Virus record (IMG/VR): IMGVR_UViG_3300025151_008080
Span: 1 to 64,000 of that record
Direction: 5' to 3' (one strand)
Length of the DNA: 64,000 bases
DNA from: a virus
Shown: positions 1-64,000 of the stretch, piece after piece
How positions within the stretch are numbered: position 1 is the first letter of the stretch
Layout: the number at the start of each line of letters is the position of its first letter
Notes under the pieces: model-generated
Databases searched by the model: none
The model's input: only the letters and a program-made list of their open reading frames with translations
What the model was told of the DNA's origin: nothing
Made by a program: the position numbers and the translations under genes

Positions 1-1
1 T

Positions 2-208
2 ATCTATAATATTAGAAGCTTAGATACATCTAATCCTGTTGTGGCTGGGTTGTTGGGATATACCTATAATGGAGACTTTGGTCTAGATCATAAACCATCG
101 CAGCTGTTAGCAGACTTAATTGGTGCTCAACCAGATGAAGATGCAATAGAGCGTATCTTTTACAATACAAGTCAATTCAAGCGGATTATTAAAAGAAAGT
201 ATTGGTAA
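2..208 (+). CDS. C-terminal fragment of a gene cut by the window edge; possible DpdA-type guanine transglycosylase
   Basis: An open frame runs from base 2 to a TAA at 206-208, giving the last 68 residues of a longer protein. It starts with IRSLDTSNPVVAGLLG and ends in a basic tail (KRIIKRKYW). The Arg-Ser-Leu-Asp-Thr-Ser-x-Pro element and a later KPSQLLADLI resemble C-terminal parts of TGT-like phage proteins as I remember them; this is not a firm family match. The context supports it: the stop codon shares its A with the ATG of a formyltransferase, and queF, an Nmad1 gene and a kinase follow. If correct, the enzyme would exchange guanine in DNA for a 7-deazaguanine base. The catalytic part lies outside the window, so the call is inference. 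Confidence 0.4.
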   Translation: MYNIRSLDTSNPVVAGLLGYTYNGDFGLDHKPSQLLADLIGAQPDEDAIERIFYNTSQFKRIIKRKYW

Positions 209-783
209 TGAAGTGGGTTGCGTTCTTTAGTCAAACTGGTTCAGAGATAGTAAATATCTCTAAAAAACTTAATAGATGGCCTGATCTTGTTGTTACGAAT
301 AAACAAGAAAGTGAATCAACTAATATAAATCTAGTGTACCACTATAAAGACGGTGGTATCGTTACCCTACCTAAGTGGCCAGATATTACGGACTACTTTA
401 GGGCTGCTGACGCTCTTAACTATTCTATCTTAAGAGAAGAGTGGAGAGAGAATGTATTTGTTACTCTACACGGTTATCTAAGAATATTACCTGCAGGGTT
501 TACTAAAGCGTCAAATATTTATAATGGCCATCCTGGAGCTATTGAGCAATATCCTGAATTAAAAGGATTCAACCCTCAAAAGAAAGCATGGGATGGTAAA
601 TACGAGAAGGTAGGATGTGTTATCCATGAGGTAACACCAGAGCTCGATGATGGTCCTGTTGTATCTTCAGTGTTAATTGATAACAATTTTAACACATATG
701 AAGAGCTTGAGAGTGCGCTACATGACGAATCAACAAAACTGTGGATAGATTTTCTAACCTTGAATCTAAAAAACAAGAAATAA
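208..783 (+). CDS. PurN-like formyltransferase, candidate dPreQ1 formyltransferase (DpdN-like)
   Basis: This 191-residue protein has the formyltransferase N-terminal fold of glycinamide ribonucleotide transformylase. It shows the conserved Asn-Gly-His-Pro (N106, H108) and the later ELDDGP with D147; these match the PurN catalytic trio Asn106, His108, Asp144 in order and spacing. The N-terminus (FFSQTGSE) resembles the PurN phosphate loop. The ATG at 208 is chosen over the TTG at 202 because it gives a TAATG overlap with the upstream gene. The neighbours are base-modification genes, not purine biosynthesis genes. A phage dPreQ1 formyltransferase (DpdN) has been described for 7-deazaguanine DNA, so formylation of an aminomethyl-deazaguanine is likelier than a role in IMP synthesis. 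Family is confident; substrate is inferred. Confidence 0.75.
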   Translation: MKWVAFFSQTGSEIVNISKKLNRWPDLVVTNKQESESTNINLVYHYKDGGIVTLPKWPDITDYFRAADALNYSILREEWRENVFVTLHGYLRILPAGFTKASNIYNGHPGAIEQYPELKGFNPQKKAWDGKYEKVGCVIHEVTPELDDGPVVSSVLIDNNFNTYEELESALHDESTKLWIDFLTLNLKNKK

Positions 784-792
784 ATTTTTAAA

Positions 793-1146
793 ATGAAAAC
801 GTACGAAGAAATTAAAACAGAAGTAGAATCAGAATACCCTCAAACATGTGAGATGCTAAAAGAGCTTCTTGAGGAAGAGTATAAGTTGTTTATTAGAAAG
901 CAATACGATTATGGTCCTACAAATATTACTGTCGGTCAAGATATGAACAAACCAGATGGGCGGCAAGTTGCTAAGGCTGGTTTAGTTTTCCGTGTAAATG
1001 ATAAATTGCAGCGACTCGTAAACTTAATTGTCAAGAAAAGAGGTCTCGTAGAAGCAGCAAATGAGCCTATCGTTGATGCCTGGTCCGATACTAGTTTGTA
1101 TTGCAAAATTGCACAGCTAGTCGATAATGGTGTCTGGGGTAAATAA
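793..1146 (+). CDS. Nmad1 / DUF1599-type nucleotide-modification-associated protein
   Basis: A 117-residue protein with the pattern of nucleotide modification associated domain 1: KQYDYGPTNI, then GLVFRVNDKLQRLVNL, then EPIVDAWSDTSLYCKIAQL at the C-terminus. The charged residues in these blocks (Arg, Asp-Lys, Asp-x-x-x-Asp) look like a small helical active site. The family was named because its genes cluster with DNA-base modification genes in phages; no reaction is established that I know of. Here it sits 9 bases after the formyltransferase and 1 base before a P-loop kinase, in the same operon as queF, which fits a role in making or handling a modified nucleotide. Confidence 0.7.
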   Translation: MKTYEEIKTEVESEYPQTCEMLKELLEEEYKLFIRKQYDYGPTNITVGQDMNKPDGRQVAKAGLVFRVNDKLQRLVNLIVKKRGLVEAANEPIVDAWSDTSLYCKIAQLVDNGVWGK

Positions 1147-1147
1147 T

Positions 1148-1702
1148 ATGCTTATTTCATTTACAGGCGCGCAGAGTAGTGGTAAGACTACTCTGTTGCG
1201 TTATTTTTTAGAAGAACACGCTTGGGGTAGTGTAGATGAGGTAACTAGACGTATTCGCCGAGATGGTTTAAGTATTAATGATGGGGAAGCTGATTATAAT
1301 GATACACAATTAGCAATTTTTGCTGATCATATACAAAATATTTTTACGTATAGTGGTAAGCAAATGAATAACGTCTTAGATAGATGTATTGTAGATGGTT
1401 ACATATATACAAGATATTTTAGACAACAAGGTAAAGTAAATGAATTTGTAGATAAAATGTTTACATATGCTCTTAAAAGGTATATAGATAGGTATGATTA
1501 TATCTTTTATACTAATCCATATGATGTACCATTGATTAATGATGGAGAGAGATCAATGAGTAAGAGCTTTAGAAATGAAATTATTAGATTATACGAACAA
1601 CATATATTAGGTAAGTATCCTAATATTTTTATACTTGAAGGTAGTGTAGAAAATCGATATAATCAAATGAACGAAATATTACAGGATGACAAAATTAGAT
1701 AA
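1148..1702 (+). CDS. P-loop kinase/ATPase of the AAA_28 (NadR-like) type
   Basis: The 184-residue protein opens with MLISFTGAQSSGKTTLL, a Walker A motif at residues 6-14, followed by a DRC-x-x-D motif typical of small deoxynucleoside or NadR-like kinases. The ATG at 1148 is preferred over an upstream in-frame start at 1127 because the latter would overlap the Nmad1 gene and add seven residues before the P-loop. The gene lies between Nmad1 and queF and overlaps queF by 17 bases. A related kinase at 35247-35993 sits next to queE. The substrate is unknown; a nucleoside or base-modification intermediate is a reasonable guess from context. Confidence 0.65.
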   Translation: MLISFTGAQSSGKTTLLRYFLEEHAWGSVDEVTRRIRRDGLSINDGEADYNDTQLAIFADHIQNIFTYSGKQMNNVLDRCIVDGYIYTRYFRQQGKVNEFVDKMFTYALKRYIDRYDYIFYTNPYDVPLINDGERSMSKSFRNEIIRLYEQHILGKYPNIFILEGSVENRYNQMNEILQDDKIR

Positions 1703-2600
1703 CTCAAAAATAAGTAAGCACTTAGGTCAGGTTAGTCAATACAAATCTGAGTATGACGCTGGTCTATTAGTACGTGAACCTCGATCTAACAATCGAAGGC
1801 ATTTAAAAATTAAAGCATCTGACTTACCGTTTGTAGGTTGTGATGTTTGGAACGGGTATGAAGTATCTGCGTTAGCTAATAACGGAGTACCAGTATGTGG
1901 GGTAGCGAAAGTAGTTTATCCTAGCGATAGTAAATATATCGTTGAATCAAAGTCTATGAAGCTATATTGGAATAGTTTTAATATGACTAGACTCGGAGAT
2001 ACCTTTTCACAGGTTATTAAAAATCTTGAAAATACTGCTTCAGAAGACTTAAGTAGTTATCTTCAAACAGATGTAAGAGTAAGCGTCTTCCCATGTAAGA
2101 CAGATGTGAGTGGTGTTGCATACCCTTATGCTGAAGATCAATGGATTCGCTTAGAGAATAGTCGGAGCATTGATTCTGAGTGTTATTATATAAATGTCTA
2201 TAGCGAAGATCCTTCTCTTTTAGAAACAAAGGTCCCAGGAGTAAACGATGGTTATATGAAGGTAATGTCATCCTTGCTCAAAAGTAATTGTCGTGTTACT
2301 TCTCAACCTGACTGGGGTGATGTTTTTATTAAGCTAAGAGGTAAATATCATCCTGATGAGAGTGAGTTGCTTAAGTATATTGTGTCATTCAGAGATGAAT
2401 GTCACTTTCATGAAGAGATTTGTGAAACTATATTTACTCGACTTAATACAATATATGAGCCTGATGAGCTATCAGTAGCGTGTTTGTATGCAAGACGAGG
2501 TGGTTGGGATATTAATCCAATCAGAGCAACTCATGAACATCTAATTGAAGAGTTCTTATGGGAAGAAGAAATACCTTGGGTTAAGACTCTAAGGCAATAG
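1686..2600 (+). CDS. queF: NADPH-dependent 7-cyano-7-deazaguanine (preQ0) reductase QueF, long form
   Basis: The 304-residue protein is a full-length, two-domain (E. coli type) QueF that reduces preQ0 to preQ1 with NADPH. Visible landmarks are the ESKS NADPH-site motif (residues 87-90), the NSFN block, the catalytic Cys202 with Asp209 in NCRVTSQPD, the FHEE at 241-244, and ARRGGWDINPIR near the C-terminus. All key residues seem intact. It ends the rightward operon that starts with the cut-off gene, and a strong bidirectional hairpin follows. The other preQ genes (queE, queD, folE2 at 36-38.5 kb; queC at 51.7 kb) are elsewhere in the window. Because preQ1 rather than preQ0 is the product, the DNA base is expected to be preQ1-derived. 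Confidence 0.93.
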   Translation: MTKLDNSKISKHLGQVSQYKSEYDAGLLVREPRSNNRRHLKIKASDLPFVGCDVWNGYEVSALANNGVPVCGVAKVVYPSDSKYIVESKSMKLYWNSFNMTRLGDTFSQVIKNLENTASEDLSSYLQTDVRVSVFPCKTDVSGVAYPYAEDQWIRLENSRSIDSECYYINVYSEDPSLLETKVPGVNDGYMKVMSSLLKSNCRVTSQPDWGDVFIKLRGKYHPDESELLKYIVSFRDECHFHEEICETIFTRLNTIYEPDELSVACLYARRGGWDINPIRATHEHLIEEFLWEEEIPWVKTLRQ

Positions 2601-2608
2601 TAGACAAA

Positions 2609-2636
2609 AAAAGGCGGCCCTTACGGACCGCCTTTT
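2609..2636. terminator. Bidirectional intrinsic terminator between queF and the capsid gene
   Basis: AAAAGGCGG (2609-2617) pairs perfectly with CCGCCTTTT (2628-2636). After one C-A mismatch a further CC/GG pair closes a TTAC loop. A-rich and T-rich flanks on either side make it work on both strands. It lies between the convergent queF (+) and major capsid (-) genes, just after a doubled stop (TAGTAG) of queF. Confidence 0.88.
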
Positions 2637-2656
2637 GCTTTTATAATCAATTAAGA

Positions 2657-4201
2657 TTAGATATATACACCTTGATCGAAGGCATTAGCAGCACCAAGAC
2701 CCTTGACGAACACGACGTGGTAGTAGTTAGATGCACCAAATAAGTGATCAACAACACCATAACGTGTTAACATACCTACCTTCGGATAGAAGGAGTTAGG
2801 ATCAATAGAACGCTGTACCATAACCGGGATATAAGGACAGTAGATAATACCAGTATCATAATACTCAGGACCCTTATAACCAAGTAAAGCGTACTCAACT
2901 TGATTAGTACCGGTAGCGTTATTGGTAGTTGTTAAGTTGTACTGAGCTTCAGTACGAGTATCGCGATAGACGTTAAAACGACCACCAACGTTACCGACCT
3001 TACCAACACCAACTGGTTGTGTGTTAACGTTACCGTCAACTGTCATCCAAGAAAACTCAGGGAGCATTTCGAGAATAGCGCAAACCTTAGGAGTAGCAAC
3101 AATGAAGTTAGCAGCCCCACGTCTATTACGAACAGCGATTCTGTTTGCTTCAATGATTAATCTCTGATAGAAATCACGGTTTCTTTCAGCCATCCATCGA
3201 GCGTCTGCAGACTGTGGTTGGTATACAGAGAACCCTGTACCTTCACCAGCAACAATGCTAGCCTGAATCATACGAATGATCATTTCACGGTCGATTTCAG
3301 CCTGGATTTCATAAGACATAGCATTGGTTAACTCAGCGTCAACATCAATACCATTCATATTCTTAAGATCCTGCTCAAGTTCAACAGACCAACGAGCGCC
3401 TAATCTACGAGTACCAGCTTCAACAGCTGTCTTTTCGAAGCTAAGCTCAATTGTTGGTGCATTGTCACCGGCTTTATCAAGTTCGAAAGCTGATAAAGTA
3501 GCAGCAAAACCCTTGTCACCTTCTGCCATACCACCAGATAACCAGTGATTCGCTGCGAAGTTTTCACCTTCACCAGCATCACCGAGACCACCAGTCAAAC
3601 CATCAACATCAGTTGTTTGACCAGTAAAACCAGATCCTACGTAGTTATGACCCAACTCACCGCTCTTCTGACCACCAGTCTTGGCATTACCGCTAGAGGT
3701 AGCGACACCTTCTTGTGTACCAACAGCTGGTGCGACACCGGCGTTAGATTGCTCAAGAGTTTCACCTTTGAGATTTTTGTCGTTGTACTTGTAACGTAGA
3801 GCAAATGCTAATCCAACAGGACCAGACATCGGCTGAACACCAACGATCTCATTAGTGATTAACTCAGGGAATGTACGACGAATCATCGGTATAAGAATCT
3901 TCGGCAAACGAGCATCACCGGCTGCGTACGTGTCAGTACTTCCATAACCAGCTTGTCCTTGAGCATTCTGAGCTAAGTTGCTTCCAGAATATGAACTAAA
4001 TGCGCCACCGTCACCGCCGGCGGTATTAGCTTCCTTTAAACACCACTCTTCTTGGTTCTCAAGGAGAATGGCGGTGTTAAGACGCGTAGAAGCGTCCGAA
4101 ATAGCGTTAACTTTGTCAGAGGTATAGTCCAAAACAGGACTCCACTTCTCCAACAACTGCTCCGCTTTATTTGTATCAATATAATTTTGACCTTTATTCA
4201 T
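2657..4201 (-). CDS. 23: Major capsid protein (T4 gp23-like)
   Basis: The 514-residue protein matches gp23-type capsid proteins: an N-terminal pro-region with acidic coiled character, then the conserved block ending in GVQPMSGPVG (from about residue 120), and a C-terminal half with ELEQDLKNMNGIDVDAEL and DPNSFYPKVGMLTRYG. A prohead-protease site of the (L/I)-x-E type is visible at L55-K56-E57, close to the T4 maturation site, so the mature chain may start at A58. It follows scaffold, protease and portal genes, the T4 order. It is visibly richer in G and C than the glycan island. Residues 89-103 (TDTYAAGDARLPKIL) recur in the ADP-ribosyltransferase-like protein at 40538-41152. Confidence 0.95.
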   Translation of the reverse strand: MNKGQNYIDTNKAEQLLEKWSPVLDYTSDKVNAISDASTRLNTAILLENQEEWCLKEANTAGGDGGAFSSYSGSNLAQNAQGQAGYGSTDTYAAGDARLPKILIPMIRRTFPELITNEIVGVQPMSGPVGLAFALRYKYNDKNLKGETLEQSNAGVAPAVGTQEGVATSSGNAKTGGQKSGELGHNYVGSGFTGQTTDVDGLTGGLGDAGEGENFAANHWLSGGMAEGDKGFAATLSAFELDKAGDNAPTIELSFEKTAVEAGTRRLGARWSVELEQDLKNMNGIDVDAELTNAMSYEIQAEIDREMIIRMIQASIVAGEGTGFSVYQPQSADARWMAERNRDFYQRLIIEANRIAVRNRRGAANFIVATPKVCAILEMLPEFSWMTVDGNVNTQPVGVGKVGNVGGRFNVYRDTRTEAQYNLTTTNNATGTNQVEYALLGYKGPEYYDTGIIYCPYIPVMVQRSIDPNSFYPKVGMLTRYGVVDHLFGASNYYHVVFVKGLGAANAFDQGVYI

Positions 4202-4281
4202 AATTTATTATTGTTTCCTTTCATTTTTTCCGTTGCATTGGAGAATCAGGTAACAAATACCTCAACAGTTGTAAAGATTAC

Positions 4282-5166
4282 TTAGAGACGCATGTTAGCA
4301 AGCTCTTGAGCATATCCATGTACGTGAGATTTAGGTTGCTCAGATTTCTCTTCAACAACTTTAACCTCTGCATCCTTGGTCTTACGCTCCTTCACTGCTT
4401 CTTCCTTAAGAATCTCAAGAGATTCTTGAGCCTTCTTATCGAACATTGTCACTGTGTAATCAAAATTTTCTTCGATAAACGCGAGATCTTTATCTTTGAA
4501 TGTCTTTCTTACGAAATTACATTTCTTTTCATCAAGACCGTTTAGTTTCTTCTCTAAGAATAAGTCCTTCTTAATTGTATCTAACTCATCTTTAATAGAT
4601 TTGTTTTCACCTGTAAGATCAGAGATAGCTTTCTTAGATTCTTCAATGGTCTGCTTACCATCAACAACAGCTTCTCTAATAGACTCATTAGCAAGTACCA
4701 TATCAACAGATAAGCTCTTGCGTATATCTTTCAGTAAGTCATAAGCGCGACGGTTTTGAGTAGCTTCCTCAATCGCTTGTGTAGGAATAGCCTCGTCAAT
4801 ATATGAGTCAAGATAGTTTGAGACAGACTCTACTAATGTATCTTTGAGTGTAGTAGCTTCTTCGTTGAGTGCTGTTTGATATTTACGAATTACGTTCTGT
4901 AATTTACGTGTACGATCTTTATCAACCGCTTCAACGACCTTCTCTAATTTGGCGCAATGATCTTTGTCGATTGCTTCAATTAGTGTCTCTAACTTTTTCG
5001 AGTACTCTTCGTCCTGGGCCGTAAGAGCAGCTTCAGTCGCGATTTGCGCGCGCTCGTCAGCTTTCTTCTCGACAGCTTCGTTAAAAACTGTTTCTATAGA
5101 CTTAAGACTTTCTTCATTAAGAACGTCTTTACCTACTTCCTGTAATAAATCAGTTATCTTGCTCAT
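4282..5166 (-). CDS. 22: Prohead core scaffolding protein (T4 gp22-like)
   Basis: A 294-residue, highly charged, almost wholly helical protein with long Lys/Glu coiled-coil stretches, as expected of the internal scaffold around which the prohead shell forms. Its place between the prohead protease and the capsid gene is the T4 position of gene 22. The C-terminus (SHVHGYAQELANMRL) is the part that resembles T4-like gp22 tails. After assembly it is expected to be degraded by gp21. The reading frame is tightly packed: two bases separate its ATG from the stop of a 48-codon core-protein gene upstream. Confidence 0.88.
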   Translation of the reverse strand: MSKITDLLQEVGKDVLNEESLKSIETVFNEAVEKKADERAQIATEAALTAQDEEYSKKLETLIEAIDKDHCAKLEKVVEAVDKDRTRKLQNVIRKYQTALNEEATTLKDTLVESVSNYLDSYIDEAIPTQAIEEATQNRRAYDLLKDIRKSLSVDMVLANESIREAVVDGKQTIEESKKAISDLTGENKSIKDELDTIKKDLFLEKKLNGLDEKKCNFVRKTFKDKDLAFIEENFDYTVTMFDKKAQESLEILKEEAVKERKTKDAEVKVVEEKSEQPKSHVHGYAQELANMRL

Positions 5167-5168
5167 GA

Positions 5169-5315
5169 CTAAAATAAATTCTTTTTGGTTGTTTTAGCGA
5201 TCTTGTCTTTAATTTTCGCTTCGACTACTGCTTTAAGAATCTTATCAGCAGCAGCATAATTCTTATCAGCTAAATTGCTAATAAAAGACTTAATATGTGA
5301 CTTTTGGTCCATCAT
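5169..5315 (-). CDS. Small prohead core protein (gp67-like position)
   Basis: A 48-residue frame starting MMDQKSHIKSFISNL and ending in a Lys-rich tail (KDKIAKTTKKNLF). It occupies the gap between the prohead protease and scaffold genes, where T4-like phages carry a very short prohead core gene. Its start is marked by an ATAAATAATT motif directly before ATGATG. It has no membrane segment or Cys. The assignment rests on position, size and charge, so gp67-like is an inference; that it is a real gene is likely because the frame fills the gap exactly. Confidence 0.65.
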   Translation of the reverse strand: MMDQKSHIKSFISNLADKNYAAADKILKAVVEAKIKDKIAKTTKKNLF

Positions 5316-5325
5316 AATTATTTAT
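5316..5325 (-). promoter_or_regulatory. Late-promoter-like ATAAATAATT motif before the small core gene
   Basis: On the minus strand GATAAATAATT abuts the ATG at 5315. It is one substitution from the T4 late promoter TATAAATA. It leaves no room for a leader, so a transcript begun here would be leaderless. Confidence 0.5.
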
Positions 5326-5343
5326 CGTTTCCGTACGTGTTTT

Positions 5344-6000
5344 TTATATCTTTTGGATAAAGGCAATGATTTTTTCTGTAAGGTAATCATTGACGTCTTT
5401 CTTAGGTAGGTTGTTTAAACTATACTCAAAACCATCATATAGCTCTTCGAACTCCCCTTTCTTATTTAAAATCCATTGTTTTGACTCAAGTATACCGTTA
5501 ACAAATGCATCTGAATACGAAGGATCAGCAACACAATCAATAGCAATTAACTTTACATTTGATACTTTACCTACGTCTCCTTCTTGTTGTATTTCGCCTA
5601 ATGCTCTTGTTGACATACCAACACTGCAACCATCTTTAATTAAACTCTTTACGATTTGACCGCATGGTGTACTCAAGACCTTACTCTTACCAACAAAAAT
5701 ATTACCCTCTTGTTTCAACTCTGTTAAAATGTGGCAAGCCCGTTCCAGGTCTACCTCAGCAGCAGTAGGGTGATTTAACTCTCCCATAGCTCGTTTCGTG
5801 TTGATCATTTCATCAGTATAACGATTTACTTCTCGTTCCATATCAGAACGCTCATAAATACGCTTGTTCTTATTTACATCGTCTGTCTTTATCATCGGAC
5901 CAACGATATGAAGAGTAGGTTCCGATTTATTATTCTTTTCTTCTAAGACATAATCAAACTCAGATGGATCAGATTTTTCTACAAGTAACTTGAATGACAT
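5344..6000 (-). CDS. 21: Prohead core protein protease (T4 gp21-like)
   Basis: The 218-residue protein is a serine protease of the T4 prohead type, which cleaves capsid, scaffold and internal proteins after (L/I)-x-E during head maturation. It carries GELNHP with the candidate catalytic His77 and VGMSTRALG with the candidate nucleophile Ser130. The N-terminal GPMIKTDDVNKNKRIYE block, where the substrate-binding region begins, is also typical. It precedes the core, scaffold and capsid genes as in T4. Confidence 0.92.
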   Translation of the reverse strand: MSFKLLVEKSDPSEFDYVLEEKNNKSEPTLHIVGPMIKTDDVNKNKRIYERSDMEREVNRYTDEMINTKRAMGELNHPTAAEVDLERACHILTELKQEGNIFVGKSKVLSTPCGQIVKSLIKDGCSVGMSTRALGEIQQEGDVGKVSNVKLIAIDCVADPSYSDAFVNGILESKQWILNKKGEFEELYDGFEYSLNNLPKKDVNDYLTEKIIAFIQKI

Positions 6001-6009
6001 AGCGTTATA

Positions 6010-6019
6010 AATTATTTAT
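6010..6019 (-). promoter_or_regulatory. Late-promoter-like ATAAATAATT motif before the protease gene
   Basis: AATAAATAATT lies nine bases upstream of the ATG at 6000 on the minus strand, in the short gap after the gp4-like gene. Confidence 0.5.
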
Positions 6020-6024
6020 TGTCT

Positions 6025-6489
6025 CTACTTAGCTTTTCCCTGAAAAAGCTCTCTTTCTGTTAAGATTAAGAACTTATAACCATGATCTTCCGACCATTTT
6101 TTTGCAGCTTTCCATTTAGCTTGATTAACTTGATAAGTAGCTTGTTCATGCAAAAACGTACTTTGTTTCTTTCTTCCGCGCATTACTGGTCGTTGAGTTT
6201 GGCTAAATGGTTTAATCTCAACGAGGTACTTTACCTTCTTACCTCGTTGGTTTAATACTAAACTATTATCAACAAAATATCTATGGGATTTAGTATCTAC
6301 TGGGCTTATATACGGTACTATTATACCCTCACTTGTCCATTCTAGGACATTAGAGTTGTAGTCACACCATCTAAAGAAGTATAACTCCCACGAACTTCTA
6401 TACTGTGGGTATTTTTTGCCTTTGAATTTATTATAATATATCGGGCGATATATTCCTTTTTTAAATTCTCCTTTTTTCTGTAGGTTCAT
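6025..6489 (-). CDS. 4: Head completion protein (T4 gp4-like)
   Basis: The 154-residue protein matches the gp4/gp50 head-completion family: YRSSWELYFFRWCD followed by VLEWTSEGIIVPY, SPVDTKSHRYFVDN and a later YLVEIKPF. The family has an endonuclease-like fold (Glu/Asp/ExK pattern: E in SSWE, D in YFVDN, EIK) and is needed to finish filled T4 heads. Its stop-start junction shares one base with the gene upstream (position 6489). In T4 gene 4 is in another cluster, so its place between neck and protease genes is a rearrangement. Confidence 0.8.
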   Translation of the reverse strand: MNLQKKGEFKKGIYRPIYYNKFKGKKYPQYRSSWELYFFRWCDYNSNVLEWTSEGIIVPYISPVDTKSHRYFVDNSLVLNQRGKKVKYLVEIKPFSQTQRPVMRGRKKQSTFLHEQATYQVNQAKWKAAKKWSEDHGYKFLILTERELFQGKAK

Positions 6490-7841
6490 TATCCAACGAA
6501 AAACATAGGAGGTGCAGCATCACCAAAACCAGGACTAGCGCCAGTTGTGAGCATTGTTTCTAACTTCTCTTTTTCGGTTAAACCTTCTTGTAGTATACCA
6601 GTGTCAAGAGAACCACCACCTAATGAAAATTGTCCACCACCAAACTTACTACGAACTCTACCAATACTAATTTTACTTAACGCTAATGCATATTGATAAA
6701 CCCATGGCTCCTTAATCATGTCTCTTATTGTTTTTTCTACATAACAACTCACTACACCATAAAACCGCTCACCTGTTTTTGGTTCTGGTATTAATAGCAT
6801 ATGTTGAGTACGTTCATCAAACTTAAAATAACGTTTAGTAGATAGCATTTTTTCACGAGTTTCAAGCCACTGCTTTAAGATATACCAACTAATTAAATCA
6901 AAACCATAATTACCTAAAGCATAACTAAAATAAGTTTGTTGCGCTAAAGTTTGCTCAATAGTAAAGAGGGTATTTAAACTATTACTACTAGATTCTTCAT
7001 GGCTGTATACATCAATAACCTTACGTTTTTGTCTTGTTAAATCATCGAAGTAACCTATACGAGGTTTTTGTGTAGTAATGAGAGAGGTTGTTGTTGTGTC
7101 TGTTGATATTGCATTTCTGTTCGCGTTAACAGAACCTGCTTTAGTAGTATCGCTAGCTAATACAATACCTACTTTAACCTCATTAGTATAAGACCCGTCG
7201 ATTTGATCTGTTGTATTAGCTGGTATAGCGCTAATTTCAAATATTTCAGAAGAGGTTGTAAATACTTGACCGAACTCAGTCTCTTGTACATCAGCGGACT
7301 CTACAGTTGTATCACCAGATGTCGCTACTACAAGTGCTTTTGAAACCATAACATTTGTATCATCTAATACTACAGTAACAGTATACTCTGACGGATCAAC
7401 ATTTATATCTCCTACATTAAATTCAAACAATGGAATAAAAGTACTGTTACTATTTGCTTCGAAATTTTTTGCTGTAGTAGTTGCAACGTTTGTATTAGTA
7501 GATCTGGTTACCTCAATTGTAGATTCATACGTAGCGGTAAGTTCTGGCGTGAGAGTCATTAACTCTGAAATATCTAGACCTTTACCTCTCGTATACTTAT
7601 CGCTATCAAAAACTAAATGCTCTTCAGTATAGCCAGCATACTTACTAAACATTTCTACAGCGAGAGCAATGTTAGTAAAGATCTGATTACCATGAAGTTC
7701 TAAGTTAATAACAGGGTAACCTAAAGCATATGTAATTCTATCCGCTAAAAGCTCGTAATTACTTACAGTATTAGCTAGATATGTAGAAAATAGATGACTA
7801 CCTGCGCTTAAATAATCTGATGACCATGTATCTGTTGCCAC
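6489..7841 (-). CDS. Virion structural protein, probable neck protein (gp13-like)
   Basis: A 450-residue protein that starts with GTG (7839-7841). The first 120 residues contain an ordered helical part (YALGYPVINLELHGNQIF); residues 120-270 are Thr/Val/Asn-rich and beta-like; the C-terminal 200 residues carry a conserved region (YILKQWLETREKM, FDERTQHMLLIPEP, EPWVYQYALALSKI) that I associate with neck proteins of marine T4-like phages. The neighbours, portal upstream and head completion downstream, agree. The mid-section Thr-rich insertion makes it longer than T4 gp13 (about 309 residues). A structural role is confident; gp13 equivalence is tentative. Confidence 0.55.
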   Translation of the reverse strand: MATDTWSSDYLSAGSHLFSTYLANTVSNYELLADRITYALGYPVINLELHGNQIFTNIALAVEMFSKYAGYTEEHLVFDSDKYTRGKGLDISELMTLTPELTATYESTIEVTRSTNTNVATTTAKNFEANSNSTFIPLFEFNVGDINVDPSEYTVTVVLDDTNVMVSKALVVATSGDTTVESADVQETEFGQVFTTSSEIFEISAIPANTTDQIDGSYTNEVKVGIVLASDTTKAGSVNANRNAISTDTTTTSLITTQKPRIGYFDDLTRQKRKVIDVYSHEESSSNSLNTLFTIEQTLAQQTYFSYALGNYGFDLISWYILKQWLETREKMLSTKRYFKFDERTQHMLLIPEPKTGERFYGVVSCYVEKTIRDMIKEPWVYQYALALSKISIGRVRSKFGGGQFSLGGGSLDTGILQEGLTEKEKLETMLTTGASPGFGDAAPPMFFVG

Positions 7842-7843
7842 AT

Positions 7844-7853
7844 AATTATTTAT
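7844..7853 (-). promoter_or_regulatory. Late-promoter-like ATAAATAATT motif before the neck gene
   Basis: CATAAATAATTAT is followed at once by the GTG start at 7841 and overlaps the stop codon of the portal gene. The same arrangement with GTG recurs at 35245-35254. Confidence 0.5.
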
Positions 7854-9616
7854 GTTGGAAGCGCTGAAGTTTCCCCTCCCGGGGTAGGAGTTGGTTCTGG
7901 TATATCACTATCCGGTACATCATCGCCACCTGTAGGACCCATATCTGGCGGTACATCTCCTGCAGGAGCACCGGGTGCGGTCCCAGCATCAGCACCAGGC
8001 GCACCACCACCAGCGGCCCAATCTGCACCACCACCTCGTATTTGTTCTATTTCATGCTGTAAAGCAGCGTCCTTACGAAGCCATTCTCTATTAGCCTTAA
8101 TTTGCTCATCCGTCCAACCTAAGTACTCTTTCTGACTATATTGCTTGGATATAGATTCATTTTGAGTCATCGTATTGAAGTTATTAGCCTTCAAGTCTAA
8201 TATTTGTTGTTTGCGTAGCTCGAAATAATTACGTGGAGGAGTAAACATTAAGTCAAACGAATTTTCTCTTAATTCAAACTGTCTCCAAAGTTTTTTGAGC
8301 TTTAAATGAGTAATAAACGCTTCTTTTATACCAGAGGCAAATTGAGACTGTAATCTAACTACAAAGTTTGCAAACTTTAATTCTTCTCTTAAAACGTTTG
8401 CGTCGGCGCTATATTGAGACGTTTCGGACTCTACCCTATTAGTAGGTACCTTAAGAGCTTTATAAAGTTTTTTAACAAAATAATTTAAGTCTTGGAGCTC
8501 ACCTAAGTTTTGACCACCGGGTAATGTTGTTACTTCTGTACCGGTACTGCCTTCCCTCTTAGGAAACCAATAAGCATCAAGTATTGATTGAGGGTTAAAT
8601 GAATTAACTCTGTTATCACCATCAAGACTAAATGATTTCTTACTCCAGTAATTTTGCATTAACTTTCGTATATAACCTTCTGCTTTTGGAGGGCTCATTT
8701 GGCCAACATCAACGTTGAATACTAAGCGTTCTGGAGCTCTAACTAGTCTATATATAATAATAGAATCTTCTATAAGAGATAATTGTCTATAAGCTCTTCT
8801 AGCATTTTCAATAAAAGGAATTCTAAATGTTCTATTTTCATTCCATGTACCAGAATTAACATATGTTACCTGATTTTTTTCTAACGGAATAAAGTCTTTA
8901 TCTTGTAAACCAGAATAATTTTGTTCATCAGCATCTTTATGATGTTTAGCCTTTCTTAACAAATAGGCTTTAATATGCATATTTTGAAAATTGTCATATA
9001 CAGGGTCAATCGCCTGGGTAGGGACGTTTATAACACCTAGTATACCTTCTTCAATATGCTTATCATGTATAATATTTTCAAAGTAAAGCTCACCATCAAC
9101 TAATAAAGATCTTATATACTCCCAAGCTCTTTCTTTAAAATCAAATAAGTTAATAAATTTATAAAATTCATCTCTCATTTGTTTTGATATTAGTGGGTCG
9201 AATTCTTTATCATTTCTAAGCTTTAGATCAATCATTCTTCCGTGATCGTCTTCATTTAAAAACTCATCACAAATTTCATCTAACGCATCAGCTACCTCGG
9301 CGAATTGAGCCATTACTCTATAATCTCTTAGACGGCGATATTTGTCTACATCTAAGGTAGCATACATTAATTCGTTATATGCTCTATCTGCTAAAAAGGA
9401 ACCTACTGGTTGAGAAGACTCAGGTACTTTCGGAGCTATAATAGAATGCTGAGCTAGTAACTCTTTGCGAACCGACCCTGCTTTATAAAAGCTTTTAAAT
9501 TTTGGGTTATCTTGTGTAACATCATCAATAATAGATGCAGGAGATCTATACGGAAGATTACTCGAAATAAACTTCTGTAAACCTCTACCAAATGTACCTT
9601 TTTTTCCGTCGTCCAT
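7850..9616 (-). CDS. 20: Portal vertex protein (T4 gp20-like)
   Basis: The 588-residue protein is the dodecameric portal through which DNA enters the head. Diagnostic parts are ELMYATLDVDKYRRLRDYR near residue 85, the DALDEICDEFLNED block, LLVDGELYFENII, and RAPERLVFNVDVGQMSPPKAEGY. About 70 C-terminal residues form a Gly/Pro/Ala/Asp-rich flexible tail. It ends inside the promoter-like motif of the downstream neck gene. One base separates its start from the gene before it. Confidence 0.95.
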   Translation of the reverse strand: MDDGKKGTFGRGLQKFISSNLPYRSPASIIDDVTQDNPKFKSFYKAGSVRKELLAQHSIIAPKVPESSQPVGSFLADRAYNELMYATLDVDKYRRLRDYRVMAQFAEVADALDEICDEFLNEDDHGRMIDLKLRNDKEFDPLISKQMRDEFYKFINLFDFKERAWEYIRSLLVDGELYFENIIHDKHIEEGILGVINVPTQAIDPVYDNFQNMHIKAYLLRKAKHHKDADEQNYSGLQDKDFIPLEKNQVTYVNSGTWNENRTFRIPFIENARRAYRQLSLIEDSIIIYRLVRAPERLVFNVDVGQMSPPKAEGYIRKLMQNYWSKKSFSLDGDNRVNSFNPQSILDAYWFPKREGSTGTEVTTLPGGQNLGELQDLNYFVKKLYKALKVPTNRVESETSQYSADANVLREELKFANFVVRLQSQFASGIKEAFITHLKLKKLWRQFELRENSFDLMFTPPRNYFELRKQQILDLKANNFNTMTQNESISKQYSQKEYLGWTDEQIKANREWLRKDAALQHEIEQIRGGGADWAAGGGAPGADAGTAPGAPAGDVPPDMGPTGGDDVPDSDIPEPTPTPGGETSALPT

Positions 9617-9617
9617 A

Positions 9618-10079
9618 TTAGTTAACTGTAATTGTTGTATTTATATCTTTCTTCAAACTACCATATCCCGCAGCATTCATTAACAATATGTCTAAATTAC
9701 CAGTCGCACTTAGTGTCGGGAAAGTGATTGTTATACTATTGTAATTATTTATTGTAAAACCGCCAGTTAAAAGGCCTGATAATTCTGGAGATAAGGTAGC
9801 ACCGTCACATAAAGATGATATAGATGTAAAACCAGATACTGGATAGTTAACAAAATCCCCATCACTCACAAAAAGTAACTCATCGTTTTCTGCACTTAAC
9901 ATCACAGCTTCAACAGTATCAAAACTATAACCATTAAATGTTCTTGATGCTGAAAAGCCACATGTAAGAGTGGTATATGTATTTCCTTCTGTAAAATGCG
10001 GTACAGCAGATAATGATCTAGTATCTACTTGTGCAGTAACACTAGTGAGTGCGCTTGTATAATTAATAAACTTACTCAT
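9618..10079 (-). CDS. Hypothetical virion-associated beta-rich protein
   Basis: A 153-residue protein rich in Thr, Ser, Asn and Gly with alternating hydrophobic strands and no charged helices, as in Ig-like or IPT-like virion decoration domains (for example SITITFPTLSATGNLDILLMN). I do not recognise a family. It overlaps the gp15-like gene by eight bases and directly precedes the portal gene, so co-expression with head and neck proteins is likely. A cytoplasmic enzyme is unlikely from composition. Confidence 0.55.
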   Translation of the reverse strand: MSKFINYTSALTSVTAQVDTRSLSAVPHFTEGNTYTTLTCGFSASRTFNGYSFDTVEAVMLSAENDELLFVSDGDFVNYPVSGFTSISSLCDGATLSPELSGLLTGGFTINNYNSITITFPTLSATGNLDILLMNAAGYGSLKKDINTTITVN

Positions 10080-10755
10080 AGTTAAATGTATTTACAGGTA
10101 TGTATTGTTGATCAATAACGAAAATATTCTTAGCATTATCAATATTGTTCTTCTTGAACAACCAACCTTTCATTGTAAAGTCCGTACTTGCTTCAATTCT
10201 GGCCGGTTGAGTTCCAGAAACATTGACTGGATAGTCTAAACTTATATTACCAGACCACTCTACCTCAGTTCTTATCTCTAAATCACTAGCCATATTCTGA
10301 CTAGATGGGACCTTCCAACTTATTATAATATATGGATTGTTATACGGAACGAAATTACTTAAAATTTGATCCATATCTGTTTGGAATTTAGTTAATATAG
10401 ACATATTGATACCTATATTAACAGGTATTGGGGTTGGTAAATAGTCAGAAGTTAAAGCACCTTGATCCTGTTCGCTTGCTTTACTATAATAAAAACCAGG
10501 TATTTTATTAAAAACTCTCTCAGAGTCTCTCGTAACACTAGTATAGTGAACTGCAATAACAGGTAATTTGAGAGATGCTGCTTTATTAACCACATCATTT
10601 AACGCTCTCTCTTTCGGCCCATAATAAAAACCTACCTTGAGCTGATCGACCACAGTTTTACTTTTGTTATATCTGTTTATAACAATACTATTAAAGGCAG
10701 TAATAAACTGCCTTACCATATCTTTTAGCTCAAAACCGTAATATTGGTTTTTCAT
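10072..10755 (-). CDS. 15: Tail sheath stabiliser / tail completion protein (gp15-like)
   Basis: A 227-residue protein whose layout matches T4 gp15: an N-terminal YYGFELKDMVRQFITAFNSIVINRYN block, a VGFYYGPKERAL strand, the central PVNIGINMSILTKFQTDMDQIL helix pair, FVPYNNPYIIISW, and FTMKGWLF near the end. In T4 gp15 caps the tail and joins it to the neck. Its place upstream of the portal gene in the structural block supports the assignment. The match is by pattern, not alignment. Confidence 0.65.
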   Translation of the reverse strand: MKNQYYGFELKDMVRQFITAFNSIVINRYNKSKTVVDQLKVGFYYGPKERALNDVVNKAASLKLPVIAVHYTSVTRDSERVFNKIPGFYYSKASEQDQGALTSDYLPTPIPVNIGINMSILTKFQTDMDQILSNFVPYNNPYIIISWKVPSSQNMASDLEIRTEVEWSGNISLDYPVNVSGTQPARIEASTDFTMKGWLFKKNNIDNAKNIFVIDQQYIPVNTFNYE

Positions 10756-10767
10756 TGTAAATATTTA

Positions 10768-12402
10768 TTAAACAAACCTATCTATAAAATATTTCGGAAG
10801 GGAATTAATGTTTCTTTTTAAAATACCTGTAAGAGTAAAACCATCAAGTATATATGTACGGCTATAGTCATTTTTATCTCTAGTACATCTACCGCATTGC
10901 TGTATTAATGATGTTAACATCTTTTTATCATACCAACCTTTTACAGTCTTATTCATGGCTGCAACTCTAATATCTTTCAAGTTCAACCATGGCTGCTTTA
11001 CTACAATACAAAACCGTGCTAAGTCTCCTTTAAGATCAACTCCAAAGTTCATAGATGGACTAGCTAATACAGTTGGTTTGTCACTTGCGAGATGCTTTGC
11101 TATTATATCAGCATTTTCATTTTGACCTTGTATACGATAAAGTAGTCGCCCTTTACCAAGAGCATCTTGTAGCATTCTTGTTATCTCATCAGACTGAGTA
11201 TGTATTAATCCTTTTTCGTCTTTATGCTTTTCTAATAGAAGTTTAATTTCGTTAACAACCTTTGGGAAGACGTTAACTAGGTTGCCATTATTAAGCCTAA
11301 AACCACCAACATAAATCGGAGACTTAGTTGAATCAAAATCAGAAGGGAGATCAACAAATGTATACTCATCATCCGGAATTCCTAACCCTCTCATAAAAGC
11401 CTTATAGTCAACAAACGTAGCAGACATAAGCACAACCTTATTTGCATATTTGAATAAATGTTTTGCAAGATTGTCTACCTTCTTAGGTATGAGTTTTATG
11501 TATCGTTTATTCTTAACTCGAACATCCTCATACAGATATTCTGAATCATACCAGGTGTTGAGTATTCTACTAATATGTCCCTTAAGATCAGAAACAAACT
11601 TATATTCTTTTTTGTAACTGTCGCTTACAGTAGTATGCTTATCTAAAATGCGCATCAATTCATTAGATCTAAACTCTAACTTCTCATTTAAAGTTTCTAG
11701 ATTATTATGAAAACGCTTACGATCAAAACTATACCGCAATTGGAAGCCATATTTTTCTAATCTACCCATTTCAATACTACAACTAAAACGATTAACTATA
11801 ACGTTTTCTAACTCTGATGCTTCGTCACATATAATAACATCTCTGTTTTTAAGATGATCTGGTTTATGAAAGAAGCTTGCATAGTTTTCAATACTTACCT
11901 TTGCGCTTATAGCTTTATTACGAGATTCATAGTAATCACATCTATTACAGTCCCAGCATTCTCGTTTGAGTTTAGAACTAAACAAACAAGGAGCTACATC
12001 TGCAGTACTCCTCTCATCTATATTACAGAGATAGCTTCCCTTACCTTTTAAAGTTTGTATGTCAGAAAAGTCTCTAGTATATTGATCTTGTAATTGCTTA
12101 GTTGTAGTGAGTATCGAAGTACCGAATCTCTTAGAAGAAAAATCATCAGCATACTCATAAACAAGTTTATTGTTATCCCATGTAGATTGATATGCAGTAT
12201 AATCGTTAACTATACGCTCTAACCTTTTAGGGAGCTTGCTTGTACTGTTAGCAATAGTCTTTGCTAACATACTCTTACCTACCCCAGTAGGCCCTTGCAC
12301 TACAACAAACCGATACTTCTTGAGAGCCTTATCAATTCGTGATATAGCTTTTTCTTGTAATGAGGTAGGTACAAAGTTTTTAGGAAAATGTTTTAACTCC
12401 AT
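10768..12402 (-). CDS. DinG/XPD-like Fe-S superfamily 2 helicase
   Basis: The 544-residue protein has a Walker A motif GPTGVGKS (37-44), five cysteines at 126, 139, 149, 152 and 155 that fit an XPD/DinG-type 4Fe-4S domain between the first helicase motifs, a DEAS motif II (193-196), VVLMSAT (motif III) and QQCGRCTRD (motif VI). This family unwinds DNA 5' to 3' and removes R-loops or forks blocked by protein. It is unlike T4 Dda or gp41 and separate from the UvsW and gp41 homologues also present here. It begins the run of small replication-linked genes between the structural genes and the glycan island. Function in the phage is not known. Confidence 0.8.
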   Translation of the reverse strand: MELKHFPKNFVPTSLQEKAISRIDKALKKYRFVVVQGPTGVGKSMLAKTIANSTSKLPKRLERIVNDYTAYQSTWDNNKLVYEYADDFSSKRFGTSILTTTKQLQDQYTRDFSDIQTLKGKGSYLCNIDERSTADVAPCLFSSKLKRECWDCNRCDYYESRNKAISAKVSIENYASFFHKPDHLKNRDVIICDEASELENVIVNRFSCSIEMGRLEKYGFQLRYSFDRKRFHNNLETLNEKLEFRSNELMRILDKHTTVSDSYKKEYKFVSDLKGHISRILNTWYDSEYLYEDVRVKNKRYIKLIPKKVDNLAKHLFKYANKVVLMSATFVDYKAFMRGLGIPDDEYTFVDLPSDFDSTKSPIYVGGFRLNNGNLVNVFPKVVNEIKLLLEKHKDEKGLIHTQSDEITRMLQDALGKGRLLYRIQGQNENADIIAKHLASDKPTVLASPSMNFGVDLKGDLARFCIVVKQPWLNLKDIRVAAMNKTVKGWYDKKMLTSLIQQCGRCTRDKNDYSRTYILDGFTLTGILKRNINSLPKYFIDRFV

Positions 12403-12411
12403 TAAGGTATA

Positions 12412-12738
12412 TTATATCTTTTCTATAGAGACCATCAAGTCGTAATATTTATTTTTCTTGTTAGTGATCATTCTATTTGTTCTTACCTGTTGTATTACAT
12501 CATTGCGATGAATATGATCAAGTCTATAATCAAAGTATATAATATTTTTTCTAGTTAAAACATTGAAGGGATATAGAATATCAACCTTCTTTGTACTTTC
12601 GAAAATAAGCTTTATATTAAAATCTTTAATTTCGTACAGTAGAATTCTACCTACACCTAATACTCTTTTTTTAGACGTAATTTTTACATTAGTAAGCAAT
12701 ATGGATTTTAATGTATTTTCTACTGTCTCGTAATTCAT
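12412..12738 (-). CDS. Hypothetical protein
   Basis: A 108-residue basic protein (many Lys, Arg, Ile) with predicted mixed alpha/beta content and no Cys. I recognise no family. It overlaps the gene upstream by four bases (ATGA-type junction) and lies ten bases before the Fe-S helicase, so it is probably co-transcribed with it. Confidence 0.5.
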   Translation of the reverse strand: MNYETVENTLKSILLTNVKITSKKRVLGVGRILLYEIKDFNIKLIFESTKKVDILYPFNVLTRKNIIYFDYRLDHIHRNDVIQQVRTNRMITNKKNKYYDLMVSIEKI

Positions 12739-13112
12739 GTATTCATAAAGTTAATTTTTTCTTGTACGGACATAGGTGATATTTTTTCTTGCAAATATAC
12801 CCAAAATGTTTCATCAGCATCAAGGGTACTAATTAAATCAACAGAGTCTACATTTATTGTTCTATAACCGTGCATTAATATATCCCAAACAACAACTAAA
12901 TTTTTCTGATTAGGGTTATATTTAGGAGCTGACGTAGGTGGCTTGTAATTCAATATAGTCCTACCTTCTACTGAATTTAATAATTGAGAATTATTTGTGC
13001 ATAACATTCTTCTCGTAGCAGGCATCCCAGGTTTTGGATTCCTTCTAGAAAATTTGACTTCGCATACATTATTTAAAAGTATGCCCTTAAGTTGTCCTAA
13101 ACTTACACGCAT
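12735..13112 (-). CDS. Small phage protein resembling DUF2693
   Basis: A 125-residue protein with an N-terminal EVKFSRRNPKPGMPATRRMLCT element and a VVVWDILMHGYRTINVDSV strand pair; these recall the DUF2693 family of T4-like phages, which looks like a small beta-barrel. No function is established that I know of. It is sandwiched between the GroES-like gene (one base away) and the 108-residue gene (overlap of four bases). Confidence 0.45.
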   Translation of the reverse strand: MRVSLGQLKGILLNNVCEVKFSRRNPKPGMPATRRMLCTNNSQLLNSVEGRTILNYKPPTSAPKYNPNQKNLVVVWDILMHGYRTINVDSVDLISTLDADETFWVYLQEKISPMSVQEKINFMNT

Positions 13113-13113
13113 T

Positions 13114-13572
13114 TTAATCTAATTGATCACAAACTCCAAAGAATCTTTCCTCATTTAAAAACAAACAATCTTTTAATGGGTCGTCAAATCCTGCAACTGT
13201 AATATTACTTACTTTAACTCCCTTGTCGTCTGGAAAACAAACCACATCACCAACCTTTACTGACTTACAATTAGGTCCTGCTAAGATAACACGAGCTAGT
13301 CGCCATGTTCGCTGAACTTGCGCTAATGGAATTAGAATCCCATTACGATTAATAGCTGTACCATCGTCAGATAGATCGACAAACTGAGCTAAAACAAAAT
13401 CATCCATAACCTTACTCAGTTTGTAACCATTAAGACTAAAATCGTCCCCTTTATAATTTTCTAAATCAATCAAACTCCTTTTTGCAGAGTGATCAAACGC
13501 GTCGCGTTGACTTTCAGTCAACCCTAAAGTATCTAACTTAGCGTCGTATTGTTTTTGTTGCTTACTATCCAT
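13114..13572 (-). CDS. GroES-like co-chaperonin (T4 gp31-type function)
   Basis: The 152-residue protein has a GroES fold signature: a strand with DDFVLAQFVD, an insert corresponding to the mobile loop (TAINRNGILIP), then ARVILAGPNCKSVKVGDVVCFPDDKG and a terminal LFLNEERFFGVCD. An N-terminal extension of about 45 helical residues precedes the barrel. Phage co-chaperonins replace host GroES on GroEL so that the capsid protein can fold, which fits a phage with a gp23-type capsid. It overlaps the clamp-loader gene by eight bases. Confidence 0.75.
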   Translation of the reverse strand: MDSKQQKQYDAKLDTLGLTESQRDAFDHSAKRSLIDLENYKGDDFSLNGYKLSKVMDDFVLAQFVDLSDDGTAINRNGILIPLAQVQRTWRLARVILAGPNCKSVKVGDVVCFPDDKGVKVSNITVAGFDDPLKDCLFLNEERFFGVCDQLD

Positions 13573-13954
13573 ATTTCTTTATATTTACTTTGAATTTTTC
13601 AGAATACAATTCTACTTCTCTTTTTGAGAGTTCAAGATTTTTTGCTACCAGCTCGATTGCATTGTTTTTCTCTGTGTTTTCTTTTTTGTTCTTTTTTACA
13701 TACCTAATAAACCGTCTTTTTGTTTTAGGTATAAGGTTGAACATAAAGTTGTAATGGTCATGCGCAGAAAACACATGACCATACATGTTTACTGAGTTGT
13801 TTATTAACGGTACAAATGATTTACTAGCAAATGTAAGATATCTATTAGTTATAAACGCAGAATATAGCTTATCATCTGAAACATTGATGTCTATTCTATC
13901 ACGATCAAACGCAATATTGTTTACAAAGTCAAAAAAGCTATTTACTGGTTTCAT
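13565..13954 (-). CDS. 62: Clamp loader small subunit (T4 gp62-like)
   Basis: The 129-residue protein has the small-subunit pattern seen in marine T4-like phages: FFDFVNNIAFDRD, FITNRYLTF, VNMYGHVFSAHDHYNFMF, then PKTKRRFIRYVKK and a short helical C-terminus. It would join four gp44 ATPase subunits to load the gp45 clamp. gp45 is at 58187-58921 on the other strand and no gp44 is visible in the window, so the T4 45-44-62 cluster is broken up here. Confidence 0.78.
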   Translation of the reverse strand: MKPVNSFFDFVNNIAFDRDRIDINVSDDKLYSAFITNRYLTFASKSFVPLINNSVNMYGHVFSAHDHYNFMFNLIPKTKRRFIRYVKKNKKENTEKNNAIELVAKNLELSKREVELYSEKFKVNIKKYG

Positions 13955-14029
13955 AATAGAGACAGTCTTAAACCCTTATAGTAATTTTTGCAAATTTTTC
14001 GAAAAAAATTTTTCTCCTAGTACTAGACC

Positions 14030-14617
14030 TCAAAGAGTCAGTTTTGTAGTTGCGATAAACGCGTCATCCACCATGGAATAGTAGATATCTACCATGATTT
14101 TCATGAATTCTTCCACCTGATTATCGGTTAAATTAGTGGAAAACGCGAATGAAGGGGCTTTATTACCAGCAATCACGTTAATTGCAGTGTGACCTAGTGC
14201 GACATTGTTGCGAGAGTAGGTAATACTAACGCTACATTTACCTTTAGGTTGAATAATTCCGTGTTGCTCAAATTCTTTATGTACAATTAGATCATCTCCA
14301 TCAACTTCAATAGGGGCATTCAAATATTTCGTTGAAAGTATGTTTGCCATTTGCGTGTTAAATAATCTTTGAAAGAAAACAGCACCGAGAGGATCAAGAT
14401 TAGGAAGCTCCCAGCAAAAATTGATAGCGTCATCAGAATAAATAAAATCATTATTAAAAAGGTCTTCATTGTCAATCATTCCTTCTGTTTCTACTTTCAT
14501 CGGCGCGCGAAACGCAATAATATTTCCGATAGGTAGAGTCTTTTTGCGAAAGTATTTATAAGCGAACCGCTGGTGAATAATATTACCATCATAAACATCG
14601 ATATCATTTAAGATCAT
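14030..14617 (-). CDS. DUF366-like protein of unknown function
   Basis: The 195-residue protein resembles DUF366, a family known mainly from archaea: an N-terminal YDGNIIHQRFAYKYF, an IIAFRAPMKVETEGMIDNEDL block, SDDAINFCWELPN and a VFFQRLFNTQMANIL helix. I know no proven function. It is transcribed from its own sigma70-like promoter, with the TATTAT box six bases before the ATG, so it is probably early and leaderless. It borders the glycan island. The family call is by motif memory and moderately sure. Confidence 0.5.
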   Translation of the reverse strand: MILNDIDVYDGNIIHQRFAYKYFRKKTLPIGNIIAFRAPMKVETEGMIDNEDLFNNDFIYSDDAINFCWELPNLDPLGAVFFQRLFNTQMANILSTKYLNAPIEVDGDDLIVHKEFEQHGIIQPKGKCSVSITYSRNNVALGHTAINVIAGNKAPSFAFSTNLTDNQVEEFMKIMVDIYYSMVDDAFIATTKLTL

Positions 14618-14623
14618 GACACT

Positions 14624-14651
14624 ATAATAGGGTATCTAGAAAAAAAATCAA
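14624..14651 (-). promoter_or_regulatory. Early sigma70-like promoter of the DUF366-like gene
   Basis: Minus strand: TTGATT (14646-14651), 16-base spacer, TATTAT (14624-14629), then six bases to the ATG at 14617. The predicted transcript begins at or next to the start codon. Confidence 0.65.
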
Positions 14652-15328
14652 TAGGTAAATGTTTTATTTTCAAAATGAAGAATTTTGCCAGAAAAGGTAT
14701 AACCTTTAGAGTGGTTTGGGTTAAAGCAATATCTTTGATCTAATTGTTTTGTTTTTTTGTTAAGTATAAATTTATTGAAATGAGATTCGTCATGCCATCT
14801 AGCTATAATATTTTTATTTAAATCTGTTTTGATATTATTGTCTATCTCTGCAGCCATATTTAAAAATATTTTAGACGTACTACCAAAAAAACAACCCTGA
14901 CAATATTTACCTTTTAGTTCCGACGTATACTCTACATATGCAGTAGAATCTTTATTATTAAATTCATATGGGCCTATCTCTTCTTTAGAATAATGATAAT
15001 GAGACGTGGTAACAATTTCGTCGTTGGCTGGTAAGATTTCATCTTCAAGATAATCTACTACCTCCATATCACTATCTATATAAAAAACATAATCATAAGA
15101 TGAAATTATATTTGATACAGTATTAAAATAATTAAAACGCAACAATGTGGTTAAAGGCCATGGAAGGTGAATAATTGGTTTACAAATATCAACAGCTGTG
15201 TTAAATTGATCAGAAAACAAAAGTATATTAGTTGATACAGATGTAGTGTATTTTTTAATACTTTTAATTAATGTGGATATATATCTATTGTGTTTGTTAG
15301 TAGATATTATTAAAAATAAAATTTTCAT
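14648..15328 (-). CDS. Glycosyltransferase family 6 (ABO/alpha-1,3-Gal type)
   Basis: The 226-residue protein has GT6 hallmarks: an N-terminal strand MKILFLIIST, the DSD metal motif at 85-87 (YIDSDMEV), CQGCFFGSTSKIF, and the diagnostic WHDESHFNKF at 178-187. GT6 enzymes transfer Gal or GalNAc in alpha-1,3 linkage from UDP-sugars with retention. There is no membrane anchor, so it is the soluble catalytic domain. A second GT6 lies at 16753-17457, and two GT8-like genes sit between them. The acceptor is unknown. Confidence 0.85.
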   Translation of the reverse strand: MKILFLIISTNKHNRYISTLIKSIKKYTTSVSTNILLFSDQFNTAVDICKPIIHLPWPLTTLLRFNYFNTVSNIISSYDYVFYIDSDMEVVDYLEDEILPANDEIVTTSHYHYSKEEIGPYEFNNKDSTAYVEYTSELKGKYCQGCFFGSTSKIFLNMAAEIDNNIKTDLNKNIIARWHDESHFNKFILNKKTKQLDQRYCFNPNHSKGYTFSGKILHFENKTFTY

Positions 15329-15345
15329 TTAAATTTTTGCTAATT

Positions 15346-16074
15346 TTAATATTTCCACTTTGTATATTTATTTATTTCGGTTTTATATTTCTCATAATGC
15401 AACCCGGTGAAGTGATATAGATACCCGCGCATATGTTCACTAGCAATATCGGGATCTATATAGTTCCATTTTTTATTAATAAAGGTCAACCTATTTTTTA
15501 AAAAATACATAAAAGCTAAATTAAGTAACGCCTGCTCTACTTGATGTATATTTTTATATTTACCGTTTATATTATTCAAAGCAGCTGTAATTTTTTTAAA
15601 AACATACATATGATAGATAGGGGAAAATAAAAACATACCAGCGTTAAAAAAGTTATCTTTGTAAGATTGTTTATCAAATTTTATTCCTAAAGCATGTGCA
15701 CATACGTCCAGCCACGGTAAACATAGTTGGGTGTTTTTAAATTCTTCTTTTTGGTCTTTTGTTAAAAATGATTGCTGCATATCCTTAACAACATATATAT
15801 TTTTTTTATTACTAAAAATATCGAAAGGATTAGGTGTTGTACTATTTATAATAATATCTGTATCAATGTATAGGCATTGCTTATAACTAGAAACTAAACT
15901 AGGTAAAAATAGTTTAGTGAACATATTATGAAAGCCAGCTGGTTGTATGGGTTGTTTAAAAACGATATACTCACAACCCCATCTTTCACACGCGGCGTTA
16001 ACACTATCATAAGCATTTTGACTATGAGTATAACCTTCACTAGGTATAAAAAAAGATATAACGACATTATTCAT
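15346..16074 (-). CDS. GT8-like glycosyltransferase
   Basis: A 242-residue GT-A enzyme with DTD in LYIDTDIII (about residue 75), FFNAGMFLFS, EQALLN and a C-terminal YLYHFTG, the pattern of GT8 enzymes (retaining galactosyl or glucosyltransferases). The N-terminus contains AACERWGCEYIVF, shared with the neighbouring 229-residue gene, so the two are tandem paralogues. It overlaps that gene by eight bases. Confidence 0.75.
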   Translation of the reverse strand: MNNVVISFFIPSEGYTHSQNAYDSVNAACERWGCEYIVFKQPIQPAGFHNMFTKLFLPSLVSSYKQCLYIDTDIIINSTTPNPFDIFSNKKNIYVVKDMQQSFLTKDQKEEFKNTQLCLPWLDVCAHALGIKFDKQSYKDNFFNAGMFLFSPIYHMYVFKKITAALNNINGKYKNIHQVEQALLNLAFMYFLKNRLTFINKKWNYIDPDIASEHMRGYLYHFTGLHYEKYKTEINKYTKWKY

Positions 16075-16756
16075 TCCATTTAAAACTCTTTAAAGCTGTT
16101 TTTAAGATTTTAGGATCACCACCAGTAAAATGATATATTGAATCATTAATAGGTTTAGTAAGATCTGGGTTAATGACATTCCATTTTCTAGTTATATATG
16201 TTATTAATAATTCTTTTTGTATAATATAATTTAAGAGAGCTTGTTCTTTATGAGATGAACCATTAATACTATATTTCTTAATAAGAGAAGAATATTTTTC
16301 AAACATAGCACTTATACTTTTATCAAATAAAATAAAACCACTATTGAAAAAATTCAAAACAAAATTATCTGGTAAGTTTAAACCATCGTTAATAAATTCC
16401 TCTTTGTATCTTGTTAGATAATCTTTTATATACGCGTGAAGCTTAGCTGTCTCTTTATAACCAAGGACATATAATTCATAATGACTATCTCTTACAGTAA
16501 CAAACGGTTGTTTAAATTTAAACGGAGAATCACATTTAGAACTAATTAACATATCTGAATCAATAAGTAAAGCACGTTCATAATCCGAGTTTCGTAAAAT
16601 ATTAAACTTATTCCAACTCGGGAAAGAGTTGGGAAATTTATTTTCATCAACAATTACATACTCACAACCCCATCGTTCACATGCATGTAAATGACTGCTT
16701 TTTGCATTTTCGCACAACACATTATTAATGTTTAAAGTAATTAAAGCAGTCTTCAT
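16067..16756 (-). CDS. GT8-like glycosyltransferase, paralogue of the preceding gene
   Basis: The 229-residue protein has LIDSDMLISS as its DxD motif, FFNSGFILFDKS, KEQALLNYI, and SIYHFTGGDP near the end. HACERWGCEYVIV near the N-terminus matches the paralogue at 15346-16074. It overlaps the GT6 gene upstream by four bases. Donor and acceptor are unknown; retaining chemistry is expected for GT8. Confidence 0.75.
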   Translation of the reverse strand: MKTALITLNINNVLCENAKSSHLHACERWGCEYVIVDENKFPNSFPSWNKFNILRNSDYERALLIDSDMLISSKCDSPFKFKQPFVTVRDSHYELYVLGYKETAKLHAYIKDYLTRYKEEFINDGLNLPDNFVLNFFNSGFILFDKSISAMFEKYSSLIKKYSINGSSHKEQALLNYIIQKELLITYITRKWNVINPDLTKPINDSIYHFTGGDPKILKTALKSFKWNE

Positions 16757-17457
16757 TGTTCGTTTAGATTAGGTTTTAAAATAGATATTATTTTTGTATT
16801 CGGTAGTAACTCTCCCATAGCTTCTGGTCGTGCATATATTCTTGGTATGGTTTTTAAAGACATGTCTTGTATATATCTATTAAGATGAGACTCGTCATGC
16901 CAAATAGCAACAATATCATTACTTAAATCTATATCTATATTTTTCTCTATTGTTTCTGACATGTTAAAAAAGTTCTCGTATAAACCTCCATATAGACACG
17001 CTTGATGGTATGGTACTTTATATATGTCTTCAACAAATGCTGTTGATTTAGAATTAGTTTCATAGGGGTATAATTTTATTTCTTTACCTTCATGAAGCCA
17101 ACCACAATGAGTAACACAACAAATCGGTTTCTCTTTTGTTGGTAATAAATCTTCCGAGCTGGTTACATAACCTATACATTTTAGATCCGCGTCGACCCAA
17201 AATATTATATCACAATTAAAATATTCTTTTGTTAAATTAATAGCTTTATTTTTGTAGAGAGTGGAATATGGCCATTCATAAAAAGGAAAGTATATATTAT
17301 TAGAAATCGTTTGATGGGTAAATGTTTTATCATCAGTAAGAATTATAAATTGTTTTTCATATTGAGGTAGAAAATATTTCGCAAAAGAATCTAACATACT
17401 CGGTAGGAAGTCAACATAACTACCAGTACCCATTGTAACAATACCTATTTTACTCAT
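16753..17457 (-). CDS. Glycosyltransferase family 6, second copy
   Basis: A 234-residue GT6 enzyme with DAD at 89-91 (FWVDADLKC), YHQACLYGGLYENFFNM, and AIWHDESHLNRY at 184-195. The WHDESHLN core is nearly identical to vertebrate ABO transferases. It differs clearly from the other GT6 in this island, so the pair may have different specificity rather than being a recent duplication. The ATG is one half of a CATATG whose other half is the start of the rightward gene at 17458. Confidence 0.85.
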   Translation of the reverse strand: MSKIGIVTMGTGSYVDFLPSMLDSFAKYFLPQYEKQFIILTDDKTFTHQTISNNIYFPFYEWPYSTLYKNKAINLTKEYFNCDIIFWVDADLKCIGYVTSSEDLLPTKEKPICCVTHCGWLHEGKEIKLYPYETNSKSTAFVEDIYKVPYHQACLYGGLYENFFNMSETIEKNIDIDLSNDIVAIWHDESHLNRYIQDMSLKTIPRIYARPEAMGELLPNTKIISILKPNLNEQ

Positions 17458-18633
17458 ATGATATGTGATTATTTACAAGGGAAAATAAAAAAGCACGTAA
17501 TGCTTAAGTCCTCTAAATGTATAAACCGATACAACTGGACGTTTTGGGGAGATAAGGCCCTTGTAAGAGTAGAACCAAAAAATCTATACAGTAAAATAGT
17601 ACAATATAAGTTTAATATAGATAAACTTACTCTCACTAACCCAAAAACTATACTACAAGATAAAACATTTAGCTATGAAGACCCGAGATTGATATCTTAT
17701 AATGATTTTACATATGTAAAATACAATGTGAAAAAACAAGAGTGTTATTTTATGAAAAATAACCAGCAAATGACCAAAGGACATGCTTGGGAGAAAAACT
17801 GGCAGTTTATAACAGATAAAAAATATATTTATAAAATAAAACCGCTAGTTATTAAAGACAACACTAGTCGAGTTAAGTTTCGTTATACTATGCCTCATTG
17901 GTTAGAAGGTTTTTTTAAAGACAAACAAGATGCAAATGAAGTTCAGGTAAACACAAATGCAAAAGCATTTGGTAAGACGTACTTATATAGATTAAGTAGT
18001 AATGTTTTTAGTATAAACAACAGAAATTTTATATTTTTTCATACTGCTGCTGGAGACTTAGGTCATTATGATTATTATCAAGGTGTAATAGAGCTTGATT
18101 ATGATTTTTTACCATTAACATACTCTATTGAACCATTTTTTAACCCACCACCATTAGATAACCCATATAAATTTAAAAAGAATGAAAATAAATGCGTATA
18201 TGTTACTAGTGTTCGAATTATAAATGATAAAACATATATATGTGCAGGTATAAATGATTGTGAGTGTGCTTTATTTACTTTAGATAATAATACATTTGTT
18301 GATTGGTATGATAAATACAAAGATTTCGTAAAAGAAGAACAAACATCAAAAAATAGCTATATTACCACTATAAAAACAGAGTATGAAACAGAGTATATAA
18401 CAGAGACTCTAGATTCAGTTACGTCTATTAATACATCTACAGAGCAGCAAATAACTAACGTGCAGCAAAACACTCAAATAAAAGAAAATAATATAACTAA
18501 TATCGATAATATACAACAAGTAAGTAATTTAGAAAAACCTACTAAAATAAAAGAAAGTAATATATCTAATATTGATTATATAAGACCGGAAAACTTAGTA
18601 AGATACACACAAATAAAAAAGCCTAAGTATTGA
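17458..18633 (+). CDS. GH130/beta-propeller-like sugar enzyme with repetitive tail
   Basis: The 391-residue protein has elements of five-bladed propeller glycoside phosphorylases or hydrolases such as GH130: SYEDPRLIS near residue 75, EKNWQFI near residue 115, and YSIEPFF. Residues from about 300 onward are a Thr/Asn/Ile-rich, low-complexity tail with a duplicated 14-residue unit (KIKESNISNIDYI type). The ATG at 17458 abuts the divergent GT6 start; an internal Met at codon 15 (17500) could be the true start. It runs 11 bases into the convergent GT4 gene. The enzyme class is tentative. Confidence 0.5.
   Translation: MICDYLQGKIKKHVMLKSSKCINRYNWTFWGDKALVRVEPKNLYSKIVQYKFNIDKLTLTNPKTILQDKTFSYEDPRLISYNDFTYVKYNVKKQECYFMKNNQQMTKGHAWEKNWQFITDKKYIYKIKPLVIKDNTSRVKFRYTMPHWLEGFFKDKQDANEVQVNTNAKAFGKTYLYRLSSNVFSINNRNFIFFHTAAGDLGHYDYYQGVIELDYDFLPLTYSIEPFFNPPPLDNPYKFKKNENKCVYVTSVRIINDKTYICAGINDCECALFTLDNNTFVDWYDKYKDFVKEEQTSKNSYITTIKTEYETEYITETLDSVTSINTSTEQQITNVQQNTQIKENNITNIDNIQQVSNLEKPTKIKESNISNIDYIRPENLVRYTQIKKPKY
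18472..18582 (+). repeat. Two 42-base direct repeats in the tail of the propeller-like gene
   Basis: Unit 1 is 18472-18513 and unit 2 is 18541-18582; they are near-identical (for example CAAATAAAAGAAAATAATAT versus AAAATAAAAGAAAGTAATAT), with a 27-base spacer, and a shorter third partial copy follows near 18606. The copies are in frame and encode a repeated Ile/Asn-rich segment. Confidence 0.75.
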
Positions 18634-19591
18634 GAATTTCTTCTGTTAATTTTTTACTATTTTTTCTATTTACGTTTTTTACAAAATCTCGTACATCATT
18701 AGAATTAATAGTATTTTTAAAGTGCTCCCACTCTTGAGTTTTTTCTAATAACTCACCTTCATCAACAACCCAACCAAACTGGTGTATTAGGTGTTTAGGT
18801 CTTTGGAAAAAAGGGTATGTAGAATACTTATTGTTATCAGATGTGGTAAATGTAGAGTTAATAAATACAACTAATTCTGGGTCTAACCACTCTGTATACA
18901 TAGGGCAATTGGAAACATAAGCTATTGCACCAGTAGATAAACCTTCATATAAAAAATGACCCCACCCTTCATAATAACTCACACATAAATGAAATCTATT
19001 TGAATTTAATTGCTTTGTTACTTCTTCTTTTGGTAAAAAATCAGCAATAAAGTTAATGTTGTCTTTTAGTGGGGTTTTATTATAATGATTTAAACTTTCG
19101 ACAATTGTCAGAGGTAGAGTATTCTTATTAAAGGTATTTATTACTCGTTCGGTACCTTTTTGATAGCTTTTACCTACAAGATGAAAGAAGGTATCAGTTT
19201 TATCTATTTTTGAATCATATTTATCATATGAAACAAAACCACAGTTAACGATATTACGATTATGCGCGGCAAGTAGTTGTTTTGCGAACTCAGATTTAAC
19301 GATGATTTTATCAAATAGATATAACTGATGTACTTCTAAACCTATCCATTCTTCGTTAGCTATAAATACATTTTTTTTATTTCTATCTAAATACTGACCA
19401 TAGAAATTTTGTATAAAAATACCAACGTCATATTCATTGTATGGATTATACTCAGAGTCATTTCCTATATTATGCTCAAAGTATACTATATCTATATCAT
19501 AAAAAGGTTCTAATAGATCATATAGTAAATTTACATCAGCTATAAGACCGACCCCTGTATTAGATGTATAAATACAAGCAGTCTTTTTCAC
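18623..19591 (-). CDS. GT4-type (GT-B) glycosyltransferase
   Basis: The 322-residue protein shows a C-terminal nucleotide-sugar half typical of GT-B enzymes: FHLVGKSYQKGTERVI, then FHLCVSYYEGWGHFLYEGLSTG with the E-x7-E type motif, and YVSNCPMYTEWL. The N-terminal half carries EEWIGLEVHQLYLFD. It is an island gene on the minus strand, ten bases after a small hypothetical gene. No donor can be assigned. Confidence 0.75.
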   Translation of the reverse strand: MKKTACIYTSNTGVGLIADVNLLYDLLEPFYDIDIVYFEHNIGNDSEYNPYNEYDVGIFIQNFYGQYLDRNKKNVFIANEEWIGLEVHQLYLFDKIIVKSEFAKQLLAAHNRNIVNCGFVSYDKYDSKIDKTDTFFHLVGKSYQKGTERVINTFNKNTLPLTIVESLNHYNKTPLKDNINFIADFLPKEEVTKQLNSNRFHLCVSYYEGWGHFLYEGLSTGAIAYVSNCPMYTEWLDPELVVFINSTFTTSDNNKYSTYPFFQRPKHLIHQFGWVVDEGELLEKTQEWEHFKNTINSNDVRDFVKNVNRKNSKKLTEEILNT

Positions 19592-19601
19592 AAGTTAAAG
19601 C

Positions 19602-20003
19602 TTATCGCAATAGGTTCTCTTTATACCCTAGCATTTGCCATTGCTCGGTATCAGCTTCCCAATAAACAACAATACCGATTGGGAGCTCAGCGGTATCTAC
19701 AAACTCATCATCTACAATACCCTTTTTAAATTTAGCGGTTTCAACTAGAAAAACCTTTTCTTTAAAATATACAGCTCTAGTTTTTCTTTTATATTTGGTT
19801 TCATAAGCTTCTTTATCAGTAGACTTAGTCCAGTCCCATGTAAGTGGGTTCCAAAAAATAGTAAGGTTTTCTTTTACTTTAGCTTGTAGAGTTTTTGTAC
19901 CTAAAAATGTAATTTCTTCTACATCTTTTTCTCCGGGGTTATATTGCACTCCGTTAAAAAAGATCTCTGATATAGTATATGTTTCTTCTTGTACTTTCGG
20001 CAT
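19602..20003 (-). CDS. Hypothetical protein
   Basis: A 133-residue protein starting MPKVQEETYTISEIFFNG. This ATG (20001-20003) is preferred to an upstream in-frame start at 20042 because the latter would overlap the divergent radical SAM gene and an 18-base palindrome. The sequence is beta-rich with several Trp (FWNPLTWDW, VVYWEADTEQW). No family was recognised. It is divergent from the radical SAM gene. Confidence 0.5.
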   Translation of the reverse strand: MPKVQEETYTISEIFFNGVQYNPGEKDVEEITFLGTKTLQAKVKENLTIFWNPLTWDWTKSTDKEAYETKYKRKTRAVYFKEKVFLVETAKFKKGIVDDEFVDTAELPIGIVVYWEADTEQWQMLGYKENLLR

Positions 20004-20006
20004 AGT

Positions 20007-20024
20007 CGTATAATTAATTATACG
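20007..20024. promoter_or_regulatory. Perfect 18-base palindrome between divergent genes
   Basis: CGTATAATTAATTATACG is its own reverse complement and fills the whole gap between the ATG at 20003 (minus) and the GTG at 20024 (plus). It contains TATAAT on both strands. It could be a shared operator or paired minus-10 boxes; no good minus-35 was found. Confidence 0.45.
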
Positions 20025-21076
20025 TGAAAAAAGATCTTTCAACTAAATTCTGCGACCATCCATGGACATTTTTAGAGATACAAGAAAAAGGTCTATATAA
20101 TTGTTGTCCACGATGGGTAAACCATAACAAAATAGGAGAATTAAATCCTACTATTGATTTCATGGAAGAGTGGAACAGTAAGAAAAGTAGAGAATTCCGA
20201 CAATCTATTTTAGATGGATCATTTAGTTTATGTAATCATGAAGAATGTCCTAAAATTCAAAACGGTACATTACCAGATAAAAAAGATATACTTGCAGGCA
20301 GATATGGTGATGAGTTAAAGTTTATTGTTGAGTTTGGAATGGATGTCGCTCAACCACCAAACACAATAAATTTATGTTATGATAAATCTTGTAATTTAAG
20401 ATGTCCAACATGCAGGAAAAATCTTATTCAATACACTGAAAAAAACGAACCTCAAAAATACAAAAATACTATGATGATAAATAAGCGCTTACTGCGTATG
20501 ATTCATAGTAAACCACATAAAGTGCATTTAAATATTACTGGTTCTGGAGATCCGTTTGGTTCTCCATCGTTTTTTGAATTAATGAAAAAGGTAGAACCGG
20601 CAAAAAACCCACAAGTATCATTTACACTACAAACTAACGGAGTGTTATTTGATGAGAGCAGGTGGGAGAAACTTAAAAATATACATAAACAGGATATACA
20701 CGCTATCATAAGCTTAGATGCTGGTATAAAAGAGCACTACGATTTAGTGAGAGTAGGTGGAGATTGGGACAAACTAATGAAAAATCTTCACTTTATAGCT
20801 AAATTAGATCTCAAGTCAGTAAGATTAGATATGGTCGTTCAGAGAAATAATTATAAAAGTATTCCTGAGTTTATTCAAATAGCTCAAGCTCATAATTTTG
20901 ACTCATATACATCGAGAGTATATAACTGGGGTACCTTTACTCAACAAGAGTATAATACTCACAACATATTTGATCAAAATCACCCAGAACATCAAAACTT
21001 TTTAAAGATTTTAAACCAAGATTACCACTATCATAAACACGACTGGGGTAACTTAACAGACTTTATTACAGACTAA
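20024..21076 (+). CDS. Radical SAM protein with N-terminal SPASM/twitch-type cluster
   Basis: The 350-residue protein starts with GTG. Residues 10-75 hold a SPASM/twitch-like pattern (C10-x2-PW, C27-C28, WNS, C70, C75) placed before the radical SAM core CNLRCPTC with Cys 123, 127 and 130. The SAM-binding strand follows (NITGSGDPF). Such twitch-first proteins are known in marine phage and bacterial islands. The substrate is not known; its place at the head of a rightward block of transferases and methyltransferases suggests modification of a sugar or peptide acceptor. Confidence 0.8.
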   Translation: MKKDLSTKFCDHPWTFLEIQEKGLYNCCPRWVNHNKIGELNPTIDFMEEWNSKKSREFRQSILDGSFSLCNHEECPKIQNGTLPDKKDILAGRYGDELKFIVEFGMDVAQPPNTINLCYDKSCNLRCPTCRKNLIQYTEKNEPQKYKNTMMINKRLLRMIHSKPHKVHLNITGSGDPFGSPSFFELMKKVEPAKNPQVSFTLQTNGVLFDESRWEKLKNIHKQDIHAIISLDAGIKEHYDLVRVGGDWDKLMKNLHFIAKLDLKSVRLDMVVQRNNYKSIPEFIQIAQAHNFDSYTSRVYNWGTFTQQEYNTHNIFDQNHPEHQNFLKILNQDYHYHKHDWGNLTDFITD

Positions 21077-22147
21077 ATGAAAATAGCAGTACTATTATAC
21101 GGGCAGCCAAGATTTTGGGACTTAAGCTACGAAAGTATTATACAAGAAACAACATTTGAAGGATGTACCACAGATTACTACTTTCACTTCTGGGATAAAA
21201 TAGGGTATAACGGCTCAGATTCAGAAAACATATTAACAGATGAAATAAAAGAAAAAATTGTTAGTGTATATAAACCTAAAAAATACGAGTTTACTGACTA
21301 TGAACCACTTGTAGCAGACACTGAAAAGGTATACAAACATGTAGATATAGCGAGAAAAGAAATTGAAAATTTAAATCTTCAAAAGACTATTTTTGAGACA
21401 TGTGAGCCAGGTCATTTATCGTATTATACTGGTCAGTTTACGTCTCTTGAGAGAGTAGCAAATTTAGTAGAAGAAGAATATGATTATATATTTCGAATTC
21501 GTACGGACTTAATCTTCGCAACTCCTGATTTATATGATACAAAAAGAGATTATTTTTATGATAAAAGGTATTTTTATGATAAAATGTTAAATGGTCAAAA
21601 AGGTGTGTTTTGTAAATACGGAGATCTACAAATATGGGAAGGAGCAGAAGATAAATCCGGTAATAATACTGATCACCAACCGAAATCTAGAAAAACATAC
21701 GAGAGTATTACATATCTGAATAATAATTTTTACGGTAAACGTCGTAACTTAGGTATAAGTGATAGATACAAATCAGATACACAATATTTACATATAAAAG
21801 ACTGGTGTATGCTAGGTAGCGCAACAGAAATGCTTAAGTGTATGAAGAGTTATATACAAACAATCATAGATATGGTGTATAAAAGTCAGCAATTGCTTAT
21901 TAAAAATAATATTGATGTTAATTGGTCTGCAGGAGAGCTTGTCTGTGGAGAATCTCTAGTAAAGGAAAAAGTAAATGCAATAGAGTTAGGTTATCAATAT
22001 TATCACAATATGATTATACCTAATAGATTTTTAAAAATAGCTAATAAACATACTAAACAATGTATACTTGATAGACCTCATGTAAGAGTTTTAGCAGACT
22101 CGGGTATATCTATGAAAAAGCAATATAAAAAGATTATAGATAGATGA
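21077..22147 (+). CDS. Putative glycosyltransferase of a GQPRF-type family, copy 1
   Basis: A 356-residue protein starting MKIAVLLYGQPRFWDLS, with YYFHFWDKIG, YYTGQFTSLERV and IFRIRTDLIF (the R-x-R-x-D-L strand), and KDWCMLGSATEM. The same layout recurs at 23854 and 25582, and in a diverged form at 26604. The DL after the strand could be a divergent DxD site. I know this family only as putative transferases of phage and giant-virus islands; donor and acceptor are not known. It starts right after the stop of the radical SAM gene. Confidence 0.55.
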   Translation: MKIAVLLYGQPRFWDLSYESIIQETTFEGCTTDYYFHFWDKIGYNGSDSENILTDEIKEKIVSVYKPKKYEFTDYEPLVADTEKVYKHVDIARKEIENLNLQKTIFETCEPGHLSYYTGQFTSLERVANLVEEEYDYIFRIRTDLIFATPDLYDTKRDYFYDKRYFYDKMLNGQKGVFCKYGDLQIWEGAEDKSGNNTDHQPKSRKTYESITYLNNNFYGKRRNLGISDRYKSDTQYLHIKDWCMLGSATEMLKCMKSYIQTIIDMVYKSQQLLIKNNIDVNWSAGELVCGESLVKEKVNAIELGYQYYHNMIIPNRFLKIANKHTKQCILDRPHVRVLADSGISMKKQYKKIIDR

Positions 22148-22698
22148 GTAAAGAGATACGAGATATAATATACGCGACTTGTATATCTATAAAAAGCATA
22201 TGTTTGGAGGTAGGAGTACATAGAGGTATAAATGCAGAAAAAATTGCTAAACATAACCCTCAAAAACTATACTTAATAGATTGTTGGGACTGTCAAAGAA
22301 CTAATTTAGAAGAAAAAAATATTATAATTCATTCTCACGCGGGGGCAAATAATGAAAAACAAACCAACTGGTATAATGAAGTAAAAGAAAAATTTCAAAA
22401 TAATACAAATGTAGAAATAATAAAAGAATATTCTCATGTCGCGTGTGAGAGTTTTGAGAATAACTTTTTTGATTTTATATATATCGACGGTTTACATGAT
22501 TATAGCTCTGTGCTACAAGACCTCAACATGTGGAAAAATAAACTCAAAACCACAGGGATAATACTTTGTGATGATTATACCGAAAACTCTAAAAGAGGGT
22601 ACGGTGTAATACCAGCAATAGAATCTTTCTTAAAAAATAATACAAAGTTTACCGGACAGCTACTCGGGCAGCAGCTTTTTTTATTAAAACAACAATGA
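22144..22698 (+). CDS. Class I SAM-dependent methyltransferase
   Basis: A 184-residue Rossmann methyltransferase: LEVGVHRGINAEKI (motif I), LYLIDCWD (acidic motif II), FFDFIYIDGLHDYSSVLQDL and GIILCDDYTE. The FIYIDG-H-Y-x-x-V-x-x-DL pattern is the Methyltransf_24 type, often O-methyltransferases of sugars. It overlaps the preceding gene by four bases (ATGA). A paralogue follows at 23357. Confidence 0.8.
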   Translation: MSKEIRDIIYATCISIKSICLEVGVHRGINAEKIAKHNPQKLYLIDCWDCQRTNLEEKNIIIHSHAGANNEKQTNWYNEVKEKFQNNTNVEIIKEYSHVACESFENNFFDFIYIDGLHDYSSVLQDLNMWKNKLKTTGIILCDDYTENSKRGYGVIPAIESFLKNNTKFTGQLLGQQLFLLKQQ

Positions 22699-23375
22699 TA
22701 GATATAATTTATAGTTATTATAATCAGTACAATACACTATCAACACAAGTACAGCTTTTAAATTCATACTCTAAAGAAACAAAAAACACAGTAAATCTTA
22801 TATATGTTGATGATAACAGTACTCAGACTGCTAAGCAATATTTAGAAAAACTAAAATTAACATATTCTCTATACTATATTACTGAGAATGTAGGTTGGAA
22901 TAACGGTGGAGCAAAAAATTTAGGTATATACAACTCAAAAAGTGACTGGAAAGTTGTGTTAGATATAGATATGTTTTTAACGGATAATCTCTTGCAAGAG
23001 ATTTTTTTGTATCCAAAGAGGGAAAATTGTATATACAAGTTTCTTACAAATAAAATAGAAAGTACTAACCCTATAATACATAAAACATACCCCGGAGCGC
23101 TAATGATACATAAAAACGCAGTAGAAAAAATTGGTTATTTTGATGAAGATTTTTGCGGAAACTACGGGTGCGAGGATAAAGCATATTTTGCGAAAGCTAG
23201 ACACTACAATTTTAAAACTGTAAAGTTGAGAACAGAAAATAAGCTTATATTTTTAGACGGTTTACCACGAAAAAAATCTCCTGAACCTATAAACGTGAAA
23301 TTATTCGATAGTAAAAATAAAAATAAAGAGTGGTCGACAGACATCTTACGATTCAAATGGAAGAAAATAATATAA
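22695..23375 (+). CDS. GT2-family glycosyltransferase
   Basis: The 226-residue GT-A protein has the N-terminal fold of GT2: IIYSYYNQYNTL, YVDDNSTQTAKQYL, ENVGWNNGGAKNLGI and the DxD-type VVLDIDMFLT, then FDEDFCGNYGCEDKAYF with a probable catalytic acidic residue. An inverting galactosyl- or rhamnosyltransferase is possible. It overlaps the genes on both sides (4 and 19 bases). Confidence 0.78.
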   Translation: MIDIIYSYYNQYNTLSTQVQLLNSYSKETKNTVNLIYVDDNSTQTAKQYLEKLKLTYSLYYITENVGWNNGGAKNLGIYNSKSDWKVVLDIDMFLTDNLLQEIFLYPKRENCIYKFLTNKIESTNPIIHKTYPGALMIHKNAVEKIGYFDEDFCGNYGCEDKAYFAKARHYNFKTVKLRTENKLIFLDGLPRKKSPEPINVKLFDSKNKNKEWSTDILRFKWKKII

Positions 23376-23857
23376 TATATAGAGAAGATATACCAAGAGC
23401 TATAACTAATACTAACCCTATAGGGATTGAATTAGGAGTCGCAGGAGGCCGTTTTAGTGTAAAGCTAAATAATAAACACTCTTTCAAAAAGTTTTATTGT
23501 GTAGATAAGTGGAATGATAAACATAATATAAAAGAGTATTATGATGCACTTCATCGTTTGAATAAAGATAATATATATGTATTAAGAATGTCTTTTGAAG
23601 AGGCTCATACATTATTCGAAGATAACTTTTTTGATTTTATATATATTGACGGTTATGCTCATACAGGGCAAGATTCAGGAGTAACAATTAATAGCTGGTA
23701 TAATAAACTTAAAAAGGGCGGAGTTTACGCGGGACATGATTATAATATAGAAGAATGGCCGAAAAATGTAGAACATATAAATAATTTTTTAACACAAATC
23801 GATAAAAAACCAAACCTCACAACAGAAGCCTGGGCTTCGTGGTGGATAAAGAAATGA
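23357..23857 (+). CDS. Class I SAM-dependent methyltransferase, paralogue
   Basis: A 166-residue methyltransferase with IGIELGVAGGRFSVKL (motif I), FYCVDKWND, NFFDFIYIDGYAHTGQD and GGVYAGHDYN. The ATG at 23357 is chosen over one at 23330 because the extra nine residues carry no family similarity and would enlarge the overlap with the GT2 gene. It is a paralogue of the gene at 22144-22698 with the same FFDFIYIDG core, pointing to a duplicated transferase plus methyltransferase cassette. Confidence 0.78.
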   Translation: MEENNIIYREDIPRAITNTNPIGIELGVAGGRFSVKLNNKHSFKKFYCVDKWNDKHNIKEYYDALHRLNKDNIYVLRMSFEEAHTLFEDNFFDFIYIDGYAHTGQDSGVTINSWYNKLKKGGVYAGHDYNIEEWPKNVEHINNFLTQIDKKPNLTTEAWASWWIKK

Positions 23858-24894
23858 GACTAGCAGTACTTATATACGGACAACCTAGGTTTTTTGAAAA
23901 AACCGCTGATATAATAAAAAAAGAATTTGAAATACCTGGTTGGCAAACAGATTTTTTTATACATAATTGGGAAAACGTCGGGCATACCCCAGCATGTGAC
24001 GAGAATAATGATTACGACGAAAAATGTAACCAGGTAATTATACAAGAAAAACTAAATCCTATTACATATAATATAGAGAGTTATGATATAATATACGATT
24101 ATGCGAAAAAATATATTGAATGTATTAAGCAATTAACAAATAGAAAAGTACCGTACGGGAATAACTATAATTTAGAGCGATACTTCTTCGGTCAACATAT
24201 AAGCACACAAAGGTGTTATGAGTCTATTAAGTTATATGAAGATATAAATAATTTTCAATATGATATAATTATAAAAGCAAGAACAGATATAATTTATACC
24301 CCAAGTTATTGCTACAACACCGAAGAAGAGTACGTAGATCATAAGAAAGCAAACTATAGTGTATTAATTAATGACAGACCGGTGTGTCACGCGAATGGTA
24401 TTAGATATAATACGTTTAATAACACAGAAAATAAATGGGAAGCGAATCCGCTGAAATATTTCTATGAAAACAAGATGTCGCCAATGAATTTACCAACAAA
24501 TAAATGGTATAATGAAGTAGAATATAAATGGGGATATTGGGATCGGCTTTTAATAAATGATTGGTCTTTAGTATGTAATAGATTAGCAGCAGAGGTTTAT
24601 TATAATAAGTGGTTTGATAATTTATTTTTGACTCTTGGTAAAGATTTACTACATAATAATTTGAAAACTAGATGGTTATCAAGATCAGAACACACTCTTC
24701 AAGGCGAGTTAACAATAAACAATAAAGTAGAGTGTAAGTGGATGGGTCGTAGAAGAGATAAAAAAATTATCTCTGCAGAAAAAATTAAAGAGGATGTAAC
24801 AACATCTGATAAAATATTACTTTATCGAAATGATTGCATAAAAACATTACATAATAAAATACGGGAAATGTTTCCTGATAAAATAATAAGATGA
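23854..24894 (+). CDS. Putative glycosyltransferase of the GQPRF-type family, copy 2
   Basis: A 346-residue protein beginning MRLAVLIYGQPRFFEK; FFIHNWENVG, FFGQHISTQRCYESI and IIIKARTDIIYT match copies 1 and 3 in order. LLINDWSLVCNR is the counterpart of the KDWCMLGS block. The ATG at 23854 overlaps the methyltransferase stop as ATGA. Function as in copy 1; not proven. Confidence 0.55.
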   Translation: MRLAVLIYGQPRFFEKTADIIKKEFEIPGWQTDFFIHNWENVGHTPACDENNDYDEKCNQVIIQEKLNPITYNIESYDIIYDYAKKYIECIKQLTNRKVPYGNNYNLERYFFGQHISTQRCYESIKLYEDINNFQYDIIIKARTDIIYTPSYCYNTEEEYVDHKKANYSVLINDRPVCHANGIRYNTFNNTENKWEANPLKYFYENKMSPMNLPTNKWYNEVEYKWGYWDRLLINDWSLVCNRLAAEVYYNKWFDNLFLTLGKDLLHNNLKTRWLSRSEHTLQGELTINNKVECKWMGRRRDKKIISAEKIKEDVTTSDKILLYRNDCIKTLHNKIREMFPDKIIR

Positions 24895-25619
24895 GAGAAG
24901 TATTAAAAAGATCATTTGAAAAAATTTATTGTATAAATTTAAACGATAGAGTAGATAAGTGGGAGAAATGTCGTGCAATTTTCAAAAAACATAACATTGA
25001 AGATTTAGTACAGCGGTGGGAAGCAACAGAACCTAAAAATAAAAACAAAAAAGGGGATTGTGTTTACGCATGCGCGCACAGTCATGTTAGTATTATTACC
25101 CATGCATATGAAAATAATATAAAAAATATATTAATATTAGAAGATGATGTAGAATTTGTAGATGATTACAACGGTATATCAGCAGAACATATATTAAACG
25201 CTGGAATGTCTCAGATAAAGGAAAAAAACATATCATGGGATTTATTCTTTTTAGGGTATAGTTTTAAATTACGAGAGTTTTGTAATTATAGTCAATTAAC
25301 CCCTAATGTATTTCAAAGTACGAACCAATTACAAACTCATTGTTACGCAGTTAATTCTAATATATACAAAAAAATAATAAATGATAATGTCCCTGGTAAA
25401 GCTGCTATGGATGAATACTATGGTATATACCTTTCTCATAAAGTAAACGCATTAAATTTGTTTCCACTAATTACTTACCAAAGAAATGATATTTTATGCG
25501 ATATAGGTAACAACGTCCGTAAAGATAGAATTAAATTATACAACAGAGAAATACAGTTTTGGGAGAAAAAATTATATGGGTATGAAAAAGATTGCAGTAT
25601 TAATACACGGTCAGCCTAG
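24891..25619 (+). CDS. GT25-family glycosyltransferase
   Basis: The 242-residue protein matches GT25 (LPS beta-1,4-galactosyltransferase LgtB / LpsA type): FEKIYCINLNDRVDKWEKC at the N-terminus, CAHSHVSIITHAYEN, and ILILEDDVEFVDDY with the acidic motif. The C-terminal part carries THCYAVNSNIYKKI. GT25 enzymes build lipooligosaccharide in Proteobacteria, so this gene was probably taken from a Gram-negative donor. It overlaps the preceding gene by four bases and the next by 38. Confidence 0.85.
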   Translation: MREVLKRSFEKIYCINLNDRVDKWEKCRAIFKKHNIEDLVQRWEATEPKNKNKKGDCVYACAHSHVSIITHAYENNIKNILILEDDVEFVDDYNGISAEHILNAGMSQIKEKNISWDLFFLGYSFKLREFCNYSQLTPNVFQSTNQLQTHCYAVNSNIYKKIINDNVPGKAAMDEYYGIYLSHKVNALNLFPLITYQRNDILCDIGNNVRKDRIKLYNREIQFWEKKLYGYEKDCSINTRSA

Positions 25620-26601
25620 ATTTTTAAATTATACCTGGAAATTTATAAAAGAAGAGTATACCGTACCTAACTATGAAACTTACTATTTTGGTCACTTGTG
25701 GGAAAAAGTAGGTTTCGTACCCGATGACTGTCGTAATACTAATTATATACAGCATAATATAGATAAACAAATATTAAACAATTTAAATGATGTATCAATT
25801 ACTAATTATGATATTTTAGATGCAACAACAAAAGAGTTTCATCCTAAAATAAGCAGATATTTACATAATAAAGTAAAAAGTTTTGAGAATAGACTAGATG
25901 TAGTAAAAAAATTAAGGTATAGATACGGACAACATGTGAGTAAACAATTATGTTATGATGTTTGTTGCAATTTCGAAAAAAATAACGATATAACTTTTGA
26001 TATAATAGTTGTAATAAAAACCGATTTTGTCTATAAAAGAAAAAACTGTTATAAAAAACCTGAAAATTACGAACTTGAAAAAATAGAACTATATGATGAC
26101 GTAGAATGTAACTCTAATATTGTTAAAAATGTTACACTATGTTATGAAGAATGGCAATCATATACAAAAATGACAAATAAATACAATGTAACATCCTCAA
26201 CTGAACTACCTGAGCATACTATTTACAATAGATTATTAATGAACGACCATTGGTTAATGGGTAGTAGAGATGCAATGAGTATATATTGTACTAAATGGTT
26301 TGAAACTCATGAATTATTACTGCAAGAACTAAAAGATCAAAACTTTGACCAGAATTATGTAAATATAATTCCTAAAAAATACGGATGCCCCTTTATGATG
26401 CAAGGGGAAATAGGTTTAAAAAACAATATTACACTAAAACGAACCAACAAACGATTTAAACGAGTAGTGTTGCTTAATAACTGTAAAGAAAAATTCTTAC
26501 CTAATGGTAAAAACGGTAGAGAAGTAATACATAATCAACTTAGAGATATACAAACAGAGCAATTGTATATAGAGAATAGATTACAAGAAATATTTTCTTA
26601 G
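25582..26601 (+). CDS. Putative glycosyltransferase of the GQPRF-type family, copy 3
   Basis: A 339-residue protein beginning MKKIAVLIHGQPRFLNYT with YYFGHLWEKVG, YGQHVSKQLCYDV, IIVVIKTDFVYKR and LLMNDHWLMGSRDAM. An alternative ATG two codons earlier (25576) exists; the one used here lines up with the other copies. It overlaps the GT25 gene by 38 bases. It ends the rightward block and converges on the gene at 26604. Confidence 0.55.
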   Translation: MKKIAVLIHGQPRFLNYTWKFIKEEYTVPNYETYYFGHLWEKVGFVPDDCRNTNYIQHNIDKQILNNLNDVSITNYDILDATTKEFHPKISRYLHNKVKSFENRLDVVKKLRYRYGQHVSKQLCYDVCCNFEKNNDITFDIIVVIKTDFVYKRKNCYKKPENYELEKIELYDDVECNSNIVKNVTLCYEEWQSYTKMTNKYNVTSSTELPEHTIYNRLLMNDHWLMGSRDAMSIYCTKWFETHELLLQELKDQNFDQNYVNIIPKKYGCPFMMQGEIGLKNNITLKRTNKRFKRVVLLNNCKEKFLPNGKNGREVIHNQLRDIQTEQLYIENRLQEIFS

Positions 26602-26603
26602 CT

Positions 26604-27317
26604 CTATCTAAAGCTAAATTTGAGCGGTATATTACCATGTACTCGGACATTGCGAGAAATCATATGTTCGTAAATAATTGAATGCTCACTACCATCTAAT
26701 TTAGGTACTTTATCTAAACAAAGAGGGAATAAGTCAAACACAATATCAAACACATAAGGCCTAGCCAACATAACACACCAATCAGTATGAGTGTTACCTC
26801 GCTCGTCTGATCTAATCCATGGAACAAACAAAATATTTGTACAGTTTCTTTTATTGTGAGTATCATATTTAGATAATTTTGTTAAAACGTAATCTATATT
26901 AGATATAAAATCTTTTAAAACTATATCACACCGAGATCTAATAACAAAATCATACACCCGGTTAGTCTTTTTACGCAAAAGGTGAGACTCTCGCATACTA
27001 TAAAATTGAGATAAGCATGTATAATTAGTTGTTTTAATTTTATTAACAAAATCTGCTGAAAGTGCATCACGAAATTTAATGTGCTTTTTAGCGAAAAAAT
27101 TAATTACAGGATCTAATACTTGTTGACTGTCAATAATATAATCAACCGGTTTGTATAAATTAATATACTCTTCTGCTAACGAGGACTCCCATGTGTGTAT
27201 ATAGGTATCAATATTAATACCTTTAGAACGCCACTTATCTAATGTTTTTAGGGTATCAATGCCGTCTTTATAACTATCAGCTAGGCCAGATATACATAAA
27301 GCGATGTTGTTATTCAT
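26604..27317 (-). CDS. Diverged member of the GQPRF-type transferase family
   Basis: A 237-residue protein with IALCISGLADSYKDG, IDTYIHTWESSLAEEY, LYKPVDYIID, LSQFYSMRESHLL and YDFVIRSRCDIVLKD. The order (N-terminal strand, HTW, KP, YS, R-x-R-x-D-x-x-L) is that of the three rightward copies, but shorter and without GQPRF. Probably a glycosyltransferase. It shares a short leftward block with the 248-residue unknown upstream (one base apart). Confidence 0.5.
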   Translation of the reverse strand: MNNNIALCISGLADSYKDGIDTLKTLDKWRSKGINIDTYIHTWESSLAEEYINLYKPVDYIIDSQQVLDPVINFFAKKHIKFRDALSADFVNKIKTTNYTCLSQFYSMRESHLLRKKTNRVYDFVIRSRCDIVLKDFISNIDYVLTKLSKYDTHNKRNCTNILFVPWIRSDERGNTHTDWCVMLARPYVFDIVFDLFPLCLDKVPKLDGSEHSIIYEHMISRNVRVHGNIPLKFSFR

Positions 27318-27318
27318 T

Positions 27319-28065
27319 TTATATTAAAGAATTATATATTTTTTTAAAACTATCTACCAATGGGTGTGCATTATTTACGTAGTGTAAATTTTTAATATAA
27401 TTTGTAGTAAAATCTTTAAAGTTATATACATTTAAAGACTTTTTATTATGAATCATATTATATAAACCAGATAAACTAGTTAAATGATAAAATTGAGTAG
27501 TAATAACTTGCTCAGTAAAATGAACCGGAATAGAGTTATTCTCAATAAGCGTATCATAAAACGTATGATCTTTTTCCCATATTTTTTTCTCTCTAAAGTC
27601 AAAATCGTTATTAGTGTTATTAATGAATGTATGATTAGATTGAATAGATCTTAATTTGTTGTTTTTATAAAAGCTAGATCTAGTTTTTGATTTACTCCCT
27701 CTTCTCATATTAATACAATCTATATGAGAATAAAAAAAGACATTTAAACCGGGGTTGGTAATAGGTATTTTATATACAATATCATCATCATCTTGTTGAT
27801 ACAAAAGAACTTTTTTATTTTTAGAAAAAAAATCTTTACACTGAGTATCGTCTAGTAAAACAACATCAAACATCTCTGTCAAATAACTAATTACAACATT
27901 TCTTATTTTTTGTCTGAAGGTAAAATAATTTATCTTTAGGTTTTTATTCCATATATCTAATATCGTATAAAAAACATCTTCCTTTTGAGAGCTAGTAAAA
28001 AAGAAAGGTGGTTTAGTTTTGAGCCAGTAATTTTCTTCCCCTCTTATATGACACACTGTTACCAT
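27319..28065 (-). CDS. Hypothetical island protein
   Basis: A 248-residue, AT-rich gene product with VVLLDDTQCKDFF and an acidic run (YQQDDDDIVYKIPIT) that might bind a metal-sugar complex, followed by a basic Ser/Arg/Asn stretch. Some Rhamno_transf-like transferases have a similar acidic run, but I see no firm family match. Being embedded between methyltransferase and transferase genes, a sugar role is plausible only by context. Confidence 0.4.
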   Translation of the reverse strand: MVTVCHIRGEENYWLKTKPPFFFTSSQKEDVFYTILDIWNKNLKINYFTFRQKIRNVVISYLTEMFDVVLLDDTQCKDFFSKNKKVLLYQQDDDDIVYKIPITNPGLNVFFYSHIDCINMRRGSKSKTRSSFYKNNKLRSIQSNHTFINNTNNDFDFREKKIWEKDHTFYDTLIENNSIPVHFTEQVITTQFYHLTSLSGLYNMIHNKKSLNVYNFKDFTTNYIKNLHYVNNAHPLVDSFKKIYNSLI

Positions 28066-28598
28066 TATTTTTTAATACCCCAAAAATATAAGTCTGTTAT
28101 GTGTTCGTTTACAGAAAACGCATAACTATTAAAACTGTTATCAACATTAATAACATTTCTCACATCGTTTTCAGTTAGATTTTTATAATAGTTAGCCCAC
28201 TCGTTAGTAAGTAGCGGAGCATTCTCAGGAGTATTGTTAATTGTACCATGTTCATGACGGTTTGTTGATGCGCAAGTAAATAAAAACAACCCACCAGGTT
28301 TTAATAAAAAATTTACAATATGTTTTAAGCTTTCTTGATAAAACATATCATGCTCAAAGCACTCTGTACTTATAACAACATCAAATTTTTTATCTGGATT
28401 ATATTTGTGAGTAGGAGACACAACATCTACGTTTTTTCCAACACCAACATCAATACCAATGTATGTACATCTTTTGAATAGGTATCTGTTGGTACCATTT
28501 ACATCTAAAGACCCACAATCTAAGACGGTTTTTTCTACAAAAAAAGTAGGATGTTGTTCCCTTACTAATTTACAAAAATTTTTTTGTTCACGATGCAT
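28065..28598 (-). CDS. Class I SAM-dependent methyltransferase (Methyltransf_11 type)
   Basis: The 177-residue protein has VLDCGSLDVNGTNRYLF (motif I variant), YIGIDVGVGKNVDVV (motif II), FDVVISTECFEHD (motif IV) and HIVNFLLKPGGLFLFTCA (motif V/VI). The TECFEHD signature is typical of small-molecule or sugar methyltransferases. It overlaps the GT32 gene upstream by 11 bases. Confidence 0.82.
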   Translation of the reverse strand: MHREQKNFCKLVREQHPTFFVEKTVLDCGSLDVNGTNRYLFKRCTYIGIDVGVGKNVDVVSPTHKYNPDKKFDVVISTECFEHDMFYQESLKHIVNFLLKPGGLFLFTCASTNRHEHGTINNTPENAPLLTNEWANYYKNLTENDVRNVINVDNSFNSYAFSVNEHITDLYFWGIKK

Positions 28599-29391
28599 AA
28601 AGTTTATGTAATTTTAACATTATTTTACCGAATAATGTATGACTATTGTTATTTATCCAATCCCAGTTTTTTATTTTTTTATATAAATGATGAGAGGTAG
28701 TAGACCAATAATGTAACGTTATGAGCTTTTCAGGTATATTATAATTGTCAATAAAAATTTTATTAACTTCAGTCCAGTGAGGGGTAAAAAAGTATTCAGG
28801 AGATAAAATCTTAATACGACCATTATTTTTAAATTTTTCATCAGCAATTTTTTTAGGTAAAAAAATTGAAGCCTCAGCCCAACCTTTAGGCTTGAACCAT
28901 TTTTCGTAAAGTTTTAACCACTCTGTAAAAAAATCGCTACCTGGTTCAGTGAGTAATACGGCATTACATATACCTTTATAATTTTCTTTATCTACAATAC
29001 CTTTTTTACAAGCATACTCTAATCCTAGAACAGTCTTATATTGTAATAATTCTTTATACGGCCTGATGGATATAGTATCTATATCCATATATATTCCACC
29101 TACTTTATAAAGTATGTCCATTCTTAATTTATCTGCTCGATGGGTTGTCTTTTCTATAGTGTGTCGGCCAATATGAGTAGGTAAATCTACCTTAACAAAT
29201 TCTACTACAGATATTTCTTTTAATTTATCCCACCAAATACCGTAAGGTTGATAATAATAGTAAATATAAATTTTTTCAGGATTATTTACTAAATAAGAAG
29301 AAAATATAGAAAGATAATAAGGGAATATAAATTCTTTCTTACTATTACTTTCTTCCATGCCATATATAAAATGTATTATATTAGGTATCAT
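28588..29391 (-). CDS. GT32-family glycosyltransferase
   Basis: The 267-residue protein carries the GT32 DXD sugar-binding region: RADKLRMDILYKVGGIYMDIDT (DID around residues 99-101), followed by ISIRPYKELL. IPNIIHFIYG at the N-terminus is the usual opening strand. Members add mannose, galactose or glucose in capsule and O-antigen synthesis. It overlaps the CMP-sugar synthetase-like gene by four bases. Confidence 0.85.
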   Translation of the reverse strand: MIPNIIHFIYGMEESNSKKEFIFPYYLSIFSSYLVNNPEKIYIYYYYQPYGIWWDKLKEISVVEFVKVDLPTHIGRHTIEKTTHRADKLRMDILYKVGGIYMDIDTISIRPYKELLQYKTVLGLEYACKKGIVDKENYKGICNAVLLTEPGSDFFTEWLKLYEKWFKPKGWAEASIFLPKKIADEKFKNNGRIKILSPEYFFTPHWTEVNKIFIDNYNIPEKLITLHYWSTTSHHLYKKIKNWDWINNNSHTLFGKIMLKLHKLYAS

Positions 29392-30032
29392 ACATATTGG
29401 CTTGCTACATTAAAATCTTCTTGCGTATCTAAATCAATACACTCTTTTCTGTCCCTTATAATATAAAAGTATGGATTAGCACCTACCCTACATCTATACC
29501 GCTCGTAGGCTCGTTTAGATATACCATATAAACCTGTTGTCTCTTTTATAACCGGTGTCGCATCTTGCGATCTCGGTAAAATATTAGGCTGATAATTAAC
29601 TGGTTGATCTTTATGCCAAAACCAACCATATTCTTCCGTAGCGGTAAGTATAGAATCATGCTTTGAACTATGAGTTAACTTATCTACACAGTCTCTAATA
29701 GTCTCAGGTTTTAAAAACGGAGCTGTAGCATATAATTGAAAATAAAAATCATAAGAATCTATAAAATCTATATCATAATGAAAAACATCATTACCATTAG
29801 CCGTATCTAGTGTGAGTTCCGGTTTTCGATCAATCCATTTTATTTTATTTTGAAAACAATATCCTTTTATATCTTCACTATCAGTATCTACGTATATATT
29901 ATCAAAGCACTCTGCTTGGATACAATGATCTATAATATATTTATAAAGAGGTTTATCCCCTAAAAGTTTAAAGTTTTTATCTTTAACTCTTGTAGAATTA
30001 CTTTTAATAGGTATAGTAGCGGCTATTTTCAT
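29388..30032 (-). CDS. Cytidylyltransferase, CMP-sialic-acid synthetase-like
   Basis: A 214-residue nucleotidyltransferase: KIAATIPIKSNSTRVKDKNF (CTP-binding loop with R-x-K-x-K), NIYVDTDSEDI, LYATAPFLKPETI, and a late ECIDLDTQEDF. This is the NeuA/KdsB/legionaminate-type fold that makes CMP-activated ulosonic acids. The ATG at 30032 is preferred to one at 30056 because the fold begins at MKIAATIPIK. If active it would activate a sialic-acid-like sugar for one of the island transferases, but no NeuB/NeuC homologue is visible, so the sugar would have to come from the host or from outside this window. Confidence 0.8.
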   Translation of the reverse strand: MKIAATIPIKSNSTRVKDKNFKLLGDKPLYKYIIDHCIQAECFDNIYVDTDSEDIKGYCFQNKIKWIDRKPELTLDTANGNDVFHYDIDFIDSYDFYFQLYATAPFLKPETIRDCVDKLTHSSKHDSILTATEEYGWFWHKDQPVNYQPNILPRSQDATPVIKETTGLYGISKRAYERYRCRVGANPYFYIIRDRKECIDLDTQEDFNVASQYV

Positions 30033-30086
30033 TTTAATTTTTGTATAATAAAGCAATTACCTTATTTGTAGTCATCTGCGAATAAC

Positions 30087-30683
30087 TTATACAATACCGT
30101 TGAAAGGTATTGTCTCATCATTAAAATAAACAATAAGAAAGTCGTCATACCTATGAGTGTTATCAGCAACATTTAAACGGTTTCTTGAATCTATATATAT
30201 TAGATCTCTGTCGTGAGCTAGTAACTTATAAAGGGTCTCGACAGATTCAATATCTTCTATAAAAAACATACCACCAGGTGTTAGTCTATGTTTAAATTTT
30301 TTAATAAAATTTAACTGATCAGCATATGTATGAGAACCATCTTCAATGATAATATCAAACTTTATATCTTTAATCGGACTATCATCTATAGTGTTAATAT
30401 CAAAATTATGTATGTTTACTCTTTCTGTAAACTCTTTATTATTAATTTTTTCTTGTAGTTTAGGTCTAATATCAATATCTACACCATAAATGTTAGTCTC
30501 TTTATTTTGAAAAAAATTATCCCATAATACCATGGAATTACCGTCATATAAACCAATCTCTAAAAAATTAAGCTTTTTATCTTGATAAGAATTAAAAAAT
30601 TTATCGTATATATTAAGAAAATAATGGGTATACGCTTTATCTGTATTATATTTACAGTTATTATAACAATCTATTAATTTCAT
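30087..30683 (-). CDS. Macrocin/cephalosporin-hydroxylase-like methyltransferase
   Basis: A 198-residue protein with LNFLEIGLYDGNSMVLW, IYGVDIDIRP, FDIIIEDGSHTYADQLNFIKKF and GGMFFIEDIE. EDGSHTYADQ is the pattern of CmcI/macrocin O-methyltransferase-like enzymes, which use Mg2+ and SAM to methylate sugar hydroxyls. It overlaps the GT2/GT92-like gene upstream by 23 bases. Confidence 0.75.
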   Translation of the reverse strand: MKLIDCYNNCKYNTDKAYTHYFLNIYDKFFNSYQDKKLNFLEIGLYDGNSMVLWDNFFQNKETNIYGVDIDIRPKLQEKINNKEFTERVNIHNFDINTIDDSPIKDIKFDIIIEDGSHTYADQLNFIKKFKHRLTPGGMFFIEDIESVETLYKLLAHDRDLIYIDSRNRLNVADNTHRYDDFLIVYFNDETIPFNGIV

Positions 30684-31413
30684 GAGTTAAATCTTCTATA
30701 TAAGGTAAGTAATTTTTATGTTTTTGTCCGAGTTCACTGTTATTGAAGTGATGTTGGAACCCTAAATTTAGTTTTTTATCTCTTTTTGAAACTTTATTAC
30801 TTATTTGAGTTTTTCTTTTTAGTAATGTCTCATTAAAAGGAGAATAACCGTACCATAAAATAGCGGCTTTATCAACCGTCTCTTGATTCCAGTAATGACG
30901 CCCTGTAGGGTAAGTAACATTAATTTGATGCATACTTCTTGGAGATCTATTAATGTAAATTTGATCTGGTTTATTTACATCTACATTAATAATTCCATGA
31001 GATCTTTGTTCGTATATTGGCTTGTTTATAGATATATCTTTACCGATATTTTCTTCTATATCTATCATTGGTATAGATTTAACAAAAAACTGCTCTGAAT
31101 GTTGGTCGCATAATGTATCAATATCTCCAATTAAAAACTCTGTTACATTAAGACACATTTTCCACCCAGGTATTCGTCTTTCGAACGATTCTACTTCTCT
31201 ATCTAACCGTTCTGCGTCAAATTCTGGTTCTTTTGTATCTATGATTAACCATTGCTTTTCATCTGGACAATATTCTCTAATAATATCTACAGAATTATCT
31301 GTAGAGTTATAATTTATAAAAACCCCTCTGTCAAATATCTCAAGATGATGTTTAACAAAAAAAGGCAATAAATATTCTTCATTATAAAAATGACATAGTA
31401 GAGTTTTATTCAT
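30661..31413 (-). CDS. GT2/GT92-like glycosyltransferase
   Basis: The 250-residue protein begins KTLLCHFYNEEYLLPFFVKHH and continues FINYNSTDNSVDII, FLIGDIDTLC; these are the family 2 substructures seen in the Glyco_tranf_2_4 / GT92 group. GDID is the candidate metal motif. The C-terminus (RSHGIINVDVNK) carries residues of the acceptor side. Shares one base with the radical SAM gene downstream. Confidence 0.65.
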   Translation of the reverse strand: MNKTLLCHFYNEEYLLPFFVKHHLEIFDRGVFINYNSTDNSVDIIREYCPDEKQWLIIDTKEPEFDAERLDREVESFERRIPGWKMCLNVTEFLIGDIDTLCDQHSEQFFVKSIPMIDIEENIGKDISINKPIYEQRSHGIINVDVNKPDQIYINRSPRSMHQINVTYPTGRHYWNQETVDKAAILWYGYSPFNETLLKRKTQISNKVSKRDKKLNLGFQHHFNNSELGQKHKNYLPYIEDLTHEINRLL

Positions 31414-32282
31414 TAATTTAAAAATTCTTCAGGTGTTAAATCTATTTTACATGTTTTACATATACCGGTTTTTGGGGAAATATCTTTAAGAGAATTTCTC
31501 CAAAGATCGTATTTTTTACTAGCATATATATCCCATAAAAAATCATCGTTAACATTACCAGTTTTACCATTGGAGTGCTCTTTAACGTCAGATCTCGTAT
31601 TACAACAAACCATCACACTACCGTTGTAATCTATATACATATTATTGAATGGTTGTTTGCAGGGTTTTGTTCTAATATAATTATTATTGTCTTTAATAAC
31701 TTCTTCCGTACGTCCTGTACCTTCTAAACTAAAATTCCTAGCGCGAAGATGAACTTTTATTCCGGGTATTTCAATTTTATATTCTATACGTTGATTATCA
31801 ATATCGCTAATAACGCTGTATGGTACGTTTAATTGTTCCATTTTATTAATCATTTTTTCTTTCATTTTTTTATGATTATATTTTTCGTTATTACTTAAAT
31901 ATTGTTGGATAAAAAGCTCATTCAACCCACTGTCTCTTAGTTCTTCTATATAATTAGAATCTTTTATATAATCTCCGTTAGTGTTAGTTCGTAATTTGCA
32001 GTCTGGTAATTTTTGTCTAGCTTCTTGCAATCTGGATAAAATAACATCTTTATGAGAGAGCGGTTCATTATACCTACTGTAGGTTATTTCTTGGTCGTAT
32101 TTTATTTCTTTAAGTTGATTAATAATACTGAAATACATTTCATCTGACATAAATGTAATATCATTAATTCTATCTATATAAGAATTTGGACAAAACCAAC
32201 ACTTTCTATTACAAAAAGAAAAAACTTCTATTTCTATTAGTTTTAATTGTTGTTTAAACCAATTTTTTATATTTGAGTTCAT
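31413..32282 (-). CDS. Radical SAM protein with C-terminal SPASM domain
   Basis: The 289-residue protein has the core cluster motif CNRKCWFC (Cys 24, 28, 31), a strand YSRYNEPLSH, and a C-terminal SPASM-like part with PCKQPFNNMYIDYNGSVMVCC and CKTCK. It shares the SPASM type of cofactor binding with the 20024 gene, but in the usual order. Substrate unknown; radical SAM-SPASM enzymes in such islands usually act on sugars or small peptides. It overlaps the methyltransferase upstream by four bases. Confidence 0.8.
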   Translation of the reverse strand: MNSNIKNWFKQQLKLIEIEVFSFCNRKCWFCPNSYIDRINDITFMSDEMYFSIINQLKEIKYDQEITYSRYNEPLSHKDVILSRLQEARQKLPDCKLRTNTNGDYIKDSNYIEELRDSGLNELFIQQYLSNNEKYNHKKMKEKMINKMEQLNVPYSVISDIDNQRIEYKIEIPGIKVHLRARNFSLEGTGRTEEVIKDNNNYIRTKPCKQPFNNMYIDYNGSVMVCCNTRSDVKEHSNGKTGNVNDDFLWDIYASKKYDLWRNSLKDISPKTGICKTCKIDLTPEEFLN

Positions 32283-32863
32283 GCTTTTCTTTTTATAATT
32301 AACAAACCATTGTTATTTTTAAATTCTTTTTCTAAAACCCAATCTTTATTTTCTAAAAATTCTAATATAGCCGGCATGAGACCGGTTTTTTTATTTTGCG
32401 TATTTATTTTTTTACTTGAAATGGGATCGTAATACTGATCTGTATAACCGAAAACTACAGTGTCGTGAAAAATTATATACTTATTAACCTTATTAGAATG
32501 TCTCGCTAGTTCCTGGGTAAGTTGATCGTATGTATGATATGTATCGATAAACAATAAATCTGTTTGCTCAATATCAACCACTAATGTATCTGCTTGAGTG
32601 AACTTATATTCGATATTATTTTCAGCGGCAAGTTTATACACTGTGTCAAGATCTCCACCATAATGAGTTGGTGGCATAATATCATAAGAATGTAAACGTT
32701 TAGGTTTACCAGCTAAAAAACCATATGATGAAACAATAGCTCTAACTCCAAACTCTGTAACAGTACTACACTTTTCAGTGTATTCTTTTAGTGTAGGTAA
32801 ATGTTCGTTAATATCTGAAGAGATATTGCATAATGAATTATATTTATTTAAAATTTCTTTCAT
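32279..32863 (-). CDS. Class I methyltransferase-like protein
   Basis: A 194-residue protein with VTEFGVRAIVSSYGFL (motif I variant), LHSYDIMPP (motif II), DLLFIDTYHTYDQLTQEL and KYIIFHDTVVFG. The FIDTYHTYDQL-FHDT layout matches SAM methyltransferases of the Methyltransf_24 group, though the glycine loop is reduced. The C-terminal half (LMPAILEFLENKDWVLEKEF) is family-like. Overlaps both neighbouring genes by four bases. Confidence 0.7.
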   Translation of the reverse strand: MKEILNKYNSLCNISSDINEHLPTLKEYTEKCSTVTEFGVRAIVSSYGFLAGKPKRLHSYDIMPPTHYGGDLDTVYKLAAENNIEYKFTQADTLVVDIEQTDLLFIDTYHTYDQLTQELARHSNKVNKYIIFHDTVVFGYTDQYYDPISSKKINTQNKKTGLMPAILEFLENKDWVLEKEFKNNNGLLIIKRKA

Positions 32864-33600
32864 ATTTTATAGTGATCACATAGAGCTGCTCTAATCTTAT
32901 TACAATCTTCAATATCAAACGAAGATGTCAATTTATTTCTACTAACACTTTCATAATGATAACATTCTGCTTTACCGACAAATTTGTGCTTCAAATTATG
33001 TTTGGTACATTTTATACAAAAATCTACATCTTCAAAGCATTTCTTATAAGATATATCTAAACCACCCATATCTAAATATATGGATTTCTTAATCAAAACA
33101 AATGCAAAAGTATTACCTACATTATATTCAGTAGGTAGTTGTTTATTTTTTTGTCTTAAATGTTTGTGAGTTACCTCAGCAGAATTATTATGAATATGGT
33201 GTATATGTCCTCCATGTTGGATAGTATTATCGGAATATAATAACTTACAACCTATAGTACCAATATTACTAGCTGTCTCCTTCCACATTATAGATACTGC
33301 ATCGTTAATTAATTCAATATCATCATTACAAAATAATATAAACTTCTCTTTAACTCTATTGTTGATTATCCAATTGTGGTTTCTAGCAAAATTATAATTT
33401 TTAAATTTAATTAGTTCGACTTTAAAAAGAAAAGTAGAAAGATATTTTTCTAACAAATTAAGCTGATTACTATTTGAACCTGTATCTCCTACATAAAACT
33501 TTAAATTACTATATGTATTTTTTTCTTTAAAAGAGTTTAAACACCTTTCAATATAATCAAAATTATTTTTTGTAAGAATTATAACTCCTATTGATTCCAT
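32860..33600 (-). CDS. GT2-family (rhamnosyltransferase-type) glycosyltransferase
   Basis: The 246-residue protein has IGVIILTKNNFDYIERCLNSF, YVGDTGSNSNQLNLL, FILFCNDDIELIND (NDD motif), GGHIHHIHN, then GGLDISYKKCFEDVDFCIKC with the catalytic ED-x-D. This is the classic GT2 rhamnosyl or galactosyl type and may use a dTDP-sugar made by the rmlB/rmlD-like genes at 59.5-61.4 kb. It overlaps thyX by 13 bases and marks the left boundary of that gene. Confidence 0.85.
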   Translation of the reverse strand: MESIGVIILTKNNFDYIERCLNSFKEKNTYSNLKFYVGDTGSNSNQLNLLEKYLSTFLFKVELIKFKNYNFARNHNWIINNRVKEKFILFCNDDIELINDAVSIMWKETASNIGTIGCKLLYSDNTIQHGGHIHHIHNNSAEVTHKHLRQKNKQLPTEYNVGNTFAFVLIKKSIYLDMGGLDISYKKCFEDVDFCIKCTKHNLKHKFVGKAECYHYESVSRNKLTSSFDIEDCNKIRAALCDHYKI

Positions 33601-34229
33601 TTTAATGCCTTTGCAGTTTCTGGAAAATTATTTACTAATATTTCTTTACACTTCAAGGCAATATCTCGGTGTTCTTTTTGAGTGTCTTGTTGTGATCTAA
33701 GATCTATATAATGAATCCACGAACGAACATTACCTTTCATATATAATGTGGAAGAAGTCGCGAGTGGTAATACCATTCTAGCTTGTTCTTTTGCGACTCC
33801 TTGAGTAATAAGTTTATTATATGTTTGTACTGCGGTATCAATTGCATGTCGTGTTACATTATTAATAACCGGGTCGGTTATTACATCTTCACTTGACTGT
33901 CTGTTTTTTTCAGCTTGTTTACGTAACTCTATTTTTTCGATTTCAGTCGCAACACTATATCTTTGACTAAACTCTTGAAAAGAGAACGAGCGATGTCTTA
34001 ATATTTGCGCTGCTATTGCTCGTGATGTTTTTATTTCTACGCACATATCAACCATCTCAAACGGGGACCAGTGTTTATGCTTAATTAAGTAAGCTAGTAA
34101 ACGAGGAGATGATTCATGATTCATTTGATTTGATGGGTTTGAAACACGAGCACAGTAAGCAATTAACTCTTCTGGTTTGCCCGAAGAAAAAATTCTAGCG
34201 TCAGTAATAGAAACAAGGTTAACTTCCAT
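33588..34229 (-). CDS. thyX: Flavin-dependent thymidylate synthase ThyX
   Basis: The 213-residue enzyme has the ThyX motif RHR-x7-S at residues 78-88 (RHRSFSFQEFS) and the C-terminal RSWIHYIDLR. It makes dTMP from dUMP with FAD, NADPH and methylene-tetrahydrofolate. The length is typical. It is driven by its own promoter with TATAAT six bases before the ATG. It provides dTMP for phage DNA. Confidence 0.95.
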   Translation of the reverse strand: MEVNLVSITDARIFSSGKPEELIAYCARVSNPSNQMNHESSPRLLAYLIKHKHWSPFEMVDMCVEIKTSRAIAAQILRHRSFSFQEFSQRYSVATEIEKIELRKQAEKNRQSSEDVITDPVINNVTRHAIDTAVQTYNKLITQGVAKEQARMVLPLATSSTLYMKGNVRSWIHYIDLRSQQDTQKEHRDIALKCKEILVNNFPETAKALKWNQ

Positions 34230-34235
34230 ACTAAA

Positions 34236-34262
34236 ATTATATGTAAATTACATGAAATGCAA
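34236..34262 (-). promoter_or_regulatory. Early sigma70-like promoter of thyX
   Basis: Minus strand: TTGCAT (34257-34262), 15-base spacer, TATAAT (34236-34241), six bases to the ATG at 34229. The minus-35 is weaker than in the other cases. Confidence 0.55.
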
Positions 34263-34276
34263 ATAAATATTTACGT

Positions 34277-35068
34277 ATGGCAAGAAAAGGACGTCCCCCT
34301 GGGGCAAATCATACGGGTAAAAAGGTCGCAAGACCTAAAAAGGCAAAAACTAGTGAAACAGATACTGAAATTACGGAATGTATAAGAAAAAATACATTTT
34401 TAAATTTTAATATAAAACAACAATATAAACTATCCGAAGTCCACGACCATTTTTTAAGTACTAGTTTTAAAGATGAGTGTAAAATGTGTTTAATTGATGG
34501 TCCTGCGGGATCTGCAAAAACATATCTATCTGTATATGTTGCATTACAATTACTCAGAACACAAAAAATAGAAGAAATAATATATATTCGAAGTGTAGTG
34601 GAGTCAGCATCAAAAAGTATGGGCTCTTTACCCGGAGAAATCGAAGAGAAGTTTATGCCATGGAGTCTACCACTGCTAGAAAAACTTAATGAATTACTTG
34701 ATCAGCCTACCGTAAACAACTTAATGGCAGATAACTATATCAAGTGTATACCTGTCAATTATACTAGAGGATTGACGTTTAGAAACGCTTGTGTTATAAT
34801 AGATGAATCTCAAAACCTAACAAAAGAGGAGTTAACGACAATATTAACAAGATTTGGTGATAATTCTAAATATTTCGTTGTAGGAGATACACAGCAAAGC
34901 GATATTGGTAATAAATCAGGCTTTAATATTATTTTCGATGCATTTAATACCTCAGAATCTAATAAAAAAGGAATGTATAACTTTAAGTTTACAGAATTAG
35001 ATATCGTTAGATCAGAAATCTTGAAGTATATTGTAAAGGTATTAGCAAAATTAAAGGTGAAAAGCTAG
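34277..35068 (+). CDS. phoH: PhoH-family ATPase
   Basis: The 263-residue protein has a Walker A LIDGPAGSAKT (72-82), VESASKSMGSLPGEIEEKF, VIIDESQNL (Walker B) and FVVGDTQQSDIGNKSGF, all PhoH signatures. A basic N-terminus (ARKGRPPGANHTGKK) resembles a minor-groove AT-hook. phoH is common in marine phages; its function is unsettled, a nucleic-acid-dependent ATPase role being likely. An AATAAATATTTAC motif precedes the ATG and recurs before the gp15-like gene. It runs 18 bases into the convergent small gene. Confidence 0.9.
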   Translation: MARKGRPPGANHTGKKVARPKKAKTSETDTEITECIRKNTFLNFNIKQQYKLSEVHDHFLSTSFKDECKMCLIDGPAGSAKTYLSVYVALQLLRTQKIEEIIYIRSVVESASKSMGSLPGEIEEKFMPWSLPLLEKLNELLDQPTVNNLMADNYIKCIPVNYTRGLTFRNACVIIDESQNLTKEELTTILTRFGDNSKYFVVGDTQQSDIGNKSGFNIIFDAFNTSESNKKGMYNFKFTELDIVRSEILKYIVKVLAKLKVKS

Positions 35069-35242
35069 AGCTTTCTTCATTCTCTCTAATAATGTACGTT
35101 TGTTCTGACCAGACTCTACTAAACGTGTGTATTCTGCTTTAAAAGCCTCTAAAAATTCTGGTGAAAACTCTAATTTTCTCGGATAAAAAGACCTCACCTG
35201 TCTCAACATGTATTTTTCACAAAGCTTATCGTATTTTTTCAC
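35051..35242 (-). CDS. Small hypothetical helical protein
   Basis: A 63-residue protein read from a GTG start (35240-35242), MKKYDKLCEKYMLRQV onward, strongly basic and helical. The ATAAATAATT motif sits just before the start as in other late-type genes, which supports it as real. It overlaps phoH by 18 bases and is four bases from the kinase gene upstream. No family was recognised. Confidence 0.5.
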   Translation of the reverse strand: MKKYDKLCEKYMLRQVRSFYPRKLEFSPEFLEAFKAEYTRLVESGQNKRTLLERMKKALAFHL

Positions 35243-35244
35243 AT

Positions 35245-35254
35245 AATTATTTAT
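35245..35254 (-). promoter_or_regulatory. Late-promoter-like ATAAATAATT motif before the 63-codon gene
   Basis: AATAAATAATTAT followed by GTG, the same arrangement as at 7844-7853. It overlaps the end of the kinase gene. Confidence 0.45.
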
Positions 35255-35993
35255 TCTTCTCGAAAGAATCCTCGATCTGTTTGTTCATTTCTTTTTTAAC
35301 GTAAGAATGTTCCTCGGGATCTACGTCTTTCCATACCCCTTCAAGCTTTTTAATATCTTCCATTAGTTCTGGATCAATAATATTACCAGGCTCATGAGCA
35401 TCTCCTTCCGCATCTATATAGAGCTTAAGGATTTCAATTCGCTCTCTTCTATTACCAAATACTTCTATAATAGCTGGTTTATCGTCGTGTACAAAAAGAG
35501 TTGTTTTAGGGTTGTTTTGATAATCTCTGTGTACTGCTTTAAACAGATAGTCTATCTCTTCAATAATTTTTGTATCTCTTACACCATCTTCTTCTACCTC
35601 TACTGGAGCTGATTGGGTGATGGGGGTAAAAAAGATAATATCTAAATTACGAAAACTCTCTCGTACGAGAGGAATACATTTTTGTATAAACCCGTCATCA
35701 ATATCTGTATCAGATTGCTCAGATGCCCACAAACTATAAACCAAGTTATCTAAAGGGCATCTATCAAAGATCACATTCTCACCTCGCCTATACTTACTAA
35801 GCTCCTCAATTTGAAAATTAAGAATATCCCATTGAGTTTTTTTATTAGTTTTTGATGAGTGTTCGAGATTATTATCCGTAATAATGTCTCTATAGGTTTT
35901 CTGCGGAGTCTTATAGCCAGGCCATTGTTCTAAAAAATCCTTAATTAAAGTACTCTTACCTTGACAAGCTGTACCGCTGATTGCAATCCTCAT
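35247..35993 (-). CDS. P-loop kinase/ATPase of the AAA_28 type, second copy
   Basis: The 248-residue protein starts MRIAISGTACQGKSTLI (Walker A residues 7-15) and has VIFDRCPLDNLVYSLW, the DRC-x-x-D motif shared with the kinase at 1148-1702. A C-terminal acidic and helical extension of about 100 residues (DPELMEDIKKLEG) is absent from the shorter kinase. It sits 16 bases from queE. The substrate is unknown; location next to preQ genes in both copies suggests a link to the modified base or to nucleotide salvage. Confidence 0.65.
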   Translation of the reverse strand: MRIAISGTACQGKSTLIKDFLEQWPGYKTPQKTYRDIITDNNLEHSSKTNKKTQWDILNFQIEELSKYRRGENVIFDRCPLDNLVYSLWASEQSDTDIDDGFIQKCIPLVRESFRNLDIIFFTPITQSAPVEVEEDGVRDTKIIEEIDYLFKAVHRDYQNNPKTTLFVHDDKPAIIEVFGNRRERIEILKLYIDAEGDAHEPGNIIDPELMEDIKKLEGVWKDVDPEEHSYVKKEMNKQIEDSFEKNK

Positions 35994-36009
35994 GTTACTA
36001 TTTATTGCG

Positions 36010-36753
36010 TTAAACCTTTAAAGCCATATCCCATACTAATAAATGTAGTCTTGGACTAAAATTAAAGTAATGTTTTTTAGCTAACTCAGCTACCATAGGA
36101 GCTACTTTAATATGCTCCTCTCTACTACCGCAACAAGGCATTAACCAAACTCTCCCCGGTGGTATATCAAACGGGTCAATATATTTCTCAATAACCTCAT
36201 CTAAGTCTGACTCCTTACCTATAACAAACTTAAAGCCAGAATTGTGAGTTGCGTGCCATTCTAGTACATTAGGTTTATATCTTCTATCTTCAGGGTCACC
36301 ATTATTACTAAGCTTCGGAGAAGTAGTAAATGTAGCACCATACCGCAACCACTCTTTATCGGGCATAATAGTAGCGTTAGTTTCAAAATCTATTCTCGGT
36401 ACACTACCCCACTCTACATCCATATAATAGATAAAATCAAGCAATGACCTTTGCTGTACAAGAGGCTCTCCACCTGTAATTTTAAGTATAGCTCCATTAC
36501 GTAGATGTTCTGAATATTTTTCTTCTTCTAATAATTTAAGAAGATTTTCATACGTAAATTTATTCTTAATACTCCATGACACATAACTATCACATCCATG
36601 AGGAGAAGCATCAGAAGCAAATCCTTTACATGTAAGATTACACATCGATAGTCGCATAAATACAGACGGGTAACCGACGTATTCACCTTCACCCTCTACT
36701 GTGTAGAAGACTTTATCATCTGATAAAAATATTGTTTTGTCTTTTTCTTCCAT
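36010..36753 (-). CDS. queE: 7-carboxy-7-deazaguanine synthase QueE (variant Cys spacing)
   Basis: The 247-residue radical SAM enzyme converts carboxytetrahydropterin to 7-carboxy-7-deazaguanine. It has YTVEGEGEYVGYPSVFMRL, the GGEPL SAM-binding loop (ILKITGGEPLV), FETNAT and the short QueE-type fold. The cluster cysteines are Cys38, Cys42 and Cys54, i.e. C-x3-C-x11-C instead of C-x3-C-x2-C; other QueE groups also vary here. It is expressed with queD and a 54-codon gene in one leftward block led by the promoter at 37386-37413. It fills the middle of the preQ pathway, making the substrate of QueC. Confidence 0.88.
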   Translation of the reverse strand: MEEKDKTIFLSDDKVFYTVEGEGEYVGYPSVFMRLSMCNLTCKGFASDASPHGCDSYVSWSIKNKFTYENLLKLLEEEKYSEHLRNGAILKITGGEPLVQQRSLLDFIYYMDVEWGSVPRIDFETNATIMPDKEWLRYGATFTTSPKLSNNGDPEDRRYKPNVLEWHATHNSGFKFVIGKESDLDEVIEKYIDPFDIPPGRVWLMPCCGSREEHIKVAPMVAELAKKHYFNFSPRLHLLVWDMALKV

Positions 36754-36754
36754 A

Positions 36755-36919
36755 TTAGTTTCTATCCTCGTAATAAGTTATATCATTACCAAACGGTTTA
36801 GTCAAGTCCTTTTCTTTAGGATTTTCTTTTTTTTCTTTTTTACTAGACCAATCAATATTGTCCCAATTACTAATAACACTAGAATAATCCTCTTCGCGAC
36901 GTTTGCTACCTTTACTCAT
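36755..36919 (-). CDS. Small hypothetical protein between queE and queD
   Basis: A 54-residue frame, MSKGSKRREEDYSSVISNW onward, ending FGNDITYYEDRN. It is separated by a single base from both queE and queD, so it fills the gap exactly and is probably translated in that operon. Charged and lysine-rich; the SNWDNIDW segment recalls small phage proteins of unknown function. No enzyme role is suggested. Confidence 0.6.
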   Translation of the reverse strand: MSKGSKRREEDYSSVISNWDNIDWSSKKEKKENPKEKDLTKPFGNDITYYEDRN

Positions 36920-36920
36920 A

Positions 36921-37379
36921 TTAAAATTTGTTTATATCTACGTTATTGTTTTTATATATAGCAGAGTTTTTCTCGTGCTCAAATAACTCAACTTCCGAAC
37001 ACCAACATCTGTCGTTAGTTTGTAACTTTACATATTTATCTGCTTCTTCGCAGCAAAATTGTGCAAATTTTTCTATACCAACACCATCCATAACTCGCAA
37101 ATCCACAACTCCAATATCAGATAACTTTCTAAACTCTTCTAACGCCGGGTCCTTTCTAGATACAACTAATGTATGATCGAATTGTCTTTCTAGATCTTTT
37201 TTAAGATCTTTTAAACCACCGAAATCTACAACCCAATTATTCTCATCTAGCTTATAAGCTCCGAACTTAAACTTAGCAATTAAACGATAACCATGAATAA
37301 AGCGGCAATGAGACGTAGCTTCCGGTTGCCGAAAAGCACAGCTACCTAATTCGATAATCTTAGTACTATAAAAACTCAT
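36921..37379 (-). CDS. queD: 6-carboxytetrahydropterin synthase QueD-like
   Basis: The 152-residue protein of the PTPS family forms 6-carboxytetrahydropterin from dihydroneopterin triphosphate. It contains FRQPEATSHCRFIHGYRL (His24, Cys25, His29), VVDFGGLKDLK, FDHT (residues 67-70) and a C-terminal VELFEHE. The usual HGH zinc pair reads HGY (Tyr31), a variation I have seen in a phage-type group but cannot verify. The ATG at 37379 is chosen over an in-frame ATG at 37403 because the promoter's TATAAT ends six bases before it. Confidence 0.85.
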   Translation of the reverse strand: MSFYSTKIIELGSCAFRQPEATSHCRFIHGYRLIAKFKFGAYKLDENNWVVDFGGLKDLKKDLERQFDHTLVVSRKDPALEEFRKLSDIGVVDLRVMDGVGIEKFAQFCCEEADKYVKLQTNDRCWCSEVELFEHEKNSAIYKNNNVDINKF

Positions 37380-37385
37380 ACATCT

Positions 37386-37413
37386 ATTATAACACAATCT
37401 CAACTAAAATCAA
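37386..37413 (-). promoter_or_regulatory. Early sigma70-like promoter of queD-queE
   Basis: Minus strand: TTGATT (37408-37413), 16-base spacer, TATAAT (37386-37391), then six bases to the ATG at 37379. Nearly a mirror image of the folE2 promoter next to it. Confidence 0.75.
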
Positions 37414-37416
37414 TAG

Positions 37417-37444
37417 TTGAATTTAAAAAAATACCCTCTATAAT
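37417..37444 (+). promoter_or_regulatory. Early sigma70-like promoter of folE2
   Basis: Plus strand: TTGAAT (37417-37422), 16-base spacer, TATAAT (37439-37444), then six bases to the ATG at 37451. The start point would fall on or next to the ATG, giving a leaderless mRNA. Confidence 0.75.
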
Positions 37445-37450
37445 AACGAC

Positions 37451-38485
37451 ATGGACAGTAAATATGAATGGTTAGGAGAAGACGACGAACTAACCGGTGA
37501 AAAGGATGTTATTGCTAAAGAGATTATGGGTGATGAATATAGTAAAAGCTATTTCCCGCCTATACGAGTTTACGATAATAATGTAAATGCTAATAAGAAA
37601 TACATTGCGTCATTACCAGATCTGCAAAACGGGCCTTCGAGCTTAATTCAAGGCGCAGCTGTACCTATCCAGCAAGTAGGTATCCATAATTTTAAATTAC
37701 CTCTTACATATAAAAAGAGGTGTGGGGATACAATAGAACTAGAAACAAGCGTAACAGGTAGCGTTAGTTTAGAGGCACACAAAAAAGGTATTAACATGTC
37801 TCGTATTATGAGAAGTTTTTATGATCATAAAGAAGATGTCTTTAGTATTGGTAAGATTAAAGATGTTTTAGAGACATATAAAAATAATCTTAAGAGTTTT
37901 GATTCTCGTATCATGTTAAAAATATCATACCCTATTAAGCAAAAAAGCTTACGAAGCGGCTTAGAGGGATATCAATATTACGATGTAGTTTTTGAAGGAG
38001 ATTTAACTAAAGACGGAGAATTTAAAAAATATATTCATTTTGATTTTGTTTACTCATCAGCTTGTCCATGTAGTTTTGAGTTGAGTGAACATGCAGAGAA
38101 ATACCGCAACAGAGCAACCGTTCCGCACAGTCAGAGAAGTGTAGCTCGGGTAAGTGTTAAGTTTGATGAAATGCTGTGGGTTGAGGACTTACAGGAATTG
38201 TGCTTAGAAGCACTGCAAACTGAAACACAAGTAATGGTAAAGAGAGAAGACGAACAAGCATTCGCGGAAAAGAATGGAGCATACTTAAAGTTTGTAGAGG
38301 ATGCAGTAAGATTACTTTATGATAAACTTACAAATGAATCTAGAATTACAGATTTTAAAATTGTAGCATCTCACAACGAAAGCTTGCATAGTCACAACGC
38401 TGTATCTGTAATCGTCAAAGGGGTACCAGGCGGCTTTACCGCGGGAGTAGCGAGAGATGTTTTTGAGTCAACTGGCTTAAGGTAA
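37451..38485 (+). CDS. folE2: GTP cyclohydrolase IB (FolE2 type)
   Basis: The 344-residue protein is FolE2, which opens GTP to dihydroneopterin triphosphate, the first step to preQ0. Landmarks: [39 protein letters not shown] with metal-binding Cys, [12 protein letters not shown], and [12 protein letters not shown]. About 50 extra residues before SLPDLQ make it longer than many homologues; a later in-frame ATG at 37529 is an alternative. A possible reason to carry FolE2 is its tolerance of metals other than zinc. It is divergent from queD with the two promoters back to back. Confidence 0.9.
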
Positions 38486-39517
38486 AGATTCAAAAATATC
38501 TCTAATATCCTCAGGGGCGACATGATCTGGAATGTCGCCTTTTATTTTGTCGAAATCATCAAAATTATCTCTAATATTACTAGCACTATAAGGAGTACCA
38601 TCTGATTTAACTGTAACATCTACAGCTGACTCTTCAGGATTAACAATGTTTAACTCTAAACCTTGTTTTTGTACCCATGCTTCAACACCCATCCATCTCT
38701 TCCAATCGTTATCTTTTTTACTAGCGCCAAGTACTACCGTAGAACCTGGTTCTATATCTCGCAACGATTCATATGCAGTAGTAACAGGAGAAGGATAATC
38801 AGAGATTAATACATCAACGTTAGTTAAGTTAGATGTATATAGCTCAAATATTTGTTCAGAAACTTGAGGGGTAATAACTTTACCATCTTTAGTAGTGCGC
38901 ACACTCTTAGGAGAAGGAGCTGAAATAAGTACACGTACTTGTCCTGTTGGGTACATCTCGCTATATTTTTTAACCATCTCATAATGACCTTTATGAGGAG
39001 GTTTAAAGCTACCAGGAACTAATACTATAACTCTATTGTTTTTTTTTAAATCCTCGAGCATAGAGTTAGCTCTGTCTCTAAACGTAGATCCTTCGGATAG
39101 ACCTCTCTTGCTTAAGTAAGTAGTAATTGCCTTTTCTACTTCTTTTTCTTGACCAGCTTCTACTTCTTTAAAAAATAACTCTCTTTCATCAGTGGTAAGA
39201 GTAGCATCATCTATATCTGCATGTAAAGCAAGTCTCGCTAGATTTACTAAAAAACGCTCTCCTTCTGACTTTAGTGGTTGTACTTCTGTTTCAGGGGTTT
39301 CTTCCGCTTCTTTTGGCATTTGTTTCATTGCCTGTAGAGCCTTTTTCTTGTTAATCTGAGATTGCTTAGATATAGCTAAATCATTAGGATCCTTAGACCC
39401 TTTTTTAACACGATCAAGAGCAGCATCTATAGTACCTTGATTCTTCTTACGCTCTTTCTCTGCAGGAGTTAATTTAACCTTCATTAACTCCTCAATAATG
39501 TGTAGAAACTTGCTCAT
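38477..39517 (-). CDS. Nucleotidyltransferase (NMNAT/cytidylyltransferase-like)
   Basis: The 346-residue protein has a C-terminal HIGH-type nucleotidyltransferase domain from about residue 160: [31 protein letters not shown] and [15 protein letters not shown]. Residues 1-150 form a charged helical extension with no domain recognised. NMNAT-like enzymes occur in many marine T4-like phages; an NAD role is possible but not shown. A perfect TATAAATA lies just upstream, so expression is probably late. It overlaps folE2 by nine bases at the convergent ends. Confidence 0.65.
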
Positions 39518-39520
39518 TAT

Positions 39521-39531
39521 AATTATTTATA
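39521..39531 (-). promoter_or_regulatory. T4-like late promoter before the nucleotidyltransferase gene
   Basis: TATAAATAATT on the minus strand is a full match to the T4 late promoter TATAAATA. It lies three bases upstream of the ATG at 39517 and overlaps the end of the upstream gene. Confidence 0.6.
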
Positions 39532-40072
39532 GTAGAGAAAGTTTATTTCTTATATCTTCGAAGTAAGTTTTATCTAAAAAGGTGAGCTCATACTTTTTAC
39601 AGAAGTATATTAATTTATGAAAATGAAAATTAGAGTTTTGTAATTTTTTTAATTTACAACTTAATAGTATTGTAAGTTCGTCTTTTTTACCTTCACAAGA
39701 AAACTTTACAAATTCTTTCATTGGTTTATTACCTTTTATAAGTAAAACTGGAAATTTCTTAATAAAGGTTGAAAGATATTTATTATACTGTATATTGAGC
39801 TTATTAGTAACATCAAAATATATAACTGGTTTATACTTTTTGTTGTGATGTTTAAGTACTTCGCAGCTATAATATATAAAATAATGAAATATAAATTTCT
39901 TATGCTGAGTATTAGTTAAATTAATATCAGAATCAAACTCTGATATCTTTTTAACACTTTCATTATGGGTTGATAATATTACAGAGGAGAAATCTATTAA
40001 ATTATATATTGATCCAGGTATCTTATAATTTAAGTTCCGGGTCTGAATTAAGTTGTTTAATTCGTTCTGCAT
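39527..40072 (-). CDS. Hypothetical protein
   Basis: A 181-residue protein rich in Lys, Phe, Ile and Asn. It has a hydrophobic aromatic stretch (KFIFHYFIYYSCEVL) and no domain recognised. It overlaps the nuclease gene upstream by 50 bases, unusually long for this genome, so its true start may be internal. Confidence 0.5.
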   Translation of the reverse strand: MQNELNNLIQTRNLNYKIPGSIYNLIDFSSVILSTHNESVKKISEFDSDINLTNTQHKKFIFHYFIYYSCEVLKHHNKKYKPVIYFDVTNKLNIQYNKYLSTFIKKFPVLLIKGNKPMKEFVKFSCEGKKDELTILLSCKLKKLQNSNFHFHKLIYFCKKYELTFLDKTYFEDIRNKLSLL

Positions 40073-40526
40073 TTGATTCCCAAAAATTACTATAATCAGT
40101 TATAATATACTTATTACTATAAATCAAATGATTAGAAAATCGGAAATATTTAGCGAGTTTTTTATCAAAAACTATATAACTACCTTTGCGTGTTACTTTA
40201 ATTAATAAAAACCATAGGTTATTACTCTCTGCTTGTTCAATCCACTTATCTAAAGTCTTGTTTTTTCCAAATAACTGATGAAAATTAAACTCTTTATAGT
40301 TTTTGCACTCTAATTTATAGTTGGACATGCATGACGGTACGATTATATCTCCGTCCATCATCCGCTTTTGATCTTCAGTAAGAGAATCAACACGAAATAC
40401 ATTAGCCCCACCGGTATAAGCCCCTGAATTAGGAACACGCATAAAATTCTCATTAAAGACTTCACTTAATTGCTTAGCGACCTCTCTTTCCCAACTATTT
40501 CCTTTTTGTTTAGCAGCCGATGGCAT
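40023..40526 (-). CDS. PDDEXK-type endonuclease, Holliday-resolvase-like
   Basis: A 167-residue protein with KGNSWEREVAKQL, FMRVPNSGAYTGGAN, DGDIIVP and LECKNYKEF, which together form the E-D-E-x-K layout of Hjc-like or RecB-like nucleases (Glu14-Asp79-type pattern by eye). It may cleave branched DNA. It lies in a late-looking leftward block with the nucleotidyltransferase and the ADP-ribosyltransferase-like gene. Confidence 0.7.
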   Translation of the reverse strand: MPSAAKQKGNSWEREVAKQLSEVFNENFMRVPNSGAYTGGANVFRVDSLTEDQKRMMDGDIIVPSCMSNYKLECKNYKEFNFHQLFGKNKTLDKWIEQAESNNLWFLLIKVTRKGSYIVFDKKLAKYFRFSNHLIYSNKYIITDYSNFWESNAERIKQLNSDPELKL

Positions 40527-40537
40527 ACTAATATATA

Positions 40538-41152
40538 CTACTTAGCTAAATCTTGCAAGTTTATAGCTTGCTTTACTGCGTCTTCTGGAATTTGAGCTGT
40601 CCAATAATTACCTTCATCGGCTGGTTGTAACTCTGGTAGTTTATCTCTATCTAGTATTAATAAATAACCACGACCCTTTTCTTTATACTCAAAAAACGCA
40701 AACCTACCAGCTAGTTGTATGTCATCTGACACATACGACCCAGTTATACCTTTACGGGTGTTACCTACCCCTCTTGATACAACGAAACCAGCTTTTTTTA
40801 AGTTTTTATATTCTGCAGATGAAATCCCCCGGTATACTTCATCAGGCTTACTCTCTAATTTTGATATTTTGTGTACTATTTCTTTATGATCAGGTTTTTC
40901 TGGTGGAAAAAGCAAATAATCATATATAGTCTTGCTTTCATTTAGTTTTTTTTTCCGTTTCTTTTTTACTTTACCTTTACGCTTAATAGTTGCACCTAAA
41001 ACCTTGGGTAACCTAGCATCTCCTGGAGCATACGTATCTGATGTATTATAATCTCCTCCGCCTTGACCACCAGTTGGTGCCATTCCTGCAGTAGCAACGG
41101 TATTATCGGTTATATATTTTTTAACCAGCTGGTTAAATAGTTTCAAAGCCAT
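40538..41152 (-). CDS. ADP-ribosyltransferase-like protein with a capsid-like N-terminal segment
   Basis: A 204-residue protein. Residues 38-52 (TSDTYAPGDARLPKVL) repeat the capsid protein's TDTYAAGDARLPKIL; before it is a Gly/Ala/Asn-rich stretch (NTVATAGMAPTGGQGGG) like the capsid pro-region. A Lys-rich linker follows (about residues 57-70). The C-terminal 110 residues carry EVYRGISSAEY, GSYVSDD and AFFEYKEKGRGYLLILDRDKL, a pattern suggestive of mono-ADP-ribosyltransferases (Arg in YRG, Ser in YVS). T4 Alt is a capsid-packaged ADP-ribosyltransferase, so this may be an injected Alt-like protein. The ATG at 41152 is preferred to 41233 because the longer form overlaps the uvsY promoter. Enzyme call tentative. 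Confidence 0.5.
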   Translation of the reverse strand: MALKLFNQLVKKYITDNTVATAGMAPTGGQGGGDYNTSDTYAPGDARLPKVLGATIKRKGKVKKKRKKKLNESKTIYDYLLFPPEKPDHKEIVHKISKLESKPDEVYRGISSAEYKNLKKAGFVVSRGVGNTRKGITGSYVSDDIQLAGRFAFFEYKEKGRGYLLILDRDKLPELQPADEGNYWTAQIPEDAVKQAINLQDLAK

Positions 41153-41154
41153 AA

Positions 41155-41164
41155 AATTATTTAG
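41155..41164 (-). promoter_or_regulatory. Late-promoter-like motif before the ADP-ribosyltransferase-like gene
   Basis: CTAAATAATT on the minus strand, two bases upstream of the ATG at 41152. Its right end is next to the uvsY promoter on the opposite strand. Confidence 0.4.
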
Positions 41165-41191
41165 TTGATTTTCAGTATTTATATCTATAAT
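41165..41191 (+). promoter_or_regulatory. Early sigma70-like promoter of the uvsY operon
   Basis: TTGATT (41165-41170), 15-base spacer, TATAAT (41186-41191), six bases to the ATG at 41198. Confidence 0.65.
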
Positions 41192-41197
41192 AAATAT

Positions 41198-41602
41198 ATG
41201 GAAGTTAGTGATATTATAGAAAGATATCAGCAAGAAGCCGATATAGATACTAATTTAGATCGTTTATCTGTTACAGAAACACAAGAAAGATTAGTATCTA
41301 ACAAACATAAATGGGCTGCGCGTCTTACTAATCATAAGTATAATATCAATAAATACGTCACAGAGAAAGCTCTTCTTACTAATCAGTTGATTGAAGAATA
41401 TCAAAACAATCAACCAGTATCTGTGAGTAGAAATATAGCAGAAAAAGCTATTATTAATAATAAACAATTAGTATCTATAAATTTTAAAATTGAAAATGAA
41501 ATACTTATCGTAGATTTTTTAGATAAAATTTACAAAAATGTAAGCTTTGCGACGAATGATATTAAAAATTTAGCAGAACTAATACGACTAGAAACTCAAT
41601 GA
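41198..41602 (+). CDS. uvsY: Recombination mediator UvsY-like
   Basis: A 134-residue protein with the UvsY pattern: an N-terminal helix (DIIERYQQEADID), KWAARLTNHKYNINKYV, and a C-terminal LVDF-type strand and helix (KNLAELIRLETQ). UvsY loads UvsX on gp32-coated single-stranded DNA. The start at 41198 is fixed by the promoter; a longer frame to 41165 would begin inside the minus-35 box. It is followed by uvsW with an ATGA-type overlap, as in T4. Confidence 0.7.
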   Translation: MEVSDIIERYQQEADIDTNLDRLSVTETQERLVSNKHKWAARLTNHKYNINKYVTEKALLTNQLIEEYQNNQPVSVSRNIAEKAIINNKQLVSINFKIENEILIVDFLDKIYKNVSFATNDIKNLAELIRLETQ

Positions 41603-43041
41603 TTGATATAAAGTATCATTCTGATTCTTGCGCTACTATAGCTGGTCCTGAATTAGATATAATAAGAGAGCATTTAAGCGTAAAAAACGAAGCAGCTCAC
41701 TTTCAGAGAAGGATGGGCCGATTCGTACCTCAGCGTACTTATATTATTACTAATAAAGGTAAGATAGAAGTAGGGTTAATTGAAGAGTGTATAAAGTTTT
41801 GTTTAACAAAAGATATAAAATTCACAATTGATAAACAAGTAAAGCAGGTTTTATACCCGTCTCTCAAAAAAGAAAACATTAATGAATATAATCTTAACCT
41901 ACAATTTAGAGATTATCAACAAGAAATAATAAACAAATGTATTGATAGAGGTCGTGGTACAGTAGTACTAGCAACCGCAGGCGGTAAGACCCTAACCATG
42001 GCTGGTCTACTCGAATATTATTATAATAATTATAGTAAAAATTTTAAATGTTTAATAATAGTACCGGATCTAGGTCTTGTTAATCAAACAAAAAATGATT
42101 TTAAAGAATATAATGTTAGTTTTACTACCTCGAAGTGGACAGGTAAAGACGATTTAAATCTATCAACAAATGTCGTAGTATCTAATTTAGGTATACTTCA
42201 AAGCGCTAAACAAGATATATCTTGGATTGAACATATAGATTTACTTATTGTAGATGAGGTACATAAATTAAGACGAGGTAATAAAGTAAATAAAATACTA
42301 TGTAATGTAAAAACGAATAATAGATTCGGGTTTACTGGTACATTACCAGACAACGATTTAGATAAATGGAATATTTTTGGCAAAATAGGGCCACAATTAT
42401 ATGAAAAGATGGCTCATGAGCTGCGAGATCAAAAATATGTTACTCCTGCAAAGGTACATGTATTAGAATTAAACTACAATACACCTCAAAGCCAAATATA
42501 TACAGGTAATAATTCTAATGCTTTCTTTTTACAAGAAAGTCAATTTATTAGATCTAACGAATATAGAAATAAACTAATATCTACCTTGTGTAATAAGCTT
42601 GACAATAATGCTCTTATTCTAGTAGACTATATTGAACATGGAGAGAATTTATTAGCTACCTTAAAGCAGACATGTACAGATAAAAAGGTATATTTTATAC
42701 AAGGCTCTGTTGAGACCGACGAAAGAAAAACTATACAAAATTATATGGAGAAAGAAAAAAATATTATTGTCGTAGCAATATCAAAAATATTCTCCACAGG
42801 TATTAATATAAAAAATCTACATTATATAGTTTTTGCTGCTGGTGGTAAAGCTAAAATTAAAATCGTACAAAGTATTGGTAGAGGCTTACGGTTGCATATC
42901 GATAAGGAAGAGCTTATAATCTTTGATATTGCAGACAATCTGCGATACGGTCAACGACATGTTGAGCAGCGTCTTTTGTTATATGATAATGAAGATATAA
43001 AATATACTTTTAAAAAATATTATGAAACCAAACAAGCCTAA
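41599..43041 (+). CDS. uvsW: UvsW-like SF2 DNA helicase
   Basis: The 480-residue protein has a T4 UvsW-like N-terminal DNA-binding part (HFQRRMGRFVPQRTYI), LQFRDYQQEII, Walker A LATAGGKT, LIIVDEVHKLR (DEVH box), FGFTGTLP and QSIGRGLRL. UvsW remodels forks and R-loops and helps switch from origin to recombination-dependent replication. Overlaps gp55 by 20 bases. Confidence 0.9.
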   Translation: MIDIKYHSDSCATIAGPELDIIREHLSVKNEAAHFQRRMGRFVPQRTYIITNKGKIEVGLIEECIKFCLTKDIKFTIDKQVKQVLYPSLKKENINEYNLNLQFRDYQQEIINKCIDRGRGTVVLATAGGKTLTMAGLLEYYYNNYSKNFKCLIIVPDLGLVNQTKNDFKEYNVSFTTSKWTGKDDLNLSTNVVVSNLGILQSAKQDISWIEHIDLLIVDEVHKLRRGNKVNKILCNVKTNNRFGFTGTLPDNDLDKWNIFGKIGPQLYEKMAHELRDQKYVTPAKVHVLELNYNTPQSQIYTGNNSNAFFLQESQFIRSNEYRNKLISTLCNKLDNNALILVDYIEHGENLLATLKQTCTDKKVYFIQGSVETDERKTIQNYMEKEKNIIVVAISKIFSTGINIKNLHYIVFAAGGKAKIKIVQSIGRGLRLHIDKEELIIFDIADNLRYGQRHVEQRLLLYDNEDIKYTFKKYYETKQA

Positions 43042-43465
43042 AAAGCCTAATAAAAAGGCACATTATGTAAGCCCTAAAAGATTTTTACAACTATTAAAAG
43101 AATATTACGAGAGTGATGACTTTGTAGACGAATTAGCAGAGTCTACGTACAAAATTGCAGTTGGTTTAAGTTATTCTCCTAATTTTATTAACTATAGTTA
43201 TAAAGATGAAATGATTGGAGACGCGGTGGTAAAAATGATCGCAGCTGTAAAGAATAAAAAGTTCAATCTAGAATCTACATCAAACCCTTTCTCGTATTTT
43301 ACCACTATTGCCTATCACGCATTTATTAATAGAATTAAAAAAGAAAAGAAATATAGAGAGACTATTAATGATTATCAAGAGCAGGTTTATGGTGAACTTA
43401 TACAAGAAGAAAAGATGTATAAGAACGCCCCTGCGAAAGATTACGATAAAGAAATAACTTACTAA
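43022..43465 (+). CDS. 55: Late sigma factor (T4 gp55-like)
   Basis: The 147-residue protein matches gp55: YKIAVGLSYSPNF, DEMIGDAVVKMIAAVKNKKF, NPFSYFTTIAYHAFINRIKKEKK (region 2-like), and an acidic C-terminus. gp55 directs host RNA polymerase to TATAAATA promoters, in T4 with gp33 and the gp45 clamp. The clamp gene is in this window; gp33 is not visible. It shares one base with gp47. Confidence 0.88.
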   Translation: MKPNKPKKPNKKAHYVSPKRFLQLLKEYYESDDFVDELAESTYKIAVGLSYSPNFINYSYKDEMIGDAVVKMIAAVKNKKFNLESTSNPFSYFTTIAYHAFINRIKKEKKYRETINDYQEQVYGELIQEEKMYKNAPAKDYDKEITY

Positions 43466-44511
43466 TGGATTTGGAAAATAATAAAATAGGTTTCTTCACT
43501 GACCTGCATATAGGAGTACATCAAAACAATGAGAAATGGCTTGATGTAACATATAAATGGGCTACGTGGTTCACTGCAGAACTTAAAAAACAAAATATAA
43601 AAAAGATTATTTTCGGAGGAGACCTATTTCATTATAGAGATGAGATTAACGTAAAGACACTGCATTTTGCAGATAAAATTTTAGATCTATTTAATGAGTT
43701 TGATATGTATATGATTCCAGGTAATCATGATGCATATTATAAAGATAATTCTACTGTACACTCATTATCTATTTTAAATAATAGACCAAATATTACAGTT
43801 TTTGACACCCCAACAGTTTATACTTTAAACAATAAGAAGATTGGTTTTTGTCCGTGGGGGGTAACTGAAGATGATATACCAACAGAGTGTGATTTAATAG
43901 TAGGTCACTTCGAATTACAGCATTTTAACTTTAATAGTTTTAAAATGTGTGAACATGGAATGACATCAGAAGATGTACTTAAAAAATGTAATTTAATATT
44001 TTCTGGTCACTTTCATAAAAGACAACAACGCAAATATAATAATGGAGAAATCGTATATGCCGGCAACCCGTTTCAAATGGACTTTAATGACATTAATGAT
44101 AAAAAAGGTTATTATATATTAGATTTCTCCAAGGAAGATATAAAGTATGATTTTTATGAAAATACTGTATCCCCTGTGCATGTTAAGCTTAATATTTCTG
44201 AACTAGAGACACTTAAAGAGGTTGCGAAGAAGGTTGGCTGGTCAAATCTTGTCTTGAAAATTATTATAGATACGGACATTAAAACAAATACCTTAGATAA
44301 GATTATATCATCAATAAATTATGAAGGACCTTTCTCTCTCGTTACTGATTATTTGCATAAATTTAACATAGGGGACAACGTATCTATAACTAATGAATTC
44401 GGAGACTTGAATATCAAGCAATGTATAGTAGAATATATAGATTCACTAGATATTGAAGATAAAATACAAGTGACAAAAAAGACAATAAGCTTATACAACC
44501 AATTTGTATGA
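43465..44511 (+). CDS. 47: Recombination endonuclease subunit gp47 (Mre11-like)
   Basis: The 348-residue calcineurin-like phosphoesterase has FFTDLHIGVHQN (D-x-H), FGGDLFHYRDEI (G-G-D), MIPGNHDAYY (G-N-H-D), LIVGHFELQ and SGHFHKRQQ (G-H-x-H), all Mre11 motifs in order. With gp46 it resects DNA ends. It overlaps gp46 by four bases. Confidence 0.93.
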   Translation: MDLENNKIGFFTDLHIGVHQNNEKWLDVTYKWATWFTAELKKQNIKKIIFGGDLFHYRDEINVKTLHFADKILDLFNEFDMYMIPGNHDAYYKDNSTVHSLSILNNRPNITVFDTPTVYTLNNKKIGFCPWGVTEDDIPTECDLIVGHFELQHFNFNSFKMCEHGMTSEDVLKKCNLIFSGHFHKRQQRKYNNGEIVYAGNPFQMDFNDINDKKGYYILDFSKEDIKYDFYENTVSPVHVKLNISELETLKEVAKKVGWSNLVLKIIIDTDIKTNTLDKIISSINYEGPFSLVTDYLHKFNIGDNVSITNEFGDLNIKQCIVEYIDSLDIEDKIQVTKKTISLYNQFV

Positions 44512-46328
44512 AGTATATAAATTTCGACTCTATAACTATAAAGAATTTTTTATCTGTTGGTAAAGACCTTGTTAAATTAGATCTCAAGAGAGGTTTAAAT
44601 GTTATTACTGGCATCAATAAAGATAAAGAGGATAGAAGAAATGGTGTAGGAAAATCTACAATCGCTGACGCTATTCATTTTGCAATTTTCGGAGAAACTA
44701 TACGAGAATTATCTAAAGACTTTATTGTAAATTCAATAAACAAAAAAGATACATTTGTTGAATTATCTTTCTCGGTTAATGAAAATAACGATGTAAATAG
44801 ATATAAAATAATTCGCAAACTAAAACCCACAAAATGTTATTTATTCGTAAATGATGTAGATTTAACAGAGAGTACTATACCTAATACAAATAAAAAAATA
44901 AAAAGTATTCTCAATAGTTCCCCTGAAGTTTTTCAAAATTGTGTAATTATGTCGTTAAATACTACCCTGCCATTTATGGCACAGAAAAAGGTAGAAAAAC
45001 GAAAATTTATTGAAGGTATACTCAATTTAGAGATTTTTTCTAACATGTTACTCTCTGCGCGAGCTGAATATAATGATGTACAAAAGAAGTATGAAAGTAT
45101 TACAAAAGATTTTGATCATGCTAGTAGTATACACAAATTATTAACAGATCAAAGAGATAATATTATTAATACTGTTGCAGAGCAAAAAGACAAGATAGAA
45201 AAAAGAATTAAGATTATTGAAGGAGAAATTGAAGAAAATAATTCTAAAATTGAACCGATTAATAAAGAATTATTCTATAAAAGTAAAGATAAATTTACTC
45301 AAATTACTGAGAAATTAGCTGATATATCTACTCAGTTGTCTAATATAAAAACTAAAATAACTAGACACGAAACTGAAATAGAATTTCATAACAAAAAACT
45401 TCAAAGTATCGGTACAAAAGACGATACATGCCCTGTTTGTCTTCATAATATTACTACTAACGATAGGGATCATATAGAGAGAGAAAAGGACAAACTTAAA
45501 AAAGATATCAGCAATTGTACTAATGATATAGAGAGTTTACACGTACAGGTTGATAGTATCACTGATCTCAAAAAACAAAATATTAACGCTCAAAATAAAC
45601 TAAAAGAGTATATTAATAACGTAAAGGCTACTAACAATAATAATAAACTGGCAAAGAAGTATGTAGAGAATTTACTTAAAGATAAAGAGAAAAATGTAAA
45701 TGACTTACAGGAAGTTGAGAGTAGAGAGACTAGTGTTCAAATACAAGATCTTAATTTTAAAATAGAAAACAAATTAAAAGAGGTAAAGGAGCTTGAAGTA
45801 TCAACTGATAGTATTTATAAGGACTTAGAGATTCTAGAAGTAGTAAAATATATATTATCTGAAGAAGGGGTTAAGTCGTTTATTGTAAAGAAAATACTTG
45901 ATATTCTTAACAATCGCCTTCTTTTCTATCTACAAAAAATGGATGCAAATTGTGTTTGTAGATTTAATGAGTTCTTTGAAGAAGAGATAGTAAATGAAAA
46001 AGGAGAAAGTTGTTCATATTTTAATTTCTCTGGAGCAGAGAGAAAAAATATAGATTTAGCTATACTTTTCACCTTTATGGACATGAGAAGATTACAAGGA
46101 GATGTTGCGTACAATCTCGTAATGTTTGATGAACTGTTAGATAGTTCGTTAGACGAGAAGGGTGTTGAGTTAGTTCTTAATATACTCAAAGATAGGATAG
46201 AAAACTACAATGAAAGCATATATATTATTTCTCATAGAAAAGAATCTGTCAAAGCAGCCACCGGGGATGTGATCATGCTAGAAAAGAAAAACGGTATTAC
46301 GACGAGAGTGGATTTATTACAACAATAA
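44508..46328 (+). CDS. 46: Recombination endonuclease subunit gp46 (Rad50-like)
   Basis: The 606-residue SMC-type ATPase has Walker A RNGVGKSTIADAI near residue 45, a long coiled coil with the zinc-hook CPVC near residue 307, and a C-terminal FSGAERKNIDLAI signature and LVMFDELLDSSLD Walker B. It forms the nuclease complex with gp47. No other SMC-like gene is seen. Confidence 0.94.
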   Translation: MKYINFDSITIKNFLSVGKDLVKLDLKRGLNVITGINKDKEDRRNGVGKSTIADAIHFAIFGETIRELSKDFIVNSINKKDTFVELSFSVNENNDVNRYKIIRKLKPTKCYLFVNDVDLTESTIPNTNKKIKSILNSSPEVFQNCVIMSLNTTLPFMAQKKVEKRKFIEGILNLEIFSNMLLSARAEYNDVQKKYESITKDFDHASSIHKLLTDQRDNIINTVAEQKDKIEKRIKIIEGEIEENNSKIEPINKELFYKSKDKFTQITEKLADISTQLSNIKTKITRHETEIEFHNKKLQSIGTKDDTCPVCLHNITTNDRDHIEREKDKLKKDISNCTNDIESLHVQVDSITDLKKQNINAQNKLKEYINNVKATNNNNKLAKKYVENLLKDKEKNVNDLQEVESRETSVQIQDLNFKIENKLKEVKELEVSTDSIYKDLEILEVVKYILSEEGVKSFIVKKILDILNNRLLFYLQKMDANCVCRFNEFFEEEIVNEKGESCSYFNFSGAERKNIDLAILFTFMDMRRLQGDVAYNLVMFDELLDSSLDEKGVELVLNILKDRIENYNESIYIISHRKESVKAATGDVIMLEKKNGITTRVDLLQQ

Positions 46329-46343
46329 ACATAAATTTATATA

Positions 46344-47576
46344 ATGTTTACACCGTTTCAACACAGTACTCAAAGGCTTCCATTTACTACTCCGAGAGTG
46401 GCGAACCCTCTAATGCCAGGTGTACAAAACCTTACCCAGGTAAATAAACCTAAAAAAGATCCACACTCTGGTCCTGATCTTCCACGTGGTATTAATTTTT
46501 ATGCTGATTATTCCGGGTGTGGTCATTGGAGAATGATTTGGCCAGAATTACTTTTAAATAGCTATCAAAAACTCAACCTACAAGGTGGTACTGTGATGGT
46601 AGGTGATAAGAATTTTTATAGAGGTGTACGAACTATCCGTATACAACGACAAGCAACAGAACACCAATTAGCATATGTAAAGTGGTTAGTAGGTCTTAAG
46701 AAGGATTTTGATTTTAATATTGTATATGAGATTGATGATATAATTTTTAAAGAGGATATACCTCATTATAATAAATTTAGGTTTGCGTTTGAAGATCCTA
46801 ACATACGCAAGTATAGTATGGAAATCATGCAATTATGTGACGAAGTTACCGTTACGAATAAGTTCATGAAAGACTACTATACAGAAAAAACTGGTAATAA
46901 AAATATCACTATTATTCCTAATTTTATTCCAAAGTTCTGGATGGATAGATATTATGATATAAACAAAATAAAAGAAAATTTTCAGAAGTATAAAAATAAA
47001 CCAAGAGTTGTTTACTGTGGTAGTGGTGCACATTTTGATATAGATAATAATATCAAACAGAAAGATGACTTTTTCCATGTTAATGATGTAATAAGAAAAA
47101 CTGTAAATGAAATACAATGGGTTTTCGTAGGTGGTTTTCCTTTATCCTTAAGAGATTTAGTTAAATCTAAAAAAATAGAATTCCATGAATGGTCATCCTT
47201 AGTAGATTATCCGAACGCTATTAGTAGACTAAACCCTACTCTATTCTACGCTCCTCTTGAAGATAATAATTTTAATAAAGCAAAGAGTGATTTAAAATTT
47301 ATTGAAGCCTGTGCATTAGGTATACCAAGTATATGTCAGGATTTATGTACGTATCAGTCTGCATTTCATAAATTTAAAACAGGAGATGAATTAATTGATA
47401 AGATAAAAACATTAACTGGAGATCACAAGAAGTATGCTAAGGAAGTAAAGCAAGCTAGAAATTATATGAATAAAAGATGGATGGAAGACAATATTAATTA
47501 TTATACAGAGCTTTATTCATTCAGCTATGGAGACGAGAGAAGAAAAATGTTAAATCTCGAGAACGGTATTACTTGA
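46344..47576 (+). CDS. GT-B fold glycosyltransferase in the replication block
   Basis: The 410-residue protein has a C-terminal GT4-like half: NITIIPNFIPKFW, PRVVYCGSGAHFD, IQWVFVGGFPLSL, and KFIEACALGIPSICQDL with its acidic residue. The N-terminal 45 residues are Pro/Thr-rich. It sits between gp46 and DNA polymerase, away from the glycan island; T4 keeps a DNA glucosyltransferase near gene 47, so a DNA-directed role is possible but unproven. An unrelated virion or host-glycan role is equally possible. Confidence 0.65.
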   Translation: MFTPFQHSTQRLPFTTPRVANPLMPGVQNLTQVNKPKKDPHSGPDLPRGINFYADYSGCGHWRMIWPELLLNSYQKLNLQGGTVMVGDKNFYRGVRTIRIQRQATEHQLAYVKWLVGLKKDFDFNIVYEIDDIIFKEDIPHYNKFRFAFEDPNIRKYSMEIMQLCDEVTVTNKFMKDYYTEKTGNKNITIIPNFIPKFWMDRYYDINKIKENFQKYKNKPRVVYCGSGAHFDIDNNIKQKDDFFHVNDVIRKTVNEIQWVFVGGFPLSLRDLVKSKKIEFHEWSSLVDYPNAISRLNPTLFYAPLEDNNFNKAKSDLKFIEACALGIPSICQDLCTYQSAFHKFKTGDELIDKIKTLTGDHKKYAKEVKQARNYMNKRWMEDNINYYTELYSFSYGDERRKMLNLENGIT

Positions 47577-47601
47577 TTAAATTTGTTTTTGTGCATATAA
47601 T
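47573..47601 (+). promoter_or_regulatory. Early sigma70-like promoter of the DNA polymerase gene
   Basis: TTGATT (47573-47578), 17-base spacer, TATAAT (47596-47601), seven bases to the GTG at 47609. Confidence 0.7.
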
Positions 47602-47608
47602 TTAAAAA

Positions 47609-50266
47609 GTGTACAGAAACTTAGCATATATCCCTAATCAGCGCGTAATGCGATTATACACATGGGATGAAGATGGGGTTCGTATAGAGACAGATTGTCC
47701 ATATGAGCCTTATTTTTATCACGAAACTAATGCTTCTCGTTATGACGCTATATCTCTTTATGGTACTAAATTACGGAAAGTAATAAGTAGCAGTGAGCTA
47801 AATAGACGTAAACGCATCGAAGATCTTAATGATCATAAGATATATGAAAATATATCACCCTACCAACAATTCTTAGTCGATAGGTTTTGGGAGGTAAATG
47901 AGTCAAATGACTTTAGTAAACACCCTCTTAAGATTTGGTTTTTTGATATTGAGACATATTCCCCAGACGAGTTTCCTAAACCTGAAGAAGCTAGTCATAT
48001 GATCAACGTTATAACCATTTACGATTCTGTAGAAGAGTTATATTATACATGGGGAATAAACCCGTACGAAACAGATCAAAAAGACGTAATATATACTCAT
48101 TGTAAAAATGAAGCAGAACTATTACAGCGATTTTTAGATCACTATTGTAAGGATCGGCCTGATATTTTATCTGGTTGGAATAGTGAGATATTCGATATAC
48201 CTTATATTATTAATAGAGTAAGAAACGTGTTAGGAGAAGAAGCTACACGTTTGTTTTCTCCAGTTCACTCCGAGATTATGAAGCCTATTTATCAGCGCAT
48301 ATATAGAGGTAATTTCGGCATGCAAACTATTAAGTACGTAGTTGAAGGAGTGTCTATGCTTGATTACTTAGATGTATATAAAACATTTAGTATGGGCATG
48401 AGAGATAGTTATAAACTTGATAATATTGCGCATATAGAGCTTGGAGAAAATAAGGTTGATATTGGAGATACTAATCTAGCAGAACTATCTCTTAATGATT
48501 GGAAAACATTTGTAGACTACAATATTCATGATGTTAGATTGCTTGTCCGGTTAGAAGCAAAACTAATGTATATGGATTTAGCTAGAATGCTTTCGTATGT
48601 TGGTCTTACTCCTTTCAACGCTGCGTTAGGTACTATTAGTACAGTAAATGGTCGTGCTATAGTTGAAGCGAGAAAGCAAGACCCACCAAGAGTTATACCT
48701 ACTTTTATTAAGGGAGATGATCGTACAGAAAAGTATGAAGGGGCTTATGTGGGAGAACCGCAAAGAGGTTTTCAGAATAATATTATTTCTTTTGATGCAA
48801 ACTCTCTATACCCTAGTGTGATGATAACTCTTAATCTTAGTCCTGAGACAAAAGTTGGAAGTATTATAGGTACACAAGGAGATAAAGTTTATATCAAAAC
48901 TGTCAATAATAAAGACATAGAAATGTCTTATAAGGATTTTACTAAGTGGTGTGAGAAAAATGAAATCGCTGTAACAAGAGCAAAAAAATTATTCTCTCAA
49001 AAGAATAAAGGAATCTTTCCTAAAATTACTGATCACTTTTATGATATAAGAAAAGGTAAAAAGAAAGAATGGACGGAGGAGAGAGAAAGAAAAAGAGAAC
49101 TTACTGAAAAATTAAGTAAATTAACTGATGAAAAAGAGATAGAAGAGACTAATAAACTCATCAAAGCATCTCAATATAAAATTGATCAATTATGGATTTG
49201 GCAGTTTACGTTGAAGATTCTTATTAATCGTATTTACGGATATTTTGGTAATAAAATCTCACAAATGGGTGATGGAGATATAGCTAGATCTATCACACTA
49301 ACTGGTAGAGATGTAATCAAGCAGAGTAATATTATTCTCAAGCAATATATAAAAGAAAAAACCGGTCTTACTGAGAGTCAATTAAGCAAATCAGACCCAA
49401 TTATATATAACGATACAGATAGTTCATATTGTACTATAACACCTCTTTTAGATCATATGGGTATTACTTTACATGATAATAAAAAAGTGAATCCAGAGGT
49501 CTATGACTTAGTACAAGACATAGAAGATTACCTAAACAGACATATTGAAAAATGGGCTCGTGATACATTACTCACTAAAGACCCTAGGTTTGTATTTAAG
49601 AGAGAGTCTATTTGTGATAAAGGTATTTTTCTGCAAAAGAAACGATATGTACTTCATAAACTAGATGATGAAGGAGTCGCTTGTGATGCATTTAAATATA
49701 CTGGTGTAGAGGTAGTACGTACGACTATGCCTAACGCTATCAAACCATATGTTAAGAAAATAATTGAACATATGATTATGACTGGTGATAGAAAATCTAC
49801 AAATGATCTCTTCGAAGAGACATATGAGATATTTAAGTCTCTTCCTATCAGAGATATTGCGTTTGTAATGGGTATAAAGGAGTACGAAAAGTACAGTGTG
49901 TATACTGAGGGTTGGAAAGTTAAGAAAGGAACTCCAATCCACGTAAAGTCTTCTATTTATTATAACAAATTATTAGAACACTATAATATATCAGGTAAAC
50001 ATGAACTAATAGGATCTGGAGATAAAATTAGATATTTTTATACTGTTACCCCTAATAAGTTTGGTCTTACTTCTCTTGGATTCAAATACGATTTACCACC
50101 TGAATTTGAGGCAGACTTTAAAATAGACTATGAAAAGATGTTTGACAAAATTGTATATAGTGTAATAGATAGATTCTATGAGAACGTAGATTGGAAATCG
50201 TTTAAACCGGGTGAAGTTATGAATGTAGATTTATTTGATTTCTTTAAAGTAGAAGTTGCAAATTAA
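47609..50266 (+). CDS. 43: DNA polymerase (T4 gp43-like, family B)
   Basis: The 885-residue enzyme has the exonuclease motif WFFDIETYSPDEF near residue 112, DANSLYPSVM (motif A) near residue 395, KILINRIYGYFGNK (motif B), and YNDTDSSYC (motif C) near residue 600. It starts with GTG, supported by the promoter just before it. It copies the phage genome with gp45, gp62 and gp32. Whether it accepts modified dGTP is unknown; DpdA-type modification is made after replication. Confidence 0.96.
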   Translation: MYRNLAYIPNQRVMRLYTWDEDGVRIETDCPYEPYFYHETNASRYDAISLYGTKLRKVISSSELNRRKRIEDLNDHKIYENISPYQQFLVDRFWEVNESNDFSKHPLKIWFFDIETYSPDEFPKPEEASHMINVITIYDSVEELYYTWGINPYETDQKDVIYTHCKNEAELLQRFLDHYCKDRPDILSGWNSEIFDIPYIINRVRNVLGEEATRLFSPVHSEIMKPIYQRIYRGNFGMQTIKYVVEGVSMLDYLDVYKTFSMGMRDSYKLDNIAHIELGENKVDIGDTNLAELSLNDWKTFVDYNIHDVRLLVRLEAKLMYMDLARMLSYVGLTPFNAALGTISTVNGRAIVEARKQDPPRVIPTFIKGDDRTEKYEGAYVGEPQRGFQNNIISFDANSLYPSVMITLNLSPETKVGSIIGTQGDKVYIKTVNNKDIEMSYKDFTKWCEKNEIAVTRAKKLFSQKNKGIFPKITDHFYDIRKGKKKEWTEERERKRELTEKLSKLTDEKEIEETNKLIKASQYKIDQLWIWQFTLKILINRIYGYFGNKISQMGDGDIARSITLTGRDVIKQSNIILKQYIKEKTGLTESQLSKSDPIIYNDTDSSYCTITPLLDHMGITLHDNKKVNPEVYDLVQDIEDYLNRHIEKWARDTLLTKDPRFVFKRESICDKGIFLQKKRYVLHKLDDEGVACDAFKYTGVEVVRTTMPNAIKPYVKKIIEHMIMTGDRKSTNDLFEETYEIFKSLPIRDIAFVMGIKEYEKYSVYTEGWKVKKGTPIHVKSSIYYNKLLEHYNISGKHELIGSGDKIRYFYTVTPNKFGLTSLGFKYDLPPEFEADFKIDYEKMFDKIVYSVIDRFYENVDWKSFKPGEVMNVDLFDFFKVEVAN

Positions 50267-50283
50267 AAATTGTATACTACAAT
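50256..50283 (+). promoter_or_regulatory. Early sigma70-like promoter before the Sm-like gene
   Basis: TTGCAA (50256-50261), 16-base spacer, TACAAT (50278-50283), six bases to the ATG at 50290. It overlaps the end of the polymerase gene. Confidence 0.6.
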
Positions 50284-50289
50284 ACGTGT

Positions 50290-50649
50290 ATGGATATAAT
50301 TACGTATGTAGATAGTATAGGTAGAACTTGTTTTGGAGAGTTAGTTGAAGAGACTAGTGATTTTGTCAAAGTCAAGGCTCCTGCGATGATTATGGTTACT
50401 CCGAATGATCCGAGTAATATGAAAGTTGATGTGATGCCTTTGTTTTTTACTGAATTCTCTAATGGAGAATTACCTATTTTCAATTATAAAACTACACAGA
50501 TTGTAAAAGTCGATGTAGATATTTCAGATAAAATCTTAGTGCACTACGAGGCTAAGATTAATGTGAAACAGGAACCGAACCCTGAACCAGTACCAGAAAC
50601 CTTGGAAGAAGAAGTACCTGAAATTGCCTTGTTCGAAGAAAGTAAGTAA
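50290..50649 (+). CDS. Small conserved phage protein, Sm-like fold possible
   Basis: A 119-residue protein starting MDIITYVDSIGRTCFGEL. The N-terminal 85 residues look like a five-strand barrel of LSm type (VKVKAPAMIMV, IVKVDVDISDKILVHYEAK); the last 30 are a Pro/Glu acidic tail. T4-like marine phages keep a similar small gene between DNA polymerase and uvsX. Function unknown. Confidence 0.55.
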   Translation: MDIITYVDSIGRTCFGELVEETSDFVKVKAPAMIMVTPNDPSNMKVDVMPLFFTEFSNGELPIFNYKTTQIVKVDVDISDKILVHYEAKINVKQEPNPEPVPETLEEEVPEIALFEESK

Positions 50650-50650
50650 T

Positions 50651-51739
50651 ATGTCTAAACTCGCTGATAAAGTATTTGCTAAATTGCAAAAATTAAATCA
50701 AAACGCAACAACACTAGAAAATAATACTCTTAGTAATGTCACTGATTGGATTGATACTGGTTGTTTTGTATTAAATTCTATCCTTTCAGGTTCTATTTAT
50801 GGTGGTGTACCTAAAGGTAGAATTACAATTTTTGGTGGGGAATCCGGATGTGGGAAGACATTCATTCTCAATAAGATTTTAGCAAATGCTCAGCGAAAAG
50901 GCATGATACCTATTATTTTTGATACAGAGGTTGCTGTTGAAACAGAAGGTGCTAAAAACGTCGGTTTAGATACTAGTAATGTAAAGTATGTTCCAGTAGA
51001 TACTGTTGAGAGTTGTCGTAATCAAATGATGGCTTTTCTTGACGATGTCGAAAAAGAACCTGAGTTACATGGTAAGTTTATTATCTCTATCGATTCGTTA
51101 GGTAACCTTGCGTCGGAAAAAGAAATTAACGACGCGCATTCGAACAAAGGAGCCATGGATATGGGACTACGAGCTAAGCAATTAAAATCCATGATGCGTA
51201 TGATAACGTTTAAAGCTGCAGTAACTGGTACAACAGTTATATGTAGTAATCATACCTATGCTGATCCTGGAGCTTTACATCCAACGCTAGTAAAGCAACA
51301 AGCTGGTGGTTCTGGTCCTATATACATGGCTTCTATTCTTGTTCAAATGGCTGCAAAGAAAGAAAAGACAGACGCTTCAAACGAAAGCGATGAAGCGATT
51401 TCAGAGAGTAGAAATTATTCTGGTGTTACATTGAGAATGTTAACAGTAAAAAATAGATTTATACCTGCTTTCTTACAAGGAGAGGTGTACTTAAACTTTA
51501 AAACTGGTTTAGAGAAATATTCCGGTCTAAAAGATATCGCTGTAGCGCACGGTATTATACAACAAAACGGTTCTACGTATGCAATGGGAGAGCAAAAACT
51601 AGGTTATTACAAGAATTGGCGCAATAATGATGAAGTATGGAATAATATTCTTCCTAAGATAGAATCATCTATAAATGAAAAGTACCGGTATGGTAAGTCG
51701 TTAGACGAACCCACTATTTTAGAGCAAGATAATGAGTAA
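50651..51739 (+). CDS. uvsX: UvsX RecA-like recombinase
   Basis: The 362-residue protein has FGGESGCGKTFIL (Walker A), IIFDTEVAVE, FIISIDSLGNL (Walker B) and a GDNN-like DNA loop region with TTVICSNHTY. It starts at the ATG at 50651; an in-frame start at 50624 would overlap the small gene. UvsX drives strand exchange with UvsY and gp32, both present here. The last bases overlap queC. Confidence 0.93.
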   Translation: MSKLADKVFAKLQKLNQNATTLENNTLSNVTDWIDTGCFVLNSILSGSIYGGVPKGRITIFGGESGCGKTFILNKILANAQRKGMIPIIFDTEVAVETEGAKNVGLDTSNVKYVPVDTVESCRNQMMAFLDDVEKEPELHGKFIISIDSLGNLASEKEINDAHSNKGAMDMGLRAKQLKSMMRMITFKAAVTGTTVICSNHTYADPGALHPTLVKQQAGGSGPIYMASILVQMAAKKEKTDASNESDEAISESRNYSGVTLRMLTVKNRFIPAFLQGEVYLNFKTGLEKYSGLKDIAVAHGIIQQNGSTYAMGEQKLGYYKNWRNNDEVWNNILPKIESSINEKYRYGKSLDEPTILEQDNE

Positions 51740-52448
51740 AGCAGTAGTACCTATTTCAGGAGGGTTAGATAGTTCGGTAATCTTAAGTTTAGCCGCCGCG
51801 GCTCATGATGAGATTTATGCGCTAACGTATGATTATGGTCAAAAGCATACAAAAGAAATTATATATGCTGGCATACAAATTGATAATTATGATAATATCG
51901 AAGAGCATAAAGTTATTGATATAAGTTTCTTTAAAGATATTGCCCCAACATCCTCTCTAACTAACAATAAAATAAAAGTAGCACATGCTCGAGATGTACT
52001 AGGAGATGCGCAAACTGTAAATTATGTTCCGTTCCGTAATATGATGATGTTATCTATTGCATGTTCGTATGCAGAAGCAGTCGGAGCTGATACGGTATAT
52101 CATGGTTCTGCTCTTGTAGACAGTCAAGCAGGTTATTGGGATGGAAGTAAAGAATTCTTAGAACAAATTAACAACGTTACTAGCTTAAACAGAAAGAATA
52201 AAATACAAATAAAAGCCCCACTAATTAAACTATCTAAAAAAGAAATTATACAATTAGGTATAGATAATAACGTTCAGTTTGAAGATACCTGGACGTGTTA
52301 CGAAGGAGAAGAGAAAGCATGTGGTTACTGTACTGCTTGTAGCTCTCGCATACAAGGGTTTTTACAAAATAAACTTATTGATCCGGTTGAATACAAACGA
52401 GAAGATATTCCATGGGTGAGAATAGTTGATTTACATATGAAAGGTTAA
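51732..52448 (+). CDS. queC: 7-cyano-7-deazaguanine (preQ0) synthase QueC
   Basis: The 238-residue ATP pyrophosphatase has VPISGGLDSSVIL (residues 6-18), YDYGQKHTKE, VPFRNMMML, and a zinc site with Cys189, 197, 200 and 203 (CYEGEEKACGYCTAC). It converts carboxydeazaguanine to preQ0 with ATP and ammonia, giving the substrate of QueF. It overlaps uvsX by eight bases. A class II glutamine amidotransferase follows after 14 bases. Confidence 0.93.
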   Translation: MSKAVVPISGGLDSSVILSLAAAAHDEIYALTYDYGQKHTKEIIYAGIQIDNYDNIEEHKVIDISFFKDIAPTSSLTNNKIKVAHARDVLGDAQTVNYVPFRNMMMLSIACSYAEAVGADTVYHGSALVDSQAGYWDGSKEFLEQINNVTSLNRKNKIQIKAPLIKLSKKEIIQLGIDNNVQFEDTWTCYEGEEKACGYCTACSSRIQGFLQNKLIDPVEYKREDIPWVRIVDLHMKG

Positions 52449-52454
52449 TATAAT
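52426..52454 (+). promoter_or_regulatory. Early sigma70-like promoter before the amidotransferase gene
   Basis: TTGATT (52426-52431), 17-base spacer, TATAAT (52449-52454), eight bases to the ATG at 52463. The minus-35 box lies inside queC. Confidence 0.65.
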
Positions 52455-52462
52455 ATAAAATT

Positions 52463-53107
52463 ATGTGTGGAATATTTGGATCAAACGATATAGAAACATT
52501 TAGAAAACTATATACGAAAAACCTAGATAGGGGTAATTTTGTCAGATCAGTAACGATGTTATTTCCAGCGGGAGTAAAAAGTAATACAAACATTACTACG
52601 ACATATGAGGTAGACTTAGATAAAAAAATACCTGAAAGTAAATATTGTGTTTACTATTTAGGACATGTACAATCTCCGACCTCTTCAGTAAGAGAGTTCG
52701 ATGCAAAAACTTCTCACCCGTATGATTTAAATAGTCAATATCTAGCGCATAATGGTGTTTTAGAAAACGATAGAGAGCTAATCGATAAAATGAAACTAGA
52801 AAACTATAATGATGTAGATAGTAGTATTATTTTACCATTAATAGAAAAAGCTGGTTTCGTTGAAGGTATTGAAATGTTACAAGGAACGTTTGGATGTTGG
52901 TATTATAACGCCAGTGACGCAACGTTAAAGATTTTTCGCAGTGGTTCTACCTTATTTATAGACCATAAGCATAGTAGCTTTACATCAGCAAGTCAAACGG
53001 GATACAACTTAGTGAATGAAGGGGAGATCCTAGAATATAACTTCACTAGTAGAAAATTTTATAAATCAAATACTTTTAAATTAAATTCTGTTCCGTTCTT
53101 TCTATGA
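52463..53107 (+). CDS. Class II glutamine amidotransferase (Ntn hydrolase)
   Basis: The 214-residue protein starts MCGIFGSND, so the nucleophile Cys2 is exposed after Met removal, and has YLAHNGVLEN as the class II HNG-x3-N motif and FGCWYYN. It releases ammonia from glutamine for a partner. The nearest gene, 14 bases upstream, is queC. In archaea a class II amidotransferase fused to QueC-like protein (Gat-QueC) makes archaeosine, so a split form is a good hypothesis. It could also serve a sugar or amide synthesis pathway. It overlaps the following gene by four bases. Confidence 0.75.
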   Translation: MCGIFGSNDIETFRKLYTKNLDRGNFVRSVTMLFPAGVKSNTNITTTYEVDLDKKIPESKYCVYYLGHVQSPTSSVREFDAKTSHPYDLNSQYLAHNGVLENDRELIDKMKLENYNDVDSSIILPLIEKAGFVEGIEMLQGTFGCWYYNASDATLKIFRSGSTLFIDHKHSSFTSASQTGYNLVNEGEILEYNFTSRKFYKSNTFKLNSVPFFL

Positions 53108-53802
53108 AAACGCTTATTGCGACAGCTACTAAATATAATCAAAAACAATATGAGACTGTATCAAAGCTACATCAAAGCTTAAGACTGCACAGTAGTTATT
53201 ATGATTGTATACCTACGTATGAAAATAAAGATGGTTTATGCAAGGTTTACAATAGATATTTAGAACAATATTCAGATGATTACGAGTGTATAATATTCGT
53301 ACATGATGATGTATTTATTGACAGTGTTTCATTCGTTGATACAATCAAATTATTATTTGCAAATAATTATAGTGTTGTCGGTTTAGCTGGTGGTAGTAAT
53401 TTAAAAATAAAAAAACCATGTTTATGGCATTTACTAACTAACAAAAATACTCAATCAGGTATAGTTTCTCACTATTTAAGAGAGTTTAATTCTCCTGGCG
53501 CGTACGTGCCTACTATTTTCGGACAAACCCCTAAACCGGTTGTATTATTAGATGGTTTGTTTTTAGCGTTAAACACAAAAGATATTAAAAAACACAATAT
53601 AAAGTTCGACGAAAACATTGCAGGTTTTCATCACTATGATTTAAAATTTAGTATTGATTGCTATCTAAAAGGTTTAAAGTTAACTACTGCACCAATACAT
53701 GTTATCCACGAATCTCCTGGCTTGACTAATATGACAAAAGAGTATATAACATCTGAGGAATATTTGTACAAATTCTTAGAATCACATGGTAACAGAAAAT
53801 AA
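53104..53802 (+). CDS. Glycosyltransferase-like protein (Glyco_tranf_2_5 type)
   Basis: A 232-residue protein with CIIFVHDDVFIDSVSFVDT as a DxD-like acidic strand, VVGLAGGSN, and LLDGLFLALNTKDIKK then HHYDLKFSIDCYLKGLK. This recalls the StrF-type family 2 transferases found in marine phage genomes. It is located between the amidotransferase and the replicative helicase and overlaps both, so it is transcribed with DNA functions. Confidence 0.65.
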   Translation: MKTLIATATKYNQKQYETVSKLHQSLRLHSSYYDCIPTYENKDGLCKVYNRYLEQYSDDYECIIFVHDDVFIDSVSFVDTIKLLFANNYSVVGLAGGSNLKIKKPCLWHLLTNKNTQSGIVSHYLREFNSPGAYVPTIFGQTPKPVVLLDGLFLALNTKDIKKHNIKFDENIAGFHHYDLKFSIDCYLKGLKLTTAPIHVIHESPGLTNMTKEYITSEEYLYKFLESHGNRK

Positions 53803-55126
53803 AGATTATTTAGATTTAGATTTAAATTTACTTGAAAAAATTATATTCAAGAATTGTTTAGATAATGAGGTTTATTTATCTACAATTATTGATGCATTAC
53901 ACTTCAAGTTCTTTAAAGATAAAGATATACAACAAATTGTAAAACTAATACAAGCTTTATATAAAAAGAATAATTCAAGACCATCAAAAACTGAACTTGA
54001 GTTATACTTGAATAGTGATCAATTAAAGTCCCATTATGAAAAATGTAAAACATTAACTAATAATCTTGAAAGTGATTTAGATGAAGATCAGCTCTATAAG
54101 TATACCGAAAGATTTTTACAAGAGCAAGCAGTATATAGTACATTCTTAGACATTATTGATAGTAAGGAGCGCAATGTACAAAACATATATGATAAATTTA
54201 CTAAAGCATGCAATATATCGATTAATACAAATGTAGGTCATGATTATTTTTATGATTTAGAAGATCATATTACTAATTTGACTGTAAAAGAATCAAAAAT
54301 TAAATCCGGGTGGAATTGGTTGGATGAAAAATTTGGAGGTGGTTTTCAAGAAACTGGTAAGAGTTTGTATATATTCGCTGGACAGTCAAATGTAGGTAAA
54401 TCTATATTTCTTAGCAATGTAGCTACTAATGTAGTAAAGAGTGGAAGAAATGTTTTGATTATATCTCTTGAAATGTCAGAGATGATATACAATAAGAGAA
54501 TTACATCATGTTTAACTGGACTACCTATTAATCATCTGAAAGACCACGTTAGTACATTAAGAGAAAAAGTACAAACGTTTAAAGCCACAACCCCTAGTTC
54601 AAATCTAGTAGTAAAAGAGTTTCCACCTAACAGTATTACAGCGTCTCAAATAGAAGGTTATATTAAAAAACTTATAAATAAAAAGTTTAAACCTGATATT
54701 ATTGTTCTTGATTATTTAAATCTACTCGCAGGTACAGGTAATAACACATATGAAAAGATTAAACATATTGCTGAGGATGTAAGAGCTTTAACTTACAAGT
54801 TTGAATGCCCTATAGTAACTGCAACTCAATTAAATAGAACAGGTTATAATACTAATGACGCTCCAGAGCTAGATAGTATAGGAGAGAGTTATGGTTTAGG
54901 AGCTACAGCAGATGGTATTGTGAGTATATGGCGGACAGAGGAAGATGAAGAAGATAATGCGATCCATATCAAAGTAATCAAGAATAGAGATGGGGATAAT
55001 TTTAGTAGTACAAGATTAGCTATCGATTATAACACCCTTACTATTACTGAGAATACTGATTTGAATATCAATCAAGATATAAGTAATGCTGAAGATGATG
55101 CTGTCAATTCCGGGAGGGAGGTATAA
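53786..55126 (+). CDS. 41: Replicative DNA helicase (T4 gp41-like, DnaB family)
   Basis: The 446-residue protein has an N-terminal helical domain, then IFAGQSNVGKSIFLSN (Walker A, near residue 198), NVLIISLEMSE, IIVLDYLNLLAG (Walker B), and VTATQLNRTGY. It unwinds the fork ahead of gp43 and partners with gp61 primase. It overlaps the upstream gene by 17 bases. Its stop codon is embedded in a TATAAATA. Confidence 0.92.
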   Translation: MVTENKDYLDLDLNLLEKIIFKNCLDNEVYLSTIIDALHFKFFKDKDIQQIVKLIQALYKKNNSRPSKTELELYLNSDQLKSHYEKCKTLTNNLESDLDEDQLYKYTERFLQEQAVYSTFLDIIDSKERNVQNIYDKFTKACNISINTNVGHDYFYDLEDHITNLTVKESKIKSGWNWLDEKFGGGFQETGKSLYIFAGQSNVGKSIFLSNVATNVVKSGRNVLIISLEMSEMIYNKRITSCLTGLPINHLKDHVSTLREKVQTFKATTPSSNLVVKEFPPNSITASQIEGYIKKLINKKFKPDIIVLDYLNLLAGTGNNTYEKIKHIAEDVRALTYKFECPIVTATQLNRTGYNTNDAPELDSIGESYGLGATADGIVSIWRTEEDEEDNAIHIKVIKNRDGDNFSSTRLAIDYNTLTITENTDLNINQDISNAEDDAVNSGREV

Positions 55127-55129
55127 ATA
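55122..55129 (+). promoter_or_regulatory. T4-like late promoter TATAAATA before the DHH gene
   Basis: A perfect TATAAATA spans the stop codon of gp41 and leaves six bases before the ATG at 55136. GGGAGGGAGG precedes it, too far upstream to be an ordinary ribosome-binding site. Confidence 0.6.
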
Positions 55130-55135
55130 CTACAA

Positions 55136-56020
55136 ATGGCTAAAGATGAAATAATCTTTACCGACTTAGATTTAGACGGTTCATGTAGTTATTTAATACA
55201 TGTCTGGTTAACCGGTAAAAAACAAAAGGTTGTAACTCTCAAGGTAAGTGATCTCAGAGAAAAGTTTCTCCAGTGGTTAACTTCTAATAAAATAGAGAGC
55301 TATAAACGTGTATATTTTTATGACTTAGATACAACTGAAATAAAAGATCTAATTGATAAAGATAATGTATACATATTTGATCATCATAAAACTCATAATG
55401 CAGAATATAAAAACGCAACTGCAATAATAGAAAAGGATTGTCCTTCTTGTAGTAAGCTTTTATACAAACATTATAAAGATAAGATAAACCTTACTATGGA
55501 GCAAAAGCATTTAATTGCTTTAGTTAATGATTATGATTGCTATGAATTACAGTTTCCAGAAAGTAATAAACTTAATTTCTTATTCTGGTATAAGAACGGC
55601 AATAAGCTCCAAAATTTTATAGATGATTTTGAACATGGTTTTCACGGATTTACTACTGAACAGAATAAAATAATTAGCTTTCATTTTTACAAATATAAGA
55701 AAGTAGTAAAAGATCTAAATTTATTTGAAACAAATCTTAATATCGCTTCTAAAGAGTATAGATTTGTTAGTGCATTTGTAAGTGAATATGTAAACGATGT
55801 AGGCCAACATATTATAGATACAACAAACTGTGATGTATGTATAATGATTAATCTAAAGAACAATAGAGTGTATTTGCGAAAAAACAAAAATTGTGATTTA
55901 GATTTAGGTAAGTTTGCAAAGAAAGTATGTGATGGTGGAGGTCATGAATATGCAGCGGGTGGAAATTTAAATGATAACGTACTTGCGCTAAGTAAGCAAT
56001 TTGTACCAATTAATGGATAA
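55136..56020 (+). CDS. DHH/DHHA1-family phosphoesterase
   Basis: The 294-residue protein has TDLDLDGSCSY (motif I with D-x-D), FYDLDT (motif II), IFDHHKT (the DHH motif) and, at the C-terminus, GGGHEYAAGG (DHHA1). Family members are RecJ-like exonucleases or oligoribonucleases and pAp phosphatases. The first motif reads DLDLDG rather than the usual D-H-D. It follows the replicative helicase and may clean up short nucleic acids. Confidence 0.8.
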   Translation: MAKDEIIFTDLDLDGSCSYLIHVWLTGKKQKVVTLKVSDLREKFLQWLTSNKIESYKRVYFYDLDTTEIKDLIDKDNVYIFDHHKTHNAEYKNATAIIEKDCPSCSKLLYKHYKDKINLTMEQKHLIALVNDYDCYELQFPESNKLNFLFWYKNGNKLQNFIDDFEHGFHGFTTEQNKIISFHFYKYKKVVKDLNLFETNLNIASKEYRFVSAFVSEYVNDVGQHIIDTTNCDVCIMINLKNNRVYLRKNKNCDLDLGKFAKKVCDGGGHEYAAGGNLNDNVLALSKQFVPING

Positions 56021-56288
56021 TCCATACAGCACACTAGAACGTAAAGATAATATACACAAATTTTTAAGTTTGTGTAGCTTTATATCTATCTGCGAAAACA
56101 AAAAAGTAAACTTAGCTAATGTATTTTTATTAGTTCTAAAAGAAAAAAAATATAGAGAATTGTTCAAAGAGTCGCTAATATTAGAAAGTAATTTTGAAGT
56201 AGTGAAATTATTTTTACAGCACGATCCTTTTTTATATAAGAGTAAATATATAACAAAGTTTTTGAAGAAAAATTCTCTTAATATATGA
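56013..56288 (+). CDS. Hypothetical protein before the gp59-like gene
   Basis: A 91-residue, helical, Lys/Leu-rich protein (ERKDNIHKFLSLC, ESNFEVVKLFLQH). The ATG at 56013 is chosen over a TTG at 56001. It overlaps both neighbours by a few bases (8 and 4). It could be a small assembly or replication accessory protein; no family recognised. Confidence 0.5.
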   Translation: MDNPYSTLERKDNIHKFLSLCSFISICENKKVNLANVFLLVLKEKKYRELFKESLILESNFEVVKLFLQHDPFLYKSKYITKFLKKNSLNI

Positions 56289-56941
56289 ACGATAAGAATA
56301 CATTAACACCATACGAGAAAAACATTTATAATTTTTATTTGAGATCGACGAGGCAGGATAAAGGGTTTACTCCGCGTAAAAATTTTAACGAAATTACTCC
56401 AGAGCTTTTTAACCAAATTAAAACCATTTCTAAGGTAATAAAAAGCAAAAAACTTAACCCTCGGTTATTTTTCGACGCTCCATACAAGATATGGCTTGAG
56501 GAACATGTACGTTTTGAATTTTATAGCACCTTCAAGGCTGTCTCTACATATAAGAAATATGTTTCTTTTATTGAGTTGACTGAACCCGATCATGAACATA
56601 ACGCGTATTCTCTAAAAGAAGGGATGAAATTTATATACTCAAAATGCGTTGACAACAATTTAACTAACGTTTATGATTATCTCAATGTTCAGAGCGGTGT
56701 CTATCCTGATTTCTTATTAGATTTAAAAGATAGAAATATATCTATTTACTGTCTAATTGCGCTAAATGTAAAAGAGGAACATATTAATCTAGAGACGAAA
56801 GTAGTTGATTTCCTCTACAAAGACTTTTATAATATTTTAAACAGCTTGAGATCGAAGTATGTTTATTCGAAAAAAATCAAGCCGTTGAGTATAAAACTAA
56901 TAAAAACTATTGATAAAATATTAAAGAATAATGACAACTAG
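56285..56941 (+). CDS. Helicase-loader-like protein (gp59 candidate)
   Basis: A 218-residue, all-helical, basic protein of the same length as T4 gp59 (217). Placement directly before the gp32 gene is where marine T4-like phages keep gp59. FEFYSTFKAVSTYKKYV, VYDYLNVQSGVYPDFL and ISIYCLIALNVK fit the two-domain helical loader loosely. Sequence similarity to T4 gp59 is weak, so the call rests on size, position and partner genes. Confidence 0.45.
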   Translation: MNDKNTLTPYEKNIYNFYLRSTRQDKGFTPRKNFNEITPELFNQIKTISKVIKSKKLNPRLFFDAPYKIWLEEHVRFEFYSTFKAVSTYKKYVSFIELTEPDHEHNAYSLKEGMKFIYSKCVDNNLTNVYDYLNVQSGVYPDFLLDLKDRNISIYCLIALNVKEEHINLETKVVDFLYKDFYNILNSLRSKYVYSKKIKPLSIKLIKTIDKILKNNDN

Positions 56942-57779
56942 TATGTTTGAATCGATTAGAGGTGCGTTGAGTAAGTCAACGCAGGCTAGCAACAATAGTA
57001 CAAGTAATATTATGCGGTTAAGACCTGGTAATACTTATGTTGTACGACTTGTTCCGTATGTGAAAGATCCGAGTAAAACGTTCTTTCACTACTACTCACA
57101 CGGGTGGGTTAGTGAAGCGACTGGTCAATACCAGAGTGCAATTAGTCCACAAACTTGGGGTGATCGTGACCCTATCGCAGAAGCTAGGTTTCGTATTACT
57201 CGAACTGGCTCTGAAGATGAAAAAGAAAAAGCAAAAATGCTTAATCGGAAAGAGAACTGGCTAATCAATGTCTTTGTTGTAAAAGATAATGAGAATCCAG
57301 AAAACGAAGGTAAGGTAAAGATTCTTCGCTTCGGTCGTCAATTGCATAAGATTATTATGGAAGCGATTGAAGGAGAGGATGCGGAAGAGTTTGGTGAAAA
57401 GATTTTTGATCTAACTGACTCTGGCTGTAACCTTCGTATTAAGGTAGAAGAGCAAGGTGGTTTTCCTACTTATGTTAGCTCTAGGTTCGCGTCTTCGTCT
57501 GATATTGACGCAACTCCAGATAGTGTTTATTCAGAAGCGTTTGATTTGGAAAATGTATTTCCTGTCAAATCTTATGATGAACTAGAAGTAATGCTTAACG
57601 AGCATTATTATAATAAGCGAGAATCAGATACATCTACTGCAGTAGTATCTGAGACAGTAACAAGTACTACTACTCCTGATACTGATGACGATGACGATCT
57701 AGACTTCGATACAGTATCAACCCCTGCAGGTAAGGTTGACGAAGATAAAGTAAAAAATCTTCTCGACTCTTTAGATTAA
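56931..57779 (+). CDS. 32: Single-stranded DNA-binding protein (T4 gp32-like)
   Basis: The 282-residue protein has an OB-type core (IMRLRPGNTYVVRLVPYVKDPSKTFFHYYSH in segments) and an acidic tail with an Asp run near residue 250 and the end DKVKNLLDSLD, as gp32. The T4 zinc ligands (one His and three Cys) are absent: the whole protein has one Cys (DSGCN). An in-frame ATG four codons later (56943) could be the start. A strong terminator follows. Confidence 0.85.
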   Translation: MTTSMFESIRGALSKSTQASNNSTSNIMRLRPGNTYVVRLVPYVKDPSKTFFHYYSHGWVSEATGQYQSAISPQTWGDRDPIAEARFRITRTGSEDEKEKAKMLNRKENWLINVFVVKDNENPENEGKVKILRFGRQLHKIIMEAIEGEDAEEFGEKIFDLTDSGCNLRIKVEEQGGFPTYVSSRFASSSDIDATPDSVYSEAFDLENVFPVKSYDELEVMLNEHYYNKRESDTSTAVVSETVTSTTTPDTDDDDDLDFDTVSTPAGKVDEDKVKNLLDSLD

Positions 57780-57788
57780 TAAAAACAC

Positions 57789-57806
57789 GGGGAGGGAAAC
57801 CTCCCC
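57789..57806 (+). terminator. Intrinsic terminator after the gp32 gene
   Basis: GGGGAGG (57789-57795), loop GAAA, CCTCCCC (57800-57806), followed by TCTTTTCTTTATTTTT. A perfect 7-bp GC stem with a GNRA-like loop and T-rich tail. Confidence 0.88.
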
Positions 57807-57822
57807 TCTTTTCTTTATTTTT

Positions 57823-58209
57823 ATGGATGAAATAGATAATGAAACAAAAATGTTCTTGCATCAAATGAATGCAATGGCACATGGTTTAAATAAAGATATA
57901 GTACAAAAAAGCGCTACTATGCAAAATATTCCTTTGACTAAGGAAATTTATAGCGATCATAAACCAAGACCACAACAACAGCATATACCGCAGCAACCAG
58001 CTCCGCAAATTTCTCCTAACGTACAGCCACAAGTTAACGTACAGTCTCAGGATCTTACCCCTCTTATTAATAGGGTAACATCTTTAGAAAAACAAGTAAC
58101 TAAATTTGTTAATCTCATTGAACGTAATGTTGCAAAAAACGCAAAAGAAATTAACATACGTATTAAATTAAACGAGAAAACAAATAATGACACTAAAGAT
58201 ACAGAATAG
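57823..58209 (+). CDS. Hypothetical protein with Gln/Pro linker and coiled coil
   Basis: A 128-residue protein. Residues 1-40 contain helical METKMFLHQMNAM-like sequence; residues 48-75 are a Pro/Gln-rich linker (PRPQQQHIPQQPAPQ); residues 78-115 form a coiled coil (TPLINRVTSLEKQVTKFV). It lies just before the sliding clamp and overlaps it by 23 bases. Similar small genes occur next to the clamp in related phages, but a role is not known to me. Confidence 0.55.
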   Translation: MDEIDNETKMFLHQMNAMAHGLNKDIVQKSATMQNIPLTKEIYSDHKPRPQQQHIPQQPAPQISPNVQPQVNVQSQDLTPLINRVTSLEKQVTKFVNLIERNVAKNAKEINIRIKLNEKTNNDTKDTE

Positions 58210-58921
58210 GGATAGCTTTGTACGAAATTTTTTACATCCTATCAGTAGGATCGCTACTACTGTTAGTCTTAAGACTAATGATCAAGAATCTAAGATCTCT
58301 ACTGTAGTACATAATAGTTCTAATATTTTTCTTAACGCGACGTATAATGTACGAATACAAGACTTAGAAAATAATGTCCTTTGTTTACCGGATGTAAACA
58401 AACTTATTAAAATTTTTCAATGTATTGAACAAGAAGATATTTCTGTTACAGTAAATAAAAATTGTATTAATTATACCGACAAAAATTGTAGGTTTAAGTA
58501 TCATTTATTTGATGAGATTTTTAACAAAGGAGAATCATTTGATTTCAATAAAATACATCAAATAGAACCATGGACTAAAATTGAGCTTACTAAAGAGAAA
58601 AATAGTAGTATACTGAAAGCGTTACCTTTTGTAACTGAAACGAGTAAGTTATATTTACGACAAGAGGCAGACTCTATTTACGCAGAACTTACTGATAAAA
58701 AGATACAAAACGTAGATAGTTATACAATATTACTCACTGATGAATATACTGGAGGTAATATTACTGAAGAACTTATACTTGATATAGAGCTGTTTAGACT
58801 TATATCTACATTGAATTTCGATAAGTATAATCTATATATTAATAATGAGTTTAAAATGCTCAAGTTAGAATTTAACCTTGATAATTGTAATTTAATTTTT
58901 GTAAGTACAAGCTATAAGTAA
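58187..58921 (+). CDS. 45: Sliding clamp (T4 gp45-like)
   Basis: The 244-residue protein fits the trimeric clamp: a two-domain beta repeat with LKIQNRDSFVRNFLHPIS, FLNATYNVRIQDL, LCLPDVNKLIKIF and YTDKNCRFKYHLFDEIF; the C-terminal half repeats the strand order. It is a processivity factor for gp43 and the co-activator of late transcription with gp55. Match is by pattern. Confidence 0.78.
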   Translation: MTLKIQNRDSFVRNFLHPISRIATTVSLKTNDQESKISTVVHNSSNIFLNATYNVRIQDLENNVLCLPDVNKLIKIFQCIEQEDISVTVNKNCINYTDKNCRFKYHLFDEIFNKGESFDFNKIHQIEPWTKIELTKEKNSSILKALPFVTETSKLYLRQEADSIYAELTDKKIQNVDSYTILLTDEYTGGNITEELILDIELFRLISTLNFDKYNLYINNEFKMLKLEFNLDNCNLIFVSTSYK

Positions 58922-59211
58922 TGAAAAATAAAGTTACAACTTGCGGTTATTTTATTAAAAGACTTCGAGATAACGGGTATACAGTAAATAGAATTTTTGA
59001 TAACTATTGTCCCTCCGACCCGAGAAGGTGGACCATCATGGTCGATCCGGAAAACTGCGCTCTATTTATTACATGTTATATGAATAAAGACTGGTACGGT
59101 GATCTGATGTTTGAGTTTAATAACGGTCAGCAATTTAAAAACTTTCAGCTTAAAACAGACAGCATGGAAGTAATAATAACAAAACTAATAGAAAAAAACA
59201 TTAATCCTTAA
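58921..59211 (+). CDS. Hypothetical phage protein
   Basis: A 96-residue protein starting MKNKVTTCGYFIKRLRDNGY with DPRRWTIMVDP and FEFNNGQQFKNF. Small mixed alpha/beta protein; I recall similar short proteins next to the clamp in marine T4-like phages. It overlaps its neighbours by one base on either side. Confidence 0.55.
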   Translation: MKNKVTTCGYFIKRLRDNGYTVNRIFDNYCPSDPRRWTIMVDPENCALFITCYMNKDWYGDLMFEFNNGQQFKNFQLKTDSMEVIITKLIEKNINP

Positions 59212-59492
59212 TGCCACGTAAAACTAGTAAACCAAAAAACTTCGATAATCTACTCAAATCTAATATAAGTGCAGTAGAGTCTATATCAGGAAAAGACAGA
59301 AAAAATATATCTATTATTCATGATTATCTATCTGAATATCTTAAATCTTTTGTTTTACTTGGTTATGACACAACAGGAGAAAGTGTAGTTGTAATTGCTG
59401 GAAAAACAGCTCAAGATTATGACGCGATTGAAACATTATTGAAAAGAGTGAGTAATATTGACTTTTTTAAAGAAATACAGGAAGAAAAATGA
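59211..59492 (+). CDS. Hypothetical phage protein
   Basis: A 93-residue protein with a basic N-terminus (MPRKTSKPKNFDNLL) and a central YDTTGESVVVIAGKTAQDYDAIE. No family recognised. It overlaps the following epimerase-like gene by four bases. Confidence 0.5.
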   Translation: MPRKTSKPKNFDNLLKSNISAVESISGKDRKNISIIHDYLSEYLKSFVLLGYDTTGESVVVIAGKTAQDYDAIETLLKRVSNIDFFKEIQEEK

Positions 59493-60385
59493 ACAAAATT
59501 ATTGTTATTGGTAACGGTTATATAGGTAGTAAATTAGCTAAAGATTTAATCGAAGACAAAAACGAAGATATACTTCATCTATACAAGTATGATTATGATA
59601 ACCCTAAAGTATTAAACGATACTTTATTTAATACCTTACATTCTTATTTGAATAATAACAAAAAGAATTCCGAGGAACCAATATGGGTAGTTAATTGTGT
59701 AGGTTATACAGGTAAGCCAAACGTTGATGCTTGTGAAGAAGAAAAAGAAAAATGCTGGGCTTTGAATGTTACATTCCCTACATTATTAGCAAATGTTTGT
59801 TTGAAGCATAACGTAAAACTAATTAATGTCAGTTCTGGTTGTATTTACTCCGGTGATATGGTTTACGATGAAGAAGACTGGCCTGACTTTGGAGTTGATA
59901 GTCCTGATAGTAGTTGGTATAGTCGTACTAAGCATGCAGCAGAACTTAGTCTTAACGCTTTTCCTAACGTATATACCTTAAGAATACGAATGCCTATATG
60001 TGCTGACTTTAATTCAGGTAAAAACTATCTCACAAAGATCTTAAAGTATAATGATCTATTACAAGAAGTAAATTCTAAAACTGTAATACCTGATCTCTTA
60101 AAGGTAATATATAAGATAATTAACATGCAGGATATACCAACTGGAATTTACAATGTAGTAAATCCAGAACCTATAGATACAAAATCAGTTACTGAAATTT
60201 TAGATAAAAATGGTATGTGGAATCCGCATTGGAAATTTATTGACTATAACGATCTTAAAAAACATATTAAAGCTAATAGATCGAATTGTAAGCTTTCTAC
60301 TGAAAAATCTCGATTGTATAATATCGAATTACAGCCAGAAACTGCCTCTTTAGAAGCATTGTTTGAGAAACAAGATGAAGAATAA
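59489..60385 (+). CDS. RmlD-like NAD(P)-dependent sugar reductase
   Basis: The 298-residue short-chain-dehydrogenase-type protein has IIVIGNGYIGSKLAKDL (nucleotide loop), NCVGYTGKPNVDACE, INVSSGCIYSG and WYSRTKHAAEL with the catalytic Tyr-x3-Lys. The RmlD-like C-terminus follows. It probably reduces a dTDP-4-keto sugar made by the RmlB-like enzyme encoded next. It overlaps rmlB by 11 bases. A dTDP-rhamnose or related sugar would feed the GT2 enzymes of the island. Confidence 0.8.
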   Translation: MNKIIVIGNGYIGSKLAKDLIEDKNEDILHLYKYDYDNPKVLNDTLFNTLHSYLNNNKKNSEEPIWVVNCVGYTGKPNVDACEEEKEKCWALNVTFPTLLANVCLKHNVKLINVSSGCIYSGDMVYDEEDWPDFGVDSPDSSWYSRTKHAAELSLNAFPNVYTLRIRMPICADFNSGKNYLTKILKYNDLLQEVNSKTVIPDLLKVIYKIINMQDIPTGIYNVVNPEPIDTKSVTEILDKNGMWNPHWKFIDYNDLKKHIKANRSNCKLSTEKSRLYNIELQPETASLEALFEKQDEE

Positions 60386-61385
60386 AAATATTTTAATTAC
60401 CGGTGGTCTAGGTTTTATAGGTAGCCACTTCGCAGAGTATATACATGAAGTAGCTGATAATTGTACAGTAACAATTATTGATAAAAAAAGCTATTGTGTA
60501 TCTCGTGAAACAGAAGAATATATATGGAACCTATACAATTCAAAGAAGTCAAACGGTTTAAGTATACTTTATAAAGATATTAATTTAATTAATGATATAT
60601 CGACCTATGATTATATTGTAAATTTTGCAGCTGAATCTCATGTTGATAATAGCATTAATGATGGAGACCCGTTTATGACCTCAAATGTTAACGGGGTATA
60701 TAATTTACTATCAATGTTAAATGATAAACAAAGATTCGTGCAAATAGGTACGGATGAAGTTTACGGTTCGTTATCTTTTGAAGCTGAAAGTTCTATTGAG
60801 TCAGACACATTATACCCTAGTTCTGTATACTCTTCGACGAAAGCTGCTGCCGATCTAATAGCTTTATCTTTCCACAAAACTCATAAAAGAGATATCGTTA
60901 TTACAAGATGTACAAATAATTTCGGTCCTAGACAATATCATGAAAAATTAATACCAGTTGTAGTTAAAAAGGCGCTAGCTGATGAACCAATCCCAGTATA
61001 TGGAGATGGTCGAAACGTACGACAATGGATTTATGTAAAAGAACATTGCGAGAAAATTTATAATATAATGCTACACGGACAATCTGGAGAAATTTATAAT
61101 ATAGCTCCGCAATATGAATCCGAGATTGATAATCTCACTATTGTGAAAGAAATATTATCTGTACTTGAAAAACCGGAAAGTCTTATTTCTTTTGTAACAG
61201 ATAGAAAGGGCCATGATTTTAGATATTCTTTAAATGATAATAAATACACGACAAATCTCATGAAAGGTAAGCCTGTACAGTTAGAATTTGAAACAACTAA
61301 AAAAACATTTGCAGAAGATTTGAGAAACACTATAATGTGGTACAAACAAAATTATGACTGGTGGGGAAAAAAATCTTATAATTGA
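60375..61385 (+). CDS. dTDP-glucose 4,6-dehydratase-like (RmlB)
   Basis: The 336-residue protein has ILITGGLGFIGSHF (nucleotide loop), NFAAESHVDNS, IGTDEVYGS (Thr-Asp-Glu) and YSSTKAAADL with Tyr-x3-Lys, and RCTNNFGPRQ. All 4,6-dehydratase landmarks are present. No RmlA or RmlC homologue is seen in the window. The ATG at 60375 is chosen; TTG at 60363 is unlikely. It overlaps the exonuclease gene by 32 bases. Confidence 0.88.
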   Translation: MKNKNILITGGLGFIGSHFAEYIHEVADNCTVTIIDKKSYCVSRETEEYIWNLYNSKKSNGLSILYKDINLINDISTYDYIVNFAAESHVDNSINDGDPFMTSNVNGVYNLLSMLNDKQRFVQIGTDEVYGSLSFEAESSIESDTLYPSSVYSSTKAAADLIALSFHKTHKRDIVITRCTNNFGPRQYHEKLIPVVVKKALADEPIPVYGDGRNVRQWIYVKEHCEKIYNIMLHGQSGEIYNIAPQYESEIDNLTIVKEILSVLEKPESLISFVTDRKGHDFRYSLNDNKYTTNLMKGKPVQLEFETTKKTFAEDLRNTIMWYKQNYDWWGKKSYN

Positions 61386-62310
61386 CGGCAATAACTTGCT
61401 GTATCGTGTTTTTTGGACTAGTAATTTTAAAATAACTGAATCTGACTCTCCGGGTCAGATTTTTTTATTCTTAAGATCTTTAAAGTCTTATGTAGATAAA
61501 TATAAACCTAAAAACATTTACTGCGCATGGGATAAGAAGCTAGATTGGCCATGTACTAATTTTCGTCGAGAAGCAACTGCAGTTGAATATAAAGCAGGTC
61601 GGGATGATGAAAAGTTTAAAGATGTGTTTAAGCAATGTGATTATATAATTGAACTACTTACATACTTAGGGGTAAAAAATATATACCCTAAGCGAATGGA
61701 AGCAGATGATGTTATGGCATGGTTAGCTAAGACTCTACCTGGGGAAAATATTATTGTTACAACTGATAAAGATTTGTTGCAAACTATTAACGAAAATACT
61801 AAAGTATATAGTCCTATAAAAAAGAAAGAAGTATCGCTCAATAACTTTACAGATTTTACCGGGGTAGAAAAAGAATATTATATGTCTTATAGAGCAGTTA
61901 CTGGTGATAAGTCAGATAATATACCAGGTATTCCTCGATATGGTATAAAAAAGTTTCTTAAATTAGAACACAAAATTGGTACGTTCGGAGATGAAACCCA
62001 CGCAATATTACTCAGTGAAAGCATTACAGAGGAACAATTTGAAATATATAAGCGCAACTGGGAATTAATGAATCTACAAGTTGGTTATACATATTATGAT
62101 GATGAAATACCAGCATACGAAAACCAAGTAGAACAATTAAAAAAATTATCTGCTAATTTTACTAAATTTACAGAAGAAGCTAAAAAACTCGATATGTGGA
62201 ATATTGTAAGAAATATTACATCATGGAGAGAGTCTTTTAACAACAATAAAAATATACTAAATATTATTAACAAAGCGATTAAAAATGTCACACACACCCA
62301 ATCAACCTAG
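61354..62310 (+). CDS. rnh: 5'-3' exonuclease / RNase H (T4 rnh-like)
   Basis: The 318-residue FEN-type nuclease has NLIIDGNNLLYRVF (Asp), CAWDKKLDWP, RMEADDVMAWLAK (acidic cluster), VTTDKDLLQTI, and GDKSDNIPGIPRYG (helix-hairpin). T4 RNase H removes primers on the lagging strand; this is the expected role with gp32 and gp43. It overlaps the rmlB-like gene at the start and the small gene at the end (26 bases). Confidence 0.87.
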   Translation: MTGGEKNLIIDGNNLLYRVFWTSNFKITESDSPGQIFLFLRSLKSYVDKYKPKNIYCAWDKKLDWPCTNFRREATAVEYKAGRDDEKFKDVFKQCDYIIELLTYLGVKNIYPKRMEADDVMAWLAKTLPGENIIVTTDKDLLQTINENTKVYSPIKKKEVSLNNFTDFTGVEKEYYMSYRAVTGDKSDNIPGIPRYGIKKFLKLEHKIGTFGDETHAILLSESITEEQFEIYKRNWELMNLQVGYTYYDDEIPAYENQVEQLKKLSANFTKFTEEAKKLDMWNIVRNITSWRESFNNNKNILNIINKAIKNVTHTQST

Positions 62311-62467
62311 ACCAATCGTCGGACCTTCAGGACAAACAGTTCGACCAGTAATTAGAGAAATTCGAGTAGGAAATGAAATACGAACTGAAGCTCATTATAC
62401 AGATCCTGGTACCGGTCAATTTATAACTAAGATTCCTATTTCTACGCGTAAAGTAGATGATAAGTGA
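62285..62467 (+). CDS. Small hypothetical protein
   Basis: A 60-residue protein (MSHTPNQPRPIVGPSGQTVR onward), Pro/Arg-rich with a later YTDPGTGQFIT. It overlaps the exonuclease gene by 26 bases and the primase gene by 11. Small proteins of this type are common before primase in related phages, as far as I recall; function unknown. Confidence 0.5.
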   Translation: MSHTPNQPRPIVGPSGQTVRPVIREIRVGNEIRTEAHYTDPGTGQFITKIPISTRKVDDK

Positions 62468-63479
62468 AGTTATACCACAAGAATATATTGTACAAAAGTT
62501 CTTTCAATACGCTGGTTATCCTAAATACAAAAGGTTAACTGATGTATATGAAGGTGGTTGTCCTATATGCCGAGAGGGTAAATCTTGGGGTAAAAAACGT
62601 AGGTTATATTACGTAGTAAAAGAGAATTATATTTTTTGTCATAATTGTGGTTGGTCGGGTTCTCCAGTAAAATGGGTACAAGAAGTTACAGGTCAAAACT
62701 ATTTTGATATTGTACAAGAAAGTAAAAATATTGAAACGTTTAGCCTCCCTCCTTCTACAACAGAGCATAAAGTTGAAGAAAAAATAGAATCCCTCCCGGG
62801 AGATTGTATTAACTTATATGATAAAACACAAAGAGCTTTTTACAGTCATGAAGCTATGTTTAAACACGCGATTGATACGTGTGAAAGTAGAAGGCTGTTT
62901 ACTGCTGTAAATCGACCTAAAACTTTATGGTTTTGCAGAAACGATTTTGTACATAAAAATAGAATTATTATTCCGTTCTATAAAGATAATAATATTAATT
63001 TTTACCAGTCTCGTAAATTAGAACAAAACAAAAAAGATACTAAACCAAAATATCTCTCTAAAATAGGTGCGGATCGGACTATATTTAACTTTGATAATAT
63101 ACAACAAGAGTTAGAATACATATTTATTTTTGAAGGCCCTATAGATAGCTTTTTTGTAAAAAACGGGGTTGCTACAGGTGGTATAAGTAAAGGCAAATCT
63201 TGTTTTACAAAAGAACAAGAAAATCAACTCAAACAAAAACCCTTTCATAAACGCATATGGGTATTAGATAATCAATACTGTGACACGACTGCAAAAATAA
63301 AAACTAATCAATTATTATCTTTAGGAGAGCAGTGCTTTATATGGCCAGAAGATCTCAAACAATTTAAAGACTTTAACGATATATGTCAAAAAATAAACCG
63401 TGATCATATAGAACCACGGTTTATCATTAATAATAGTTATAACGAGCTTAAGGGAAAATTATTACTTACTAGAATATAA
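62457..63479 (+). CDS. 61: DNA primase (T4 gp61-like)
   Basis: The 340-residue protein has an N-terminal zinc finger with CPICREGKSWG and FCHNCGWSG (Cys pairs about 27 residues apart), a YYVVKENYIFC strand, and a TOPRIM-like IFIFEGPIDSFF. It makes RNA primers with gp41. It ends the long rightward block, abutting the convergent small gene (stop at 63479). Confidence 0.86.
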   Translation: MISEVIPQEYIVQKFFQYAGYPKYKRLTDVYEGGCPICREGKSWGKKRRLYYVVKENYIFCHNCGWSGSPVKWVQEVTGQNYFDIVQESKNIETFSLPPSTTEHKVEEKIESLPGDCINLYDKTQRAFYSHEAMFKHAIDTCESRRLFTAVNRPKTLWFCRNDFVHKNRIIIPFYKDNNINFYQSRKLEQNKKDTKPKYLSKIGADRTIFNFDNIQQELEYIFIFEGPIDSFFVKNGVATGGISKGKSCFTKEQENQLKQKPFHKRIWVLDNQYCDTTAKIKTNQLLSLGEQCFIWPEDLKQFKDFNDICQKINRDHIEPRFIINNSYNELKGKLLLTRI

Positions 63480-63806
63480 TTATTCCCCCCACCCTGCAGG
63501 TCTAGGGGTTTTTCTTCTTCCTAGTTTTCTCAAATGTAAATACCATAGCGTATCTGCTCGTTCATTTGTAGTCTTTGGTTTAGGAGCAGGTTTAGGAGCA
63601 GGTTTAGGAGCTGGGTCAACTTTGTCAGCTGCGAATTTAAAGGCTTCAATATCTTGCTGCGCTTGTTTTCTAGCAGCTTTAGCAGATTCAAAAATTTTAA
63701 ATTTTTCCTCTTTTTCTTCCCCTTCAGCTGCTTTCCAATCACTCTTCGCGTTCGCTTCAGTGACCTTTGCTTCATCTAGTTTATTAATAAGTTCGTCGAT
63801 AGTCAT
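63480..63806 (-). CDS. Hypothetical protein with (PAPK) repeats
   Basis: A 108-residue protein starting MTIDELINKLDEAKVTEA, a helical N-terminal domain, a three-fold Pro-Ala-Pro-Lys linker (residues 66-77) and a Trp/Arg-rich C-terminus (DTLWYLHLRKLGRRKTPRP). Its start is preceded by the late-type motif at 63811-63820. It is probably a structural or packaged protein; no family recognised. Confidence 0.55.
   Translation of the reverse strand: MTIDELINKLDEAKVTEANAKSDWKAAEGEEKEEKFKIFESAKAARKQAQQDIEAFKFAADKVDPAPKPAPKPAPKPKTTNERADTLWYLHLRKLGRRKTPRPAGWGE
63577..63612 (-). repeat. Triple 12-base tandem repeat in the (PAPK) linker
   Basis: GGTTTAGGAGCA occurs at 63577-63588 and 63589-63600, with a final copy GGTTTAGGAGCT at 63601-63612 (plus-strand sequence). 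It encodes the in-frame Pro/Ala/Lys repeat on the minus strand. Confidence 0.85.
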
Positions 63807-63810
63807 GATA

Positions 63811-63820
63811 AATTATTTAT
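63811..63820 (-). promoter_or_regulatory. Late-promoter-like ATAAATAATT motif
   Basis: CATAAATAATT on the minus strand, four bases from the ATG at 63806 and overlapping the stop codon of the next gene. Confidence 0.5.
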
Positions 63821-64000
63821 GTTTTTCTATATGTAGGTTTTTGAATATTTGATTCAAACTCGCAAGTCTTTCACAAACATCTAAAATTTCACTCTTTGTT
63901 GCATCAGATACATCATCAAATATAGTGCCTGTTTTGTTATCTGTGCGTAACACTCCTAATACACTTTCAGTACCGCCGTTAAGATAATTAATTACTTCAT
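63813..64000 (-). CDS. C-terminal fragment of a gene cut by the right edge
   Basis: An open frame on the minus strand enters at the right edge and ends at TAA (63813-63815), giving 61 residues with TGTIFDDVSDATKSEIL and a charged helical end (LHIEKHK). No family recognised. Length unknown. Confidence 0.5.
   Translation of the reverse strand, partial: EVINYLNGGTESVLGVLRTDNKTGTIFDDVSDATKSEILDVCERLASLNQIFKNLHIEKHK

Follow-up and report, generated by a model that had tools for sequence, protein, structure and literature searches.

To what use does a virus put a pathway for preQ1: does it modify its own DNA, or does it feed the queuosine synthesis of host tRNA? The question is raised by a 64,000-nucleotide stretch (the window) of an uncultured marine virus of bacteria, a distantly T4-like phage. 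From its genes we consider it very probable that the pathway serves 7-deazaguanine DNA modification: that preQ1, probably in an N-formylated form, replaces guanine in the virion DNA, possibly at every G. The window belongs to a 70.8 kb record that lacks end repeats, from which genome completeness cannot be judged; a megablast search with 25 kb against phages returned zero matches.

Genes for preQ1 synthesis

Genes were called by profile searches against Pfam, NCBIfam and PHROGs (Table 1). These bear out the original prediction that five genes for the synthesis of preQ0 and preQ1 (folE2, queD, queE, queC and queF) are encoded in three places, with E-values that exclude chance. The first place proves to be a longer operon, which runs from the 3' end of dpdA through a formyltransferase gene, a small gene and a kinase gene to queF. 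Several QueE TIGRFAMs match QueE, all under their cut-offs, and QueF scores 249.7 bits against TIGR03138, under the 293-bit cut-off.

Table 1. Features of the preQ1 pathway and neighbouring genes in the window
Feature	Position	Strand	Evidence or remark
dpdA 3' end (68 codons + stop), DpdA3-type DNA-guanine transglycosylase	2-208	+	cut by contig edge
PurN-fold formyltransferase, candidate DpdN	208-783	+	ATG at 208; Formyl_trans_N 3.1e-9
Small conserved operon gene	793-1146	+	phrog_1485; zero matches in Pfam scan
P-loop nucleoside/nucleotide-kinase-like protein	1127-1702	+	AAA_28 2.3e-14; phrog_2107
queF, NADPH-dependent preQ0 reductase (to preQ1), two-domain type	1686-2600	+	TIGR03138 3.8e-74
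Second AAA_28 P-loop protein, adjoins queE	35247-35993	-	AAA_28 match
queE, 7-carboxy-7-deazaguanine synthase (radical SAM)	36010-36753	-	QueE PHROG 2.4e-46
queD, 6-carboxytetrahydropterin synthase	36921-37379	-	PTPS 2.1e-16; QueD PHROG 8e-37
folE2, GTP cyclohydrolase IB	37451-38485	+	GCHY-1 4.9e-72
queC, preQ0 synthase, directly 3' of recA/uvsX-like gene	51732-52448	+	2.8e-59
Stand-alone class II glutamine amidotransferase (Gat), 3' of queC	52463-53107	+	GATase_6 7.7e-9

The first enzyme of the pathway is FolE2 (278 bits against the NF010200 equivalog model, cut-off 215; aligned to 2r5r), and its gene occupies the position of folE in G007, a close relative: within the phage lineage, FolE was exchanged in place for FolE2, which is not homologous to it, a replacement that is new here. 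FolE2 is 92–97% identical among relatives whose TerL identity is 54–74%. A recent transfer was nonetheless rejected; since four-fold sites are saturated, the high identity reflects slow protein evolution, not recency. The Flavobacteriales were likewise rejected as the source, in that FolE2 from marine Planctomycetaceae chromosomes is closer (82–84%) and groups with phage FolE2 at 100/99. The idea of a zinc-sparing pathway, in which FolE2 would be paired with a QueD carrying HGY for the usual HGH, was dropped because G007, with FolE1, has the same QueD, and because QueC keeps its cysteines. Of 80 FolE2 loci, about half have the second AAA_28 gene beside queE/queD/folE2.

A transglycosylase gene at the contig edge

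The original prediction had made DNA modification depend on a DNA transglycosylase, and the window starts inside the gene for one. The fragment matches the DpdA family profile (E=2.2e-21, model positions 199–258 of 258), and is 94% identical over 68 aa to the intact DpdA of relatives L003, L004, L006, L008 and L009, and 46% identical over 57 aa to that of Flavobacterium phage vB_FspM_immuto. Because the record holds no more of DpdA than its C-terminal quarter, the integrity of the window's protein rests on relatives: those that are near-complete have an intact dpdA as the first gene of the operon, together with the whole pathway, and the order dpdA, formyltransferase, kinase, queF recurs in dozens of uncultured contigs.

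The DpdA of one relative, L012, belongs to the PHROG 19058 family and is 37% identical to gp056 of Campylobacter phage CP220 and 48% identical to immuto DpdA; this CP220/immuto transglycosylase family (phrog_19058) is labelled DpdA3 here. Searching the PDB with a sequence profile of DpdA found nothing, and hhalign gave zero sequence-level match between the DpdA family and bacterial TGT; a structural route was therefore taken. The L012 protein was modelled with a pLDDT of 91, and its fold matches that of TGTs as well as the crystal structure of DpdA, 7ui4 (Z 18.1, 238 residues, 3.2 Å). This modelled fold, along with the annotation of the immuto protein as DpdA, suggests the kinship of the family to TGT. 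Pfam finds no TGT match in the window's own record or in the DpdA proteins scanned here, and such a search of the record, taken alone, would have misled.

The same five enzymes also make preQ1 for tRNA, and Hutinet et al. proposed a queuosine role for those phages that have preQ0 genes and lack DpdA (PMC6884629), so the genes could conceivably serve to raise preQ1 for host tRNA during infection, leaving the DNA unmodified. Here, however, the operon is headed by the dpdA fragment, 62 of 64 DpdA3 loci carry queF, and queuosine synthesis has no use for a formylated preQ1. Furthermore, TGT and QueA, which a tRNA queuosine pathway would require alongside preQ1 synthesis, were not found in the ten records examined, namely that of the window and nine relatives (up to 225 kb; some are fragments). 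We regard a boost to queuosine as highly improbable. The original prediction of DNA rather than tRNA modification is thus strongly supported, but by dpdA and the lack of TGT and QueA matches; its argument that five genes exclude a queuosine role is not decisive by gene count alone.

The predicted base

In the DNA modification pathway that we propose, (i) GTP would be converted to preQ0 by FolE2, QueD, QueE and QueC, with Gat probably feeding ammonia to QueC, (ii) QueF would reduce preQ0 to preQ1, (iii) the PurN-like enzyme would probably N-formylate preQ1 at its aminomethyl group, either before the base is inserted or afterwards, and (iv) the DpdA3-type transglycosylase, working with the P-loop kinase, would put the modified base in place of guanine in the phage's DNA, perhaps at every G. 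The exchange would probably block host restriction enzymes.

The reductive step is well marked by motifs. ESKSMKLY, SNC, QPDWG and FHE are conserved relative to the V. cholerae QueF 3bp1, and also in 61 sequences; the catalytic Cys and Asp and the NADPH motif ESKSxK identify a nitrile reductase, as opposed to QueF-L. The earlier expectation of preQ1, not preQ0, from QueF therefore stands, but it is incomplete: because a formyltransferase gene adjoins dpdA, a further step to N-formyl-preQ1 is predicted.

The formyltransferase has the Asn-His-Asp catalytic set of a PurN-type enzyme, as would be expected of DpdN (N106/H108/D147, invariant in 57 relatives), and its model (pLDDT 91) matches the PurN fold. 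Its gene lies between dpdA and kinase/queF in 61 of the 64 DpdA3 loci, a context from which we infer that its substrate is preQ1 or dPreQ1. Since the closest solved structures are GAR formyltransferases, it might instead be a purine-synthesis enzyme unrelated to the base, with DpdA inserting preQ1 and plain dPreQ1 as the end product; L053, L074, L075 and L079, which keep dpdA, kinase and queF with no formyltransferase gene beside dpdA, indicate that the enzyme is not essential. Its consistent placement speaks against a GAR enzyme, as does the phosphate loop, where the 57 relatives invariably have Glu (SQTGSE) at the position of the PurN Asn (SGNGSN), and no other purine-synthesis genes were noticed near the gene. 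An unformylated end product is accordingly unlikely, though it deserves some weight.

Downstream of queC, a Gat gene is present in 64 of 64 loci of the lineage, and the Gat active-site residues are invariant. In phage 9g, Gat is fused with QueC. This suggests that the stand-alone Gat and QueC are a split Gat-QueC, which is new here, with Gat the probable ammonia-supplying partner of QueC. As 9g is a dG+ phage (PMC6884629), the split pair could also be read as an archaeosine synthase acting on inserted preQ0, to give an archaeosine-type product (dG+). Yet the same queC-gat pair occurs alongside queF in Vibrio phage 6E351A, whose DNA carries a modification of about 15% of dG with a mass consistent with dPreQ1 (PMC12028318); the window's QueF, moreover, is a reductase by motif. 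We therefore hold dG+ to be improbable, and N-formyl-preQ1 to be the better candidate.

Known relatives and the adjacent kinase

The closest known system is that of immuto, which has the same order of dpdA, formyltransferase, 'thymidylate kinase' and queF (46–48% identity for DpdA, 44% for the formyltransferase, 46% for QueF and 29% for the kinase). It differs in having FolE rather than FolE2, dpdA, queD, queE, folE and queF in one stretch, a family A DNA polymerase, and no amidotransferase annotated 3' of queC. Vibrio phages of the Schizotequatrovirus type (KVP40, 6E351A, nt-1) are, like the window's virus, distantly T4-like, and share QueD, QueC, a Gat gene 3' of queC and, in most cases, QueF; they differ in using FolE, not FolE2, and an unrelated, longer DpdA2-type transglycosylase. 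In CP220 (Firehammervirus), a homologous P-loop kinase gene (28% identity to the window kinase) follows directly 3' of the same-family dpdA, but the DNA is reported to contain 100% dADG, not a preQ1 derivative (PMC8306585). Campylobacter phages gave zero matches to QueF or the formyltransferase, and Vibrio phages zero to the formyltransferase.

Cui et al. (2023) reportedly described four further 7-deazaguanine derivatives, along with a DpdA3 subfamily that replaces guanine completely and a dPreQ1 formyltransferase (DpdN); the window locus fits both. That work is not known to treat the DpdA3-kinase pairing, split Gat-QueC or FolE2 in phages.

The AAA_28 kinase gene is present in 62 of the 64 DpdA3 loci. 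Its pairing with dpdA3, likewise new here, involves two kinase subfamilies and recurs across at least six lineages of phage: the window lineage, Flavobacterium immuto, Campylobacter CP220 and CC_R7, Bacillus BSTP12 and Weizmannia Youna2; in Chryseobacterium MA9V-3, too, a P-loop gene adjoins a DpdA3-type gene. By contrast, the regions fetched around the DpdA1/DpdA2 clusters of 9g, nt-1 and 6E35.1a, those of Schizotequatrovirus type included, gave zero kinase-family matches. That the kinase adjoins DpdA3-type genes but not the DpdA1/2 clusters checked may hint at exchange on nucleotides before replication. In such a two-enzyme route, the short transglycosylase would act on free dGMP, or on a related nucleotide, to swap its base, the kinase would phosphorylate the deaza-nucleotide, and the polymerase would then insert the deaza-base at every G. 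We offer this only tentatively, as possible but on the doubtful side.

The chemistry proposed here is of a known kind. What the locus adds is to place a preQ1-based DNA modification, probably formyl-capped, in a lineage of uncultured, distantly T4-like viruses that is widespread, and to illustrate how a contig edge can hide the gene that decides function, here dpdA. It also names two overlooked partners—the glutaminase 3' of queC and the kinase beside DpdA3—that make two matters testable: the source of the ammonia that phage QueC uses, and the means by which certain phages replace all of their guanine. If true, exchange before replication would explain complete guanine replacement.

Pathway genes and affiliation of the virus

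All five genes of the predicted preQ1 pathway (folE2, queD, queE, queC and queF) were confirmed in place, with strong family matches. The predicted T4-like genome was likewise borne out: the 70,759 bp record, whose bases 1–64000 form the window, encodes a major capsid protein (gp23), portal, prohead protease, DNA polymerase, SbcCD-like proteins, replicative helicase and SSB. The affiliation is distant, because gp23 shares only 32% identity with the best isolate. Since end repeats are absent, the record is probably a genome fragment.

Features of the virus record (positions in the record)
Feature	Position	Strand	Remark
dpdA, 3' end	2–208		open frame at contig edge
formyltransferase	208–783		PurN fold
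small gene	793–1146		
P-loop kinase-like	1127–1702		
queF	1686–2600	plus	
radical-SAM-like and glycosyltransferase-like run	20024–26601		repeated phrog_13607 genes (21077, 23839, 25576)
queE	36010–36753	minus	
queD	36921–37379	minus	
folE2	37451–38485	plus	
queC	51732–52448	plus	
class II glutamine amidotransferase (Gat)	52463–53107		active-site residues intact
glycosyltransferase-like	53104–53802		Glyco_tranf_2_5
terminase	67194–68900		basis: own sequence
sulfotransferase-like and nucleotide-sugar pyrophosphorylase-like	69463–70757 (L001 5463–6757)	minus	right end; by sequence appearance

FolE2 is nearly missing from isolate phages (three weak matches) and common among uncultured relatives, with queD and queE adjoining. 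Across 13 records, FolE2 occurs in nine, FolE in three and neither in one (many relatives are fragments, so gene absences among them are weak evidence); the two never occur together. In one 116 kb relative (G007), folE occupies the exact site of the window's folE2: queD flanks it on one side and the same cytidylyltransferase-like gene on the other. FolE2 is 86–97% identical across the compared uncultured phage loci, in which four-fold degenerate sites have reached saturation and neighbouring genes have mostly diverged far more; TerL or gp23 of the same phages falls to 54–75% identity. Conservation of the FolE2 protein is thus unusually strong. Its closest cellular relatives are from marine Planctomycetaceae, and the sequence-based host pointers diverge: FolE2 points to Planctomycetes, the dpdA operon to Flavobacterium phages.

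QueD reads FRQ...SHC...HGY where zinc-site histidines (HGH) are usual, a variant also found in marine Flavobacteriales queD adjoining folE2. Inserted residues separate the second cysteine from the third in the QueE cluster loop (CX3CX11C), an arrangement invariant in 61 sequences.

A Gat homologue lies downstream of queC in all 64 queC loci with enough sequence, a count partly explained by synteny among related phages. Stronger evidence for a Gat–QueC link is recurrence in unrelated phages—immediately following queC in Vibrio phages nt-1 and 6E35.1a—and fusion to QueC in phage 9g. The simplest reading is a split Gat-QueC in which Gat would supply ammonia, because Vibrio phage 6E351A, with the same queC–Gat pair plus queF, has a base of dPreQ1 mass. 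In each of the four long relatives the glycosyltransferase-like gene comes after Gat, surrounded by replication genes; base or surface glycosylation is possible.

A DpdA3-type transglycosylase and a neighbouring kinase-like gene

No part of the record matched Pfam TGT. However, the open frame at its left edge aligns with the C-terminus of DpdA from Flavobacterium phage immuto, shares 94% identity with intact DpdA of IMG/VR relatives across 68 residues, and matches the DpdA-family profile (E=2.2e-21, model positions 199–258 of 258). The DNA transglycosylase on which the original prediction depended is thus present, as a dpdA cut off by the contig edge. The same operon begins with intact dpdA in G001 (127 kb), G005 (225 kb) and G007; in G002 (171 kb), intact dpdA lies ~6 kb further upstream. 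Immuto, the nearest isolate relative of queF, shares the operon's gene order dpdA–formyltransferase–kinase–queF.

This DpdA family falls in PHROG 19058, to which we take the name DpdA3 to apply; Cui et al. 2023 reportedly named that subfamily, with complete replacement. DpdA2 of phage nt-1 belongs to a different PHROG. The family includes Campylobacter phage CP220 gp056 (37% identity), and CP220 DNA is reported to carry 100% dADG (PMC8306585). Sequence-level comparison of the family with bacterial TGT gave no match, so membership of the TGT/DpdA group rests on fold and context: the modelled DpdA of a close relative, L012 (pLDDT 91), matches tRNA-guanine transglycosylases and DpdA crystal structure 7ui4.

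Of 64 loci identified through DpdA3 alone, 62 carry a P-loop kinase-like gene no more than 2.5 kb downstream of dpdA3. These kinases, which form two subfamilies, directly adjoin DpdA3 in Campylobacter phages CP220 and CC_R7, Bacillus phage BSTP12 and Weizmannia phage Youna2; a P-loop protein adjoins the DpdA3-like gene of Chryseobacterium phage MA9V-3. The kinase tracks the transglycosylase, because it is retained where formyltransferase or queF is missing. A kinase-profile search of the cluster regions of nt-1, 6E35.1a and 9g gave no match. In CC_R7, BSTP12 and Youna2 the pair sits beside a DNA polymerase gene, a neighbourhood not specific to DpdA3, since the 9g transglycosylase gene has a polymerase gene close by as well. 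That DpdA3 and the kinase form a nucleotide-level route of base exchange is a new reading that we consider rather unlikely; it conflicts with the usual view of DpdA exchange as post-replicative.

The very divergent DpdA3-like genes of BSTP12 and Youna2 (L444, L445), unrecognised inside preQ0 gene clusters, overlap the kinase gene, with a family A DNA polymerase next. In MA9V-3 (L447 3387–4654), the weak DpdA3-like gene comes immediately behind one for a small Walker-A protein, with folE close by; the two products carry no annotation beyond hypothetical.

The expected DNA base

The predicted product of queF was preQ1, not preQ0. QueF keeps its nitrile-reductase motifs, and dPreQ1 occurs in phages with QueF-family genes: ~1.7% of G in Dp-1 (PMC6884629) and, by mass, ~15% of dG in Vibrio phage 6E351A (PMC12028318). 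Searches of ten records, the longest 225 kb and some of them fragments, found neither TGT nor QueA. The formyltransferase gene comes right after dpdA, and occurs with queF in 60 of 64 DpdA3 loci; its N106, H108 and D147 are invariant in 57 sequences, as is a Glu at the phosphate-loop Asn position of PurN. Together, these features lead us to expect a base one step beyond the preQ1 originally proposed: N-formyl-preQ1 in the window lineage, with plain dPreQ1 expected in the uncultured relatives whose loci have no formyltransferase gene (L053, L074, L075 and L079).

Follow-up and report, generated by a model that had tools for sequence, protein, structure and literature searches.

Among isolated phages, the closest counterpart of the locus described here is found in Flavobacterium phage vB_FspM_immuto_2-6A (NC_055915; here, immuto), in which genes for a DpdA, a formyltransferase, a kinase, and QueF follow one another in the same order as in our window, that is, the 64,000 nucleotides (bases 1 to 64000) taken from a linear, 70,759-base IMG/VR virus record. 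The arrangement of DpdA with a formyltransferase is already present in this isolated phage, where it is annotated with DpdA. The formyltransferases of the two phages are 44% identical and their QueF proteins 45.9% identical, although immuto is another type of phage, has a small open reading frame (ORF) between DpdA and the formyltransferase and none between the formyltransferase and the kinase, and carries FolE, QueD, and QueE nearby, with a PRA-PH gene upstream. Its deazaguanine gene region (locus L028) also contains a phosphoribosyltransferase gene (1e-8) at positions 8881 to 9276. Cui 2023 reportedly names DpdN, a proposed dPreQ1 formyltransferase associated with DpdA and with the making of preQ1, together with DpdA3, and its abstract is said to conclude that insertion is post-replicative. 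DpdA3 is the family name for the DpdA of Campylobacter phages such as CP220. Phages of the CP220 group carry dADG, and a modified-dGTP route has been proposed for Campylobacter phages (PMC6884629). In the DNA of Campylobacter firehammervirus, guanine replacement is complete (PMC10273834). When the DpdA of phage 9g was expressed in E. coli, it placed dPreQ0 into plasmid DNA (PMC6884629).

The window starts at base 1 of the record, with no sequence left of the first gene, and the locus occupies this end on the plus strand. It begins with the C-terminal 68 codons of a predicted DpdA3-type DNA-guanine transglycosylase, cut by the contig end (positions 2 to 208), followed by a predicted DpdN-type formyltransferase of 191 amino acids (208 to 783), a 117-amino-acid protein (793 to 1146), a P-loop kinase of the AAA_28 family (1148 to 1702; phrog_2107, labeled thymidylate kinase), and a preQ0 reductase, QueF, of the full-length two-module type (1686 to 2600; QueF_N, 4.4e-31; QueF, 1.4e-16). 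An earlier note on this DNA had treated positions 2 to 783 as one span, which in fact holds two genes, but it was right that the formyltransferase overlaps the upstream gene by one base (ATG at 208 and TAA at 206 to 208, giving TAATG) and that queF belongs to the same operon: both genes lie on one strand, with two short genes in between, and queF is followed by a terminator-like hairpin (2609 to 2636, strand unassigned) that separates it from a convergent capsid gene. Two such hairpins were found in the stretch, against 1.0 expected in shuffles, and the reading as a terminator is supported by its position after queF. The phage looks T4-like, since gp23-, gp22-, and portal-type proteins, as judged from their sequences, come next on the minus strand. 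Further along, between 14648 and 33600, there is a long series of glycosyltransferase-, methyltransferase-, and sugar-nucleotide-like ORFs. The earlier proposal that insertion, formylation, and preQ1 synthesis are brought together in one operon is still the best reading, with the TGT fold of a homologue of the upstream protein and the non-PurN clade of the formyltransferase (see below) in its support. The operon is very probably a 7-deazaguanine DNA-modification cassette whose product, as we infer, would be 7-(formylamino)methyl-7-deazaguanine in DNA.

The upstream gene is truncated here by the left end of the contig, and its full length could be read solely in relatives. When viral contigs were scanned with the formyltransferase as query, 25 loci were obtained, in 24 of which one protein family, usually 265 to 280 amino acids long, was encoded 5' of the formyltransferase; the remaining locus (L012) begins inside the formyltransferase gene. 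No gene separates the two in 23 of these 24 relatives, and the other (L025) has a DUF6445 gene at 5333 to 6004, possibly an extra tailoring step. The 68 residues in the window are near-identical to the C terminus of this protein in the closest relatives and match by tblastn the immuto gene annotated as DpdA. Sequence profiles from Pfam and the PDB gave no identification of the gene, and its identity came from structure alone. The earlier note had suspected a DpdA-like C terminus and called for structure prediction, which we ran on the full-length homologue from locus L007 (AlphaFold, mean pLDDT of 91.9). The model has the TIM-barrel TGT fold: 32 of its 33 PDB matches at an E value of ≤0.001 were TGT or DpdA, ranked first, with the best being TGT at 2e-8 and with DpdA 7ui4 also matched. 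The suspicion, against which the note would have counted the lack of a TGT fold, was therefore borne out in the full-length L007 homologue. This homologue shares 36.9% identity with the CP220 DpdA3 over 96% of its length, but the stretch of CP220 that we read lacked a formyltransferase and QueF. Residues D57, D88, Q119, and D216 are invariant in the family alignment and, by their order, would correspond to TGT motifs. The window fragment covers the motif around D216 (RSLDTSNPV), and the position of this motif makes the aspartate encoded at 23 to 25 the probable TGT nucleophile. The model supports the prediction that the upstream gene encodes a DpdA3-type transglycosylase that exchanges guanine. 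The window fragment also matched PHROG_19058 (8.8e-4), which is labeled "unknown function" and seems to represent DpdA3.

We then considered what accompanies DpdA. Downstream sequence of 3.5 kb or more was available for 71 DpdA loci, most of them related by descent and a few contigs counted as more than one locus; the kinase was found in 67, QueF in 67, and the formyltransferase in 48. The kinase thus accompanies DpdA more constantly than the formyltransferase does. A structure model of the kinase (pLDDT of 89.1) had the P-loop fold of the dNK/TMK group, with deoxyadenosine kinase, dTMP kinase, dNK, and dCK as its top Foldseek matches, while the best sequence-profile match was the NadR kinase domain (4e-6); from sequence alone, nucleoside, dNMP, and NadR-type kinases are inseparable. 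T4-type dNMP kinase (DNMK) was absent from 16 records, and the AAA_28 kinase could simply substitute for it.

Kinases of several families also lie beside or near DpdA3-like genes in other phages. In Campylobacter phage CP220, an AAA_28 kinase comes directly after the DpdA3-type gene, and in CC_R7 a diverged DpdA is found beside QueC with a kinase adjoining or near. In Bacillus phage BSTP12 and Weizmannia phage Youna2, a P-loop kinase-like ORF overlaps the DpdA-like gene; its family match is weak, and in sister records it is annotated as thymidylate kinase. Aeromonas phage Ahp1 combines a DpdA3-like gene with a kinase of the DNMK family (1.7e-17), and Chryseobacterium phage MA9V-3 combines one with an AAA_18 kinase (1.5e-7). 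No adjacent kinase was found for the DpdA-like genes of Brevundimonas phage StAshley, Rhizobium phage RHph_I1_18, and a Clostridiales MAG contig (L126), nor next to the DpdA genes of two DpdA1/DpdA2 controls. Phage 9g had no kinase-family match, and KVP40 has no annotated kinase near queF. The window kinase matched Campylobacter and Flavobacterium records only, while the window QueF matched 46 Vibrio phages, and none of these QueF-bearing Vibrio phages was among the matches to the kinase. Directly upstream of the CP220 DpdA3-type gene (locus L114, 7862 to 8893), there is also an HD domain fused to an AAA_33 kinase. HD phosphohydrolase was dropped as a general partner, being above the cutoff in CP220 only, among 11 records.

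L126 was the single cellular-assembly match in a scan of genome contigs. It carries DpdA followed by the formyltransferase (37% identical), as part of a run of four consecutive genes between 182 and 4391 (MazG, DpdA-type, DpdN-type, and DNA polymerase I-like), and it is probably a prophage or phage contig.

The kinase may bear on where the base is exchanged. We put the chances at about even that DpdA3 works on finished DNA after replication, as concluded for other DpdAs, and that the kinase is an independent enzyme of the nucleotide pool. The modification of plasmid DNA by the 9g DpdA (PMC6884629) speaks for this, as do the TGT fold of DpdA3 and its match to 7ui4. However, it leaves unexplained why the kinase stays with DpdA in loci that lack the formyltransferase and why kinases from several families adjoin DpdA3-like genes. 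Alternatively, and we regard this as possible though somewhat doubtful, DpdA3 would take a deoxynucleotide or deoxynucleoside as its substrate for base exchange, the kinase would phosphorylate the product, with or without the formyl group from DpdN, and a polymerase would insert the modified dNTP, in analogy to the hydroxymethyl-dCTP of T4. In that case, 7-deazaguanine may replace all guanine during replication, and MazG-, PRA-PH-, or DUF1599-like neighbors would reduce canonical dGTP.

Several observations favor exchange on nucleotides: the variety of kinases near DpdA3-like genes (in the marine T4-like phages, immuto, and the Campylobacter, Bacillus, Weizmannia, Aeromonas, and Chryseobacterium phages); a kinase fold nearest to deoxynucleoside and dTMP kinases; genes of NTP-pyrophosphatase type near the immuto DpdA and upstream of DpdA in L126; and the missing kinase matches in 9g and in the QueF-bearing Vibrio phages. 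The complete replacement of guanine in firehammervirus (PMC10273834) and the modified-dGTP route already proposed for Campylobacter phages (PMC6884629) point the same way. Against it, the kinase substrate is not fixed by sequence (nucleoside, dNMP, or NadR-type), StAshley, RHph_I1_18, and L126 have DpdA-like genes without an adjacent kinase, adjacency could stem from islands of nucleotide-metabolism genes, and the majority of the 71 loci are related by descent. Insertion after replication is, moreover, what Cui 2023 reportedly concluded. Taken together, the kinase neighbors suggest exchange at the nucleotide level before replication, against that reportedly published view, although adjacency is not proof. 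Two further arguments were dropped: an inability of the acidic DpdA3 to bind DNA, since the 9g DpdA is acidic too, and adjacency to DNA polymerase, which is also found beside the 9g dpdA. MazG and PRA-PH were searched for in the marine phages, and none was found. As for the 117-amino-acid protein (phrog_1485, 4.3e-9), its likeness to DUF1599 (Nucleotide modification associated domain 1) is weak, with matches in 6 of 15 family members (the best at 0.0023) and none for the window's own protein in the profile search. It had no PDB relative, and in locus L024 it is fused with the formyltransferase in a single ORF.

The formyltransferase (208 to 783) had been described in the earlier note as a PurN-like enzyme with the catalytic residues Asn106, His108, and Asp147. 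The match to Formyl_trans_N (3.1e-9) is above the Pfam cutoff, and the three residues (codons at 523 to 525, 529 to 531, and 646 to 648, plus strand) show no variation across the family alignment and correspond to the catalytic triad of PurN, as described. PurN shares the fold family and this Asn-His-Asp triad, but differs in the phosphate loop (SGNGSN or SGNGTN in PurN and SQTGSE in the DpdN type, with Glu13 invariant in the alignment), in the insertion that DpdN-type enzymes have after the HP(S/G) motif, in the C terminus, and in gene neighborhood. In the tree, a branch supported at 100/100 divided the 25 DpdN-type sequences from the PurN, Fmt, PurU, and ArnA proteins, although branches were long and references few (the E. 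coli proteins PurN, Fmt, PurU, and ArnA, one PurN encoded on an Acinetobacter contig, and two PurN-type proteins of cyanophages). Clustering with genuine PurN enzymes, which the earlier note had named as the outcome that would speak against its proposal, was thus not what we found. In addition, a search of 12 records with the formyltransferase found the AIRS family (PurM/PurL) in none of them, while it is present in P-SSM2, a phage with a PurN-type gene.

Given the co-occurrence with DpdA and the preQ1 (QueF) pathway, these comparisons of sequence support the prediction that the enzyme is a DpdN-type preQ1/dPreQ1 formyltransferase. We take it to be the DpdN that Cui 2023 reportedly proposed, on the basis of the abstract of that paper and of the synteny with immuto. 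In loci that lack the formyltransferase, DpdA, the kinase, and queF are contiguous, and whole-record searches of such records, up to 209 kb, found no PF00551 gene; for these reasons, we regard tailoring by the formyltransferase as optional. The predicted base is formyl-dPreQ1 in phages that have the enzyme and dPreQ1 in those that lack it. It is improbable that the enzyme acts on some other amine, for example, on a sugar nucleotide of the glycosyltransferase cluster at 14648 to 33600, its place in the operon being incidental: sugar formyltransferases do belong to the same fold family and the phage is rich in glycosyltransferase-like ORFs, but distant phages and L126 retain the association with DpdA in an operon, and ArnA is separated from the enzyme in the tree. 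That it is a phage PurN boosting purine synthesis in the host, as its mostly GAR transformylase PDB sequence matches and the presence of such genes in cyanophages might suggest, is highly improbable in view of the separate clade at 100/100, the altered phosphate loop, the missing AIRS family in the 12 records, and the constant DpdA/QueF neighborhood.

Genes for the preceding steps are found elsewhere on the contig. They encode a QueE-like radical SAM enzyme (36010 to 36753, minus strand; phrog_2076, 2e-46), QueD of the 6-pyruvoyl-tetrahydropterin synthase family (36921 to 37385, minus strand; PTPS, 2.2e-16), the type I GTP cyclohydrolase FolE2 (37451 to 38485, plus strand; GCHY-1, 4.9e-72), and the preQ0 synthase QueC (51732 to 52448, plus strand; 2.8e-59). 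FolE2, QueD, QueE, and QueC are thus all encoded along with QueF, which covers every step from GTP to preQ1. A second AAA_28 kinase (35247 to 35993, minus strand; 3.3e-12), possibly accessory, adjoins QueE and is also close to QueE in five large related records. Directly 3' of QueC lies a class II glutamine amidotransferase (52463 to 53107, plus strand; GATase_6, 7.7e-9), an arrangement that resembles a split Gat-QueC; this amidotransferase might turn the pathway toward a different derivative, possibly an archaeosine-type base. The family phrog_5949, labeled "GTP cyclohydrolase," matches the window QueF.

Gene order, protein families, the fold of the DpdA homologue, and the separation from PurN are direct observations, and a scheme for the cassette can be drawn from them. 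PreQ0 would be made from GTP by FolE2, QueD, QueE, and QueC and reduced to preQ1 by QueF, and the DpdA3-type transglycosylase would swap guanine for the deazaguanine. The enzyme at 208 to 783 would formylate the aminomethyl nitrogen of preQ1 or dPreQ1, presumably with 10-formyl-THF as the donor, and formylation might precede insertion or follow it. In phage DNA, the formylated base would probably protect against host restriction.

The DpdA-DpdN pairing of an isolated flavobacterial phage is thus extended to many contigs of T4-like phages, which supply many DpdN-type sequences for testing. The constant kinase partner makes it possible to test whether phages that replace all guanine do so on DNA or on nucleotides. 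If exchange does take place at the nucleotide level, a TGT fold thought to need nucleic acid would act on small molecules, which would provide an enzymatic route to 7-deaza-dNTPs and, for the phages, a new way of preparing modified DNA before replication by means of an enzyme with this fold.

Follow-up and report, generated by a model that had tools for sequence, protein, structure and literature searches.

Our leading explanation for a 19-kb gene cluster in an uncultured marine phage, and a tentative one, is a glycan island that sits at a fixed locus in a T4-like clade, swaps its cassettes and makes a product that remodels the host surface. More likely than other readings is that a glycan is made in the cytosol and ends up on a surface, the host envelope being placed ahead of the virion and the virion remaining a close rival. 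We favour a glycan island because of the enzyme families present and the predicted GT-A fold of GQPRF, the largest unassigned family; because the same two anchors bound a region of high gene turnover in all relatives compared; and because the relatives' islands also hold sugar enzymes, with a single membrane-like protein in the whole set. As compared at the sequence level, a small core stays in place and turnover affects most of the remaining genes, whether for transferases, for methyltransferases or for making sugars.

Gene content and limits of the island

The window is the whole stretch of 64,000 nucleotides that was analysed; the contig carrying the island measures 70.8 kb. The phage possesses a T4-like core (major head protein, protease, portal, PolB, gp32 and terminase), and has no close cultured relative, the best matches of its portal being ~30–33% identical. 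The island comprises 25 genes (positions 14648–33600; Table 1), is 99.6% coding, switches strand four times and shows overlaps at 16 of its 24 gene junctions. Its GC content (0.286) is lower than that of the structural side (0.358, p 5e-5) and of the replication side (0.310, p 0.007). An earlier note, made from the letters alone, had already described a 19-kb island with strand changes and tightly overlapped genes, more AT-rich than the capsid genes, and these features were all borne out.

Most of the enzymes listed in that note were also recovered (genes are named here by their lower coordinate). Both GT6 genes, the GT25 and GT32-like genes, the two radical SAM proteins and the cytidylyltransferase were identified by Pfam, and the four GQPRF-type genes were found by family search to form one family. 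One of the two GT8 genes was recognized by Pfam and the other (16067) only through iterative profile search. The GT4 assignment of 18623, weak by Pfam, agrees with a profile built from five homologues that matches solved group-1 transferases (E 2e-4). Of three claimed GT2/GT92-like genes, 22695 and 32860 are GT2 by Pfam and 30661 stays below the PF13704 cut-off; likewise, four of five claimed methyltransferases stood, the fifth (32279) being sub-threshold but joining the profile of 22144. Protein 17458, which may have a GH130/propeller likeness, gave neither a solved relative nor an NCBIfam match.

Table 1. Features of the island and its flanks, from left to right
Feature	Position	Strand	Evidence
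Left anchor, DUF366 protein (PH1223-like), outside island	14030..14617	-	PF04017 E 3.5e-20
GT6 glycosyltransferase	14648..15328	-	PF03414 E 2.7e-17; solved GT6 enzymes E 6e-13
GT8 glycosyltransferase	15346..16074	-	PF01501 E 9e-10
GT8-like paralogue of 15346	16067..16756	-	iterative profile search; no Pfam match
GT6 glycosyltransferase	16753..17457	-	PF03414 E 1.6e-16
Protein without family assignment; invariant EDPR, EKNWQ, GINDC motifs	17458..18633	+	3-sequence alignment
GT4-like glycosyltransferase	18623..19591	-	PF00534 weak (E 0.005); profile vs 5i45 E 2.4e-4
Conserved orphan core protein	19602..20003	-	8/9 relatives at E<=1e-5
Intergenic element with palindrome GTATAATTAATTATAC	20004..20023	.	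directly before radical SAM start
Twitch/SPASM-type radical SAM, conserved core	20024..21076	+	PF04055 E 1e-11; 8/9 relatives
GQPRF-family transferase, most conserved copy	21077..22147	+	5/9 relatives, 45-63% identity
Methyltransferase (Methyltransf_24)	22144..22698	+	PF13578 E 1e-16
GT2 glycosyltransferase	22695..23375	+	PF00535 E 6e-11
Methyltransferase (Methyltransf_24)	23330..23857	+	PF13578 E 2e-9
GQPRF-family transferase, predicted GT-A fold	23839..24894	+	AlphaFold2 pLDDT 83.8
GT25 glycosyltransferase	24891..25619	+	PF01755 E 4e-9
GQPRF-family transferase	25576..26601	+	family search
GQPRF-family transferase, short form	26604..27317	-	family search
Family without assignment, invariant QDDDD motif; putative transferase	27319..28065	-	6-member alignment; no Pfam
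Methyltransferase (Methyltransf_23)	28065..28598	-	PF13489 E 3e-8
DXD sugar-binding (GT32-like) glycosyltransferase	28588..29391	-	PF04488 E 3e-11
CMP-sugar synthetase, PseF/NeuA-like, conserved core	29388..30056	-	PF02348 E 2e-18
Methyltransferase (Methyltransf_24)	30087..30683	-	PF13578 E 2e-12
GT2/GT92-like, weak	30661..31413	-	PF13704 E 7e-4, below cut-off
Radical SAM/SPASM protein	31413..32282	-	PF04055 E 7e-11; PF13186 E 9e-11
Probable methyltransferase	32279..32863	-	PF13578 E 0.004, below cut-off; joins 22144 profile
GT2 glycosyltransferase	32860..33600	-	PF00535 E 3e-11; 55% identical in G006
ThyX, variable edge gene	33588..34229	-	PF02511 E 1e-50; 2/7 large relatives
Right anchor, PhoH-like protein, outside island	34277..35068	+	phrog_170 E 7e-62; 9/9 relatives

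Among possible signals of expression timing, sigma-70-like and terminator-like sites in the window occur at the level of shuffled sequence. Of the motif TATAAATA the window has 16 copies, and only three starts are preceded by one within 60 bases.

Turnover between fixed borders

Island boundaries were compared between related phages, as the earlier note had suggested. All nine IMG/VR relatives carry an island of 13–29 kb at the same place, between the DUF366 and PhoH genes. The right border had to be moved: PhoH is the fixed anchor, and ThyX was assigned to the variable zone because it is missing from 5/7 large relatives, as well as from the regions of G008 and G009. The DUF366 gene was seen in 22/22 portal loci long enough to include its position, and its product has a solved relative (2ddz, E 1.5e-4); the idea that this adjacency links base chemistry to the island was dropped for want of support.

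Only 3/25 island genes recur in at least 3/4 relatives, whereas 38/43 genes to the right of the island do; synteny of the core modules is kept. Families found in the relatives' islands include epimerase/dehydratase (13), GDP-mannose dehydratase-type (10), GT2 (9), GT25 (5), aminotransferase (4) and GT10 (3). These overlapping families come from a Pfam tally covering 149/241 proteins in the islands of 6/9 relatives; G001, G002 and G003 were excluded on account of a partial likeness between the right halves of their islands. In these three, a common run of genes matches in size and order, and the one that was scanned (G002) encodes a HAD/nucleotidyltransferase fusion, an HpcH/HpaI-type aldolase and a second cytidylyltransferase. 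Related viruses swap most of the island and keep only a handful of core genes, suggesting that a surface coat on the host cell or the virus particle can be changed. Since the borders are fixed, the conserved core is small and the cassettes can be exchanged, the clade offers a clean comparison in which the target of the glycan can be tested gene by gene.

The island DNA had no match (near mode) among 50,697 phage records, and neither did proteins 21077, 23839, 29388 and 19602; radical SAM 20024 gave one partial match (28%).

Conserved core genes

Three genes are kept in 6–8 of the nine relatives: orphan 19602, radical SAM 20024 and the CMP-sugar synthetase 29388. The GQPRF gene 21077 is kept in five and was found at 26 loci in IMG/VR. 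At thresholds of at least 40% identity and at least 70% coverage the orphan is present in 7/9 relatives, many of which display a Lys-rich N-terminal tail in the alignment; its structural model (pLDDT 74.3) had no fold match at E<=0.001. The radical SAM protein matches NF033640 with E 3e-28, which is below the cut-off of that model, and an exact TAATTATAC precedes its gene in 18 of the 21 different intergenic sequences, as counted by eye.

The synthetase is 76–88% identical in 6/9 relatives. Its cytidylyltransferase domain (PF02348) scores 67 bits against a cut-off of 22.6, and it matches the NeuA structure 9t4z (E 5e-17) and the PseF equivalog TIGR03584 (E 2e-22), the latter with 80 bits, below the cut-off of 205.7. 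A full nonulosonate pathway was considered and rejected, since a NeuB-type synthase partner (PF03102) was found in 0/10 records, which may be fragments; the host may supply the enzyme. An alignment of the synthetase, from which two short patterns were usable, gave no relative in the genome collection. Matches of ~30% identity occur in 2/149 Planctomycetaceae genomes and in 10/148 genomes of a Bacteroidota order. The only host lead is the phage FolE2, 82–84% identical to marine Planctomycetaceae or Rhodopirellula MAGs.

The GQPRF family

The family numbers 40 genes in 10 islands. The AlphaFold2 model of 23839 (pLDDT 83.8) matches GT-A enzymes with Z ~12–13. The top rows of Foldseek are GT6 enzymes and the top of a second aligner is COLGALT1 (Z 12.9, rmsd 4.7, 232 aligned; bacterial GT6: Z 12.1, rmsd 3.6, 204 aligned); as these rows differ by <1 Z, no single GT family was picked. 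Foldseek TM-scores are low (0.29–0.37 by query length), and the family profile finds no related sequence in the PDB. Of 49 non-redundant sequences, 48 entered the structure alignment and one, a fragment, was excluded (2/40 members had been excluded as fragments from the first alignment). The consensus of the 48 has no conserved canonical DxD; RTD stands where DxD is expected, and its D150 is invariant in all 48. GQPRF is probably a transferase family with a predicted GT-A fold, and can serve as a marker for finding such islands.

Possible targets of the glycan

The earlier note had proposed a branched, methylated glycan on the virion, the host surface or DNA. That the set could build such a glycan is supported by the enzyme families, the GQPRF fold and the relatives' sugar-nucleotide enzymes; as to its target, DNA is the least likely, and sequence alone does not decide between host surface and virion.

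For the host surface, we envisage that during infection soluble enzymes in the cytosol would assemble an oligosaccharide and methylate it, drawing sugars from nucleotide donors, one of them CMP-activated. The acceptor would lie at the inner membrane face (LPS-core or a lipid-linked host intermediate), and host export would carry the altered glycan to the cell surface, where it could hide or replace the receptor of competing phages; cassette exchange would then follow the diversity of host surfaces and the competition between phages. The same interpretation has been given by their authors to the pelagimyophage islands, in which GT8 and related genes abound (PMC7029224). A 19-residue hydropathy of at least 1.6 was reached by 0/25 island proteins of the window and 1/266 in ten islands, so that hydropathy reveals no membrane flippase and polymerase of Wzx/Wzy type among the 266. 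Nor could a lipid-linked starter enzyme, flippase, polymerase or ligase be recognized in the island, and a surface product would therefore need host export. Against this reading, ~20 kb is a high cost for exclusion alone, and we know of no surface-glycan role for the orphan and the radical SAM protein, two of the four core genes.

Soluble enzymes would equally well suit a cytosolic decoration of tail or capsid proteins, such as chloroviruses apply to their capsid, giving a lineage-specific coat; we consider this somewhat less likely than the host surface. The near absence of membrane-like proteins favours it, as do the methyltransferases that accompany the transferases and the left-hand genes (17457–14648), which share a strand and lead on to DUF366 and the genes of the head. 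Also in its favour, giant-virus glycosyltransferases have been tied to capsid decoration (PMC12906663), and capsid glycosylation has been suggested for mycobacteriophage Maravista (PMC11256854). Against it, an acceptor protein was not found, and GT25 is mostly known from LPS synthesis. The same is stated of GT8 in PMC7029224. In one version of the virion reading, to which we give little credence, the core is a priming unit: the synthetase and 21077 would start a glycan on a phage-made acceptor, perhaps 19602 matured by the head-to-head radical SAM 20024, and swapped cassettes would add a lineage-specific outer virion glycan. Phages would then have their own equivalent of the capsid glycan known from chloroviruses.

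T4-like phages glycosylate their DNA, and the present phage has FolE2, QueD, QueE, QueC and QueF, with a glutamine amidotransferase beside QueC, so that the island might add sugars to a modified base. We set this as very unlikely because the DNA-linked 7-deazaguanine genes are separate and conserved while the island turns over, and because two glycosyltransferase-like genes of the replication module (46344 and 53104), present in 4/4 relatives, are better candidates. Nor was a TGT family member found in the 10 records, which are fragments and from which a divergent DpdA could escape. Low GC and gene turnover would also fit a mixture of genes that were taken up from hosts recently and have no joint function. 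This appears the least probable alternative, given consistent functions in the scanned islands, fixed borders and a conserved core; moreover, the synthetase, only ~30% identical to its cellular matches in the two sampled groups, was not recently captured from those.

Comparison with known systems

Marine T4-like phages devote a large share of their genomes to sugar enzymes, and we found no paper showing the target of these. Prochlorococcus cyanophages such as P-SSM2 carry LPS gene clusters; the present phage resembles them in being T4-like with many LPS-type genes and differs in that its island DNA and the five island proteins searched gave no close match in the phage records. The island works like the hypervariable host recognition cluster that pelagimyophages and cyanomyophages carry (PMC7029224): there too, a syntenic T4-like core is broken by one big hypervariable island, rich in glycosyltransferases (GT8 included) and radical SAM cassettes. 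Their islands, however, are bordered by VrlC and gp14, and the present one lies between DUF366 and ThyX/PhoH, 6.8 kb from the nearest neck-type gene (phrog_211, 6489–7841). They also hold tail fibres; Pfam recognized none in the 25 island genes of the window, nor among the 25 commonest of 76 families (149 proteins, 6 relatives), though unrecognized ones may be present. Metaviromic islands are likewise variable regions in otherwise conserved marine phages, but their recurrent genes are recognition proteins such as tail fibres, with glycosyltransferases unmentioned in the available portion of the source (PMC3909814). Virus-encoded glycan genes in variable regions are further described for Ostreococcus viruses in an excerpt of PMC12906663; these and the chloroviruses are eukaryotic giant viruses of a genome type unrelated to the present phage.

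Identity and setting of the phage

The full virus record comprises 70,759 bases, the first 64,000 of which form the window. T4-like head, portal and protease genes are encoded in the window along with PolB, RecA/UvsX-like, DnaB-like and gp32-like proteins, and a T4-type terminase lies just to its right within the same record. When the portal was compared with 50,697 phage records, every match was <60% identical (30-33% for the best 25 listed); therefore, within the collections searched, the clade is known from metagenomic contigs only. An IMG/VR search with the portal gave 80 loci at 72-86% identity. Literature searches found no paper on the clade, an absence that is unproven since most subscription papers lay outside their coverage.

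A variable island between fixed borders

The island (25 genes, coding 99.6%) has overlaps at 16 of its 24 gene junctions, four strand switches and a GC content of 0.286, versus 0.358 on the structural side and slightly below the 0.310 of the replication side. The earlier description of a tightly overlapped, strand-changing set of about 25 genes, more AT-rich than the capsid genes, is thus borne out. Its family assignments also held overall, with weaker support for 16067, 18623, 30661 and 32279 (genes are named by coordinates). Three island genes (17458, 19602 and 27319) are without family assignment. A three-sequence alignment of 17458 displays EDPR, EKNWQ and GINDC motifs; it may resemble a GH130-type propeller, a likeness unconfirmed by a search for solved relatives.

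In nine related IMG/VR contigs, an island of 13.2 to 29.2 kb separates DUF366 from PhoH (or from ThyX where present). DUF366 was found in 22/22 of those portal loci (of 80) that include 5.7 kb or more of upstream sequence. It is a PH1223-like protein, 76-93% identical in the relatives, and forms the left border in every examined locus extending that far. ThyX was seen in only 2 of 7 large relatives, so that it is a variable edge and PhoH the fixed right anchor. Between these borders turnover is high: at 40% identity and 70% coverage, 8/25 island genes recur in one or more of the nine relatives and 4/25 in five or more, and 10/25 have no match there at E 1e-5. Right-hand sequence was retrieved for four relatives. 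Of the 43 genes beyond the island on that side, 38 recur in three or more of them, versus only 3 of 25 island genes. The island is real and joins the glycosyltransferase-rich hypervariable islands already known from marine T4-like phages, as a variant that combines fixed borders with a core and cassettes. Since both its location and its gene content fall outside the definition of a host recognition cluster, it is not classed as one.

Coordinates of features discussed
Feature	Position	Remark
DUF366	14030-14617	left border
Glycan island	14648-33600	
Palindrome GTATAATTAATTATAC	20004-20023	between divergent core genes; ends directly before radical SAM start
7-deazaguanine set (QueF, QueE, QueD, FolE2, QueC, glutamine amidotransferase)	1686-2600, 36010-38485, 51732-53107	
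FolE2	37451-38485	
Glycosyltransferase-like gene	46344-47576	replication module
Glycosyltransferase-like gene	53104-53802	replication module
dTDP-sugar enzymes, RmlB-like and RmlD-like	59489-61385	kept in four relatives examined

Conserved core genes and the GQPRF family

Orphan gene 19602 and radical SAM gene 20024 are arranged head to head, the latter occurring in 8/9 relatives (49-80% identity). A search with transferase gene 21077 gave 26 loci, 25 of which extend far enough upstream; 23 of these carry both the orphan and the radical SAM gene. In the gap between the two, TAATTATAC is kept directly before the radical SAM start in 18/21 distinct sequences (counted by eye), and the window copy belongs to a perfect palindrome, hinting at a promoter common to both genes or a leaderless start. 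In 6/9 relatives CMP-sugar synthetase 29388 has counterparts of 76-88% identity, but its cellular matches, from two sampled groups, are only ~30% identical; it therefore looks like a long-standing resident of these phages.

The GQPRF transferases (21077, 23839, 25576, 26604 and homologues) number 40 in the ten islands, spread over 9; the G010 relative has none in its island. No sequence relative was found in the PDB. A model of 23839 built from 48 window and IMG/VR sequences (mean pLDDT 83.8) had GT-A enzymes as top Foldseek matches, with low TM-scores, and with a second aligner the Z-scores were 12.9 against COLGALT1 and 12.1 against a bacterial GT6 enzyme. Where DxD would be expected, the family has an RTD motif whose aspartate 150 is invariant, and we infer that this residue is the metal site.

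Target of the island

Host surface, virion and DNA had been offered as targets. The first two remain; DNA is unlikely, since the phage has a separate conserved DNA-side chemistry of its own (QueE, QueD, QueC, QueF and a glutamine amidotransferase, a separate gene adjoining QueC), to which FolE2 adds a component that is not conserved. Phage DNA may carry a 7-deazaguanine base; no TGT (transglycosylase) was found in 10 records. Candidate DNA glycosylation genes, by sequence, would be 46344 and 53104, kept in 4/4 relatives, and the dTDP-sugar enzymes. For 46344 the Pfam hits are weak (E ~0.01) and no solved relative was found; the RmlB-like enzyme scores 319 bits against a cut-off of 365, and an RmlA-like enzyme of one relative has a matching fragment at the end of the window's record. 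All these genes stand apart from the variable island.

Between host surface and virion, the host surface is preferred by analogy, on the pelagimyophage precedent (PMC7029224) rather than on direct evidence. A 19-residue hydropathy of 1.6 is reached by 0/25 island proteins of the window, 1/266 proteins across the ten islands and 2/91 reading frames in the window's record. Membrane-like segments being nearly absent, the island enzymes probably act either in the cytosol or on the inner face of the membrane, so that host export would be needed if the product is to reach the cell surface.

Islands of relatives and FolE2

Among 149 proteins from six relatives' islands, the commonest Pfam families were epimerase/dehydratase, GDP-mannose dehydratase-type, GT2, radical SAM, methyltransferases, cytidylyltransferase, GT25, DegT aminotransferase and GT10; the 25 commonest of the 76 families include none that is a phage structural family. 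A run in the G002 relative (L172:1609-4765) brings close together a HAD/nucleotidyltransferase fusion, an HpcH/HpaI-type aldolase and a second cytidylyltransferase (CMP-sugar synthetase), with a GXM-type methyltransferase, and may be a novel pathway leading to a CMP-activated keto-acid sugar. Relatives G001 and G003 have genes matching this run in size and order. With these sugar-making families and the G002 run, the relatives look able to make and transfer unusual sugars.

Among four relatives, FolE2 has a match in G006 only (97% identical); the regions retrieved for G001, G003 and G007 showed none. It looks like a recent transfer. The closest cellular proteins are from marine Planctomycetaceae or Rhodopirellula MAGs (82-84%), and FolE2 might, as a weak hint, point to the host. 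Between the window and G006, the genes flanking FolE2 are far less alike than FolE2 itself.
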